From Bryoerythrophyllum caledonicum (lineage: Eukaryota > Streptophyta > Bryopsida > Pottiales > Pottiaceae): a stretch of 64,000 nt of DNA. Positions within the stretch are counted from its first letter, which is position 1. Every line of letters starts with the position of its first letter. The position numbers and the translations under genes were made by a program. Below are positions 1-64,000 of this stretch, in pieces. The DNA lies in contig OZ020517.1 in assembly GCA_963971425.1 (NCBI GenBank), forward strand, positions 2,978,501-3,042,500, given 5' to 3'. A model generated the notes under the pieces. The model had not been told where the DNA came from, made no database searches, and saw only the letters and a program-made list of their open reading frames with translations.

Positions 1-925
1 TGGAGTGATACTATATTCTTTTTTACTTTTTGTAAAAGTGATTTAAGCTTTGAACATCATTCTTATTGAATTTGAATTCATGTGTATTGTATTTTGTAAA
101 GAATCCCTTCGCAAAAACGATTAGGATGCTGCCTAAGTTGAAATCGGTAGGTTACAAGCTTAAGGGAAAGTTATTTATCATCAACCTTACGCGCCAACAA
201 AGATTGACCCAAGGAAAAGACCATTGGTAGTTGTTATTCAAGATGAGTTTATGAGATCAATTGTAGAAAGATTTTTCCAAATAATTCATGGGCCCTGGAT
301 TCCACATTCCAAACAAACCAATATGGGTTACCTCTTTATGCCGCAGTTATTCCTAATCAAGATGGAAAGGTCATGGCCAAAATTTGAGCTTTGCAGAGGA
401 GTTTGAGCAAATACCTTCTTTTGGACCATGCATATTTCCAGGTTGGGTCGGTTTAAGTGTGCCTTAGCAAAGGTTATGGCCAAAGTTTGGTAGACTTTTT
501 TCTTATGGTGGTATGAATACCAATATCATGTCAAACGCCATTGGGAATCGATTAAATACACTTTGTTAGAAGGTAAGGTCAACTAGTCTCTTTGAGACCC
601 CATTGTAGCCATTGCTGGGAGTGCAAAATACGGCACCTGCGTTGGGCAACCAACTATCTTGAATCAATTCAAGATCATACAAGGCATCACTGAGTATTTT
701 TGTTATTTTATATTTTGAAATAATCTTTCATTTCATATTTTATGTTGATATATAATTAATATTTTTGACATATAGGTGATTTTGAGAGGTTTTCAAGAAG
801 GGGGAACAATAAAAGACATTGACATTGTTTGAAAGGAGGAGAGAGGATTTTTAAAGCTTATGTATCGGCTCCATCCAATGTGTTACAAGTGGTCGAAGAG
901 GCATTTATTATTCCGTATCTAAAGT
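1..925. other. AT-rich intergenic DNA, no gene supported
   Basis: Only short interrupted reading frames are visible. The stretch probably holds further decayed parts of the transposase-like remnant that follows it, because the same strand and base composition continue into the SWIM-like segment. I could not align any earlier part to a known domain. Confidence 0.4.
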
Positions 926-1060
926 GAGAGCAATGATGGCATGTGGTATAATGTGTCTTTAAACACACACTTTTGTGATTGTCCGGATTGAAATTCACCT
1001 TGCAAATATATCTTGGGGTTGCAATGCATTGTTAAAGAATATTTTAAAGTATAAAGAGAG
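926..1060 (+). pseudogene. SWIM zinc-finger remnant of a MULE/FAR1-type transposase
   Basis: One forward frame reads NDGMWYNVSLNTHFCDCPD, a stop codon, then NSPCKYILGLQCIVKEYF. The spacing C-x-C followed about seven positions later by C-x-(H/Y) matches the SWIM finger found near the C-terminus of MuDR-type transposases and the plant FAR1/FHY3 proteins derived from them. The usual final histidine is tyrosine here, a stop falls inside the finger, and no catalytic transposase core is readable upstream. I see the finger-like pattern directly; assignment to the MULE/FAR1 family is inference. The function is certainly lost. Confidence 0.5.
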
Positions 1061-2004
1061 AATGAAGTTGTAGAGGAGATGATGCCCATCCGATTCTGAA
1101 TGTCCACCAACCTCTACTTCCATAATTGTTGGAGAGATTGGTGCTACATATGGTATATTCTAGAATACATATGGAGAAAACATATGGCATCAGAGAGTGC
1201 TGAAGAAGGTGGTTCACAACCTCCTTTAAAACTGCCCTCTCATATGCTTATATCACATTCAAAACAAAAAAGAGCCATCTATTACAAATTTCCAAAAATT
1301 ACTTGTCAGATTTGTGCTACAAAGGCCCGCTTTACATTAGAAACGAGAAGCCTCCGGCCAAACTCCACTTGGGCCATGGCACATTCTTGAGAGGCCAATC
1401 CTTGAGAAGCCATGGCCTTTGGGTGTGGTGTAAAGTGAGAGAAGGCCAAAAGCTCCAATGTTGAGCTTTTTCAAAATTCATCTTTAAATATATTAAATGA
1501 TTGGTTGTGAGTTTTTTGGCCAATGGCCCCCCGGATTTATAGTTAGGCCCACCTCTTGAGGTAGGCCTAACTATAATTCCGGGGGCCCTCATTATTATGC
1601 ACTTTTGTTGCCACGGAGGACAAAAGTGTTGTCCATGTCATTTTCTCCTCTTTCGTCCCTTGGGCTGAAAAAATCGGGTGTAAAGTGACATTCTTTGGTC
1701 TTCTCGATTTCTACGTCTCCCATTGGCTGAAATTTCTCTCCTCGCGGCCTCTCGCCTCTAGTGTAAAGAGGCCCAAAGACTCTAGGGGAAGGAGGTGCAA
1801 CATTGGTTTCTTGCAAAAAATTCTTCCCATCAAATGTTTGTGCAATAAATTTGAAGTTGTGTTGATTTTATATAGCACTGGAGTCCATGATTGATTAGAA
1901 TTTTAATGTCATGTGCAATAACTACACATTTGAATGATGTTATTGAAGTTTCCTTTATTTATTTATAGACCTATGTAATACATAAGGATTTGTTTAATTG
2001 CTAG
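1061..2004. other. intergenic DNA with a long palindrome
   Basis: There is no convincing gene. The motif GTGTAAAG recurs three times (about 1,429, 1,679 and 1,760), and a near-perfect palindrome lies at 1,525-1,587 (listed separately). Short frames on both strands here have no recognisable product. Confidence 0.4.
1525..1587. repeat. 63-bp near-perfect palindrome
   Basis: The arms centre on ACCTC-TT-GAGGT at about 1,551-1,562 and extend outward through AGGCC, TATAGTTAGG/CCTAACTATA and GGGGCC ends, with one or two mismatches near CGGATTT/AATTCCG. Such a foldback could be a solo inverted-repeat mobile element or a strong RNA hairpin. No copy was noticed elsewhere in the window. Confidence 0.6.
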
Positions 2005-2175
2005 CCCATAAAGGACCAAGGCATTTTAGAGGAATTTCTACTCCTTTAATCTAAAACTACCAAGACTAGCTTTTTTGAGAATGTAACTATAGAATGTTCT
2101 TCTAAACTTATATGACAGAATGTGGTAAAAAATTTGTGAATACAGACCGTACGGATTGAAAGATAATGGTAATCA
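2005..2175. repeat. short dispersed repeat, related to the element at 18,730
   Basis: This copy opens with CCCATAAAGGACCAAGGCAT and continues with TTTAGAGGAA, TTTGAGAATGTAA, AACTTATATGA and GAAAGATAAT. The same string of motifs occurs in the same order in the TTAA-flanked element at 18,730-18,931. The right terminus is not recognisable, so the copy appears decayed or cut short. Confidence 0.5.
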
Positions 2176-2609
2176 ATGTAAGAAGTCATTCGGGTATTTG
2201 AGTTGGTGGTGAAGTCTGGACTTCATGAAGCCGATGAGTTCTGGATCCCCGCTGGACCTTGCGGCAGATGAGACCCGGATAGGGAGGGCGGGTATTGGGC
2301 GAAGAGCGGGTATCGGGGAAGGAGGGAGCGGGTATCGGGCGAGGGTAGGAGAGTGGGGCGGGCAGGGAGGCGGGCCCCCTTTCGACCCGCCCTTAGAGGC
2401 GAGCTTGGGTATCAATCATAGATACCCTGGAAGAATCCGGGTGTCAATCCCAAAACCTGAATCGCTCAACATTCTCCAGCTTCCGTTGCAGAGCTTTCAT
2501 GGCTATGGCGGACCCCTGAAACCCTAATTCTACCGTCGTCGTTGCCATGCTTACATTTCAACCAGTCAATATTCCGCGCCACTGACCAGATCACGCACGC
2601 GGCTTCACC

Positions 2610-3969
2610 ATGGATATGATGGACATGGCGTTGCCGTCGCAATGGGCGGACGAACGCCGCGCCTCATCGGACCTGGTCCTGGTCACACGGCCTGGCGCCT
2701 TCGGCCTCCCCACAGCATGCCCGGCGTGCCTCCCCGCATTTCTGTACCTGCGACTCGCTGCCATCTCCTTCCAGAAACAGGTAATTTCAGTCCTCTTCAC
2801 AATGTTCATGAAACTAAGTTTCCAGAAAGGAAGTAGCTTAGGGTTCATGTGTAGATCGCAGAACAGGTGAATGCATTGAATTCTGATGTTGTCTATCTTC
2901 ACGAAGCATTCTTCCAGGAACAGGTAATGTCAATTCTCTTCTCAGTCCATGAAACTACCAGAAAGGAAGTAGCTCAGAGTTTATGTGTATTCCGCAGAAC
3001 AGGTACTGCATTAAATTCTGATGTCGTCTATCTTCACGAAGCAATCTTCGTTCATGTGTATGTTGGAGAAAGATTGGCATACGAGCAACTTAGGGTTTAT
3101 GCAGGAGTTGTTGAGAATTGGAGTGTTACCTGCAGGTGACGGCAACGGAGCCGGACTCAGAGGATTTGCCGGCGGTGGAGTACGGGGAGAGTGTGGGATT
3201 CGCGAGTGATGACGGGGGAGTGGTGGCGTTTCTGCGGAGGGAGAAGGTGGCGGATCTGGACGCGGGGTTGAGCGAGAGCGAGAAGGCGGAGCTTGAGACG
3301 TGCAAGGCGATGATGGAGTCGTGGGTGGCGGATGCGAGTTTGTACGAGACCTGGATGCGGGAGAATGAGCGGCAGTGCAAGGTGGTGTACTTCACGGAGC
3401 TGCCGTGGGGGTTGGCGCAGGCATTGGATTGGAAGCAGCGCGTGGGTGTGATGCAGCGCTTGGGGGTGACGCAGGACAACACCACTTCTCGCGCGGAGGA
3501 GATGTACCGGAAGGCGGGGAATGCGTACGCCGCCTTGTCTGTGCTCCTGAGTAATCAGAGCTTCTTCTTCAGCAACCACGGGCCCACGAGCTTGGATGCG
3601 ATTGTGCTCGGGCACCTCCTCTTCCACTTGCGTGTGCCGTTCGAGGTTTCCACTCTCAAGGGGGAGATCTTCAAGCACCAGAACTTGGTGGATTATGCGG
3701 AGTCGTGGAGCCGGAAGCTGCTAGGGGACGGGGGAGAGGACAACATTGATTCTGTGTTCGAGCCCAAGGCTCCTCCTCCACCTGCTCCACCTCGCTCCAA
3801 GGAAAACGAGAAGCCCGCAAAGGAGACGAGCGAGAAGGACATCGTATTCAAGAAACGGGCCAAATATTTTGTGGTTGCGCAGGTGGCGGCTGTGTTGATG
3901 TATGCCCTATTCATGGGGTTTGGAGTCGATGAGGAGGATGGAGACGACGATGGCGTGGATGATGAGTGA
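2610..3969 (+). CDS. metaxin-like outer mitochondrial membrane protein, two exons
   Basis: Exons are 2,610-2,780 and 3,136-3,969, joined in phase 0 at CAG|GTAATT and TGCAG|GTG; the product is about 334 residues. Plant metaxin is a tail-anchored outer-membrane protein involved in protein import and beta-barrel assembly with the SAM machinery. Exon 1 encodes LVTRPGAFGLPTACPACLPA, the conserved start of the metaxin thioredoxin-like/GST-N region. Exon 2 supplies PAVEYGESVGF and the helical GST-C region, including SFFFSNHGPTSLDAIVLGHL. Near the end a Pro/Ala-rich linker precedes a hydrophobic segment (YFVVAQVAAVLMYALFMGFG) and an acidic tail, as expected of a C-terminal anchor. The ATG at 2,610 sits in a good TTCACCATGG context. 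Intron 1 carries a duplication of the exon-1 end (separate entry). Identification is confident. Confidence 0.88.
2769..3053 (+). repeat. tandem duplication of the exon-1 end and donor inside metaxin intron 1
   Basis: A unit beginning TTCCAGAAACAGGTAAT at 2,769 recurs as TTCCAGGAACAGGTAAT at 2,911, a period of about 142 bp. Both units run through CATGAAACTA, CAGAAAGGAAGTAGCT, GCAGAACAGGT, TTGAATTCTGATGT and GTCTATCTTCACGAAGCA. The duplication carries a second copy of the splice donor, which could be used as an alternative 5' splice site. Confidence 0.75.
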
Positions 3970-4835
3970 GAGAGTTAAGCAATGTGGTTTGATTCCTATA
4001 TTCATCTAACGCATTCTCCACCTGCCTCAGCCCTTTCCTTCCTGCCATTTGAGAATCAATGTTGTAGACACATACAATGGGACATAATTACTTTAGTTCC
4101 ATGATGTTAGTGCAGCAGAATAGGCGCTAGCTGTTGCTGAAGTTAGCACTGTGGAGAGGCACAACTGAACATTTGTGAATACTGTACTTACAAGTAAAGT
4201 CACAGGCACGAAGGACTCGGATCATAAATGGATGATCATCTCAGATACCGGGCAGGTACTCGTAGATTGTGCCAGTTTCTGTAGAGCCTCTGGAGGTGAG
4301 GGCAGCGAGTGATCTGAAAGAGAGACGATTACTGCATTGTAGTAATAATAAATAAGATGCTTTGGAATTCGTGTGGTAAGAACTGCTGAATTCTGTGAGT
4401 GTTCCGTGTTCAGTTGCCGTATGGACAGAGAATAGTTGGATCTTCGTCATCGGTAACATTGCTCGAAGCTCAGGGCTCATTCGAAAACAAACAAGAAATT
4501 TCTTCAAGTGACTATGCCCAGAGCGTTTACAACGAAGCTTCGCCCGTGGCTACCTCGCAAGTTGCAGCACTTGCTTACTTTAGATCCAAAAATGGGCCAC
4601 CATCTCCGCCGCACCCTTGGCTTGTCCTATCTTAAAGAATTATGTCTCGAATAGATGCCAACCTCGGAGCAAATTTGTCAGTGTCTATCAATACCTCGCA
4701 GTTGTCTATGCAAACAGTGATCAGCGACTAGTAAAGGATTCGGAACAGTGTCAGATCGCAGCTTCACAGTGAAGCTTTTGGCTGATAAAACTGGGATCAG
4801 CGCGGACCTTTCACGATCATTCTAGTATTGACGAG
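3970..4835. other. metaxin 3' region and VOC gene upstream region
   Basis: No further gene is supported. The first part should hold the 3' UTR of the metaxin gene and the last 100-200 bases the 5' UTR and promoter of the VOC gene. A short open frame around 4,399-4,635 has no recognisable domain. Confidence 0.4.
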
Positions 4836-5261
4836 ATGGCGGTGGAGTGGCAGATGAAGGGGCACTCGACGGTGTCGTCGTACCTGGTGTCGTGCAGCGC
4901 GCAGCAGGTGATTGACTTCGCGAAGGAGGTGCTGGGCGCGCACCAGATGTACAAACAGGAGAACGAGGACAAGACGGTGAAGCACGCGTCGCTGCGCATC
5001 GGCGACACTGTAGTGATGATCGCGGACGCAAGCGAGCAGTACCCCGCGGTGCCCGCGTGGCTGCACGTCTACGTCCCGGACGTCGACAAGACCTACGAGC
5101 TGGCGCTCAGCAAGGGCGCGCAGTCCATCCAGGCGCCGGCCGACACGCCCTACGGCGACCGCACCGGCGGCGTCAGAGACGCCGCGGGCAACACCTGGTG
5201 GATCGCCACCCACAAGTTCAATCCCTTGGGCTGCACCGGCGACGCGCAAGTCGCCGAGTGA
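4836..5261 (+). CDS. glyoxalase/VOC-superfamily protein, single exon
   Basis: A 141-residue protein of the vicinal-oxygen-chelate fold, close in pattern to plant proteins annotated as lactoylglutathione lyase/glyoxalase I family (PhnB-like). It shows the beta-alpha-beta module from STVSSYLVSCSAQQVIDFAK through SLRIGDTVVMIADA, then the second module WLHVYVPDVDKTYELALSKG, PADTPYGDRTGGVRDAAGN and WWIATH. The ending DPxGNxWW-like (DAAGNTWWIATH) is typical of the family. Metal ligands of true glyoxalase I are not clearly conserved, so enzyme activity is uncertain. The ATG at 4,836 is the first in frame, and no intron is needed. The exon is GC-rich, like the other genuine genes here. Confidence 0.82.
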   Translation: MAVEWQMKGHSTVSSYLVSCSAQQVIDFAKEVLGAHQMYKQENEDKTVKHASLRIGDTVVMIADASEQYPAVPAWLHVYVPDVDKTYELALSKGAQSIQAPADTPYGDRTGGVRDAAGNTWWIATHKFNPLGCTGDAQVAE

Positions 5262-5494
5262 GTACACTTCTGTCATTCTTTCTGTTCTAGCTGTGGCACT
5301 TCGGTGAGAAAAATCTTCATGTATATACTGATCGATCACATGAATGAACACACGTTTCTTCAATGAGTCGTACGCTACTTGCATTGGGTTGGAAATGGTT
5401 TCCGAACATTCGGTCGTTTTTTTGGTTCTTTTTTACGTTAAGAGTTTCCGATGAGCCATTCTTTGGTTTGTGCGCGATGGTTGATTTCTCCAGT

Positions 5495-6818
5495 TTATTC
5501 GTCTGTCACCCACAACCCACCATTGATGTAGTCAAGGGTGACGAAAGGTTGCGCCTCCTCGTCAGTGAGCTCTCGCCCCCACTCCACTCTTCGTGATTCG
5601 TTTGCTCCAGGCCCAAAGCATTTGTATTCCCCGTAAAACACAGTCCTGCACAGAGGATCATCACTGATTTCACACTCGGCTAAATTCTTCGGATAAGGGT
5701 TTGGTGAGATTACCCACCTTTCTCCCGCGGCGTCCCAGGTGTACCACCCCACAGGATTAATGATATCCGCAAACTCCGTGAACGCGAACACGACGCGCGA
5801 GTACGCTCCCCACGCGCGCCCAAGGTACGCCATGGCCGGGCCGGAGCCCGTCACACTGCAGTTCACGAATGAGAACCCCGTATCCTCGCTCGAATTATGC
5901 CTCTTCTGCGCCGTGATGGATCCGCCGCGATGCGAAATCACTCTCAGCTCGCAATCCTGCAACCAAACTCAGACGTCCCTCGATTGACAAAAACCAAACC
6001 AGAAATCATGCAAGCGTGGTTAGTACCTTGTAAAGAGATTTCCCGTCGCCGAAGATGAAATCGACCGCGCCCTCGATGAGCAGTCTTTGAAGTAGTGGCG
6101 ACCTCGCGCGTCGTAGAGCGTGTCCTGCTGCCCATAGAACGCGCACCCGTAGAACGCATTGAAGTCGCCCGTGGTGCGCAATGCGACCGCTTGGTGCATC
6201 CGCTTGCCATCCGGCGGCGGCGAAGAGTTCTACAGAGAAATACGCTCAGAAGCTCAACGGCGATGGAATTCCACGGCACTTGAAGACTAGTACTTTACCT
6301 CGAAGGAGATGTTCCTCGCTGTGAAGTACGAGGCGCTGACGGCGAAAGTCGAGGTCGAGTACGTGGTGCCCGTCTCGTTCGCCACAAGGCTTGACGTGAT
6401 CTTCGTGACGTCCCGCCCCGCTCCTTGTAGCGTGATGCGACGCCTGCCCTGGGGCACCACCACCCTTTCCCTGCAAGCGTCATAATTTCCTCATGATCAG
6501 GCCTCGCATGATCAGTCGCACTGAAAAAACTACCCATGTAACCAATCCTTACGAGTATGTTCCCGCGTGCACTTCGATGGTGACGGGATCACTGTTGTGA
6601 TCAGGGACGGCGCCGAACGCTTCGTTGATGGTCTTGTAATCTCCGCCGCCGTCCTGGTCCACCACAATCACCCTCGCCACACCTGGAACTCTATCAACCA
6701 AGGTCTTGGCGTGGAAGTCTACTCCGGCGTCTCGCGTTGGCGGAGCCTCCGATGCGGAAAGAAACGAGATTGACAGGCAAACGAAGAGAAGAGGTGAAGT
6801 ACTCCACAGCCTTGCCAT
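5495..6818 (-). CDS. pectin methylesterase, four exons, one-base frameshift
   Basis: Pectinesterases remove methyl esters from cell-wall homogalacturonan. Exons on the minus strand are 6,818-6,553, 6,470-6,299, 6,229-6,027 and 5,956-5,495, all with GT-AG borders; the product would be about 367 residues. An N-terminal hydrophobic stretch (LLFVCLSISFLSASEA) is a secretion signal, and there is no inhibitor (PMEI) pro-domain, so it is a type II-like enzyme. Family signatures are GGGDYKTINEAFGAVP, HQAVAL, YGQQDTLYD, VDFIFGDG, LGRAWGAYSRVVF, GWYTWD and YGEYKCFGPGA. In exon 3, near 6,080, one base is missing between KDC and IEGAVDFIFG, so the frame breaks just before the catalytic aspartate. Either this copy is inactive or the base is a sequence error; the rest is well conserved. 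The start chosen is the ATG at 6,818 (MARLW). Confidence 0.82.
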
Positions 6819-8062
6819 TGAGGAATTTACAAGCAATCTAGTCCCAAAGAACCTTGATCCATCTCTTCACTCAGAGCCTCCACTCACACGTTTGTGATGG
6901 AGAATTTTTTTTGTATGGGTTCAAACTGTACACATTCATGTTTGACGGAACAGATATCATTGACTATGGTCATGTCTTGTTCATGAACAAGTTTAGCACA
7001 TGCTCCATGAGTTTTATGTGGAATGGCAACTCCAGATTGAGGCCATCAGATTATATCACAGCTCGACCTACCCACTAGCACAAGTGGGGCTGTTTTTGGT
7101 CCTCTAAATCTAACACTTCTTGGTGAAGTGCCAAAAGAAAGCGTCCGAAAAAAATTGCCAAAAACTTATATGTAAACAAAGTGTCAAAAAGTGTCAAAAA
7201 GTGTAAAAAACTTATAGCTTAAAATTGTCAAATACTATTGGTACTAGTGACTATGGGTGCAAATATAGATCACTAATATATGTTAGTCTGTTCTCTCTTT
7301 GTCAATGCTGGAGTTTAGGGGATGCATTTGGCCTGACCTTTGATCATGAAGGGTTGGTCATTACTTGGAAATGCTTCACCTCCAGATTTTGACCACCACA
7401 TGGACATGGTGTGGATAGTTTGCATCATGCAAAACTATCATTCAAGGGAGAAAGAACTGATCTCCTTCTCAATGGATTGGATTCTGGAAAGAGGCAATTT
7501 CTCGAATTAGGTGTTCCAAGGCACGATATGAGAGGCCCTAGTTGGTAGATATTAAGAGCTTTTCTGTGTCCCTTGGAACCAGAGAGGCTTCGGATCAGTT
7601 GAGATTCCAGATGCTGAAATTGTATCCCAACAGATGGTTGAAGTCAATTGAATAAATGAGTCATTTACAGTGCAAGAAGATCAATCAGAGTGTGGATCCA
7701 AGACTTTCCTTTATTTCACTGCTTTCTTGTGAAGAATACTAAAGAGAGGATCTACAAGATTTTGGTGCCCATTCACCTCTTCAAGCTCATGTATGCCAGG
7801 ACAGTTATTTCAGCCATGCCTGAATTTTGTAGATTTTGTTAGCATCAACAACTACTAGTCAGACCTCACACTTGGAGATGCCCTTTGCAACTCATCAAAG
7901 GAACATGCTGAAAATCAGCTGAGGTTATCTTCTTCAGGATATATTGATGTGGAGTTGAGGTGATTATGGACACATAATGATCATAGCATCCTGATGGCAG
8001 GACATGAAAGTTGAAGCCTAGCCGTATATTAGAGCTGCCAAAATTACGCACGGACAACAACC
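6819..8062. other. intergenic region between divergent genes
   Basis: This is the shared upstream region of the pectin methylesterase (leftward) and cyclophilin (rightward) genes, and should hold both promoters. No further gene, RNA or terminal-repeat element is evident. A short direct repeat, GTGTCAAAAA twice, occurs near 7,180-7,200. Confidence 0.4.
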
Positions 8063-9611
8063 ATGGTGAATCCGTTAAACCCTAAAGTGTTCTTTGACAT
8101 CGAGATCAAGAGAAAATTTGTCGGCCGGATTGTGATGGAGCTTTTCGCAGACACAGTCCCAGTCACAGCAGAAAACTTCAGGTACAATAGTGCCAATGTT
8201 ACTGAAGAGAATAATCCAGGGAATGACCTTCTTTTATCATCCCCTATTTTATGGTTTTATGGTAGTAACCGGGAATGTATGGAGAGAGACGTGGCTTGAG
8301 AGAGGTGTACGGGAAATACTCGTAGGAGGGCTTTAGCTTGCATTGGATAGGGCCCAAGAATATATTGATTACAATTACTACTCCTATATTTTATTGGTGC
8401 AAGGAAAATTTTTAAAAATAAAAGGAACAAGAGAATTGTTCATGCTCTATTTTTCTACATATAGATCTCACCTTACAATATCCTGAAATTGAAAGGAAGT
8501 CACTTTGCATGTCAAGTCTTATGTTAGTGACTCGGACCACATGGATAGGTCGGGAGAGGTGTGTGGGAACTATCGGTCAATTGTTTGACAACTTGAGGTA
8601 TTGTGGGGGAACTTTTGCTTGCATTGGGTAGGGCCCAAGAGCATTGATTGCCATGCATTTCATTGGTGCAGAAAGAGGGAGCATGAGATTCCTCATGCTG
8701 TCTTTCTTTCCGTATTTAAATCTCACCCTACCTTTTTCATTTCTTTCTTCTGTAGGAAGAAAACTCTCTTCTCTATCACCCTATCCTTCCCTCTTTGGGT
8801 AGGTTTTTTGGGATTACTCTAATGAATGTAGCCTTTGAAATGTCCATGATATGAAAGTACTAATAAGCATAATTACTATATATTTCTTCGTAGGTTGTTG
8901 TGTACAGGCGAGAAGAAGGTGGGTAAGCTTGGAAGAAACCTATGGTTTAGAGGATCAAGTTTTCATCGCATCATTCCGGAGTTCATGTGCCAAGGTGGAG
9001 ACTTCACACATGGAACTGGACATGGGGGTGAGTCAATATGGGGGGAGAGGCTGCCCGATGAAAACTTCCTCCGAAAACATAGCGGGCCAGGAGTATTATC
9101 CATGGGGAACTTTCACAAGCCCCATACAAATAACTCCCAGTTCTTCATCACCATGGTCCCTTGTCCATGGCTCGATGGATTGCATGTTGTCTTTGGAAAA
9201 GTTTTGGAGGGGTTCATGGTTCTTAAGGCCATTGAAGCATGCGGCACTTCTGAAGGCAAGCCAAAGACAACTGTTATTATTTTTGCTTGTGGAGAATGCT
9301 CAAATTTCTCGGAATTTAGGGTGCCTTTTCCTGGCTATGTTAATCCATTGGAACTGCCAGAAGAAGAAAAATCCGTGCCTCCCTCCAAGAAAATTTATGG
9401 TTGTTGTGGTTGCTACCCTATCAACATCCCTCCACCCGTACCGGGTTCTTGCTATTGCATGCAAACTGGATACCACATTTTCTCAGGGAAACATGTGATT
9501 CGTCAATTGGTTGATCCAGATCTCATGGGACCACGGAAATTAGGCCCTAATTTGGCTTTTGACCACTCTAAATTTGTTCCCTATTCGCAGTGTAAGGAAA
9601 TGGAGCCATAA
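8063..9611 (+). CDS. cyclophilin-type peptidyl-prolyl isomerase with Cys-rich C-terminal extension
   Basis: Exons are 8,063-8,181 and 8,894-9,611 (TTCAG|GTACAA, TTCGTAG|GTTG); the protein is about 278 residues. Cyclophilins catalyse cis-trans isomerisation of prolyl bonds. The fold is complete: [59 protein letters not shown] and [13 protein letters not shown], with active-site Arg (HRIIP), Phe/Gln (FMCQ), Phe (QFF), Trp (PWLDG) and His (LHVVFG). Unusual points are [13 protein letters not shown] in place of the usual MANAGPxTNGSQ, and about 105 extra residues after the normal end, with [26 protein letters not shown] and a charged tail. The extension has no domain I recognise. The large intron holds a duplicated segment. 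The start CCATGG at 8,063 is in good context. Confidence 0.85.
8258..8722 (+). repeat. diverged direct duplication inside the cyclophilin intron
   Basis: Two segments, about 8,283-8,475 and 8,548-8,722, share the same order of motifs: GGGAGAGGTGT/GAGAGAGGTGT, GCTTGCATTGG(A/G)TAGGGCCCAAGA, (T)ATTGATT, TTATTGGTGCA/TCATTGGTGCA, a CATGCT(C/G)T block, and ATCTCACC(T/C)TAC. They are too diverged to be recent, and no terminal inverted repeats are visible. Confidence 0.55.
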
Positions 9612-9634
9612 TTGGACAATATTTTTAATTTTAA

Positions 9635-10448
9635 CCCGTAAAGGCCCAATGTCCCCTCGGGCCCTCGAGGGACATTTTGAGTTTGGGTAAGCCCCACAAA
9701 CTCAAATTTAGGCATGATTTCTTGAGATTTTTAACAAAATGGGCAAGTTTTTATTAGCTTCCCGTAGACGTAATTTTTTTTGTAAGAATCCGACTTACGG
9801 TTCAAAAGTTACAAACATTTTTCATTAACATATACAAATACTGCCGTGGTTCAATGTGACATATAACAAATAATGAAGCAAAACTTCAATAAATTTCTAA
9901 GTTCAATAGAAATTCGAGTTTTTTCCATTTGAAAAAAAGAAAAATTCCACTTGGAAAAAAAATGAAGTCTTTGCATCTACCATACGGACTTTTGAATTTC
10001 AAACATATGAGAAGGATATGATATATGCAAAACTTGAAGTATATTGTTAATTCTCAGCACATAGTTGCATTGCAAGATTTTTAAGGATATCTTATATCCC
10101 TCTTCTACTTCAAAAAGTTGGTGCACATGTGTCTCACATGATCCTTTTCAAATTAAAATATGTAAATCACGGACCATAGAGCAAAAAGTTTCCATAGAAG
10201 GTGGTCGAAGTTTGTTGAAGGTGTTTAGTGTGACCTCAAGGAAAGTTTATGTCTCACTTCAAAGGTTGATATCTTTCAATCAGTGTGGTCAAGTTGAACA
10301 AATTTTTTACCACACACTTGTACAATCCTAGTACAAGATCCTACAATTAGATATGTAAAAAATGTGTTTATTTGCATTTTGTATTGGATGCATTGGAACT
10401 GGCAGTTTTTAGTGAGTTTGGTGCAAAAATGTTGTGGGTTTTTAGGGG
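9635..10448. mobile_element. candidate TTAA-flanked inverted-repeat element after cyclophilin
   Basis: The segment starts TTAA|CCCGTAAAGGCCC at 9,631 and ends TTTTTAGGGG|TTAA at 10,449-10,452. The ends are imperfect inverted repeats and both flanks are TTAA, as in the better-preserved members at 12,765 and 18,730. There is no coding capacity. It begins only about 20 bp after the cyclophilin stop, so it probably lies in the 3' UTR. The long distance between the ends and their mismatches keep confidence modest. Confidence 0.45.
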
Positions 10449-11010
10449 TTAAAGAGTGAAGCTTTAGGTCACAAATTAGAAGGTATAAACTTGTGATATG
10501 TTCAAAAATAACAAACTCACATTTTTGTTAAATGTATTTAAAGGAATTAAATTCTTTTCATCTCATTATTTTGTATTAATCTGACAAAGAAAAGTTCCTT
10601 GAAAAATAACAACATATGAATATGATTTTATCAAATCCATGAATCATGAACTTTTCACGATCTTATTAAATCAAAACATTGAACTATATTCCGATAGTTG
10701 GAAATAATTATCTAATTGTAGACTATTCAAGCTCAAATTTGATATTGAGGGCATTTGCAAACACATTATCTAGAGTAAAAAAAAATTAAAGTATTGACAA
10801 CAACAAAAAATATAAAACTAAAACAAAGAAAATGATGGGTTTTATTTTGTAGAATCCAAATGATTTTTTTAACTACAAGTCATCGAATTGTTAACCAACA
10901 ATATAGAGGTAATTTGTTTTAATCTTATTCATACAAAAATTCATTAAATTTGGCAACATTCACGGGAATTACTAGAGTTTGAAGTGAAAGATGAAGGTTA
11001 CTTTCCTTTC
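10449..11010. other. AT-rich intergenic DNA
   Basis: No gene or element was recognised. The sequence is AT-rich with poly-A and poly-T runs. Confidence 0.4.
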
Positions 11011-11733
11011 CAAGAAAACAGAGTCCCTCCATGGCTACTTCCATGCACATGTAGAACCCAAAGATGCCATTGCAATGCTAGAGTTAAACCATACATACTA
11101 TGTGTCAAAGGACTACCATGTAAAGAACCTCCATCGGACCACATAAATACAAATCTTACTATCCAATTTATCAAATTCAAATATTGTAATGATAGATTTT
11201 TCCCAAAATCAATCATTTTTTTTCTTCTAGTAAGCACTAGCCAATAATTAATGACATTGCAGCCCTTGGATGGAAAGTTGACCCCTTTATTTTCATCATT
11301 GCGTGAGCTAGAGCTACTGTCTTTAACTCCTCTATGAAAAGTCTCAAAAAAACATCCAATATCCCCATTAATCCAATGAAAAGACATTCACAAAAGTTAA
11401 CACCATTGTTATCTAACATGCAATGTCCATACTTCTACACAAACAAAAACTTGAAAATAATCAACCTCTCCCAAAATGATACGATACTCCTTAATACCTC
11501 TCCAAACATGCATACAACCTTTACATATCATCTCTTGGAATTAAGTCATGTGACTCTGTGTGGTCTTTGCTTCCTGGTGCCTCGGTACTAGTTACATAGT
11601 GTCTACCCTCAAGAGGCGGGAGTAGTTCCATACTACTAAACCTATGTCCAATGGACATGGATTTAGTGGTGGAACAAACAAATACTTTATTCACTCCGGC
11701 CCCACTCAAGGACCGGAGTTCTTCTTCTTCTAT
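11011..11733 (+). mobile_element. LINE fragment F, 5'-truncated, plus strand
   Basis: The copy begins within the C-terminal restriction-like endonuclease region of ORF2: one frame reads NRVPPWLLPCTCRTQRCHCN, then GLP and TIQFIKFKYCNDRF, matching LINE-B at about 37,400-37,600. It ends with the family 3' terminus GTGTCTACCCTCAAGAGGCG through the hairpin near 11,690-11,718 and a (TTC) tail of three or four units. Imperfectly matched flanks containing TTTCCTTTC (11,002-11,010 and 11,734-11,742) are a probable target-site duplication. The catalytic PD motif is degenerate (KPY), so the copy is old and inactive. Confidence 0.8.
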
Positions 11734-12137
11734 TTTCCTTTCTATGAATAGAAGATCACTAGACTTAGACATCACTTGGCGGCAATAATTTGCACTCTAG
11801 AAGATCTAATTTATCATGGTTATAACTTACATTATGTTAAATCCTTGTACACCAAATTTTATTACAAAGAAGGCATGTAATATTTTTAAAACAAATGTGC
11901 AGAGTTATTTGTAAGATAAGGCCCAGACACCAAGAGTTTTGACCTCTTTTTTCAATTTAAATTATTGAAGTAAGTTTTGAATAGTTCAAAGTTTCTAAAA
12001 ATAGTTCAAAGAGAAAAAAGGCTACTAAGATTCAACATGTCCTCGCTTGCTTCTATATATATATAAGAGACTTGGATGTCAGAGTGTTGTTGGCCATTGT
12101 CCTTGTATGTGCGTCAATGTATTTCTAAAGTAATTAA
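11734..12137. other. AT-rich intergenic DNA
   Basis: Nothing recognisable apart from a short (AT)n run near 12,054-12,066. Confidence 0.4.
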
Positions 12138-12488
12138 GGTAAGCCCCCCTAAAACCGACAAGTTAAGGAATGTGCATATATGGAGAGAGGAGATAATTAT
12201 ACTATTATTTTTCAGTGATAGCCAATAGAATTACAATTCCAACCCAAGTGATTTCATATTTTTTCAATGAAAACTGAATTAGTTATGAATTTTCAAACTG
12301 TGCAACCATGTTTAGTGGGTGGCCATCAGTAGGTACCTCCCATAACCAACGACCAAAAGTAAGGGTCTTGACTAATAGCAAACCTCCATTTGGAGCTCAG
12401 TTGGTGGTAATGGGATGGAAGAGGATTAGATATACCCCAATTTAACAGGCGTTGGCTATGGGTTTTTGTCGGTTATGGAGAGGCTTAC
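12138..12488. mobile_element. MITE copy 1 with GTAAGCC inverted ends
   Basis: About 351 bp bounded by GGTAAGCCCCCCTAAAACCG on the left and GGTTATGGAGAGGCTTAC on the right, which are imperfect inverted repeats. A second copy at 15,184-15,536 matches it over its full length, including AAGGAATGTGCATATATGGA and GGGTTTTTGT(C/T)GGTTATG. It is non-coding. The flanks here are TTAA on both sides. Confidence 0.8.
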
Positions 12489-12764
12489 TTAAATGATTAT
12501 GGCCTGTATTGTTGTGTGCAAAAGTAATTGAATTTGATTGTTGGAATCACAATGCTATGTGCTAAAACCATACCATGCGCAATTGAAATGATTTGACAAC
12601 TTTTCATTTTAAATGTCCAAGCTCAACCATGTCAAATCATGTCAACGCAGCTCAGCCTAGAACATTCCAGAAGAACTTTGGATCCTTTTCACCAAATAAA
12701 TTGAGACTAGTTTCACACCAAAAACACTTCAATATGGCCTTTTCGGGGAAAAAAAAACGGTTGA

Positions 12765-13018
12765 ACCCCTAAAGGACCACGACCACTTTTGCTCTAAAAC
12801 CAGTCCAAAAATACCACTGCCCGGTGTCCCCACTTTTGGCTTTAAGTGGTACTAACTTTCAAACCACAAATCCAAAAAATAAAATAAAAATATGTCCACG
12901 AAGCTCTTATTAGAGGCAATCTAGAATAAAAATTTCAGAGAAAAATGATTTTTTTTCGAATTTTAGGAACCTGCCCAAAATCAGAAATCCCTCGAAGGAG
13001 ACTGTGGTCCTTTAGGGG
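12765..13018. mobile_element. TTAA-type MITE with 15-bp perfect inverted ends
   Basis: The left end CCCCTAAAGGACCAC and the right end GTGGTCCTTTAGGGG are perfect inverted repeats. The right flank is TTAA and the left is TGAA, one change away. The element is 254 bp and non-coding, with an internal motif AACCTGCCCAAAATC shared with the related element ending at 21,184. TTAA flanks with CCC-starting ends resemble the piggyBac pattern; no transposase is present, so this is inference. Confidence 0.72.
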
Positions 13019-14246
13019 TTAAAAAAAATAAATGTTTGAAACAATGCACATAAAAAATTATTTGACAAAAATGTAGGGTATTATTGTATTTAATCGATAC
13101 ATAAATGAAAAATATTGATACAATGAGAACAAAAAATTTGTAAAGGATGGAAAACACATTACGACATACAACATTTTCATTCCTAAGTGAGAAAAATGTA
13201 GTCATCATATTTGTACATGAACTGTATAATTTTTGTATATGAAATGCTCTATAAACATTTCAAATGAAGTTTTACATATACGGATGTATGCAGAATCTTT
13301 ATGTATACTGTAGTTTATTTCAAAAAATATATTTGCAATATGATATGTTTCTCATATGGAAACTATATGATATTTTAATATTTCATTTCCATCCAATTTT
13401 TATACCAAAGACTAATACATCAGGATTTTATATTGATTTTGTATACGAAATACTGTGTATACATTTTATAATGAGTTTTACATGTAAACATACTACTTAA
13501 TACCGTTATGTAAATTATATCGTTTTTTGAAATGTATATTTGGCAAGCTCTGCGCTAAATATTTGCTCTTAGAGCAGAGCTCTTGGTCCAATTCTCAGTT
13601 AGGGTTTGCCAAGACGTTGAGTTTTTCCGTGTGGCTTTTGCATCGTTGAGTGGGGAATAACAGATCTGTACAAATAGGTTGATTTGTGGACGTGGTTGGT
13701 GAATCACTTACCTTCCGTCGGACAAGGTCTTTGATATCTTATCCCATTCAATCCACAGAATTTGCAATTTGAATGCGGTCCAATTATTGGCCGCAAAAGT
13801 TAATTGTTTTGGAATCATCATTAGCAAAAATGTTGAGTTTCTGGACGATTGTTTTGAGATTTCGTGTAGAATATTTGATCAGCAATCTGATAAGCACAAA
13901 CAATCAATATTGATGCAAGGTTTAGGTTTTTGGAGTTTGAGATCTAGAAGCTAGCAAGGTTTTGGAGGATTTTGAATTTTGATTTAGTTGGTTGCAGGTT
14001 TTGTTAGGCGGTGGAGCATTCATTGTAGAGGACTAGGGTTTTGTGGAGTGATGCTTGATTTTGGTGAGAGGCGGTGGAGTTGTCGGGAGGTTTTGGCGGA
14101 AATGGATACTGCGAAGCATGTGCAATTGACGACGCAGGACAACTTTGCGACGTCGACGTTGTTGTTGCTGAACGAGTAGGTAGAGTAATTATGATTGAGC
14201 TTTCTGGCATATTACATTTGTATTCTCACAAAATTTCATGGTTTAA
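13019..14246. other. AT-rich DNA, then a GC-richer patch of unknown function
   Basis: The first part is very AT-rich with no gene. At 13,980-14,180 the base composition rises and CpG steps appear (GCGACGTCGACG), which suggests a promoter or first exon. A short frame there reads MDTAKHVQLTTQDNFATSTL before a stop, but I recognise no family and cannot extend it with a convincing splice. Confidence 0.35.
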
Positions 14247-14598
14247 CCCTTAAACGACAATTCATGGCCTGGGCGGGCAGCCCGAAATTGGATCACGGCA
14301 TCTTCTGTACTTGGACATCAATGATAGTGCACTTTTTGAACTTGGGCATCATGAATAAACCAATCAATGATGAGCTTGCAACCTCCTAAACGTTATCAAC
14401 CTACCTACCACAATCCTTTCCAAGCACAAATCACTCATACAAATTGTGATTTGAATTGTAAAATTTCACTTTGTGAATGCATCAAAAGAAGGTGATTAGA
14501 ATGATATCAAAAAATAAGTGAAAAGTTGAGTACAGGAAGAGCTACAGAGAAGATTCTGTAGAAACCAAGCCCCTCGGGCTGGCTCTGATGTTTAAGGG
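14247..14598. mobile_element. TTAA-flanked MITE
   Basis: The element is bounded by TTAA|CCCTTAAAC on the left and GTTTAAGGG|TTAA on the right. The nine terminal bases are perfect inverted repeats and the TTAA flanks are identical. Internal GCCCGAAATTGGATC and GCCCCTCGGGCTGGC are not obviously paired. It is about 352 bp and non-coding. Confidence 0.65.
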
Positions 14599-15183
14599 TT
14601 AAAGCTGTTGTGAAGATTGCATTCATGTCGTCCTCCCACACTTCTCTTCATCAGCTGAAAGAATCACATGCTATGATGCATGCATATGAATGTTGTTTTC
14701 ACAGATGTTTTTGGATAGGATTTATGAAGGATGATATGCTGAGGTATCCTATGTGTGAGTGCAATTGAAATTTGGACGATATTGACATCCCAATTGACGA
14801 TATCGACATCCCAATGGACTACTTTAAAAGTTTACGGTTGCTTACATTTTGTGGCGTGTTGAGTTTGCTAGTGCAGGTATTTCTCATGTTTTTTGTGTAG
14901 TTGATTACAAGGTGTAAGAATTGATGTATGTAATGTTACAAAAGTCTGTATTTGTGTTGAGCCCTTTTCTATGACATGTAGCATTTCAAATTCAGATCAT
15001 TATTGCACCTATGACATGGTTTAGAAGTTGGCCATATACTCTACATGTATGGTGTCATAGTTAAAAAGGTTCATATATTGAAAGATGTTAGATGAAGAAT
15101 CTATGTTTTAAAGGTGTAAATCTTGCTAATTTTTTATTCTAATACATATTTTATATTCTAAGAGTAAAAGAGTGACCATATAA
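14599..15183. other. AT-rich intergenic DNA
   Basis: No gene is supported. A short direct repeat, (A)TTGACGATATCGACATCCCAAT-like, occurs twice at about 14,779-14,817. Confidence 0.4.
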
Positions 15184-15536
15184 GGTAAGCCCCTCTAAAA
15201 CCGACAAGTTAAGGAATGTGCATATATGGAGAGAGGAGATATTTATACTATTATTTTTCAGTGATAGCCAATAGAATTACAATTCCTACTCAAGTGATTT
15301 CGTATTTTTTCGATGAAAACTGAATCAATTATGAATTTTCAAACTGCACAGCCATGTTTAGTAGGTGGCCAGCAGTAGGTACCCCCCCGAAACCAACGAC
15401 CAAAAGCAAGGGTCTTGACTAATAGCAAACCTCCATTTGGAGATAAGTTGGTGGAAATGTGTTGGAAGAGGGTTGAATATACCCCAATTTTATAGGCGTT
15501 GGCTATGGGTTTTTGTTGGTTATGATGGGGCTTACC
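15184..15536. mobile_element. MITE copy 2 with GTAAGCC inverted ends
   Basis: About 353 bp, closely matching the copy at 12,138-12,488 along its whole length. The ends extend into the flanks as a longer inverted repeat: CCATATAAGGTAAGCCCC on the left and its complement, GGGGCTTACCTTATATGG, on the right. The exact border and target duplication cannot be fixed because the flanks are themselves palindromic. It is non-coding. Confidence 0.8.
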
Positions 15537-15574
15537 TTATATGGCCCCCGTAGACCTATAAGGTATCACGCAAA

Positions 15575-15885
15575 CCTTGGATGGCCTTTGGATCTCTTTA
15601 TTGACCCTGGTCGAGCGTTGCACCAAACCTCAGCCTCTGGTGGGTCCATTTTTCTAGCCTTGCTTGATTCAAGGTTCTAGAGTTTTTTTTAGTTTTTTTT
15701 TTTCAAAATTGGGGCATGAGGCCTCAAATTACCCCTAGCGGCCCAACCTTGGATCAAGTAGGGCCCCCCTCCAACATAAAAATAGGGGCCGGATTTGTCC
15801 CTACCCTCCCCCACCCTTCCAAGCCTGAGGCTTGCTGCAACGCTCGACCGGGGTATTTAGGCAAATCCATGGCCCTTGCCCCGTT
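15575..15885. repeat. foldback repeat with imperfect inverted arms
   Basis: GGTCGAGCGTTGCACCAAAC then CTCAGG-like sequence near 15,607-15,640 is complementary to CTGAGGCTTGCTGCAACGCT then CGACC near 15,828-15,852. The pairing continues outward with GGCCTTTGGATCT against ATCCATGGCCCTT. It resembles a small foldback MITE; no target duplication was identified. Confidence 0.5.
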
Positions 15886-15935
15886 TGGGACAACGGGCCA
15901 ATATGCTAGTTTCATATAAAAGTATATATGCTTTT

Positions 15936-16028
15936 GTCTTCTGGGCATCGATATAGTGAAAGGAATGAACAGACACTTCATTCACGCCGACCTTCTAAGA
16001 AGGCCGGAGTTCTTACTACTACTACTAC
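15936..16028 (+). mobile_element. LINE fragment G, extreme 5' truncation with a TAC-type tail
   Basis: Only about 60 bp of the family 3' end survive: GAACAGACACTTCATTCACG, then the hairpin GCCGACCTTCTAAGAAGGCC and GGAGTTC. The tail continues as TTACTACTACTACTAC rather than TTC. The copy is flanked by a perfect 13-bp duplication, TATATATGCTTTT (15,923-15,935 and 16,029-16,041), confirming a separate target-primed insertion. It is the shortest family member here. Confidence 0.82.
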
Positions 16029-16041
16029 TATATATGCTTTT

Positions 16042-17077
16042 CATATCGAAACGAGGCCCTGGGATTTTCCTTATGTAGCAATAATGGCCCACATGAGTAG
16101 ACAGGAAATGGGTCACTGTAGACCAGACGAAACAGAAGTCTAGTACGTCCGGAATATATCACATCCTGCACAATCTACTGATTTCATAGATGATGTCCTG
16201 CACAGTCTATCCTCCTGGTACACTCACATCTTGAGTCATCCATAGAATCGTGTACACGGCATTATACCGACACACCTAATGTTTTCTGTTGAACCGAGTC
16301 ACGCCGAAACAAACCGATGAGGAAGAATCAGGACACTTGCTCAGTCCACTCTCCGTCGGAACAGCATCCTGTCCAAATGCCAGAGACAAATTCATTAGCA
16401 GTTCACCTTACTGCATCACGCGTCAACGGCTTTGCACTTTCATACCAGCAAAGGCGTGTGAATATGCTGCTCTTTTGCGAAAAAGAGCTGGGACCTTCAA
16501 ATGCTGTGTGCAGGAAATTCGTGGGCCAGTATAGTTGTAGTACTGCCAACAACCAGTGGTGCTAGCTGTGCACGCAACACTCCTCGGGTACTACTTCAGT
16601 ATCAGGTTATGATAATCGTTACCTCGGGAGTTTATTCATGTTTCAAGAGGACTTGCTGAATTTAGGAGGAGATTGCTAGACTTGTAGTGAAGAATACCAT
16701 TTAGGTGAGAGCTCAAGCTGCAGAAGTTGATTGGATTTGGATGTTGGTTTTTGTTGAGCATCTTTCGTTGCAGATTGAGGACAGTTTGTAGGCATTTGTG
16801 AGCGGAATTTATGTGACTATTTTCAAGCGGCATTCTTTCTTTGTAACATGGGGAGCTTGATATTATCCTTAGGCAGCTGGAACAGGTGAATTTGGTGTAC
16901 TGGAGATCAGCTTTTGCTGTGGCTCGGTTGTTGATAGGTCTGAACCTCGTGCAAGAAGTGGGACTGATTCACAAATTATGAGGATAATTCATTTTCCGGC
17001 TCCTAGATAGAGCACCTTGAATTAGTAGCAATTTCGAAACTGTCGGGAGTCCAGCGAAATTGCCACAGGATTGCACC
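16042..17077. other. upstream region of the GT92 gene
   Basis: No gene is supported. The last several hundred bases should contain the promoter and 5' UTR of the following gene. Short overlapping frames at 16,289-16,565 have no recognisable domain. Confidence 0.4.
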
Positions 17078-19711
17078 ATGGCGAAGACAGATAACGATCA
17101 GAAGCCGGTAGAGAGAGACACAGAGGCGCTCCTGAAATCGAGGGAGAAGCAGACGTCGACGTGCAGGAAGGACCTGCTGCACATCAAGTTCCAGATCAAG
17201 AGCGTCGTCTGCACCATGGTCGTCGCAATGGTGTGCTTCCTAGCGGCGGCGCAGCTTCTCCCTCCCAGCGGCGGCTACGACGCCAAGTTCTGGAGTCTCT
17301 TCCAAAGCACAACTGCACTAGAACCTGGACCACCTCACCCATCCTCCATAGATCACCATGAGAGTACTCTCAACACATCCTCCATAGATCTGCGTCACGG
17401 CGAGGTCCGCGTCTTCACACCCCACGGGCTTGCGACGCACCTCTACATCGAGATGAGCGCTTACCGCGGCGGCCCGCGCGCGTTCTCCGTCGTGGGCCTC
17501 ACCTCGAAATCCCTCGAGACGCACCACAAGCCAGCGTACGCGTGCGAGTGGGTCAGCTTTGGCAGCGGCCGCGTCGTCGCGGGGCGTGCGCAGAAGATCA
17601 AGCCTGACTGGAAGTACGGGAAGCTGTACACCGTGGTGGTGACTGCGTGCTCGTTTGCGGAGGACGTGGGAGTGCGCGGCGAGGGCGGCGAGCTCATCTT
17701 GTATGTGGGATATGGCGACCGATTCCGAGACCCGGAGCGCGTAGTGGTGCTCTCGGAACCCGAGAATGCGTACAATGCAAGCGCATTTGAGCCCCAGAAC
17801 TTTCCCTATGATTATGTCTACTGTGGATCGTCGGTGTACGGCGATATCAGCCCAGAGCGGATGCGCGAATGGATGGCGTACCATGCAAAACTATTCAGCG
17901 AGAAGTCGCATTTCATCCTTCACGATTCCGGGGGGTTTCACGAGGACGTGCTCAAGGTGCTTCAACCGTGGATCAAACTAGGACGCGTCACATTGCAGAA
18001 CATAAGACAACAGGAAATTTACGACGGATATTATCACAATCAGGTATCTATGACAAAAGTGAAGGTATTTTTTTGAAATTATCGAGGACGAAATCTATGA
18101 CATTAGATACATGACATGACATTTATGACATGTATCTATGACCAAAAGAAGGCAGCTGCATGGAACTTCTGGCCAATGTTGTTTAGAAAGGTCTTGAAAA
18201 TACGTAGGAATGTTTTAAAGTGTTTATTAGTTTTTTTGTCCTTGATTATGATGATGTTGTATTTTTTGGTCTTTCACAACATGAGCGCCTCAGTAGTAAT
18301 CATGTAGAAAGGGGTATCAGACTAGTATCACTTGGAAAGTGCACATTTTAAAACTCTATGGATTTCTTGTGGTAAGTTCTGATTCATTAAATTATTTTAT
18401 GTCATCAGCTGATCTTGAGGAGTTTTGTGGATGTTGCAGTTTTTGGTGGTGAATGACTGTCTGTTCCGGTCGCAGTTCATGGCAAACTGGACTTTCTTTT
18501 TCGACATAGATGAGTATATATATGTGGATCCGTCGACGAATCTGTCGGCTGTGCTCAACAGGGGTGCCAATGTCACTCAGATTACCATCCCACAAGTTCG
18601 GATGGCAACTGGAATGTGTGTGGTGGAAAATACCAGTACTTCTCAAGCGGCTGAAGTCAATAGGTACAAAGATTTTCATCACTTAGGCAGTTTTACAGTG
18701 CTTGAGTCTGAGGTTCAAAGTGAGTTTAACCCCTAAAGGACCAAGGCATTTTAGAGGAATCTCTACTCCATTGATTAAATGAACCTTAGAGAATATAATT
18801 GTAGGATCTCTTGAGAATATAAACTTATATGAGATGCAGCGGTAAATTTTTTGTAAGTTTTTGACCCTATGTTTGAAAGCTATTTGGTTTGAAAGATAAT
18901 TGCCACTCAAAATGAAAAAATCCTTTAGGAGTTAAAATACACACAAACAGCCTTCATGTTCCCACCATAAAGTCACACCACATCTAACAAGGATTTAAAT
19001 AGGCCACCTACTCTGTAAACAACATCCCTACATATGAAAGGGCCCTCTAGTTACATTGGTTGATATATATAGTTACATGGTTGATAGATACCTTACGCAT
19101 TGGTCGGTTTTGTATATAATTAATTCACAATAGAGATTGTCCAAAAATTTTGGAAAATTCAAGGGATTTGTCTAAGGTGATACCCATGTAATGCTAAGGT
19201 CATACCTATTTAATATCTAGATGATATATGTGTAATACCTAGGTGATGTCCATTATGTCCAAACCATTGTGAATTGGAAAAAATAACAAATCTGGCAGGG
19301 AGTGTCCAAACCCGACCGATGCATACGGTATATCGAATGTTAATATTAATTGTCTTGTTTGTAAGCAGGAAATGGGGATTTGAGAAGTTACTTTACCAAA
19401 AGCTTATGATCAGAGGGGTACACCAAGACCGCAAGTATGCAATTCAAGCCCGCCACGCCGCAGCCACTGGGATTCACATGTCAAAAAACATGCGTACAGG
19501 GAAGCACCTTACTGCTAAAGGGATGCGCTACTACCATTACCATGGGAACATTACTAAGAGGGAGGACGTCTGCAGTATTTATGTTGATCCAAGAAACCAA
19601 ACAGCTTTGATTGGATACGGAGTTCAGCTTGATAAAACTATGGCCACCATGGCAAAGGATGTGAAATCCTTTGAGCGCAAGAGCATTGGGACACTCTCCT
19701 ACATTTTATAA
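17078..19711 (+). CDS. GT92 glycosyltransferase, galactan synthase (GALS)-like, three exons
   Basis: GALS proteins are Golgi type II membrane enzymes that extend beta-1,4-galactan side chains of pectin. Exons are 17,078-18,043, 18,440-18,663 and 19,369-19,711, with GT-AG borders (AATCAG|GTATCT; GTTGCAG|TTTTTG; AATAG|GTACAA; AAGCAG|GAAATGG). The product is about 510 residues, near the usual GALS length. A single N-terminal hydrophobic segment (VVCTMVVAMVCFLAAAQLL) is the membrane anchor. GT92 landmarks include FPYDYVYCGSSVYG, YHNQFLVVNDCLFR, the DXD-type FFFDIDEYIYVDP, RKWGFEKLLYQ, RKYAIQARHAAATGIHMS and YYHYHGNIT. The ATG at 17,078 sits in a strong CACCATGGCG context. Intron 2 contains a TTAA-type MITE, and a LINE 3' end starts about 25 bp past the stop. 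The gene looks intact; substrate assignment is by family. Confidence 0.88.
18730..18931. mobile_element. TTAA-flanked MITE in GT92 intron 2
   Basis: A 202-bp element bounded by TTAA|CCCCTAAAGGA and TCCTTTAGGAG|TTAA; the 11-bp ends match except for one base. Its interior is shared with the repeat at 2,005. It is non-coding and lies wholly within the intron, so it should be spliced out. Confidence 0.75.
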
Positions 19712-19735
19712 GAAACCTGTGGCCAGTAGAAAGTA

Positions 19736-20370
19736 GAAGAAGAAGAACGTCGGTCTCCAAAGAAGGCCGACGTGAATAAAGTGTCTATTCATTCCACTAC
19801 TAAGACCATGCCCACCGGACAGGGAATTAGTAAGCTGGAACTACTTCCCCCTTTCGAGGGTAGACACTGTGTAACAAGTAGCCAAAAACCACATAACCCG
19901 TCAACCACAAGAGTAACAAGGAAGGATGCGGGGGGGAGGAGAGAGGGAGAGGAGATAAAGAAGGAGGGGAGGGATAGATGGAGAACCGGGTGTGTTTCGC
20001 AATATCAAGGATTAAATTAAAGTAAATAGGTAGTTTTAAAGGGGGTCTTGTGTATAGGGAAGGGCTTTGTTGTTTTCAATTTTGCGTTTATGTAGAAGGA
20101 TGGACATAGCGTGTGTATGGCAATGACGTTAATATTCTTGAAAGTGCTTGTAATTGTATTAATGGGAATTTTGAAGGTGTCTTCTAGGGTTTTTATAGAT
20201 GGGATAAAGGTGGTGGCGCGGGCACCGGCTGTGATTACCATAAGGGGGTCAACTTTCCATCCGAGGACAATAATGTCCTCTATAAGGGGTTGGTATTTAT
20301 TAATTTTGTTTTCGATTGTTTCTGGGGAAAATCTGTCATTACAGTATGTGAATTCGATGAATTGAATGGT
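19736..20370 (-). mobile_element. LINE fragment E, 5'-truncated, in the GT92 3' UTR region
   Basis: On the minus strand it starts inside the restriction-like endonuclease region of ORF2 (the QFIEFTYCND segment at about 20,330-20,370) and contains VITAGARATTFIPSIKTLED before ending in the conserved 3' terminus and hairpin (19,748-19,775) with a GAA (TTC in sense) tail of about four units. The tail lies about 25 bp after the GT92 stop codon. The C-terminal coding part is close to LINE-C. No clear target duplication was seen. Confidence 0.82.
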
Positions 20371-20682
20371 ATGTTAGCTATTTGTGTGAAAAATTTGAGG
20401 TCAATTCAAGGGGTAATAGATGTAGAAATATACACTTTAGTGAAAGGGGGTACAAAATGATGACAATTACTACAAAAGTGATATGAAATTGTTTACTTCA
20501 TACAAGTTGTTGCATTTGAGAATCCCAATGGTGGAAACTTTCAATTTATTTTTTCACTCATTTTAGAAAAAGAAACGACTAAAATTAGTAAAATCCATAA
20601 TTTTCATGAATATATGGAATAAATAAAGCATTATGGGAAAGGGCAGTGCTTGAAATTGGGTGGCCAATTTGACCCGTTATTG
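20371..20682. other. AT-rich intergenic DNA
   Basis: No gene or clear element was recognised. Confidence 0.4.
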
Positions 20683-21184
20683 ACCGCCCTCCCAGTTAGA
20701 CGAAATTTTTTATAAATTTTTATTTTTATTTTTATTTTTATTTTTATTTTTAATTTTTTTTGGCGGGCCCGCTTCTGGCGCGGGACGCTGGCAGGCCAGT
20801 TGACGGCTGGTTGTTTGCTGTTTTTTTTAAATTATTTTAATAACTCTTTTAAAAAATTTCAATGCTTTTTCTCCTTGGACTTCGTGCTAGAAGTCTGGAT
20901 TCCATTCCTCGCCCTTTCTGTCCCAAAATTCTGCCCCTTTTTTCTCCTCAAATTGCATTGGTTGACATGGCTGCCCCTATAGTCCAGAGTCCCCATTTTT
21001 ACCTTTGAAAGCTAATAACTTTTGAACCAAAAGTCCAAAATCATATTTGAAAAATTCCCCATATAGATTTCATCAAGGACAATGTAGTGTAAAATTTTCA
21101 TAAGAATCGGAGTATTTTTTCCACTCAAAGGTACATGCCCAAAATCCCAAACGTACGTGGTACGTACACTTAGGCTTTTAGGGG
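20683..21184. mobile_element. probable TTAA-type MITE with uncertain left end
   Basis: The right end TAGGCTTTTAGGGG|TTAA (to 21,188) matches the family at 12,765 and 9,635, and the interior shares AGTCCAAAATC and GTACATGCCCAAAATCCC with 12,765. The proposed left end, TTGA|CCCGTTATTGACCGCCC, is only approximate. A (TTTTA)n run lies at about 20,716-20,752. Confidence 0.42.
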
Positions 21185-21754
21185 TTAACTACTGAACCAT
21201 GCAATAAGTGGTAAGGATTCAATGGAGGCATCTCTTGAGGTGATCATGTGTGTTTCAAGAATGTAGTAGAGATGTGATGAAACGGTAAGATTTGGAAAAG
21301 AGAGGCTAAGGTGAAAACTTTGAAGCTTGAAGGCATTTCTATCATGGTCTAAATGTGTCACAATAATATTTGGGTTATGTGGAGACAATTGCAGTTTATA
21401 TTTAGAATTTGTGAAATTTTGTACAAAGATGCAAGAAGATAAGAGTTACATGGAATAAAATGTTTATTTGCATTGGAACTATAAATTTTTTTAATCTCAT
21501 CTAAAAGGAAAACTTCTCAAGTGCAGGCATCTTCAACAGCTCCAATTTTTTTTGCTAGAATACTTTACTAAATGTGAGATTTTCAATACAAGCTGTAATA
21601 TTAATTTCCATCATATTGGTAAGAAAAAATTGTGAAAAATTGCATTTAAATCCAAGTCAAACATTTTCACCCATTGTCTCACATCGTCGTGTAAGGTACC
21701 GAAAACTACTTCTTTTCCACATAAATCTTAGAGATCTTCATCTTTTTTATTTCA
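21185..21754. other. AT-rich intergenic DNA left of the nested LINE block
   Basis: No gene is supported. This is the original genomic flank into which LINE-C inserted. Confidence 0.4.
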
Positions 21755-21767
21755 TAATTTTTCCACA
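21755..21767. repeat. left target-site duplication of LINE-C
   Basis: TAATTTTTCCACA here is repeated exactly at 62,272-62,284, 40.5 kb away, and brackets the whole nested block. It abuts the GAA (TTC in sense) tail on this side. Confidence 0.85.
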
Positions 21768-21788
21768 GAAGAAGAAGAAGAAGAAGAA

Positions 21789-21925
21789 CGCCGGTCTCCG
21801 AAGGAACTCGCGTGAATAAAGTGTCTGTTTGTTCCACTACTAAGACCATGCCCACCGGACAAGGAATTAGTATGCTGGAACTACTTCCCCCTTTCGAGGG
21901 TAGACACTATGTAACAAGTAGCCAA
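21789..21925 (-). repeat. LINE-C 3' terminus
   Basis: Contains the family 3' block (in + orientation GTGAATAAAGTGTCTGTTTG through CGAGGGTAGACACTATGTAA). The hairpin is broken: CGCCGGTCTCCGAAGGAACT no longer pairs fully with CGCG, unlike other copies. Confidence 0.85.
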
Positions 21926-22090
21926 AAACCACAAAGTGGTGGTGGCACGAGCGTTTGTGCCATCAAAAGAGTAACAAGGAAGGAGGAAGGGGGGAGAAGG
22001 GAGGGGAGGAGAGAGAGAGGAGGAAAAGATGGAGAGGAGGGTGTGTTTCGCAATGTCAGGGCTTTAAAAGATAAAGTAAAAGGGGTAATT

Positions 22091-24318
22091 TTATGGGGGG
22101 TCTTGTGTATCGGGAAGGGCTTGGTTATTTTCAATTTTGCGTTTATGTAGAAGGATGGACATAGCATGTTGTATAGCAATGATGTTAATATTTTTGAAAG
22201 TGTTTGTAATTGTATCAATAGGAATTTTGAAGGTATCTTCTAGGATTTTTATAGATGAGATAAAGGTGGTGGCACGAGCGCCGGCTGTGATTACCATAAG
22301 GGGGTCTACTTTCCATCCGAGGACAGTGATGTCATCAATAAGGGGTTGGTATTTATTGATTTTGTTTTCGATTGTTTTTGGGGAGAATTTGTCATTACAG
22401 TATGTAAATTCGATGAATTGAATGGTGTAGTCTTGGCTTATGTGGTCGGGTGGGGGGTCATTGTATGGTAGGCCTCTAACGCAGAGTACGTCCGGTTTGA
22501 GTCGAGCATTGAAATGGCATTGTTTAGTTTCACATGTACATGGGAGTAGCCATGGTGGAACCGTATTTTCCTGTGGGTTGTTATTAAAGGTGTCGGCATT
22601 CATGAGGATAAAACATCTCGATTTGTTATGGGAGGTGATTAATTTACGGATTTCCCATGTTTGTATGGATCTTTGGCATTTTTATGCAATTTTTCACGTC
22701 CTTCTTTGGCTAGTTTATCTGTTTGTTCGTTTCCATAAAAATTGGCATGGGCTCCAACTTTGTGAAGAGTTGTCATTTGTGTTCGGTTTTGTAACATTTT
22801 GACCATGGACATTAATATAGTTTGGTCGGGGTGGCTATTGTAGAGGGTAGAGTGTGTTATTTGGGTGTTTAGTAGATAAAGTGCATTGATACAGTCAATG
22901 AATATATGCCTAGGTTCATTGCTGTATTTTATTGTTATGATTTGTAGTGTTTTGTGTATGGCCATAAGTTCTTATCTAATGATGTTTTGTAGTCCATGAA
23001 GTCTTTTGGCTAATTTAATTTCTTTCATAGGGTTGTATATGCCATTGCCAGCTTTTTCTTTGCGCCAGTTTCCCGGGCTGACTTGTTCAGGTGGTTTGAA
23101 GGAGCCATCGGTATAGTAGCTATGTGCCGGGTCAAATTTTGGTGAGGTTAGAGTTTGGTAGATTGGAAGGGGTGGAGGTATTACAAGGTAATCTAATGTA
23201 TTATTGATGTAGTTTAGTTTTGACCATTTTTTGCTACGGTTTACGGGGGTTTGTATAGTTGATGGTGGGGCCATTTTTGTGTACAGGCAGTGTATGTTTA
23301 GAGAATTTGCTATCGAGGTGAGTTCGGCAAGTTCTAGGGTGCCAAAGGTTTGATTTTGGTGGTGGACACATAGTATTTGTAATGTAGATGGTTCAATCTA
23401 GGGCTTTTTTAGCTCGGGTGGAATAGTAGGTTCTTCGTATGGAATTGAGTCTACTTCAATAGTGCAATGATATGGAAGTCTAGGAATGGGCTTGATTGTT
23501 GGTTAAAGTTTTGGTACCAATTTTTTTCCGGTGTAATAATGAGTGTAGATGTGTGGTGTGGGTCACTTTTGGCAGCAAGGCGGGCCTAGTGTAGTGCTTG
23601 TTGAGTTTCCTCCTCATTGTGAGAGTGAGCTGTACCATTACCGACCCATTTATAGTCAAAGGCCTTTCCTAAGGAGCCAAATATTTTATCTCTTTCAATG
23701 GGTGAGTAGAATTTTTTTAATTTGGTGGAACATGTGACGGGGGAAGAGAAGTATGATTGTTCGATGTTGAAGGATGAGATTAATGAGTCTAGAATGGGTG
23801 TGGGTATTGTGTATTGTGCACTTTTTGGGGGATTATTTTTTGGAATGCGGTATTTATATCTTTGGTATAGCAAAATTAGCTCGGTTTCCAATGGTTGGAT
23901 TGTTGGTTCGATGTTTGTAGGAGTTTGTAGTTTCAAATTCTATTGGTTCCATAGCTATTGGAGTTTAGTAGTGGGAATAGTGTGTAAATGCCGACCATTT
24001 TCTTCATGTAGATGGGGTAGATTGTTCTCTATTTTGATTGTGTTCGAGGATGTGAGAATGTCGTTTTCGGGGTTACATTCCATTGTATAGATGTTTAGGA
24101 GTGGAATGATTATGGATGGAGTTACGGATCTTGAGTCGTGTAATTGTTTTTGGGGGTGGTGGGCTTGAATGATTTCCAAGTAGAATTTATTTTTAATTTT
24201 TTGATAGTATTGTTTTAATTTTTCGGTGTTATATGTGGAGGTATTATTGTTGTGTCTTGGAAAGAGGTTTCTTTAAGGAAGCCATTTGTTGAATGTATTG
24301 TTGTTGTGTTGCCATTGG
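22091..24318 (-). pseudogene. LINE-C ORF2, C-terminal part: unknown domain, RNase H, CCHC region, restriction-like endonuclease
   Basis: Reading leftward on the minus strand: the unknown conserved domain (FSSPVTCSTKLKKFYSPIER then DKIFGSLGKAFDYKWVGNG, about 23,765-23,560), the linker VNRSKKWSKLNYINN, RNase H (SYYTDGSFKPPEQ; DCINALYLLNTQI; VGAHANFYGNEQTDKLAKEG), then the final endonuclease-like part (CTCETKQCHCNARLKPDVLC, QFIEFTYCNDKFSPKTIENK, VITAGARATTF). Frameshifts or stops break it near 22,640-22,690, 22,970, 23,280-23,580 and beyond 23,940. The segment carrying the CCHC motif is mostly deleted here, between HKNAKDPYKHG and MNADTFNN. No active product is possible. Confidence 0.85.
24304..24318. 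repeat. left target-site duplication of LINE-A
   Basis: TTGTGTTGCCATTGG is repeated exactly at 51,040-51,054. It is LINE-C ORF2 sequence (encoding QWQH on the minus strand), which proves that LINE-A inserted into LINE-C. Confidence 0.88.
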
Positions 24319-26621
24319 AAGATGGGGACGATGTCTAAGAGTAGCTAAGAGCTCCGTTTTTTCTGGTTAGGTGCACAAAGAAGTTAGTCTCTAGGAAGAG
24401 GTGTGAGTGCAACGAAGGTGACTGGATCCGTTGCATACCCCGCTCATAGCTTAGATCCGAGGCAATAGTGGGCTTTGAGAGTGGCGCTTGTGTTGGGAAG
24501 GGGTAGTGAAGGTTAGACCTAACTCTGGCATACGAACTTTGAGCGATCTAAACGTAGATCGGAGTGTGGGCTGACCTGAAAGCACTTGGACCCTGTGTTG
24601 GAATTCGATCTAAATTCTTAGAGCTCAAATTCGATATACAGGTGTAGAAATAGCTTGTATTGGTTGTAACGCCCTAAGCCCACTTAGGCTTCTTGTAACT
24701 GCTGCCCCGACCCAGAAACCACTTCACATACGATATGAAGTCCACACACAGACCCAAGATAGCAGTAGCTCACACAAGAGACCGTTTACCAGGACAAACG
24801 CGAGATCAACAGAGCGCACACAGCCATGAGAGAACACAAGATCTGGAGAGAGTAGCCAACCAACAGCGAGAACGAGATCAAACTTTGCAACAAACATTAG
24901 ACACAAAGGAGCACGCCATCAATACGAAACCAAGCAGCCAGCACTCCACCTCTGGAGTGCCCAGGCCCCAGGTACGATCTGACCTTACTTTATTTTATTT
25001 TATTTTTTGTTTGTTTATTAGTGTTTGATTTGTTTGCACATTACAGTACATCAGTGGTACAAAGAGATCTGCACAACACTTACACACTAGTAGCTACCTT
25101 GGACATCTTACATATCACCACACTCACACACACTACATGTAGAACACCACAAGATCACTATAACAACACGCACATAAAGCTCCACACTAGAATTCTAATA
25201 GAAAATCCTATTAAGGCCGTGTGTGTAGATCGCACGTGGAAGCGTTGGAAAATTTTCCCAGATCTGGATCTACCTACACATCAGCAACAAGGATATACGA
25301 CATCAGCATTGAAGCAAACGACTCCTTGACAAGAGTGCACAAGAACACGTCGGAGCGGCCAACAAACCCGCAACTCTATCCACATCACAACAAGACCTCA
25401 TAGCAAGGACACAACAACACCAGGAGGCAACAGAAACGAACAACACGAGGCGAAGAGCACCTTCAGGCTGGAGAACACTGCAACAAGGAGTAACCCGCAG
25501 CAAGAACACATCAGGGAGCAACCCACATCAACATTACAACAAGGCGAGACACAAGACAACGCACCTCTAAATAATCTACATCCACATCTTCGTTTTCCAC
25601 CTCCACAACTCCTTCTACTACTCTCTCCCCTGTCCCCACAGATCCCCTCTTCCTCCTCCCACATCGCACACCCCCCTCTCACCCCCACCCACCTCACTTC
25701 ACACCCCACCCTAACTCCCCCCTTGCCCTCCCACCTCGCCCCTCCCTGCCCTCTCCTCGGCTCACCCGTGCTTCCCACTCCTTGCCCCCCCTCCCGGCCC
25801 TCTTCCTTGCCGCCCTCCTCTTCCCTGCTCACCCCCCCTCCAACCCCACCCCCACCACCCTCTGCCCTCCCCTACTCCTCCAACAATCCACGACCAATCT
25901 CCTTCCCCGAGCTGCCTCTCTCCCTCGCAATATAGACTCTCTTCCTCCCGGTACAGACTCTCTCCCTCGCAGTACAGATTCTCTCCCAACTGCCTCTCTC
26001 CCTCGTAGTATAGACTCTCTCCCTCGCAATACAGATTCTCTCCCTCGCAATATAGAAACTCCCCCTCCCTGACTTGGAACCCCCCCTCCCCGATCTGAAA
26101 TTCTTCCTCCGCGAATTCTGATCCCCCCTCCCCAAACTCTGGCCCTCCCTTCCCGAACCCTAAACCCCCTGCTCCAGAACCCGTTCGCGAGTAAGCCCTC
26201 GCCCGTAGACTATAACCCTCCGACTCCCAGTATAGAACCTAAACCCCCGCCCCCTCAACACAAACAGCCCGCAGCGACCTCCCCATGCGCAGTGACCTTC
26301 CCCTCTCTAGACCCCGACCTTCCCTACGACCTTAGAAAGGAGAATAACGACCTACCAAGCCCCCCCTGCGACCCTAGAAAAGAGACTAACGACCTTCGTA
26401 GCCCATCCAACGACCTCCCCATAAGCCTTAGCGACCCCCCAACCAACCCCAGAGACCCACCAAATACACATAGCGACCTACCAACCACTAGGAAAGACCC
26501 CCCTGCCCCACACAACGACCTCCCCTCCTCCCACAGCGACCTCCTTTTCCCCCACAACTTAGTTTTAGTCACATTCAGGCACATGGGAAGCATCAAAAGA
26601 CTCCTCAACTTCAAAGAGAAG
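24319..26621 (+). promoter_or_regulatory. LINE-A 5' leader, C-rich in its second half
   Basis: This untranslated leader precedes ORF1 and is likely to contain an internal promoter, as expected for a 5'-complete LINE; no specific promoter motif was identified. From about 25,600 the sense strand becomes strongly C-rich, with few G. It holds two repeat-coding blocks: a 21-bp tandem repeat at 25,915-26,062 and DLP-rich codons at 26,292-26,560 (separate entries). A CAGATCT-type motif recurs in the leaders of all three LINEs. Confidence 0.55.
25915..26062 (+). repeat. 21-bp tandem repeat encoding a DSLPRxT heptad
   Basis: Units resembling CTCTCCCTCGCAATACAGATT recur about six or seven times. One open frame reads them as SIDSLPRNTDSLPRNI, a seven-residue repeat. 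LINE-C has an analogous but different 63-bp repeat encoding CDLPFQDSD in its leader, which suggests that DLP/SLP repeats are a recurring property of this region. Confidence 0.65.
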
Positions 26622-28148
26622 ATGGACGAAGACACAATGGTGGTGGAGAAGATACCAAGGCAAACCGAAGAAACCTCAACCACAAGCAAGAGAATGAAGA
26701 ACGTAATGATAGAAGAAAACCCGTCGCACATCATCCAACCGATGTGCATTAATTTCAAGTTTTGGATGGGGTATCCCACCATGGAGGCTATTGCAATTGA
26801 AGAATGACTTCAAGAGCTTTATAGTGGAGAAACCGCCGAGGACATGATAACAAAAGGATTGAAGGTGGAAGAGGCGGAGGAGGCAAGCGTGGCAAAGGTG
26901 GCTTTTCCTCACATCCTGCAACTACTCTATCCAAGCACAAGAAATGGAGTGGAGGGACTACATTACAACATCACCCAACTCCCCTTCGACATCACCATCA
27001 ACACTTCCACAGGGTTTGGCTCTCGATTTTCACATTGCAATTCACTTTGAACCCCCTTCCTCCCAACTCATGCATGATGAAATCAAGATAATGGTCATAA
27101 AAAGACTAGAAGTAATGGGTATAGAACTTGGCAATAATCTCATAGACCCCATTTCAATCCAATCCTTGAGTGTCAAAAATGCGGGAAAGAAGGGTGTATA
27201 GGCGGGAATAATCAAACTACACTTACTAAAACCCGAAATTGATGGTATCATGATGCTTAAGGGGCTTAGACTCTTCATCCTTAAGCTAGACGGTCACAAC
27301 ATCATTGGAAAGGTTTGTAAGAGTTACCAAAACATTGCTAGGCATTCTAACGTCTCTGTCAAAGTGAAGAGTGACAATTTGAAGGGTATTTCGGCCAACA
27401 CTCTTTTCAAGGATGTTGTCTTAAATAGTTTTTGAAAGGGGCAAAAGTTTGAGATTACCGGAGTCCAGAAGAGCATTGATGACACCCATGCATTCATCAT
27501 AACCACCACACCACAACAAGCGAAGAAGATACAACTACATCAAGTCACCACACACCACGAGGTCATACAAGCTAAGCACATCACCGGAGGGAAGATATCA
27601 CAAGAGACTAAGGCAAAAAGGATGCCTTAACCCTAACCCTCTCTCCTCAACCTATCTTAATGAGTGTTTATGATACAAGTGATGCCATTCGCAAGATTAT
27701 TGGTGATACTAACACTAGATCAATTTGGTTCCACAAAGAATGTGGAACTAGGCATAATGGAAGTGCTAACGTACATTGTGCTATCCCAATTGTTTACAAG
27801 CAATTTGTAAACAAAACCTGTGCCGTGGGAGGATACCTTGTAGAGTTTGCACGACACCGGAGGAATCTAGAAGGAACGGAACCCCCCTCCGAAGCGCAAG
27901 TGAAGGCATTCGGGTTTGATGACGTCAACGCCGCCATGGTCAACACGGTGGAGACCTTCAAGACACAAGAACCCTCATCCAACATCTCTAAGCAAGATGT
28001 GTTGAAGATCGTGGAGTCGGTCATAGAAGAAAGTAACAAGAAGATGAAAAAGGAGACACGTGAATATGCCGATAAAAAACATGAAGAATTGAAGACTCAA
28101 ATGATGAACATCCAACAAGCAATGAGCGCCGCACTTGCTTCAATGTAA
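26292..28148 (+). pseudogene. LINE-A ORF1 with N-terminal DLP-repeat extension
   Basis: An open frame from 26,292 runs through DLP/DPP-type repeats (NDLPSSHSDL, NPRDPPNTHSDLPTT) into the conserved ORF1 start near 26,622 (MDEDTMVVEKIPRQ). ORF1 continues as INFKFWMGYPTMEAIAIEE, a stop at about 26,805, LQELYSGETAEDMITKGLKV, a frameshift near 27,000, RRM-like strands around KLHLLKPEIDGI and LRLFILKLDGHNIIGKVCKS, stops near 27,199 and 27,433, then SIWFHKECGTRHNGSANVHC and a charged C-terminal helix (VIEESNKKMKKETREYADKK) likely to form a coiled coil. Such ORF1 proteins usually bind element RNA. The family is recognised only by comparison among the three copies; a two-RRM-like fold is a guess. Confidence 0.75.
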
Positions 28149-28850
28149 GCCATCACGGGAAGTATGGCTACACCTATGATTGAAGACAAGCCGCCAAACT
28201 TGTAGACTTCAAAGACCACAAGGTAACTACCATTGACCATACAATATACCAAATACATACACTCAAGGCTAGTATAGATTACGGATACTATACTGATACA
28301 TTATATGTAGTAGTGTGCAAACATACACCCGTATATGGAGCGTATAAATACTATATTACATTTTATACTCAATACAAATACATCATCCTATACAAAGGAG
28401 AATATATATACACATACTCGAATACATATACTAATACAACTACCAAAATACATACAAATACAAACTCTCAAAACATACATACAAATACATGTACACACAC
28501 AAATAATGATACTACCTACAATATACACACAGACATAAACATAAACACAACATCCACCACATACGAAAAAAGATGCAAAAATACAAGCCAATATATATAC
28601 ATTAAGACTAACACAAACCAAGATGCACAAACAAACACCAAACTAATTAACAAAAACAACATACAAAACAATAAACCAAAACAAAACAACAAACCTAAGA
28701 AAATCAATCCAAGGGAAACCCACACAAAAGAAAGAAAATATAACACTCACATCCTTCAACACAAAGATAAAATCAAAAACAAAACAAAAAAATATATTAG
28801 ACAAACAAAATTGAAAAAAACATATAACCATTAAACATAATAACAAACCA
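28149..28850 (+). repeat. LINE-A spacer between ORF1 and ORF2, ACATA/CA-rich
   Basis: A biased tract rich in ACATAC, ACACAA and AATACA motifs separates the two ORFs. It opens a long low-complexity frame (Thr/Asn/Tyr/Lys) in a different phase from ORF2, which I regard as an artefact of composition. Equivalent CA/TA-rich spacers occur in LINE-B (44,130-46,030) and LINE-C (55,200-56,160). Confidence 0.65.
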
Positions 28851-28862
28851 CCACATTATAAA

Positions 28863-28910
28863 CTACTACTAATACTTGGAGGAGACATAGAAACCAACCA
28901 AGGACCTATG
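28863..28910 (+). other. 2A-like motif at the ORF2 N-terminus of LINE-A
   Basis: The ORF2 frame reads LLLILGGDIETNQGPMPNV. The canonical 2A ribosome-skipping motif is D-x-E-x-N-P-G-P; here Pro is replaced by Gln (NQGP). LINE-B has GDVETNPGL and LINE-C GDIKTNLGS at the same place, so each copy differs from the motif at a different position, consistent with decay from an ancestral 2A. Confidence 0.7.
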
Positions 28911-31900
28911 CCAAACGTACTAAAAAGACACCCAACACAAGACAAAAAAAATGCCAAAATATATTTCATACCAAATACAATAAAATTACAACTGGAATAT
29001 AGACATATTGCCCAATCATTTGCACCTTTACTAAAATCCACACATACACTACACCTATTATACACCAACACACAACCACACATTATCCAATATATACAAC
29101 AACAAAATGAATACCCCTCACCACATATTCTATATGCCATAGTAACTACAATCCACCCACACATAGACGAATGTAACCTCCTATTAAACCAACAAAGCCC
29201 AAATATAACTCAATGGACTAATGCACTACTAAACTCCCTTGCTAACCTACAAAACCCTCCCGAAAGACACATCAACACCCCACACCCTTATATATCATTC
29301 ATTGAAAATAACCAAAATATTATAAAACACAAAACATCAATACATAAAGAACTATATGATTTTATACACAATCATCGTATACCACTATCACAAGATACTA
29401 TAAAACAAAAATTTCCATACCTTCCCAACAATCTAATTACTAAATCACTAAAATGTCTCGAACAAATACCAGAATATACCCACCGACCTCCCCCACCCCC
29501 TTACCTACTTCCACAAAACCAAAACAATAATCCAAACCAAGAAAATACATATATAATCACATGGAATGCCTCCTCTCTAAACACCGCCCTTCCTAGCTTA
29601 CAAACTTTGGTCACACATACAAACACACCGCCAGCCATTATAGCTATACAAGAAACAAAACTAATCGCCACAAAATCCACAAAATATATACAAAATCTAT
29701 TTCAAGACTATAAACTCATTTTCAACAATACACATGCACTTACAAGATGTATTCAACAATGAAAACCATACACACCGGGCCGCGGTGGTCTCCTTACACT
29801 AATACATAAAAAATATGCTTTCCCGGGCAACATCAAAAAAATCCCCACCCCAATGCGCATATCTTCTTACCTTCAAATAATCAAGATCACTAATTATCCA
29901 CTACAACCATGGCTAGTTCTTCACATGTATATGCCATCTCGCCCCGAAGATACTAGATTTATTAATGACATACAAAACACTATTACATCCCAAATAAATA
30001 ACAACCCTAACCACGCATATATACTATGCGGAGACTTCAATAGAGACATAGCATTAATTGGACGCCAAGATGGAAACCATAACACCCCTCCCCAAACCAT
30101 AGACCACCAATGGCGCCACTTCACAAAAAACTTAAACCTTTCTTACATAAAAACCGATACACAATTTTCTAGACAAGGTGGCTATAATTATAGCGATTGG
30201 AGTCTAATAGATGGATTTTATATAAATACCAACAACAATACACAATACACCTCTACAACAAACAAAGATGTTATTCTCAACTCGGACCACTCATCTATAC
30301 ATTCACACATCCCAAATAACACCTTAATTAATAGAACCCCGACAATTCTAAAAAATGACACAATACGCATACTCAACTCCATTCCAAAAGGCAACTTAGA
30401 AGAATTCAACATAAAATTCTTTGAAGAACAATCCATGCCAATAGACTCCCTCATAAATACTCTTGAAAACAACAATCAACTATCACATGTACAATGGCAA
30501 GAAACATGCCAAATCCTAGATACACTCATCAATAAAATCTCCAACACACTAGAACAAACTTGTAGAGCCCACCCAATACCCCAAATGACAAACAGAACAT
30601 CTCAACAAGGAGGCTATCTACCCCGCAAACTCTCTAAAACTTGGAAACAACATCTTACTACATACCATGTTATACGAAAAACTATAAGAATTGTAAAAAA
30701 TAATTCTCAATGGCGTAACCACCCCATATGCAATGAACTACTAACTCTACAACATACCCAAATTCCCACCCCACAGCCCCGAGATATGCCCAATGATACA
30801 TGGATAAAAGATATCGCACTAATTGCAAAAAATGCTAACATACAAGCCAGAAAAATAACCTCAAAACACACCAAAGATAACATTTAAAAAGCCATCTCAA
30901 AATATAGACAATAATACGAAATCCCCTAAGAAAACTAACAAAAAAGTCTTTAAGAACCTAGAATCTCCACCACTAGATTGTATCACAGACCAACATAATA
31001 ATATTTTAACTAGCCCCGAAGACATTGCAAATGAAATATTCAATCAACAAACAAAAAACAATAGACCCACAGTAACAACATGTAATTACCCACCACAACA
31101 TTCAATTGAATGTACATGTGTTGTACCCCAATAGCCATGGCATGACCTTGATGGATTTACCTTAGACAAACGAGGTGAACCAGAAAACCCACTACATACG
31201 TACTTCAATAGGGCCACATACGACACATGTCTTAAAAACTTGGGCAACAACAAAGCTCCAGGTCCATATCGTATACAAAACTCAATACTCAAAAATATGC
31301 CTCCAAGATTTCACAAACTCCTATTCTTTTTCTTTTCCCACTGTTACAAACAAAAACAGATACCAGCTTTGTAGAAATCAAGTGCAACAATTTTAATTTA
31401 CAAGATAGGCGACCCGTCCATACTATCCAACCATAGACCAACTACATTAGCGAATACAATATACAAATTCTTCACTAGTACACTTACCTACATCCTATCC
31501 TCATACGGCGAAAAATTTAAAATCCTACATGATAGCCAAGAAGGCTTCAGAGCAGAAAGAAGTACCGCTAGACAAATACAAACTATAATAGCCGCACTAG
31601 AAGACGCAAGGTTTACAAACCAAGATATATACATACTATACGTTGACTTCAAAAATGCCTTTGGCTCAATCGATCATGCTAGACTATTAGCAACAATGAC
31701 GGATCTTGGATTCCCAAAAGATGCAACTACACTTGTTGGAAACATCTACTCCGAATCATCCACTTACTATACTGGAGAAACACTTCGGAAAAACAAAACC
31801 TATACCCATTCAAAGAAGAACTATACAAGGAGATATCCTTAGCCCATATCTATTTATTATATTCTTAGAACCACTACTTAGATGGCTTGAACGAGGGAAT

Positions 31901-33830
31901 AATGGATACACCTTTGGCACATCACAAACCATCATAAACTTTGCAGCATACGTTGATGACCTCGCCGTCATAACTAGCGAAATTAAATCTATTCAAATAC
32001 AACTCAATAAAATTAATAGATACTGCAAATGGACCGGTATGGACGTAGGCGTCCCAAAATGTGCCGCTACTGGATGCCCAAACAAATCCAAATTAAACCC
32101 TGCCACTTTCAAAGCCCTAATGCAAGCTTCTAACATCAATTACCACAATCAACCAATCCCTATACTACATCAAAATGAACCATACATATACCTAGGTACA
32201 AATCTAGTCCCCTCACTAAAATGGAAAATTCAAATTCACACTACAACCACAAAACTCATCAAACAATGCAAAGAATTAACATTGTGCCCGGCCACCATGA
32301 AACAAAAAATAAAAATGGTTGATACCGTAATACGCCCAGAAGTAGCATATAGCTTCTACAGTGTACCATACTTTATGCCAGCTATCAAAAAACTTGACCA
32401 GAAGATAATAGCCATACAAAAAACTATATGTGGACTACCAAAATGTATGTCAAATGCGATAACCCAACTCCTACATAATCTATTTGGGCTAGAAGCCTTT
32501 GCTCTCAAAAACGCATATCTCCGATGTATAGGTGAACAATTACAAAATGCTCTAAATGACAAAGGTAGACTTGGAAAAATATATAATGGATTAACTCATT
32601 ATGTCCTTGCCCAATACGGTGGTGCCGAAAACATACCTAGAATCAAAAAAATTGATTGTATAAGATCACCAATCACACAAACATTCTTCCTATTAAAACA
32701 CATAGCTAAAGCCCACCTTAAAAGCACGCTCCCAAATTTCCTCATTGATCCTACATCACTAGAAATAATATGGCGCCAAGAAACACTAAACCACAACACA
32801 CTCAATGACCAACTCTCTCAAAAGCTGCTACAAAAACTCCTATCAAAAAACATTTTTGAACTAAAACAAATTACTTTACCTAACGGCACACACATTATGA
32901 ACAATGAGGACTTGAAAAACTACCACTTCACCCCATCTTAATTATTAAAAAGTGGTACCACTTCACCCCATCTTAATTATTAAAAAGTGCTCTAAATGTT
33001 GCCAAACAACTATTTTGCCGCCCCACATGCTCCATTACATGCAATACCCCTTGTAACGTACACTCATATTCCTATATACTTCAAGATTCATTCACTACCA
33101 TCAACAATAACATTACTCCAAGGAATATCCCCCCACCAATCAATCCCCCTAACCCTCCACATCCACACCATCCCCGCCCCCCAACACACATCCCCAAAAA
33201 CCCTACCACATATCCCATTAACAACATCACACACCACAAACATATCCAACGCACAGACACAAATAATATACAAAATAACCACACAAAATACTTATGCCAA
33301 TGGCAACACAACAATAGTACATACAATAAATGGCTTCCCCAAAGAGACCTCTTTCCACGTCATGACACCAATACCTCCACACATAACACCGAAAAATTAA
33401 TACAATACTACCAAAAAATTCAAAACAAAATTTACTCAGAAATCATCCTAGTCCACCACCCTCAAGAATATTTCTCTGACCCAAGATCCGTAACACCACC
33501 CATAGTTATTCCACTCTTAAACATTTATACAACAGAATGTTATCCAGAAAATGATATCCTTACAGTCTCAAACACAATTAAAATAGATAATGATCAAGCA
33601 CATCTATATGAAGAAAATGGCCGACATTTGCACACTATTCCCACTACTTGACCCCAATGGTTATGGAATCAATACAATACAAAACTACAAACTCCCACAA
33701 ACATAGAACCATCAATTCAACCCTTTGAAACCGAATTAATTTGGCTATACCAAAGATATAAATACCGAATCCCAAAAACTGGAACGATACCCACACCCAT
33801 CTTAAATCCACTAATATCAACCTTTAACAT

Positions 33831-34240
33831 TGAACAATCATACTTTTCTTCAGCGGTCACATGCTCAACCAAACTAAAAAAATTCTACTCACCTATTGAA
33901 AGAGATAAAATATTCGGCTCAATGGGAAAGGCCTTTGACTACAAATGGATAGGTAATGGTATAGCCCACCCCCACAATGAGAAGGAAATGGAACAAGTAA
34001 TACACTGGGCACGACTTGCCGCCAAACATGACTTGTACAACACAAATACAATCATCATCGCACCAAACCACAAGTGGTACCAAAACAACAACCAACACTT
34101 AAACCCATTTCCTGATTCTCATATTCTTGCATTATTTGAAGCAGATTCAATACCATACGAAGAACCTACAATTCCACCCGAGTTAAAAAAATTCCGAATT
34201 GAACCATCCACATTTCAAATAATATGTGTCCACCATCAAA
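33831..34240 (+). other. conserved unrecognised domain between RT and RNase H (LINE-A copy)
   Basis: The segment SYFSSAVTCSTKLKKFYSPI then ERDKIFGSMGKAFDYKWIGN, AHPHNEKEMEQVIHWARLAA, NTIIIAPNHKWYQNN and FPDSHILALFEADSIPYEEP is strongly conserved in all three LINEs. It lies between the RT thumb/linker and RNase H. It does not match RT, RNase H or either endonuclease. An acidic/Rossmann-like methyltransferase remnant is one possible reading but is not shown by a clear motif. Confidence 0.7.
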
Positions 34241-34482
34241 ATCAAACCATCGGTACCATAGAACAACTGGCAGAACTCACCTCCATAACACACAATTTAA
34301 ACATACACCAATTACACACACGAATGATCCCACCCACACCTATACAAACCCCCGTTAACCGAAGTAAAAAATGGTCAAAACTAAACTACGTCAACAATAC
34401 ATCAAACTATCTTTTCACACCGCCCCCCCTCCCAAGTTATCCAACTCATACCACCCCGAAATTTAACCCCGCACATAGTTAT

Positions 34483-34494
34483 TATACCGATGGA
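34483..34494. repeat. left target-site duplication of LINE-B
   Basis: TATACCGATGGA is repeated exactly at 49,328-49,339. It encodes YTDG, the first catalytic motif of LINE-A's RNase H. The final A could equally belong to the GAA tail, so the duplication is 11 or 12 bp. Confidence 0.88.
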
Positions 34495-36838
34495 AGAAGA
34501 AGAAGAAGAAGAAGAAGAAGAAGAAGAAGAAGAAGAAGAAGAAGAAGAAGAAGAAGAAGAAGAAGAAGAAGAAGAAGAAGAAGAAGAAGAAGAAGAAGAA
34601 GAAGAAGAAGAAGAAGAAGAAGAAGAAGAAGAAGAAGAAGAAGAAGAAGAAGAAGAAGAAGAAGAAGAAGAAGAAGAAGAAGAAGAAGAAGAAGAAGAAG
34701 AAGAAGAAGAAGAAGAAGAAGAAGAAGAAGAAGAAGAAGAAGAAGAAGAAGAAGAAGAAGAAGAAGAAGAAGAAGAAGAAGAAGAAAGAAGAAGAAGAAG
34801 AAGAAGAAGAAGAAGAAGAAGAAGAAGAAGAAGAAGAAGAAGAAGAAGAAGAAGAAGAAGAAGAAGAAGAAGAAGAAGAAGAAGAAGAAGAAGAAGAAGA
34901 AGAAGAAGAAGAAGAAGAAGAAGAAGAAGAAGAAGAAGAAAAGAAGAAGAAGAAGAAGAAGAAGAAGAAGAAGAAGAAGAAGAAGAAGAAGAAGAAGAAG
35001 AAGAAGAAGAAGAAGAAGAAGAAGAAGAAGAAGAAGAAGAAGAAGAAGAAGAAGAAGAAGAAGAAGAAGAAGAAGAAGAAGAAGAAGAAGAAGAAGAAGA
35101 AGAAGAAGAAGAAGAAGAAGAAGAAGAAGAAGAAGAAGAAGAAGAAGAAGAAGAAGAAGAAGAAGAAGAAGAAGAAGAAGAAGAAGAAGAAGAAGAAGAA
35201 GAAGAAGAAGAAGAAGAAGAAGAAGAAGAAGAAGAAGAAGAAGAAGAAGAAGAAGAAGAAGAAGAAGAAGAAGAAGAAGAAGAAGAAGAAGAAGAAGAAG
35301 AAGAAGATGAAGAAGAAGAAGATGAAGAAGAAGAAGATGAAGATGAAGATGAAGATGAAGATGAAGATGAAGATGAAGAAGAAGATGAAGAAGAAGAAGA
35401 AGAAGATGAAGATGAAGATGAAGAAGAAGATGAAGATGAAGATGAAGAAGAAGAAGATGAAGATGAAGATGAAGAAGAAGAAGAAGAAGAAGAAGAAGAA
35501 GAAGAAGAAGAAGAAGAAGAAGAAGAAGAAGAAGAAGAAGAAGAAGAAGAAGAAGAAGATGAAGAAGAAGAAGATGAAGAAGAAGAAGATGAAGAAGAAG
35601 AAGATGAAGAAGATGAAGAAGAAGAAGATGAAGAAGAAGAAGATGAAGATGAAGAAGAAGAAGATGAAGAAGAAGATGAAGAAGAAGAAGAAGAAGAAGA
35701 AGAAGAAGAAGAAGAAGAAGATGAAGAAGAAGAAGATGAAGAAGAAGATGAAGAAGATGAAGAAGAAGATGAAGAAGAAGAAGAAGAAGATGAAGAAGAA
35801 GATGAAGATGAAGAAGAAGAAGAAGAAGAAGATGAAGAAGAAGATGAAGAAGAAGAAGAAGAAGAAGAAGAAGAAGAAGAAGAAGAAGAAGAAGAAGAAG
35901 AAGAAGAAGAAGAAGAAGAAGAAGAAGAAGAAGAAGAAGAAGAAGATGAAGAAGAAGATGAAGAAGAAGAAGAAGAAGATGAAGAAGAAGATGAAGATGA
36001 AGAAGAAGAAGAAGAAGAAGATGAAGAAGAAGATGAAGAAGAAGAAGAAGAAGAAGATGAAGAAGAAGATGAAGAAGAAGAAGATGAAGATGAAGATGAA
36101 GAAGAAGATGAAGAAGAAGATGAAGAAGATGAAGATGAAGATGAAGATGAAGATGAAGAAGAAGATGAAGAAGAAGAAGAAGAAGATGAAGATGAAGATG
36201 AAGAAGAAGATGAAGATGAAGATGAAGAAGAAGAAGATGAAGATGAAGAAGAAGATGAAGATGAAGATGAAGAAGAAGATGAAGAAGAAGATGAAGAAGA
36301 AGATGAAGAAGAAGATGAAGAAGAAGATGAAGAAGAAGAAGATGAAGATGAAGATGAAGAAGAAGAAGATGAAGATGAAGAAGAAGATGAAGATGAAGAT
36401 GAAGAAGAAGATGAAGAAGAAGATGAAGAAGAAGATGAAGAAGAAGATGAAGAAGAAGATGAAGAAGAAGAAGATGAAGATGAAGATGAAGAAGAAGATG
36501 AAGAAGAAGATGAAGAAGATGAAGATGAAGATGAAGATGAAGATGAAGAAGAAGATGAAGAAGAAGAAGAAGAAGATGAAGATGAAGATGAAGAAGAAGA
36601 TGAAGATGAAGATGAAGAAGAAGATGAAGATGAAGATGAAGAAGAAGATGAAGAAGAAGATGAAGAAGAAGAAGATGAAGATGAAGATGAAGAAGAAGAT
36701 GAAGAAGAAGATGAAGAAGATGAAGATGAAGATGAAGATGAAGATGAAGAAGAAGATGAAGAAGAAGAAGAAGAAGAAGAAGAAGATGAAGATGAAGATG
36801 AAGAAGAAGATGAAGAAGAAGATGACGAAGAAGAAGAA
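34495..36838 (-). repeat. 2.35-kb (GAA/TTC)n tail of LINE-B with GAT/ATC interruptions
   Basis: Seen on the plus strand as GAA triplets. The part far from the LINE body (34,495-35,306) is pure GAA except for single-A slips near 34,786 and 34,941. The part next to the body (35,307-36,838) is interspersed with GAT in a structured pattern, including a duplicated block of about 132 bp around 36,230-36,490 and recurrent (GAT GAA)5 clusters near 35,335, 36,125, 36,520 and 36,715. In sense this is the 3' microsatellite tail added at reverse transcription and expanded afterwards. It encodes artefactual Glu/Asp, Lys/Met or Phe/Leu frames only. Confidence 0.9.
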
Positions 36839-36975
36839 GAACGCCGGTTCTGGAGGGACCGGCGTGAATAAAGTGTCTGTTTGCACCACCACTAAGACCA
36901 TACCCACGAGGCAAGGAATTAGTAGTATGGGGCTACTTCCCCCTCTCGAGGGTAGACACTATGTAAGAAGTAACC
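36838..36975 (-). repeat. LINE-B 3' terminus with conserved hairpin
   Basis: In sense it reads from TTACATAGTGTCTACCCTCG, through GGTATGGTCTTAGTGGTGGT, to CTTTATTCACGCCGGTCCCT and CCAGAACCGGCGTTC, followed by TTC triplets. The stem CGCCGGTcC/GaACCGGCG with a short loop directly precedes the tail. Its position and conservation in all copies suggest it is the site recognised by the element's reverse transcriptase. Confidence 0.85.
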
Positions 36976-37129
36976 ATAGGGATGAAAACCAAAACAAAGG
37001 AAAGCCACAATCATAGCAAGGGAGTTGGGAGAAAAGAAAAAGGAAGGAAAAAGAAAAGATAATGAAGGGGGGGAAGGACCAGGGGGTGGAGGAGGGGGAA
37101 TGAGCAGGCGGTGGGAGAGTTAGGGTGTT

Positions 37130-38090
37130 TTATGGTGTGTCATGTGGACCGGGGAGGGTTTTGTTATTCTCAATTTTTCGTTTATGTAATAGTATGGACA
37201 TAGCATGTTGGATTGCGATGATGTTTATATTATTGAAGGTATGTTTAATTGTGTTCATGGGTATTTTGAAGGTTTCTTCAAGGGTGTTCATGGGTGGGAT
37301 ATAGGTTGTGGCGCGGGCACCAGCCGTGATGACTATGAGGGGGTCAATTTTCCATCCGAGGTTTCTTATGTCGTCGATGAGGGATTGATATTTGTTTATT
37401 TTGTTTTCAATTGTTTCTGGTGAGACTCTATTGTTACAATATGTGAATTCAATAAATTGAATGGTATAGTTTGAATAAATGTGGATGGATGGCGGGTTGT
37501 TGTAGGGTAGGCCTTTTACACAGAGTATGTCGGGTTTGAATCTGGCATTACAGTGACATCGTTGGGTTGCACATGTACATGGGAGTAGCCAAGGTGGGAC
37601 CGTATTCTCTTGTGGGTTGTTATTGAAAGTGCCGGCATTCATGAGTATGAAACATCGGGATTTGTTATGTGAGGTAATTAGTTTTCGGATTTCCCATACT
37701 GCTTTGTTGTGTCTTTTAACGATGAGGGAGTGTATGTGGTGGTTTTGGCATTTGAGTAAAACGTGTAGCCATGTGTCGGGGTCTATAGAGGTACATATGG
37801 GGCATGTTATGGATGGGAAGCGTTCTATTCCAAAGAAGAGTTGTTTACAGGCATTTCCCATATATTGACCAGTGCGGAATTTAATAAGGCATGTAATTTG
37901 TGAATTGGTAATGGTGGGATTTTTCCAGAAATTTGTAGATAGTTCATTGTCTATGTTGTTGTTGCCTGTCCATTTTTCTATGTTAGGGAAATTTTCTGAG
38001 ATTGGTATCATCTTTGGAGGGCCAATCCTCTTTTTGGAAGTAGTATGGGGTGGCATGTCCATGCTCATGTGGGTCTTTGGCATTTTTATG
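37130..38090 (-). pseudogene. LINE-B ORF2 C-terminus: CCHC motif and restriction-like endonuclease
   Basis: After RNase H the chain has KFRTGQYMGNACKQLFFGIE, then C-P-I-C, TSIDPDTWLHVLLKC (a C-x2-C-x9-H-x4-C motif), HNKAVWEIRKLI, CTCATQRCHCNARFKPDILC, IQFIEFTYCNNRVSPETIEN then KINKYQSLIDDIRNLGWKID and LIVITAGARATTY. The order CCHC, (R/K)PD, E-x-T, K-x-x-KY..L, G(W/Y)...hydrophobic...G is that of the PD-(D/E)XK-type endonuclease at the C-terminus of R2, CRE and Dualen elements. This frame is intact for about 317 codons and is the best copy of the domain in the window. The neighbouring RNase H frame overlaps it through a frameshift at about 37,990-38,080. Confidence 0.8.
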
Positions 38091-38753
38091 TGATTTTTCT
38101 CTTCCTTCTTTGGCTAGTTTATCGGCTTGTTCATTTCCTTCTATATTAGCGTGTGCTCTAACTTTATGTAGTGTAGTAGGTTGTGTTTGATTTTGAAGCA
38201 TTTGTACCATGGACATGAGTGTTATTTTGTCGGGGTGGCTATTGTGGAGAGTAGGGTGGGTTATTTCTGTGTTTAGTAGATATAGGACATTGATGCAATC
38301 CGTAAAAATATGTGCCGGTTCGTTGGCATATTTTGTGTTGATGATTTGGAGTGTTTTGTGTATGGCCATCATCTCAGCTCTGAGGATATTTTGGAGTCTG
38401 TGGAGTCTTTTGGCTAATTTAATTTCTTTGTTGGGATTATATATGCCATATCCGGCTTTTTCTCTATGCCAGTGTCCAGGGCTACTTTCTACCGGTTCTT
38501 TGAAGGATCCATCCATGTAGTAGCTATGTATGGGGTCATATTTTCGGTATGTATGTGTGTGGTAATTTGGGAGGGGGGGATTTGTCATGGAGTAGTTTAA
38601 TGTGTTGTTATTGTATTCTAGTTTAGACCATTTTTTGCTACGGTTTACTAGTGTTTGAGGAGGTGTGGGCGAGGCAATATTTGTATGTATCCGATTTATG
38701 ATTAGAGATTTGGCTATGGATGTGAGCATGGCTAGTTGTTCTGAGGTTCCCAT
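37983..38753 (-). pseudogene. LINE-B ORF2 RNase H domain
   Basis: The order is VNRSKKWSKLEYNNN, SYYMDGSFKEPVESSPGHW (first catalytic Asp; the usual T is M), EKAGYGIYNPNKEIKLAKRL, LRAEMMAIHKTLQI (Glu), HIFTDCINVLYLLNTEITHP (Asp) and KVRAHANIEGNEQADKLAKE (His and final Asp). All four carboxylates of type I RNase H are present. A frameshift at the C-terminal end separates this domain from the following CCHC/endonuclease part. Confidence 0.85.
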
Positions 38754-39975
38754 TGTTTTGCTCTGGTGATGGACACATAGTATTTGTAGAGTAGCTGGTT
38801 CAAGCCTAGGCTTTTTTTGTTCGGTTGGGATAGTGGGTTCTTCATATGTTATTGAGTTTGCTTCGAATAGTGCTATGATGTGTGAGTCCGGAAAAGGGCC
38901 TGAGTGAGGATTAAGGTTTTGGTACCAGTTTTTGTCTGGTGTTATGATGAGGGTGGAGGTGTGGTTTGGGTCATATTTGGCTGCGAGGCGGGCCCAATGT
39001 AATGCTTGTTGTGTTTCTTCTTCATTGTGAGGGTGAGCTATGCCATTGCCTATCCATTTGTAGTCAAAGGCTTTTCCTAGTGATCCAAATATTTTATCTC
39101 TTTCAAAGGGGGAGTAAAATTTGTTAAGTTTGATGGGGCATGTGACGGGGGAGGAGAAGTATGAGTGTTGGATGTTGAATGTTGAAATTAATGAGTTTAG
39201 TATCGGTGTGGGTAGTGTATATTGTGTAAGTTTAAGGGGGTTATTTTTTGGTATTTTATATTTGTATCTTTGGTATAGCCAAATGATTTCGGTTTCAAAT
39301 GGTTGGGTTATTGGTTCGATGTTTGTAGGGTTTTGTAGTTTAGTGTTGTATTGGTTCCATAACCATGTGAGCCTATTGATGGGGATGGTAAAGAGGTGTC
39401 ATCCATCTTCTTCGTATAGGTGTGCTTGGTCTTTGTCTATTTTAATTGTGTTAGATGATGTAAGAATGTCTTTTTTGGGGTTACATTCCGTTGTGTAAAT
39501 GTTTAGTAGGGGGATTATTATGGGTAGGGTGACGGACCTTGTGTCTTGGGGTTGATTTTGTGGGTGGTGAGCTTGGATAATTTCGGAGTAGAATTTATGT
39601 TGAATTCTTTGATAATATTGTGTCAGTTTATTGATATTGTGTGTGATGGTGTTTTGGTTGTGTCTTGGGAAGAGGTTTCTTTGGGGGAGCCATTTGTTGT
39701 AGGTGTTGTTATTGTCGTCCCATTGGCATAAATATCTCGTGTATTTGTTTTCAATTTGGTTATTGTCTATTTTTTCTTTATGTTCGTGGTGTATGATGAT
39801 GTTTATGGGGTATGTGGTGGGATTTTTGAGGATGTAATTTGGGGGGCAGGGGTAGTGTAGATGGGAGTGAGGAGGATGTATTGGTGGTGGGGGGGTATTT
39901 CTTGGGATGATGTCGTTGTTTATTGTGATGAATGGATTTTTAAGTGTATGGGAGTATGTATGTGTGTTGTTATTA
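38754..39975 (-). pseudogene. LINE-B ORF2 linker and unrecognised conserved domain
   Basis: Several minus-strand frames together read through QWDDNNTYNKWLPQRNLFPR, an IIQAHHPQNQPQDTRSVT segment, then FSSPVTCPIKLNKFYSPFER, DKIFGSLGKAFDYKWIGNGI and AHPHNEEETQQALHWARLAA (about 39,165-38,975), continuing with TLIITPDKNWYQNLNPH and ANSITYEEPTIPTEQ. This is the same unknown domain as in LINE-A and LINE-C. There is at least one stop in the linker (after EEDG). Confidence 0.7.
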
Positions 39976-42783
39976 CTATTGTGGGGGGGGGTATATTGGG
40001 TGGCAAAAGAGTTGTCGTGCTATTTTGAGGGCACTTTTAATTAGTTTTGATGGGGTGAAATGGTAGGTTTTAAATTCTTCATTGTTCATGACGTGTGTTC
40101 CATTAGGTAGGGAGATTTGTTTTAGTTCGTAGATGTTTTTTGATAGGAGTTTTTGTAATAACTTTTGAGATAATTGTGTGTTGAGTGTATTTTGGTTTTG
40201 TGTTACGAGAGTCCAAGATTTTTCTGGTGTTGTTGGTTCTATAAGGAAGTTGGCAAGAGCACTTTTTAAGTGGACTTTTGCTACGTGTTTTAGTAAGAAG
40301 AAGGTACGTGTTATTGGTGATCTTGTACAGTACAATTTGTCTTTTTTATTCTAGGTATGTTTTCGGCCCCCCCGTATTGGGCAAGGATGTGGTGTGTTAG
40401 GCCCCTATATATTGTTCCAAGTCTACCACTGTCATTTAGAGCGTTCTGTAGTTGTTCTCCTATGCATCTTAGGTATGCATTTTTTAGGGAAAAGGCTTCT
40501 AGTCCAAAGAGGTTATGCGGTAATTGGGTTATTATATTAGACATGCATTTTGGCATGCCGCATACGGTTTTTTGTGTAGCCGTTATCTTTTGGTCCAATT
40601 TTTTGATGGCGGGCATTGAGTATGGTATCGCGTAGAAGCTGTATGCCACGCCCGGTCTTAAAATTGTGTCAATCATTTTTATTTTTTGTTTCATAGTGGC
40701 CGGGCAAGCTACTAGTTCTTTACATTGTTTAATTAGTTTTTTGGTAGTGTCATGGATTTGGGTTTTCCAATTTAGGGAGGGGACGAGATTTATTCCTAAA
40801 TATGTGTATGATTTGTTTTGGTGTAGTACGGGTATTGGTTGGTTTCGGTAATTAATGTTAGAGGTTTGTATTAGGGCTTTGAATGCGGTGGGATTTGTTT
40901 TTGATTTATTTGGGCACCAGTGACGGCACATTTTGGGACACCTACATCCATTCTTGTCCATTTGCAATATCTGTCTACTTTGTTAAGTTGTATTTGTATA
41001 GCTTTGATTTTGTTGGTTATGGCCGCAAGGTCGTCCGCGTATGCCGTGGAGTTGATGGTGGCTTGTGATGTCCCAAATGTGTATCCATTGTTGCCTCTAT
41101 CTAGCCATCTAAGTAGTGGTTCTAGGAATATGATGAAAAGATATGGGCTTAGAGTATCTCCTTGTATTGTTCCCCTTTGGATGGCTATGGGTTTAGTTTT
41201 TCCAAAGTGTTCTCCTATATAGGAGGTTGAGGATTCCGAGTATATATTTCCCTCTAGTGCGGTGGCGTCTTTGGGGTATCCAAGGTCCGTCATTATGGCT
41301 AAGAGTCTAGCGTGGTCAATGGAGCCGAAGGCATTTTTAAAGTCAACATATAGTATGAATATGTCTTGGTTTGTAAATCATGCATCTTTTAATGCGGCTA
41401 TTATTGTTTGGATTTGTCTAGCGGTACTTCTTTCAACACGGAACCCCTCTTGACTGTCATGCAGTATTTTATGTTTTTTGCCATATGATGATATTATTGA
41501 TGTGAATGTGCTTGTAAATCATTTATAGATGGTATTGGCTAATGCAATGGGTCTATGGTTGGGTAGCATAGATGGGTCTCCTTTTTTGTATAGTAAAATT
41601 GTTGCGCTTGTTTTCCATGAAGTAGGGATTTGTTTTTGTTTATAGCAGCGGGAGAAGAAGAGGGTTAGTAGTTTGTGGAACCTTGGGGGCATATTTTTTA
41701 GTATGGAGTTCGGTATTCGGTCCGGTCCGGGGGCCTTATTATTTCCTAGGTTTCGTAGGCAAGTGTCACATGTAGCTTGATTAAATTATGTGTATAGTGG
41801 GGTTTCCATGTCTCCTCTTTTTTCTAATGTGAATCCATCTAGGTCATGCCATGGATATTGACGTACTGCGCATGTGCATGTAGTGGGATGGTGCAGTTGA
41901 TAGTTGCATGTTGCTACTATAGATCTGTTGTTTTTTGTTTGTTGGTTAAATATTTCATTTGTAATGTCTTCTGGACTAGTTAGTATATTGTTATATTGGT
42001 CGACAATGCAGTCTAATGGTGGGGATTCCATATTTTTGAATATTCTTCTGTTTATTTTCTTGGGGTTAGTTTCATATAGTTGTCTGTATTTTGAGATGGC
42101 TTTTCTAATGTTTTTTTGGATTTGTTTGGTGGTAATTTTTTGGGCTTGTATGTTGGCGTTTTTTGCAATTAGTGCTATATTATTTCTCCATGTGTCGTGA
42201 GGTAGATGTATGGGGGGTGGATTAGGGATTTGTGTGTGTTGAAGGTTTTGTAGTTCGTTGAGGATAGGGTGGTTTCGCCATTGGGGGTTATTATTTACGG
42301 TTCTTATGGTTTTCCGTATAGTGTGACAAATGGTTAAATGTTGTTTCCATGTTTTAGATAATTTACGGGATAAATATCCACCTTGTTGTGATGTTCAATT
42401 TGTCATTTGTGGTATGGGTTGGGCTTTGCCGGTTTGTTCAATTGTATTGGATATGTTGTTGATGAGTGTATCTAGAGTATGACAGGCTTCTTGCCATTGC
42501 GTTTCGGAAAGATGTTTGTTAGATTCTAATGCGTTTATTAGGGAGTCTATGCGTAATGAGTTTTCTTTGAAGAATTTTGTGTTGAATAAGTCTATGTTGT
42601 TTTGTAGGATGGGGTTGAGGATACGTATGTGGTTATTGCTTGTGTTGGTTGGTGTGCGGTTTATAAATGTATTGTTTGGGATGTGGAGTTGTATAGGTGT
42701 GTGATCGGAGTTCAGATGAATGTTATTATTTGTTGTGGACGTAAATGTGGTGTGGTAATTTACACGGACGTAGAATCCATCAA
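39976..42783 (-). pseudogene. LINE-B ORF2 reverse transcriptase region
   Basis: Read leftward on the minus strand, several frames give the end of the APE domain and the RT: HDSQEGFRVERSTARQIQTI (fingers), an FKNAFGSIDHARL-type motif A at about 41,345, GTIQGDTLSPYLFIIFLEPL (motif B, about 41,165-41,106), STAYADDLAAIT (motif C, about 41,050-41,015), MDVGVPKCAVTG and KSYTYLGINLVPSLNWKTQI, then the thumb/linker region to about 39,976. YADD is the catalytic core. Frameshifts near 41,300, 40,900 and 40,330 break it. Confidence 0.85.
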
Positions 42784-44124
42784 TTAGGCTCCAGTTGTTG
42801 TAGTTGTATCACCTTGTCTAGAGTATGTAGTGTTTGTGGGAATATAATTAAAGTTTAGGTTTTCTCTAAATCGTTTCCATTGTAGGTCTGCCGTTTGTGG
42901 TGGTGTTTGTTGGTTTCCGTTTTGTCTATCTATGAGAGCAATGTCTCTATTGAAGTCGCCACATAAGATGTGGTTGTGGTTGGAGTTGTTGATAATATGG
43001 GAGGTGATGTTAGTTTTGATGTCCTCGGTGAGTCTAATGTCTTCGGGGTGGGATGGCATGTATATGTGGTGGATTAGCCATGGTTGTAGTGGATGATTGG
43101 AAATTTCCATAGTTTGGAGGTATGGGGATATATTCATCGGGGTGGGAATTTTTTTGACATTGCTCGGAAAGGCGTAATTTTTGAGTATGAGGGTGAGGAG
43201 GCCCCCTCGGCCCGGTGTATATGGTCTTCTTTGTTGTATGCATCGTGTTAGGGCATGTGTGTTGTTGAAGACGAGTTTGTAGTCTGGAAATAGTCTTTGT
43301 ATGTATTTTGTGGATTTTGTGGCCGAGATTTTTGTTTCTTGTATGACTATGAGTGCCGGTGGTGTGTTAGTCTGTGTAACTAAATTTTGTAAGTTTGGGA
43401 GTGCGGTGTTAAGGGATGAGGTGTTCCATATTATTATGCTTGTGTTATTGTTGTTCATGTGTAGGTTATGATTTTGTGATGGGATGTGATTCGGTGGTGG
43501 AGGTGGGTGAGTGTATTCCGAGAGGGGGTTTAGACATTTTAGTGACTCGTTTATTGTTGTGTTTGGGAGGTAGGGGAATTTTTGTTTTATCGTGTCATTT
43601 GTTGGGGATGTATTTTGGTTGTGTATAAAGTCATATAGTTCTTTATTTATTGATGAGTTGTGGTTTATGATGTGTAGGTTAGTTTCAAGAAATGTTGTGT
43701 AAGGGTGTGGGATGTTAATGTGTCTTTCGGGCGGATTTTGTAAGTTTGATAGGGTTCGTAATAGTGTGTTAGTCCATGTGGTTATATTTGGGTTTTGTAG
43801 CCCTATAAGTCTGTTACATTCGTTGGGGTTGGGGTGGATAGTAATTACTAGGGCGTATAATATGTGTGTGGACGGGTGCGTATTTTTTTGTTGTATATAT
43901 TGGGCAATGTCCGGGTGTGTTGTGTTGTGTAGTTGGTGTAATGTGTGCGTGGTTTTTAAGAGGGGCGCAAATGTTCTGGCAATATGTTTGTATTCCGGCT
44001 GTAGTTTTATTGTGTTTGGTATAAAGTAGATTTTGGCGTTTTTCTTATGTACTCTGGGGTGTTTTTTTAGTACATTGGGCATGAGTCCCGGGTTGGTTTC
44101 TACATCTCCGCTTAGTATTAATAA
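42784..44124 (-). pseudogene. LINE-B ORF2 N-terminus: 2A-like motif and APE endonuclease
   Basis: The frame opens with KPLYYKNLLILSGDVETNPG then LMPNVLKKHPR (44,124-44,060); GDVETNPG is a near-canonical 2A motif with Leu instead of the final Pro. A 432-codon open stretch follows with IIIWNTSSLNTALPNLQNLV, VIQETKISATKST, RPYTPGRGGLLTLILKNYAF and HILCGDFNRDIALIDRQNGN, giving the Asn, Glu and Asp positions of an APE/DNase-I-like nuclease. It breaks just before the SLIDGFY/SDH part, which is found in another frame at about 42,700-42,780. This is the longest intact piece of ORF2 in the window. Confidence 0.88.
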
Positions 44125-44568
44125 ATTTTTATAGTATAAAGGTTTGATATGTTGTTTTTGTATTATTGATTTGTGTGTGTATTTTGGATATTTCTTTATT
44201 GTTTTTTTTTTGTTTTTTGTTTTAGTATTTTTTTTTGTGTGTGTATGTAATTTTTTGTTGTGGGCTTTGTTGGTGTTTTGTTTTTGTTTGTGGATTTAGT
44301 TGTTGTGTTTGGATGTGTATTTATTGAGGCTTTTTTTTTGGGTTTGTTTATATATGTTTTTTTGATATTGCTTTGTATGCGTCTTTGAAGTTGTATATGT
44401 GTGGGTTTTAGTTTGTGAATGTGAATGTGAGAGTGTTTGTGTGTATGTGTGTATATATATTATATGTGAGTTTGGTCTTGTGTGTGTGTTTGGTTGTGTA
44501 GATGAGTGTTAATGCATATTTGAGGGTTTATTTTTTATTTTCTTATATGTGTGTGGATGTGTGAATGT

Positions 44569-44584
44569 TTGTGTGTTTGTTTGG
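44569..44584. repeat. left target-site duplication of insertion D
   Basis: TTGTGTGTTTGTTTGG is repeated exactly at 45,535-45,550. Confidence 0.88.
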
Positions 44585-45534
44585 GCCCCATACTACTAAT
44601 TCCTTGCCTGGTGGGCATGGTCTTAGTGGTGGTGCGAACAGACACTTTATTCAGGCCGGTCCCTTCGGGACCGGTGTTCTTCTTCTTCTTCTTCTTCTTC
44701 TTCTTCTTCTTCTTCTTCTTCTTCTTCTTCTTCTTCTTCTTCTTCTTCTTCTTCTTCTTCTTCTTCTTCTTCTTCTTCTTCTTCTTCTTCTTCTTCTTCT
44801 TCTTCTTCTTCTTCTTCTTCTTCTTCTTCTTCTTCTTCTTCTTCTTCTTCTTCTTCTTCTTCTTCTTCTTCTTCTTCTTCTTCTTCTTCTTCTTCTTCTT
44901 CTTCTTCTTCTTCTTCTTCTTCTTCTTCTTCTTCTTCTTCTTCTTCTTCTTCTTCTTCTTCTTCTTCTTCTTCTTCTTCTTCTTCTTCTTCTTCTTCTTC
45001 TTCTTCTTCTTCTTCTTCTTCTTCTTCTTCTTCTTCTTCTTCTTCTTCTTCTTCTTCTTCTTCTTCTTCTTCTTCTTCTTCTTCTTCTTCTTCTTCTTCT
45101 TCTTCTTCTTCTTCTTCTTCTTCTTCTTCTTCTTCTTCTTCTTCTTCTTCTTCTTCTTCTTCTTCTTCTTCTTCTTCTTCTTCTTCTTCTTCTTCTTCTT
45201 CTTCTTCTTCTTCTTCTTCTTCTTCTTCTTCTTCTTCTTCTTCTTCTTCTTCTTCTTCTTCTTCTTCTTCTTCTTCTTCTTCTTCTTCTTCTTCTTCTTC
45301 TTCTTCTTCTTCTTCTTCTTCTTCTTCTTCTTCTTCTTCTTCTTCTTCTTCTTCTTCTTCTTCTTCTTCTTCTTCTTCTTCTTCTTCTTCTTCTTCTTCT
45401 TCTTCTTCTTCTTCTTCTTCTTCTTCTTCTTCTTCTTCTTCTTCTTCTTCTTCTTCTTCTTCTTCTTCTTCTTCTTCTTCTTCTTCTTCTTCTTCTTCTT
45501 CTTCTTCTTCTTCTTCTTCTTCTTCTTCTTCTTC
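44585..45534 (+). mobile_element. insertion D: 5'-truncated LINE 3' end with a ~286-unit TTC tail, nested in LINE-B
   Basis: Only about 92 bp of LINE body remain (GCCCCATACTACTAATTCCT through the hairpin GGCCGGTCCCTTCGGGACCG), followed by about 860 bp of uninterrupted TTC. It lies in the spacer between ORF1 and ORF2 of LINE-B, in the opposite orientation. A perfect 16-bp target duplication flanks it. The body closely resembles the 3' terminus of LINE-B itself (GCCCCATACTACTAATTCC), so D may derive from a LINE-B-like source. It is the innermost, youngest layer. Confidence 0.88.
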
Positions 45535-45536
45535 TT
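44677..45536 (+). repeat. perfect (TTC)n array, about 286 units
   Basis: Every triplet from 44,677 to the TSD reads TTC without an interruption that I can see. It is the 3' tail of insertion D. Long open frames of Phe, Leu or Ser are artefacts of it. Confidence 0.92.
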
Positions 45537-45798
45537 GTGTGTTTGTTTGGATGTATTTGTATGTGTGTATGTATGTAGTTGTTTTTGTTGGTTTATGTAA
45601 GTATATATGTATTTGTATGTGTATGTGTTCGTGTGTTCTTTTATGTGTGTATGTGGGTGTGTCTTGGTGTGTTTTTTTTGTATTTGTATTTATGTGAGTG
45701 TATGTATGCGGGTTTGTTTGTATGTATGTATGTGTGTATGCTTGTATAGGTGTGTGTATGACTATATGTCTGTATTTGTGTATGTATGCGTATATATA

Positions 45799-45849
<51 letters not shown>

Positions 45850-46032
45850 AGATGTATTTATATATGTATGTCATGGTCCATGTATGTAGTATACGTTGTT
45901 TGTATTGAGTATAATGAGTAGTACAGTGTTGGTAAAGCGTAGTTTTGTACTTGTATAGTTCTAATAGCTTATGGTGTAGGTGGATGTCACTAATGTCATG
46001 GTAAATATATTTTACCGTGTGGTTTTTGGTCT

Positions 46033-47670
46033 TCACATGTTTGGCGGTGTGTCTTCGATTTGTCTTGGTTTTACTCTCCCTTTGATGGCTCTCATGGCTT
46101 TGATGGTGGCTTGCATGGAGTTTTGTATGCTCTCCATTTGTGCAACAAGTTCTTCGTGGAGCTTGTCTGTGTATTCTCTATTCTCTCTCCTCATCTTGTT
46201 GTTGTTCTCTTCCAATGCATCTTCTAGGTCTTTCTTCGTTACGTTGGTGTTGGTGGAGGCGGGGGTGTCTTGAATCTTGAATGTTGCAACGGTGTTGACC
46301 ATGGCGGTGTTGATGTCATTGAACCCAAAACCTTCAACTTGTTCTTGAGTTGGAGGTTCCACTCCTTCCAAGCTCCTCCGGTGTGGGGCAAAGTCCACGT
46401 GGTTTTCACCAATTTTGATTGTCTTCTTCACAAACTTCCTATACACGATAGGGTTAGAACATTCCACATTTGCACTCCCATTATGCCTTTCACCATTTTC
46501 TTTGTGGAACCATATGCTCCTAGTGTTACCAATTCCTAGGACTTTGTAGATGGCATTAGTGGTATCAACAACAGTCATGAGAATAGGCAAGGGAGATAAG
46601 GTGAGAGTGAGGGAATCCTTTTTTGCCTTTGTTTCGGGTGTCATACGGCCTCCGGTGAAGGTTTTCTTTGCTTGAAGGACTTCGTGTTGAGTGGTAACAT
46701 ATTGGAGTTGGATCTTCAAAGCTTGTTGCGGGGTGGTGGTGGAGACGAAGGCATAAGGGTCACTTGCAACTTTTTGCACTCCGGTGATTTCAAAGTCTTG
46801 GCCTCGGTTGAAACTATTGTGAAGGATGTCCACAAATAATTGGTGAGCCGGGATACCTATCAAGGAATCACTTCTAATGCGCATGGAGAGGTTAGTAGAG
46901 TTAGCCGTATGGTGATAGGTCTTACATACTTTACCGATGATTTTATGATTACTTAGCACAAGTATGAAAGGCCTAAGGCCTTTAAGCAACATGAGACCAT
47001 TCGTGTCGGGGTTAAGTAGATGTAGTTTAAACATTCCAGTCCATACTCCCTTTTGGCCTCCTCTTTTGACACTGTGGCATTGAATGTAAATTGGGTCAAT
47101 TAGACATGTGCCTAGTTTGATGTTCATTTGTTCTAGTCTTTTAGTTATTATGTTGTATACATCATCATGCAACATAATATTGGTGGGGGGTTCGAAAAAG
47201 ATAGCAACATGGAAGTCCAAGGCCAAACCTGTGGCCTCATTGGTCTTGATGTCTTGCGGGATTTGGATGATGTTGTAGTGCTGCTCTTGTGCTCCTCTTC
47301 TCTTGCAAGGGTATAGAAGTTGGGGGGTACGTGGGAAGGCCTCTCTAGCCTCCATTACCTCTTCGGCTTCGTTGGCCTTGAATCCCCTGGACATCCTATC
47401 TTCTTAGGTTTCGTCACTTATAGGGGCTTCCACTCCTTCTATTGCAATGCGCTCCATGACTTTAAAACCTAGCCATAGATTGAGGTCTGTAGTTAGTGGC
47501 ATTGGTTTAGTGGACTTATCATTGTCTTCTTGGGCATTCTTGCTCTTCTTACTGCTCCCGTTTTTTTCTGTGATTTTTCTCGAACCTTTCTCTTTTGGGG
47601 CTATTGCTTTGATCACATCCACAGTGTCAACGTCCATCTCTTCATCAAACACAATGCTCCTTCTACTCAT
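46033..47670 (-). pseudogene. LINE-B ORF1, one in-frame stop
   Basis: Starts at MSRRSIVFDEEMDVDTVDVI (47,670) and continues through LNLWLGFKVMERIAIEGVEA and PISDET to a TAA at about 47,404. The same frame then resumes as EDRMSRGFKANEAEEVMEAR and stays open for more than 450 codons to 46,033. Recognisable blocks are RTPQLLYPCKRRGAQEQHYN, GLALDFHVAIFFEPP, GVWTGMFKLHLLNPDTNGLM, LRPFILVLSNHKIIGKVCKT, SIWFHKENGERHNGSANVEC and HVDFAPHRRSLEGVEPPTQE, then a charged helix (EENNNKMRRENREYTDKLHE). The two blocks with hydrophobic strands look RRM-like; the tail is probably a coiled coil for trimerisation. With only one stop it is the best ORF1 copy here. Confidence 0.8.
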
Positions 47671-49327
47671 GATTAGGTTGTTCTTTTGGTGTGAGAAAGT
47701 TTGAACGAGATGTTTGAGGGGACTTACCAGGAGCCTGGAAGGAGAGTCGATGTGGCTTTGTGCTAGAGTTCCTGTACGCCGAGCTTGTTGCTTACTGAGG
47801 GCCACTCCTGGGGGTTTCCAGTCTGTGGTAGATCGGGGGAGCACCCAATCTCGTCCTGCAGGCGTTTGATTAGTAACAGTGTGTCGGATCATGTGCTTAC
47901 CTCTTTTACCTCTTCGTAGCAGGCTTTCCTTCAAGTTCGGGCTCTTGAGTAACGGCTCCTCGTACGAGCAACTCCTGCCGCTTTTTGCTCTTGTTGGTGC
48001 TAGAGTTCCTGTACGCCGAGCTTGTTGCTTACTGAGGGCCACTCCTGGGGGTTTCCAGTCTGTGGTAGATCGGGGGAGCACCCGATCTAGTCCTGCAGGC
48101 GTTTGATTAGTAACAATGTGTTGGATCGTGTGCTTACCTATGTGGTTTTGCTCGTTCCAGTTGGGTCGGGTTGCAAGGTTGATTGTTGGTGCTGCCTGTG
48201 GTGATCTCTGTAGAGTCTTCAATGCATGTTGCCTTCGGTGGGAGGCGTGGGAGTTATTGATCTTTTTCACGGTTGGCGAAGGTCTGTGTGTCTCGTTTGC
48301 GTCGCCAGTGTTTGGTGCTGACGTCTGCTGACTGTTGTGTATCCTTGAGGTCAATGCTGATCGTAAAGCCTGGTTGTGTGTGGGCGGGGCTTGTATAGTC
48401 CAAAGGAGGTGGCCATCGTGATCTTGTCTTGTGCGTTTTCGTCTTCTTGGAGGGGTGCTAGAAGCAATGCAAGTAACATAGCAAGAAACAAAGCACGGAA
48501 CAGAGAAATCTACTAAGCAAGTCAAGAGATGTGATAAGTCAAGAGAGAAAATGGGAAGGCAATAAGGTGTGCAAGTAGGAAAGGAGTTAGAGATGACCTG
48601 GTGTGATGTTCGGCAGTCGATCGGTCTCGCTGTTGTGTTGATCGTCGCTCCTTTCTGTTGTGGCGTTGCTCTCGTCGTTTTGTCAGCTGGGGTACCGAAA
48701 CTGTTGTTGTTCTCTCCAATGACTTCTAAACTTGAGTATCTGGGTCAGGGAGGACAAAGAGACCTTGTAGGACTGTGGCAGATCTAAATTTCTTGGTTTG
48801 GGGCAGATCTGACCACTAAGGTAAGGATGCGTTACTTGTGTGGGCAACACTAGTCCCACGCTTTTAGTACACTCCGCACAGATCACGTATCCATATACCA
48901 CTCCGATCTCACTTACCCCAGTGAATGTCTATGAGTTGCTTCAAGCAATCTTGCTTGTAGCACCCTGATTTAGGCCAGATCTAGCTTCTAAGGTATGAGA
49001 TCTATGTGACCAACACAAGCTCCCCGCTTTTCAGACTTGCTTCACACAGATCTAATGTCTAGCCACTTCTTTCAGCATCACGAGCCCAGATCTAACGTTT
49101 GTGAGCTACTTCCAACCTTCTCTGCATTTCGACCAATCCTACATCACAAGACAGATGCATGGGGGAGCTCTCAACAAGGCTAGCTACCTCTTGTTGCCCC
49201 TAAACCTCTGTTTTGCGGCTAAGTCATACCACCTCCCCTCACTAGAAATCTCGGACCTCACACAACCATCTCTCAGTTCTTGGGCTTTATCTCTAAACTA
49301 TATTGCTCAATGGTGTTTGTCCGTCGA
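47671..49327 (-). promoter_or_regulatory. LINE-B 5' leader
   Basis: This is sequence from the insertion border to ORF1. It contains a 141-bp repeat in two copies (separate entry) and several CAGATCT-type motifs (about 48,778-49,092). One minus-strand frame is open through most of the repeats up to ORF1 (from about 48,525), so an N-terminal extension of ORF1 is possible. The 5' end aligns with those of LINE-A and LINE-C. Confidence 0.55.
47761..48138 (-). repeat. direct repeat of about 141 bp, period 237 bp, in the LINE-B leader
   Basis: Copies at 47,761-47,901 and 47,998-48,138 begin TGCTAGAGTTCCTGTACGCC and end TGTGCTTACCT, with about six differences (for example CCCAATCTCG against CCCGATCTAG). 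Repeated leader units can be promoter monomers in LINEs; that role is inference here. Confidence 0.8.
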
Positions 49328-49339
49328 TATACCGATGGA
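49328..49339. repeat. right target-site duplication of LINE-B
   Basis: TATACCGATGGA, identical to 34,483-34,494. After it LINE-A's RNase H continues with TCCTTTAAACC. Confidence 0.88.
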
Positions 49340-50786
49340 TCCTTTAAACCACCAGAACAAATTAGCCCAGGAAATTGGCGTAGAGAAAAAGCTGGATATG
49401 ACATATACAATTCAACCAAAGAAATTAAATTAGCCAAAAGACTCCATGGATTACAAAATATCCTTAGAGCAGAACTTATGGCCATTCACAAAACTTTACA
49501 AATCATTACAACAAAATACAATAATGAGCCCGCTCATATAATCACCGATTGCATAAATGCACTTTACCTACTAAACACTCAAATAACACTTCCTACCCTT
49601 CACAATAGCAACCCCGACCAAACCATTCTAATGTCAATGATCCAAATGTTACAAAACCAAACACACACCACAACCCTCCACAAAGTAAGAGCCCATGCCA
49701 ATATTGATGGCAATGAACAAGCAGATAAATTAGCAAAAGAAGGACGTGAAAAAACACATAAAAAGGCCAAAGACCCACACGAACATGCCCATGCTACTCC
49801 ATACTACTTCCAAAGAGAAGATTGGCCTTCCAAAGAAGATACCCCCAATAAAGGACCAATTAGATTCTTGGACAAATATCTCCAAAAACAAGACCACTTC
49901 AACAATCTTGACACAATAATAGAAAATATCCCTAACATTGAAAAATGGACTAACAACGATAACATAGACAATGAACTCTCTACAAATTTCTGGAAAAACC
50001 CCACTATTTCCGACTCCCAAATAACATACCTCATCAAATTCCGTACCAGCCAATATATGGGAAACGCTCGTAAACAACTTTTCTTTGGAGTAGAAAGATT
50101 CCCATCCATAACATGCCCCATATGCCCCTCTACGAACCCCGACACATGGCTTCATGTCCTACTCAAATGCCAAAATCACCACATACACTCCTTAATTGTT
50201 AAAAGACATAATAAAGCAGTATGGGAAATCCGAAAACTAATCACCACCCACAACAAATCGAGATGCTTTATCCTAATGAATGCCGGCACCTTTAACAACA
50301 ACCCACAAGAAATATAGTTCCCCCTTGGCTACTCCCATGTTCATGCAAGACTCAAAGGTGCCATTGTAATACTAGGCTTAAACCGGACATACTATGTGTC
50401 AGAGGTTTATCATATAATGATCCACCATCCGATCACATAAACCAAGACTACACCTCTCAATTCATTGAATTCACATATTGCAATGATAGATTTTCCCCGG
50501 AAATAGTCCAAAACAAAATAGAAAATACCAACCCCTCATAGAAGACATCATAGCCCTTGGATGGAAGGTGGACCCCCTTATAGTAATCACATCTGGCACT
50601 CGTGCCACCACGTTTATTCCATCTATGAAAACTTTTGAAGAAACCTTCAAAATTCCCACCGAAACAATTAAAACCACCTTTAAAAACATGAACACCATCG
50701 CTACTCAATATGCCATGTCCATTTTGCTACATAAACGCAAAATTGAAAACAACCAACCTCTCCCCATCTCTCACGACCCTCCATAG
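49328..50786 (+). pseudogene. LINE-A ORF2, C-terminal part: rest of RNase H, CCHC motif, decayed restriction-like endonuclease
   Basis: Resumes exactly at YTDGSFKPPEQISPGNWRRE and stays open to about 50,317: ILRAELMAIHKTLQI, HIITDCINALYLLNTQIT, KVRAHANIDGNEQADKLAKE (RNase H Glu, Asp and last His/Asp motifs), then KFRTSQYMGNARKQLFFGVE, C-P-I-C and STNPDTWLHVLLKC (CCHC motif). After NNNPQEI the frame breaks; the restriction-like endonuclease part is readable only in pieces, ending with VITSGTRATTFIPSMKTFEE at about 50,580-50,650. Because the frame continues upstream through LINE-B's leader, this stretch looks like an independent gene but is not one. Confidence 0.87.
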
Positions 50787-50904
50787 AACTGCTCCCACTC
50801 ACCCTCAAACGTCTCTCTCTTTCAACTTCGAACGACACTTTCAACTGCTGGTAGGTTACTTTCATGTCCTTGCTACTTGTTACTTATGTGTTCTTGCTAC
50901 GGGT

Positions 50905-51039
50905 TACTTAGTGTCTACCCCCGAGAGCGGGAAGTAGTTCCATGCCACTAATTCCTTGTCCAGTGGGCATGGTCTTAGTGGTGGAACGAACAGACACATT
51001 TTTTTCACGTCGGCTCCTTCGGAGCCGACGTTCTTCTTC
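50905..51039 (+). repeat. LINE-A 3' terminus with hairpin and short TTC tail
   Basis: Runs from TTAGTGTCTACCCCCGAGAG through GGTCTTAGTGGTGGAACGAA and the perfect stem CGTCGGCTCC-TTC-GGAGCCGACG to three TTC units. This is the shortest tail in the set, against more than 2 kb in LINE-B. Confidence 0.87.
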
Positions 51040-51054
51040 TTGTGTTGCCATTGG
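51040..51054. repeat. right target-site duplication of LINE-A
   Basis: TTGTGTTGCCATTGG, identical to 24,304-24,318; LINE-C ORF2 resumes here. Confidence 0.88.
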
Positions 51055-54000
51055 CATAAATATCTTGTATAGGTATTTTGTATACCGTTGGTACCTATAT
51101 GTTGTATATGTTCATGGTGTATGGTGTTATTAATAGGGTATATGGTGGGATTTTGGGGGATAAATGTTGGGGGACGGGGGTGGTATGGGTGTGAGGGGTT
51201 GGGAGGGTGGATTGGTGGAAGGGTAGTTCTTGGGAGGATGTTGTTGTTGATGGTGATGAATGGGTCTTGGAGTATGTAGGAGTATGGGTGTATGTTGCAA
51301 GGGGTATCACATGTGGTGGGGCATGTTCGATGGCAAAAAAATTGTTTGGCAACATTTAGGGCACTCTTGATTAGTTTGGATGGGGTAAAGTGGAAGGTTT
51401 TGAAGTCTTCATTATTCATGACGTGTGCCGTTTGGTAAAGTAATTTGTTTTAATTTGAAAATATTTTTTAAGAGGAGTTTTTGTAAGAGTTTTTGGGAGA
51501 GTTGGGTGTTGAGTGTGTTATGGTTTTGTGTTTTTTGACACCATAATACTCTTAAGGTGAACTTTAGCTACATGTTTTAATAGGAAAAATGTACGAGTTA
51601 TTGGTGATCTTATACAATTTTTTTTTTATAATTCTAGATATATTTTTGGCACCGCCATATTGAGCAAGAACATAATGAGTTAGTCCGTAATATATTTGTC
51701 CGAGCCTACTTTTGTCATTTAGATCATTTTGCAATTATTCCCCTATACATCGGAGATAAGCATTCTTGAGGGAGAAAGCTTCGAGTCCAAATAGGTTATG
51801 TGGGAGTTGGGTTATTGCGTTTGACATGCATTTTGGCATACCACAAATGGTTTTTTGTATGGCTATAATCTTTTGATCAAGTTTTTGATAGCTGGCATAG
51901 AATATGGTACAACGTAGAAGCTGTATGCTACACCTAGGCGTATTACGGTGTCAACCATTTTAATTTTTTGTTTCATAGTGGCCGGACATGTTGTTAATTC
52001 TTTGCATTGTTTAATGAGTTTTGAGGTAGTAGCGTGAATTTGGATTTTCCATTTTAGAAAGGGAACAAGATTTGTGCCTAGGTATACATATGATTCATTT
52101 TGGTGTAGTATGGGGATTTGTTGACCACGGTAGTTGATGTTAGAAGCTTGCATTAGGGCTTTAAATGCAGTTGGATTCATTTTGGATTTATTTGGACATC
52201 CAGTAGCAGCGCATTTTGGGATGCCTACATCCATACCAGTCCATTTACAATATCTATCTATTTTATCAATTTGTGTTTGTAATGATTTTATTTTGTTAGT
52301 TATAGTAGCAAGGTCATCGGTGTAGGCGGCGGAGTTTGTGGTGATTTGGGATGTACCAAAAATGTATCCATTGTTGCCTTGCTCTAGCCATCTAAGTAGT
52401 GGTTCTAAAAATATAATGAATAGGTATGGACTAAGGGTGTCTCCTTGTATAGTTCCTCTATGAATGGGGATAGGCTTAGTCTTTCCAAAGTGCTCACTCG
52501 TGTAGTAAGTAGATGATTGGAAGTAGAGATTTCCAACTAGTGTAGTTGCATCGTTTGGGTATCCAATATCAGTCATTATCACTAGTAGTCAAGCGTGGTC
52601 TATAGAGCCAAAGCCGTTTTTGAAGTCAACATATAGAACATATATGTCTTGATTTGTGAATTGTGCGTCTTCTAGTGCCGCTATTATGGTTTGTATTTTC
52701 CTAGAGGTACTTTTCTCTGCTCTGAATCCTTCTTGACTATCGTGTAGGATTTTAAACTTTTCACCATATGAGGATAGTATTGAGGTGAGTGTACTTGTGT
52801 AGAGTTTATATATTGTGTTGGCTAATGCAATTGGTCTATGATTTGGAAGTATTGAAGGATCTCCTTTTTTGTAAAGTAAAATTGTTGCACTTGTTTTCCA
52901 TGAGACTGGTATTTGTTTTTGTTTATAGCAATGACATAAGAATAGGAATAGTAATTTATGAAATCTTGGGGGCATGTTTTTGAGTATGGAATTTGGTATA
53001 TGGTCTGGCCCTAGGGCTTTATTTTTTCCGAGGTTGCGGAGACATGTGTCGTATATGGCTCTGTTGAAGTATGTACGTAATGGAATTTCAGGTTCGCCTT
53101 GTTTGTCTAAGGTAAATCCATCTAGATCATGCCATGGATATTGGCGTACTGCACATGTGCATTCGATTGGGTGTTGTGGTTGGTAGTTGCATGTTGGTAC
53201 TGTGGGTCTATTATTTTTTGTTTGTTGGTTGAATATTTCATTTGCAATGTCTTCCGGGTTAGTTAGAATGTTATTGTGTTGGTCATTGATACAATCTAGT
53301 GGTGGAGATTCTAGTTTTTGAAAAACTTTTCTGTTTATTTTCTTGGGGCTGGTTTCGTGTAATTGTCTATAGTTTGAGATGGCTTTTTAAATTTTTTCTT
53401 TGGCGTATTTTGTAGTTACTTTCCCGGCTTGTATATTGGCATTTTTTGCGATTAGTGAGATGTTTTTTATCCATGTATCATGGGATAGGCCCGGTGGAGG
53501 TGGGGCATGAATTTGGGTATGTTGTAGAGTTAGTAATTTGTTACATATGGGATGGTTACGCCATTGAGGGTTATTTTTTACAATCCTAATAGTTTTTTGT
53601 ATTATATGGTATGTATCTAGGTGTTGTTTCCATGTTTGAGAAAGTTTGCGGGGTAGATAACGACCTTGTTGTGATGTTCGGTTTATCATTTGTGGTATTG
53701 GTTGGGCTTTACAGGTTTGTTCAAGTGTGACAAAGATATTATTGATAAGTGTCTCTAGGGTGTGGCATGTGACGTGCCATTGTGTTTGAGAGAGTTGGTT
53801 ATTGTTTTCTAGGGTGTTAATGAGAGAGTTAATTTGCATGGAGTTTTCTTCAGAAAACGTTGGGTTGAATTTTTCTAAGTTGTCTTTTGGGATGGGGTTT
53901 AGTATTCGTATAGTATCATTGTTTGTAATAATAGGGGTACGACTAGTTAATATGTTATTTGGGATGTAAAGTTGTATAGGCAACTGATCCGAGTTGAGAA

Positions 54001-55198
54001 TGGTGTCTTTGTTTGTTGTAGAGGTGTATTGTGTAGTATGATTAGTATTTATATAAAAGCCGTCTATTAGGCTCCAATCGTTGTAGTTATATCCGCCTTG
54101 TCTGGAGTATTGTGTATCAGTATTTATGCAGGTGAAGTTCAAGTTTTCTGTAAAGTGGCGCCATTGATAGTCTATGGTTTGGGGGAGGTGTTATGGTTTC
54201 CATTTTGTCAACCAATTAAAGCTATGTCTCTGTTGAAGTCTCCACATAACATGTAAGTGTGATTAAGGTTATTATTAATTTGAGTTGTAATAGTATTTTG
54301 TATGTCTATGATAAATCTAGTATCATCGGGATAGGATGGCATATACATATGAAAGATTAGCCATGGTTGTGGTGGTTGATTAGCAATTCTAATTATTTGC
54401 AGGTAAAGTGATATGTGCATTGGAGTAGGGATTTTTTTGATGTTACCCGGGAAAGAGTATTTTTTTTGTATTAGTATTTTTATGTATTGGCCTATGTATA
54501 AAGTCCAAACATATGTATTTGGACTTTATACATAGGCCAAACATAAAAATACATATGTTTGGCCAAACATAAAAATACATATGTTTGGCCAAACATAAAA
54601 ATACATATGTTTGGCCTATGTATAAAGTTGTATAATTCTCTATGTATTGATGTGACGTGGTTTATGGTGCTTTGATTTTCTTCAAGAAATGTTGTATAAG
54701 GGTGTGGAACATTGATGTGTCTTTCGGGTGGATTTTGTAAGTTAGAGAGAGTGTTTAGTAATGTGTTAGTCCATTGAGTTATGTTTGGGTTTTGTGCGTT
54801 TAAGATGTGGTTACACATGTCTATGTTTGGGTGGATAGTATTTATAGTATGTGTGATGATGGGCGTGTATTTTGTTGTTGTATATATTGATCAATGTGTG
54901 GGTGCATAGTGCTGTGTAGTTGGTGTAGTATGTGTGCGGGTTTTAGCAGAGGTGCAAATTTTTTAGTGATGTGTCGATATTCCGGGTGCAGTTTGATGGT
55001 GTTGGGGATTAAATATGTTTTGGCATTTTTCTTGTGTGATATGGGGTGATGTTTTAGCACATTTTGTATGGATCCTAGGTTAGTTTTAATGTCTCCACCT
55101 ATTAATAGTAGGATTTTGTGGTGTATGTTTTTGATGTTATGTTGTTTTTTGGTTAGGTCATTTGTGTGTATTTTTGTGTTGGTGTTTTTTGGAGTCAT
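51055..55198 (-). pseudogene. LINE-C ORF2, N-terminal part: decayed 2A motif, truncated APE domain, reverse transcriptase
   Basis: On the minus strand the frame begins MTPKNTNTKIHTNDL and reaches KILLLIGGDIKTNLGSIQNV (decayed 2A) and NVLKHHPISHKKNAKTYLIP. The APE domain then lacks its first half: after SIHRELYNFIH comes a palindromic filler (54,490-54,620), and the sequence resumes at the equivalent of FPGNIKKIPTPM. CGDFNRDIALIG and the later APE part (NYNDWSLIDGFYINT; SDQ in place of SDH) remain. The RT is clear: HDSQEGFRAEKSTSRKIQTI, LYVDFKNGFGSIDHA, GTIQGDTLSPYLFIIFLEPL and SAAYTDDLATIT (Thr in place of Ala/Val). It ends at the LINE-A insertion. Stops and frameshifts are frequent. Confidence 0.87.
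54490..54626. repeat. tandem palindromes replacing part of the LINE-C APE domain
   Basis: Three units of CCAAACATAAAAATACATAT then GTTTGG, each nearly self-complementary at its ends, are bordered by a repeated TATGTATAAAGT on both sides (about 54,492 and 54,617), preceded in each case by GGCC. They replace about 430 bp of ORF2 present in LINE-A (29,363-29,800). The cluster looks like a small MITE or templated filler at a deletion. Confidence 0.7.
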
Positions 55199-56160
55199 TT
55201 GTGTATGGGTATGTGCATGTTTGTATGTGTGTGTGTATAAATTTATATGTATGTGTGTGTGTGTGTATGTTAGTGTGTGTGTGTATGTGTATGTATGTAT
55301 GTATTTGTGTGTGCATATGTAGAAGTGTTTTTATGTACGTGGATGTATGTATGTGTAAGTATATGTATATGTGTTGTAATAGGCATGTAGTTGTGGGTGT
55401 AGGAGTTTGTGTATGACTAGTGTGTATATTGTATGTTCTATGTTTGTATTTTGTGTTTTTGTATCGATGGTCATACAATTTTTTGAATTGGGTATGTTGT
55501 CTTTTATCATTATGATATGTGTGTTGTAGACATGGAGTAGTTCTTAGTTTTATATTATGTTCCTTTATTTTGGCATTTGTATAGGTGTTTATAGAGGTAT
55601 TTATAAAGGTATTGTTATTTATGTTGTTATTTGTGTTGGTATTTGGGGTAGTATATGTGTTGGTATATTTGCCAATATTTGTATCAATTATTATACATAT
55701 AAAGATTTGTTTGTTTGTTTATTTACTTTAGTATTTATTTTGGAGTGTGTATCAATATTTTTGTATGTATTTGTATACTATTTTGTACTAGTCAATATGT
55801 ATTTGGTATAATTTATGTATTTATTTGATGTTGTAATATAGAATGAGTATAGGCTATATGTATTGAGGTATGTATATCCTATGGGGTATACTTCTACGTA
55901 TACTGCCCTATATTTTTCCTTATATTGTACCATGTAGACTACCTTATCCACCTTGGTCAATACACTATATTCTACTATGTATGCAACTTTATAAGCTATC
56001 AAGTATTCTACCTTGTATTGCCTTCTATTGTAGTGGTTGCAAAATGTGTGGAGCTTGTATATAAGAAGGGGTGGACTGTGTATAATACCTTTTACCTTGC
56101 GGTCTTCAATCTTCACATGTTTGACTACCCATCTTCAATTCTTGGGGTGGTCATAACTTT
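55199..56160 (-). repeat. LINE-C spacer between ORF1 and ORF2
   Basis: TGTG/TATG-rich on the plus strand (55,200-55,470) and AT-rich with TATTTGT-type motifs further on; equivalent to the spacers of LINE-A and LINE-B. No gene. Confidence 0.6.
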
Positions 56161-56162
56161 GG

Positions 56163-57149
56163 TGATGGCTTGCTAGGATGCAAGGGCCGTACTCATTGAT
56201 TCTTGAATGGTGATCATTTGGGCCTTCAACTCATCATGCTTCTTGTCCGCATACGCTTGGGCCTCTAGTCTTAGTTTTTTGTTGTTTTCTTCCACCTTGG
56301 ACTCCACAATGGCAATGATGTCATTCTTTGTGAGGTTGTTTGTTGGCTCTTCCATCTTGAAGGCCTCCACGGCGTTAACAATGGCTTTGTTAACATCGAA
56401 GAATCCAAACTCCGCAATTTGATCCTTGGTGGGTGGCTCAACTCCATCAAGACTTCTTCGGTGTGGTGCAAAATCCACGTATTGTCCTCCCATCTAGATA
56501 ACTTTACCCACAAATTTCCTGTAGATAATAGGATTGATGCAATGGAAGTTAGTACTACCATTGTGCCTAATTCCATCATCACGATGAAACCAAATGTGGG
56601 TAGCATTTCCAACTCCCATGATTTTATGGATTTCTTCACTAGTATCTACCATGTTCATACGAATAGGCAATGAGGATAAGGTTAGGGTAATGGCATCCTT
56701 CTTTGCCTTACTCTCACGATTACTGCCATTTGATGAAGCTCCATCATTACTCATAGGTTGTAAAAGCTCATGGTTGGTTGCCACTTTGTGGAGCTTGATC
56801 TTTGCCGCTTGTTGGGGAGTTGGTGCAATGATAAAAGCATGAGACTCTTGCTTGAGTTTCTGCACACTTGTTACTTCAAACTCAAGCCCACAGTTAAAAC
56901 CATTTTGGAGGATCTCCACAAAAAGATCATTTGTGGACAAGCCTTTAAGGGATTCACTTTTGATTTTGGTAGAGAGGTTAGAGTTTTTTGAAATATCATG
57001 ATAGGCTTTACATACTTTGCCACGAGCATATTGTTTGTCTAGTTTTAGGATAAAAGGTCTAAGATCTTTGAGAAGTCCAATGCCATCTATCTCGGGATTA
57101 TGCAAGTGTAATTTAATTACACCCGCCCAAACCCCCTTTTTCCCCACAT
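56163..57149 (-). pseudogene. LINE-C ORF1, C-terminal part
   Basis: Begins at the border of element H with SLKNVGKKGVWAGVIKLHLH and continues LRPFILKLDKQYARGKVCKA, LKGLSTNDLFVEILQNGFNC, THIWFHRDDGIRHNGSTNFH and YRKFVGKVI, then after one break YVDFAPHRRSLDGVEPPTKD and a charged helix (VEENNKKLRLEAQAYADKKH). It matches LINE-B ORF1 along its length. A stop/frameshift near 56,494 splits it. Confidence 0.8.
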
Positions 57150-57161
57150 TCTTCAAACTCA
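57150..57161. repeat. left target-site duplication of element H
   Basis: TCTTCAAACTCA is repeated at 59,430-59,441 in LINE-C ORF1 sequence. Confidence 0.75.
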
Positions 57162-59429
57162 GGAATGCTAGAATGTAAGCAGTGAGCATTGAGCAATGAG
57201 CAGTGAGCAGTGAACAGTGAGCCGTAGCAATTTTTTTTCCAGTTGGGCACCCTATAACCACAGATTTGGGATGATTTACAAGAAATAATTTTACATTGTG
57301 ACCTATTTCCGTGGTATGAAAAAAGTTCAAAATGGGAGAAAATTGGATTTAAGAACCCGGAAATAAACTATTTGGAGGATATTTGGATGAATGTAGATAG
57401 ATGGATGAATGTAGATGAATGATTGCTCAGCTTATAGTTTTTAAAAATATAGCAACTTCTAAAATATTAGTAAAAAAAAGAAAAAAAGAAAAAAAGAAAA
57501 CTAGCCGAGAAGCTCCTTGGTACCAAGAAACACCTTGAGGGCAAAATAAAACAAAATTTAAATTTAAAATTAAAAAAAACCAGCCGAGGGGCTCCTCAGT
57601 ACCAAGGAGCGCTTTGAGGGTGAAACCAAAAAAAAAAAACCAGCCAAGGGGCTCCTCGGTATCGAGGAGAGCCCTGAGGGCGAAAAGAAAAAAAAGAAAA
57701 GAAAAAGTAAAAAAAAACCACCACCACCACCTGCCAAAGGGCACCTCGGTACCGAGGAACGCCCTGAAGGCAAAATAAAACAAACTAAAAAAAAACAAAA
57801 AAACAAAAAAAAAACCAGCCAAGGGGCTCCTCGGTATCGAGGAGAGCCCTGAGGGCGAAAAGAAAAAAGAAAAAAAGTAAAAAAAAACCACCACCACCAC
57901 CTGCCAAAGGGCACCTCGGTACCGAGGAGCGCCCTGAAGGCAAAATAAAACAAACTAAAAAAAAACAAAAAAACAAAAAAAAACCAACCAAGGGGCTCCT
58001 CAGTACAAAGGAGCGCCCTGAGGGCGAAAACCAAAAAAAAAAACAAAAAAAAAACCACCACCACCACCTCTCAAACCGAGGGGCACCCTGGTACCAAGGA
58101 GCGCCCTGAGGTCGAAACCAAGGGAAATCAATTTTTTTTTCAAAAATACAAAAAATAAAATAAAAACTATAATTTATTTTAAAATTGTCGCCCATCAAGA
58201 AAAATTCTCCTTAAGGGGTTATCCAAATTGCCCATTTGGCACTTCAAACTTCTCCGTAAATTTAAATACAAAAATTCTTGCTTCCACTACAATTTTACAT
58301 AATTTTACAATTCTTGCTTCCACTACAATTTAAGTGAGGGGAAAAATGGCACCTTGGTACCAAAGTGCCCATATGGCACTCCAAAATTTTATGTAATTTT
58401 GAACACTAAAATTCTTGCTTCCACTGTAATCTTCATCGCAGTGGAGCATTAGGCAAACGCAAAGCGTGGGTGAACTGCAAACACTTGTATTATGTATATA
58501 GATTCTTGTGCAAGGCAAATCTGGAGGACGACAAGTTTATACATGCACCAAGTCTTAGTTTCAAATTTCAATGACGTACAGGTCCTACTCCGCAATAGTA
58601 ATCTCTAAGTTTTTTTTGTTCTGGTCATAGTAGTTTTGGCAAGTTATTGCCTCTTTTATAGTTTAACTTTGAAACTACACAAAACATTGGAGGGCCAAAA
58701 TGGCTCCTTGGTACCGAGGAACCCTTTTGGGCTTCACAAAAATCTTGTGAAGTTCAACAATTTTCACTTGTAGAAATCGTAGAATTTGTTGAGGAATTTT
58801 TTTTGAAACATGTTTTACCTGTTGTTGGGAACGGGAATTAAAAAAAAATTAGACAATTTAAAAATAAATAAAATGGGCCTATTAGGCTCTTTGGTACAGA
58901 AGAACCTCTTTTGACTTCTTTAAAATCTTGTAGTTCAGTGATTCATCTTCACTCTTGAAAGGTATATTTTTTTATGCGGCATGAATTATTAAGCACTGTA
59001 AACTAACATAGTTTTTGTTTCCGATTAAATTTCATATCGCTCATAGAGAAATTTTCGTAAAACTAGATGAGATTTTGAATGGATGCCCTAAACTTCATTC
59101 ATCCATAAACTTTGTCCATCCATAAAATATATCATCCAAATTTAGACATCCATTTAATGACGAGCAATAGTCAACTCCATATTGAAGTTTGGTTAGGTTT
59201 GTCCCTAAAATTCAACATTTATTTTCATGTGAAGCAATTTCATAGCCCATATGTAAGTGAAAAATCAAAGAAGACATTTGTAAACCACGGTAATAGGTTG
59301 CGATAACTACTTTTTAAAGAAAATTTCAAATATAATTTATAGGAAATTCCTATAATTAGGATATTCCTATCCATTTTAATCCTCCCTCCTCACTGCTCAC
59401 TGCTCACCGCTCGCATTCTAGCGCCGTTG
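57162..59429. mobile_element. element H: inverted-repeat DNA transposon inserted in LINE-C ORF1
   Basis: About 2.27 kb between 12-bp target duplications. The ends are inverted repeats: GCTAGAATGTAAGCAGTGAG on the left (57,167) against CTCACCGCTCGCATTCTAGC on the right (59,403-59,422). Both continue into clusters of GCAGTGA/TCACTGC. The outermost 5-7 bases do not match. No transposase frame is visible, so it is non-autonomous. The long TSD and subterminal repeats fit a MULE-like or other DNA transposon best. Inside is a tandem array of GGTACC-centred palindromes. Confidence 0.72.
57500..58110. repeat. tandem array of GGTACC-centred palindromes in element H
   Basis: About eight units of the type GGGGCTCCTCGGTACCGAGG then AGCGCCCTGAGGGC are separated by A-rich spacers; the larger period, marked by ACCACCACCACCACCTGCC, is about 171 bp (57,719 and 57,890). 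Looser relatives continue at about 58,347, 58,700 and 58,890. Each unit can form a stable hairpin. Confidence 0.8.
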
Positions 59430-59441
59430 TCTTCAAACTCA
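59430..59441. repeat. right target-site duplication of element H
   Basis: TCTTCAAACTCA, identical to 57,150-57,161; LINE-C ORF1 resumes to its right. Confidence 0.75.
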
Positions 59442-60010
59442 TGCAAAGGATAAAAAACTACCTTTTTTCCGACTTCAATCTCCATGAATTTTAGCCTGTC
59501 AACCACCAAAGCTTTGACATCATCATGCATGAGTACTTGGTTAGATAACTCAAAATAAATTGAAACATGAAAGTCAAGGGCAAGACCGGTGTTTTCATTA
59601 ACCGGGATGTCAAATGGGATTTGTGTTATGTTGAAGTGTTGTCCAATGACTCATTTTCTTGCGCAAGGATAAAGGATTTGAGGAATTCGTGGAAATGCCG
59701 GAGTTGCTAGGGTGATTTCTTTGGCCTCCATTTCTTTGATTCCTCTTGTCATCATGTCGGGTATGGACTTATCATTGTGTAGCGGTTCGAGTCCTGCTGC
59801 CTTGGCCATATCTTCCATAACTTGGAACCCTAGCCAAAATTTGAAAGAAAAGACATCGGGATCAAGTGTTAGCACCATACCTTCATCATTGGAGCTCTTC
59901 TTTTTCTTGATGGAGGAGGATATTTCGTCTTGGCTTGTTGTGGATGCAATGCTTGGATTTCTCTTAAATTTTCACTGGATGCTTCAATCTCCATATCGTC
60001 TCCGTACATA
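59442..60010 (-). pseudogene. LINE-C ORF1, N-terminal part
   Basis: Starts near MYGDDMEIEASSENLREIQA (about 60,010) and changes frame at about 59,875 to MVLTLDPDVFSFKFWLGFQV. It then gives EPLHNDKSIPDMMTRGIKEM and FPRIPQILYPCARK, a stop, and readable GLALDFHVSIYFEL-type sequence up to element H. The block around IPDMMTRGIKEME is uninterrupted here, whereas LINE-A and LINE-B have stops nearby, which shows that those stops are secondary. Confidence 0.75.
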
Positions 60011-62271
60011 AGAACTCGTCTGCTGCCCCACTGGTCGATATCTATGTTGTACTCATACACTTGTTTAGGCGAGTTAGGATATTTTGAACTATATTTATTG
60101 TGTTTTGATTTAAATTCTAGTTTGGAGCACTCGATTTTTTTAACACTGGTGCAACTAGATAGAGTTTTTGTTGTTTTTGTTAGTTGTAGGAAATATAAAT
60201 GCAAAACACAAGTGGTAAGGGTGAAGTAACTTACCTTGCTTGCCGAGTCGGTGTGGGAGGGAGTTGGATTGCTATGGAAAAAAGGGGGTCACTATGTGTG
60301 GGAGGGGAGGTCTCTACGGGAGGAAGGGAGGTCGATATCGTTTGTACGGAGGTTGCTATGTGGAGGAGGAAGGTCGCTATCGAAGGGAGGGAGGTCGCAG
60401 GTCTTGTGAAGAGGGTCGCAGTATATGATAGAGGGGTCGCTATCCTGGAAGGGGAGGTCGCAGGTCTTGTGAAGAGGGTCGCAGTGTATGATAGGGAGGT
60501 CGCTATCCTGGAGGGGGAGGTCGCAACTCGGGTTTGGAGGGTCGCAATACAAGTTTTGGGTGTCGTTGCAGAGGTTGGAAGTCAGGGAGGGAGGAACTCT
60601 GTTGACCTGCAAGGAGGAGAGCTGTGGGGAGTTACTGCGAGGGGCTGCATCGGCCTGCGGGGGGGGGGAGCTGTGGGGAGGTTCTGGGGGGATGGCGACC
60701 TCCTGGCAGGGAGGAATTTGGAACTGGGAGGGGCGGGGGAAGAGGGAGGGTTTGGGAGAGGGAAGGGCGAGACAAGGAGGGGCGGGGAGGGAGGGTTTGG
60801 GATAGGGAGGGGCTAGGGAGGGGGGAGTATACTAGGGTGGGGAGCGAGAGGGGGGCGGGGGGAGGGAGGGGGATAGGGAGAGAGGGGATGGAGGGGGGGG
60901 AGAGGGACATGGAGGGAGGGGCGAGATGGGTGTTGGTGGGGGGAGGGAGAAGGAAGGGAGAGGGGGGTTGTAGAGAGAAGAGAGAGGGTGGTGAAAGGGG
61001 CTGCAGGTGGTGAGTGGAGGGAGAGGAGGACAACCTCTGGGAGAGCTTGGGGAGGGAGATTTGCAGGTTGTCGTATGGTCTTGAGGTGTTGTATTGATGA
61101 CGTGGGTTGTTGTCTCTTATGTTGCCGTGGATCTCTCCTTGTTGCGGTGTTGACGTGAGTTGTTCTTTGATGTAGTGTTGCTGTGGGTTGCTCTCTGCTC
61201 CTGCATTTCTGTCTTTTACAGTCTTGGTGCGGATGTCACCTTGTATTCTTGTGTCCTTGTTGTAAGATCTTGTTGCGATCTTGATGTGGATAGAGTTGGT
61301 GCGGATTTTTTGGCTGCTACGTTGTGTTCTTGTGCCCTCTCTCTCTGGTCTTGACTGTTTCGGTGCTGATGATGTGTTGATCTGTTGCTGCTACGTAGGT
61401 TGATGCAGATCTGAAAAAATTTACGAGCGCTTCCGCGTGCGATCTACAAACACGAGCTTGGTGAATTTTTCTATTAGGGTTTTAGTATGGATCTTTATGT
61501 GTGTGATGTCATGGTGAGATTTTGGTGTAATGTAGCTAATGTGTGTGGGTGTAGTGAGGTACGTGGTGTTACTAGAAATCAGAGTGTCTACTGCTGAAAA
61601 GAAATGGAGACGGATAGAAATGGCCTGATTTGACGAGTTGTTGTTGCCTTGAAGTAGATCTTTGAGGCGTGTTGTGTTGAACTCCACTCCAAAGGTTGTT
61701 CTGCGGTATTGGTCTCTAGATCTGGTGTACAAGTTTCTTAAATGAATGATATTAGATTTGTTGTGTAAAATGTGTATGTATCTAAAAGAGCATGGTGGCA
61801 GTGTGAAAAAAACAACGGTGAAGTAAGAAGATAGCAGAAACGTGTAAGAGGGGTAAGAGGTAGCATGTAAATGGTGAGGGACGTTGATGTGATGGTAGCA
61901 ACGCTCTTGTCTTGGCTTCTTGCCGCTCTCAATGGTGGTGTTGAAGTCTGGATTGGAGAGGGGCGACAGGACTCACGGAGGAGGCGTTCAGATTTGGTAT
62001 CCCCTCATTAGATCTAACCACTCAGATAGGCCTTCAACAACTCTTCACAGTTTACCTCTTGCAGATCTAGTGTTTTTGACGTCCCTTCTCAACACATACA
62101 ACTAAAAGCCTCCCCTACCCCTCAGATCTGAAGCACACTTGGGACATGCAATAGGGCCAACAACCTCCTGTTGTCTGTGCCTTCACTCTCTGAGACTAAG
62201 TCCCTTGCCCCCTCCTAACAAGAAATTTCGGAGCTCTACTCAGCCATCCTTTTCAATTGCTCCGAACAAAC
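60011..62271 (-). promoter_or_regulatory. LINE-C 5' leader
   Basis: C-rich in sense (G-rich on the plus strand, 60,270-61,040), including runs such as GGGGGGGGGGAG near 60,660. It contains a 63-bp tandem repeat in two copies (60,391-60,453 and 60,454-60,516). A frame through it reads CDLPFQDSDPSIIYCDPLHK, repeated, like the DLP-rich block before ORF1 in LINE-A. The 5' border at 62,271 aligns with LINE-A and LINE-B starts. Confidence 0.55.
60391..60516 (-). repeat. 63-bp tandem repeat in the LINE-C leader
   Basis: Two adjacent units beginning GTCGCAGGTCTTGTGAAGAG with about four differences. On the minus strand they encode a 21-residue repeat with CDLP(L/F)QDSD and CDPLHKT. Confidence 0.8.
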
Positions 62272-62284
62272 TAATTTTTCCACA
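62272..62284. repeat. right target-site duplication of LINE-C
   Basis: TAATTTTTCCACA, identical to 21,755-21,767; it marks the right border of the nested block. Confidence 0.85.
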
Positions 62285-64000
62285 TCAATATGTGGTGCAT
62301 AGTATTACCTTTTTATTGACTATTTGAATTATCATTCTAAAACCTATTAAGTTCACAAAAAAATCAAACTTGAATTGGCAAATTTTGAACTTCTACTCAC
62401 ACAATTTTTTAGAATATGCTACACCCCTTTTCTACTCCTAAAAATTGGTGCACAAGGAACTAATACCACGCTTAATACGTTGGTGATAAACTTAGACCTT
62501 ACGTGGTGCAAACCTTTGACACCAAGTGAAGTCAAAGTCTGTTGATCCACTCAACGTAGGGGAAAAAATGAAACATTTTCCCTACTTCAAGCTTTATAAT
62601 CTTTCAATATGTGGGGTCAAATTAGTTTATGAAATATTGGGAGTATGTTACTTAGTGAGTTTTATTTGAGTTCTTACAGTTATAATTGGAAATAAATGCC
62701 TTGGGCCTTTAGGGCTTACGTAGGCACTATCATGTTAGATAATAAGATGAACAGAGAAAAATTACAAATAGGCGCAATTGGCGAAACCCTATGACTTTCT
62801 CTATGACTTGGAATCTGGAAAAACATCATAGTCCCTGAATTATGGACAACAACCAGGCCAGGATACAAACAGAAAAACTGTCTGTGCTCAAAGTCGATTT
62901 CCGGCAGCCAATTATCATCCACTCCAACTCACATGCTAGACTCCCTTCAATCCTGAAATCGTGCCCTTTTAACCTGCAGAGTGACGATTATGCCCTGGAT
63001 ATATCCTCCTCAACATCCTTTCACAACATCCTCACAGACTCACAGTTGCGTTGAATCGTTCACAAGTGAGAGGTATGAATGCTGGGAACAACTCCCACAT
63101 TCCTCCACGTTTGCCAGGCCTGATTTCTAGTGGCAGCACAATTGATGGCGCACTGCTCGGTGTGGAAGTTTCAGGTGAAGTTGTAGTTGACATGAAAGTC
63201 AAGGCCTCGTAACTCATCTCTGTGAACGATATTACTAAGCATGTGACTTGTTCTAGTAACTTATGCTCCAGTTGCATCATGTAGTATCTATCATACTCTT
63301 CCTTTAAGTGATTGACGATTAAAACACTATAACACATTCACAAATAATGATCTCATTCCACTTAGGATCTTGTTATATATTGTTAGACGAACATCTCTGA
63401 TTTGTCTTGTGATTTTGGGAAATAACCTTTCTTGACAAACTTCTTGTTTCTGACGTGTTCTTCCTTGCCGACTACAGACACCTATAATAGAACGTTCACC
63501 AGCTTTACCGCCAAAGTAAAAACAAAAGCATCTATCTCCACCAATAAGCGACAGTGCTGCCGTGCTCCCCCAGACCACAGCCGCACACGTCATTCCATTC
63601 CATTCGTTTCACTGTATACATCCCCTCCGCATGCAATTATTCTTCCGAAGCTCCCCACCTACCTTCACCGAAGATGTCACGACGTTCGTGGACGTGAAGC
63701 TGGTTGGTTATCATCAGACACGTACGCTTTTACGACAGCATGTAACCATGCTTAAGGCCTCATTCTGGAGCTAATTGTGAGAGCCTAGTAAGTTACCGCT
63801 TCATGATTCCTCTGCCAGCAAGTGGACCTGCTCTTCACGCCACCAATACATCAACCCCAGTAGCTCTTGAGTTCCAGACGGAGAGTGGAGAGGGTGTTTA
63901 GTTTGTCTTTCCGTTCTTCTAAAGTGCTGTTGCAGCTCAACAACCTTTGACTGAGTTAGAGAACCTCGAGGAAGACGATACAGTAGTCTACTTTCTACGT
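62285..64000. other. AT-rich to mixed DNA, no gene supported
   Basis: Short frames occur on both strands (for example about 63,032-63,337 and 63,432-63,755), but none shows a recognisable domain or a convincing splice pattern. No repeat shared with the rest of the window was noticed. Confidence 0.4.

Follow-up and report, generated by a model that had tools for sequence, protein, structure and literature searches.

Nested insertions of one large LINE family carrying a 2A-like motif and a PCIF1-like domain in the genome of Bryoerythrophyllum caledonicum

We find that a 64,000-nucleotide stretch of the Bryoerythrophyllum caledonicum genome (contig OZ020517.1, positions 2,978,501 to 3,042,500; hereafter the window, with positions counted from its first letter) contains a nest of LINE insertions, in which LINE-C lies within other DNA, LINE-A within C, and LINE-B within A. 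This arrangement is very probably a stack of retrotransposition events by one large plant LINE family. A further short insert within B, termed D, shares its site with a second B-type copy elsewhere in the genome and most likely entered the B lineage before B moved into A.

LINE-C, the outermost element, occupies 21768..62271 on the minus strand and is flanked by a 13-bp target-site duplication (TSD), TAATTTTTCCACA, at 21755-21767 and 62272-62284. LINE-A (24319..51039, plus strand) lies antisense within the chromodomain-like coding region of C, between 15-bp TSD copies at 24304-24318 and 51040-51054, and LINE-B (34495..49327, minus strand) lies antisense within the RNase H motif (YTDG) of A, between 12-bp TSD copies at 34483-34494 and 49328-49339. 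A, B and C each combine a (TTC)n tail with a perfect TSD. The four TSD pairs listed in an earlier note on this DNA, the fourth of which belongs to D, prove exact in position, with lengths of 13, 15, 12 and 16 bp. The rejoining of interrupted coding sequence that it reported is likewise confirmed, as the joined flanks (about 100 bp per side) read TRYLCQWQHNNNTFNKWLP in LINE-C, with the junction TRYLCQWQHNNN, and HSYYTDGSFKPPEQISPG in LINE-A, with the junction HSYYTDGSFKPP. Comparison of the window with itself, together with protein pieces, identifies A, B and C as three long, collinear LINE copies. Coordinate subtraction gives lengths of ~11.9 kb for A and ~11.5 kb for B without inserts and long tail, and ~11.5 kb for C without inserts, long tail and a fifth insert described below. 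Two 5'-truncated fragments of the same family lie outside the nest, one at 11011..11731 on the plus strand with a hairpin and (TTC)n, where inspection by eye suggests a ~12-bp TSD with one mismatch, and one at 19735..20388 on the minus strand, where no clear TSD was seen by eye.

A, B and C are 5'-complete, because other copies have the same 5' boundary. Queries comprising 100 bp of flank and 500 bp of element were searched against the genome (437 Mb, 894 contigs), and the resulting counts are lower bounds since only the best candidates were scored. With the A query, 32 of 40 non-self rows begin at query positions 106-113, and the other eight at 1, 1, 8, 99, 120, 120, 127 and 163. The B query gives 27 of 39 non-self rows that begin at 146-158, while the other 12 match the A-type flank only, up to the B junction and with no continuation into B. 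Rows that reach the 5' half of the C query begin at 114-125, apart from one that begins at 200. Before the shared boundary, A carries ~10, C ~23, and B ~54 extra nucleotides. D (44585..45534, plus strand, antisense in B) is not a full element and consists of 92 bp of LINE 3' end followed by 286 perfect TTC units (~860 bp), between perfect 16-bp TSD copies at 44569-44584 and 45535-45550.

A fifth insert, absent from the earlier note, lies in ORF1 of C at 57162..59429. This 2.27-kb repetitive element carries AGCAGTG-type arrays as subterminal inverted repeats and is flanked by 12-bp repeats, TCTTCAAACTCA, at 57150-57161 and 59430-59441; protein pieces show C ORF1 to be interrupted between 57159 and 59468. 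The left edge of the insert recurs in the genome, with 36 of 39 non-self rows beginning at query positions 46-52 and three at 81-88. Joining the flanks gives two frames, and so there is no clean restoration of the coding sequence.

Judged from its sequences, the family comprises ~10-12-kb LINEs with a predicted R2-like reverse transcriptase (RT), APE endonuclease, RNase H, PCIF1-like domain and 2A motif. RT and endonuclease occur together with TSDs, a 3' tail and some 5'-truncated copies, without LTRs, as in a LINE. The APE-type endonuclease of A (29916..30299, plus strand) matches PF14529 with E 1.6e-5, at 25.2 bits against a cut-off of 27.4; PF03372 reaches 25.3 bits in the open relative L080, over its cut-off of 24.5, with A and B below it, and it is this L080 match that places an APE endonuclease upstream of the RT. 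The RT itself matches PF00078 in A (31766..32197, plus strand; E 6e-13) and Pfam in L080 at 1.5e-26. At E<=0.01 an RT profile hits five PDB sequences, of which three bear the name R2 retrotransposon protein, and the hits include 9nl3 (1.3e-26), 9dou (1.9e-26), 9nl2 (2.9e-26) and 8gh6 (3.5e-9); 8gh6 and 8ibw, both hit, are labelled 'reverse transcriptase-like protein' and we take them to be Bombyx R2. Membership of the L1 clade was dropped, as no L1 protein matched in the PDB at E<=0.01, where L1 ORF2p was presumably among the sequences searched.

In B the PCIF1-like domain lies at 38937..39329 on the minus strand and matches PF12237 (PCIF1_WW) above cut-off (E 1e-10), with NPPF replaced by AHPH. 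In alignment A1 the same profile matches 18 of the 19 members, at best with 2.7e-12, the 19th being without the segment; in a genome search all 150 of the best candidates scored, out of 2,614, exceed the cut-off, and there is no match in 14 control genomes of unstated composition. The domain aligns weakly to 6irx and 6irv (E 0.04 and 0.073), with NPPF opposite AHPH. Of 30 loci, 27 have exactly AHPH, with AHLH, AHSH and AHAH occurring once each and NPPF in none, and AHPH recurs in all six further, partly divergent copies (L074-L079). The RNase H matches PF00075 in B (38100..38519, minus strand; E 2.1e-12) and in A (E 3.6e-14). A weak chromodomain-like segment of A (33202..33363, plus strand; YLCQW...YNKWLPQR) stays below the PF00385 cut-off: 10 of 19 A1 members match, with a best E of 0.0036, the first member scores 16.7 against 25.1 bits, and Polycomb is matched in the PDB at E 0.22. 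The C-terminal region (37133..37945 in B, minus strand) holds the motifs C-x2-C-x9-H-x4-C, KRHN, KPD, E and KxxKY, which are conserved, a set that in our estimation resembles a restriction-like endonuclease and makes this region a candidate for one; its profile finds nothing in the PDB at E<=10. In NCBIfam, only RT and RNase H give matches, all weak and well short of the cut-off.

At the 3' end, a terminal hairpin (51008..51030 in A, plus strand) stands ahead of the (TTC)n tail, which in B is a degenerate array of ~2.35 kb (34493..36841, minus strand; GAA on the plus strand). This 3' end is recognisable in 27 of 30 loci, B (L001) included; the first TTC run has 3-9 units in 17 loci other than B and 40 in L015, and 11 of the 30 have no run of at least three. 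The hairpin stem pairs in 92.9% of cells over 29 rows, in an alignment that excludes L022 (without the right arm) and L027 and L028 (whose stems are identical in sequence to that of L026). Both sides have changed at two of six pairs, which 109 of 500 shuffles match; 4 of 500 equal the covariation, and 324 of 500 equal the count of pair types. Rfam gives no match at gathering scores.

A 2A motif, GD(I/V)ETNPGP, precedes the ORF2 methionine. It has decayed in all three long copies of the window, reading GGDIETNQGP in A (28878..28907, plus strand, with ATG 28908 directly after) and SGDVETNPGL in B (44083..44112, minus strand, with ATG 44082 directly after). It is intact and in frame in L031-L033, L080 and L084. 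The 2A/StopGo motif is given as (D/G/C/N)(V/I)ExNPGP in a 2026 survey, which reports no evidence of 2A ribosome skipping in plant viruses (PMC12846837); among the matches listed in the open-licence literature there is no 2A in a plant LINE and no PCIF1-like domain in a LINE. The L080/L081 copy, ~9.9 kb long and without the ORF1 region of A, has a single stop-free frame of 3,087 codons spanning leader, 2A and ORF2, and this frame length recurs in 33 of the best 150 scored rows (counted by length).

Two alternative readings bear on the nest and the motif as a whole. An assembly artefact, in which copies of a single repeat family had been wrongly joined, would find its opportunity in the 7,974 first-look candidate places of the family in the genome and in the long (TTC)n arrays, both difficult to assemble; each junction, however, carries a perfect TSD, and the joined flanks restore coding sequence, so that we regard such an artefact as very improbable indeed. 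The 2A-like string could also lack a translational role, with ORF2 beginning at the ATG directly after it, as might be supposed from its decay in the window copies and from L084, where the open leader before the motif has no methionine. Against this, the exact pattern occurs at 1,395 genome sites and at none in the reversed control (a count of the pattern genome-wide, whether inside LINEs or outside them), varied synonymous codons are used among the matches listed, and the frame of L080/L081, from its first methionine, crosses the 2A with 270 codons before it and 2,341 after. We consider a string without a translational role rather unlikely and favour a motif that would act in translation.

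The history of D turns on L084, a B-type copy on a different contig that matches B at 94% identity across 3.8 kb and carries D at an identical position between the same TSD copies, D being 97.7% identical over 86 bp. Because B and L084 have D in common in this way, D need not be the last event. Seven further B relatives were fetched at the D site, of which L085, L087, L088 and L090 span it without D, being just 70-77% like B around it, while L086 is deleted there and L089 and L091 do not span it. The insertion order proposed earlier, strictly C, A, B, D, therefore needs amendment: LINE self-nesting through target-primed insertion fits C, A and B, but the last step does not hold up, with D also in L084. 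D could still have entered B after B entered A if L084 were a later daughter of B RNA; a shared site and TSD are compatible with either direction, the window D tail is a perfect 286-unit array, and B is a possible parent, the ~6% difference over 3.8 kb not deciding the matter. Yet ORF1 and 2A are both damaged in B, while in L084 the ORF1 frame is open over 642 codons and the 2A is intact, which makes L084 less likely to be a daughter of B, even if damage arising after copying could account for part of the contrast; the D tail of L084 has 9 TTC units, and L084 is without most of the ~54-nt 5' extension of B, its match starting at query position 149. We judge this order quite unlikely. D might also be a SINE with a borrowed LINE 3' end, to which its short body with LINE-type hairpin and tail would be suited, but the entire D body matches the 3' end of B and no tRNA gene is found within 21000-63000, and we hold a 5'-truncated LINE, most likely inserted in the lineage of B before B moved into A, to be much the better account.

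Divergence among the three long elements was expected in the earlier note to fall with nesting depth, and it does not: main ORF2 block identities of 73.5% (A/B), 80.0% (A/C) and 73.8% (B/C), a difference of 20-26%, do not track depth because A, B and C belong to different subfamilies; in blocks of at least 120 bp, identities run from 66 to 85%. Nor do we find support, for this family, for the view that such nesting is uncommon, as dozens of copies are 5'-complete and, among 36 5' flanks retrieved for A-type copies, 7 (6 of them independent) consist of LINE up to ~21 bp from the junction. In the flanks sampled, nested copies of this family are not rare and are mostly antisense. C, A, B and D alternate in orientation, and outside the window 9 of 10 independent cases, a small sample, are antisense (L042, L055, L058/L059 as one, L071, L073, L006, L020, L080, and L034/L035 as one) and one, L038, is sense (two-sided binomial, 0.021). 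Cases were counted only where the LINE flank match lies close to the junction; six others (L039, L063, L066 and L069, antisense; L050 and L053, sense) were omitted because the LINE match is short or does not reach it. The L034/L035 case was favoured by the query's own flank, and without it the count is 8 of 9 (0.039); with A, B and D of the window it is 12 of 13 (0.0034). The L034/L035 case, in which an antisense LINE is entered at almost identical positions, was also considered as a possible hotspot and set aside because L035 contains a run of N.

In the sense strand of A ORF2, A makes up 40% and C 27%; read in the sense of the inserted element, all four TSDs in the window begin with T. Together these suggest that insertion may prefer older LINEs on their antisense strand, which is rich in T and G. 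At 16 of 18 other loci whose tail can be counted, the tail is followed by T; since a broken last TTC unit likewise gives T, we infer only weakly that T/G-rich strands may be favoured. Such a preference would account for the alternation in orientation.

Several known systems share parts of this organization. Dualen of green algae has an APE endonuclease, RT, RNase H and restriction-like endonuclease (PMC4640811), and RandI elements have microsatellite 3' tails (PMC3747384); the present family resembles them in its APE endonuclease, RT and RNase H, possibly in a second, restriction-like endonuclease recognised here from motifs, and in its microsatellite tail. It differs from both in its 2A motif, its PCIF1-like and chromodomain-like segments, the (TTC)n composition of the tail, the plant host, and the presence of ORF1 (in A, B, C, L032, L033 and L084). 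GRAS matches in the genome (75 rows, best 1.3e-144, with none in 14 controls) agree with the plant host, as GRAS families of large size characterise land plants and their near relatives. The RT profile matches in the PDB link it to the R2 group, and the CCHC plus KPD/E-type C-terminus is one that we take to be R2-like; unlike that group, it has dispersed sites, 12-16-bp TSDs, an APE endonuclease and RNase H. Site-specific insertion of the R2 type without APE is not seen, 36 flanks being nearly all different and APE being matched in L080. LINEs that bear 2A include L1Tc of trypanosomes and APE-type LINEs of multicellular organisms, and are reportedly the subject of Heras 2006 and Odon 2013 (papers cited in PMC4981915 and PMC12846837). 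They have in common with the family a 2A-like motif in frame with LINE proteins, and differ from it in host and RT group. The match to PF12237 recalls the cap m6Am methyltransferase PCIF1/CAPAM, of which NPPF is a motif (PMC8868631), whereas the family has AHPH in its place. Chromodomain retrotransposons such as chromoviruses and Chronos also join a chromodomain-like segment to a polyprotein, the match here being under the Pfam cut-off, but they are LTR elements (PMC5348765) and the present family is a LINE.

These features suggest how the nest could have been built. The ORF2 protein would be translated with its leader and then freed by 2A ribosome skipping at NPG/P; it would nick the target, the nicked end may pair with the UUC tail, and the RT, aided by the conserved 3' hairpin, would copy the RNA by target-primed reverse transcription. 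D would have inserted into an ancestor of B and travelled in B RNA, after which its TTC tail diverged (286 units against 9 in L084). The repetitive element that forms the fifth insert entered C as well. More tentatively, as a proposal that we find possible rather than probable, the family may represent a lineage of plant LINEs, of great length and so far undescribed, that would have two endonucleases and a main protein of ~2,340 residues freed by natural 2A skipping. A PCIF1-type cap methyltransferase would have become a conserved, non-methylating AHPH module, perhaps binding the element's own capped mRNA, and a chromodomain-like reader would steer insertion; the A/C-rich sense strand would make the family's own antisense strand a preferred landing site, and self-nesting would buffer the genome.

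The case of D illustrates that nesting by itself is no proof of insertion order, as an inner element may arrive as a passenger. The nest is a neat worked example, and the family of long plant LINEs that carry 2A and a PCIF1-like domain is of greater interest. It offers what seems to be a natural example of 2A ribosome skipping at work in a plant and a LINE protein with a PCIF1-like domain whose altered active site is conserved, and the 33 copies with a 3,087-codon open frame, among the best 150 rows, provide material for testing these functions.

The full-length nested LINE copies A, B and C alike carry about 10-54 nt of extra sequence between the target-site duplication and their common 5' boundary (window 24319-24328 in A, 49274-49327 in B and 62248-62271 in C). 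GGAAAA(C)-like sequence occupies the same 5' position in several other copies of the LINE. Two loci elsewhere in the genome, L034 and L035, hold A-type copies within an antisense LINE, with junction nucleotides nearly those of A in C; L035 has a run of N.

We find that the (TTC)n tails of D (286 perfect units, window 44677-45536) and B (~2.35 kb, degenerate, with GAT variants, window 34493-36841) are very long by comparison with TTC runs elsewhere: 17 other loci have runs of between 3 and 9 units, and L015 has one of 40. The fifth insert contains ~85/170-bp repeats in tandem (window 57472-58121) whose palindromic cores read CTCGGTACCGAGG. Host gene pieces are found at window 3115-3966 (GST/Tom37-type, metaxin-like), 8850-9608 (cyclophilin) and 17021-18073 (glycosyltransferase family 92).

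The leader preceding ORF2 in L080, a further locus of the family, contains T/N-rich repeats. Upstream of its intact 2A motif lies a second 2A-like copy that is degenerate and reads GGDINTRP; L033 has a similar degenerate copy.

A LINE copy lacking the ORF1 region of A (L080:2192-9961 and L081:1-2276) contains a single open frame of 3,087 codons. Counted by length, 33 of 150 scored genome rows have a frame of this size, and its recurrence suggests an ORF1-less LINE subfamily that has spread recently.
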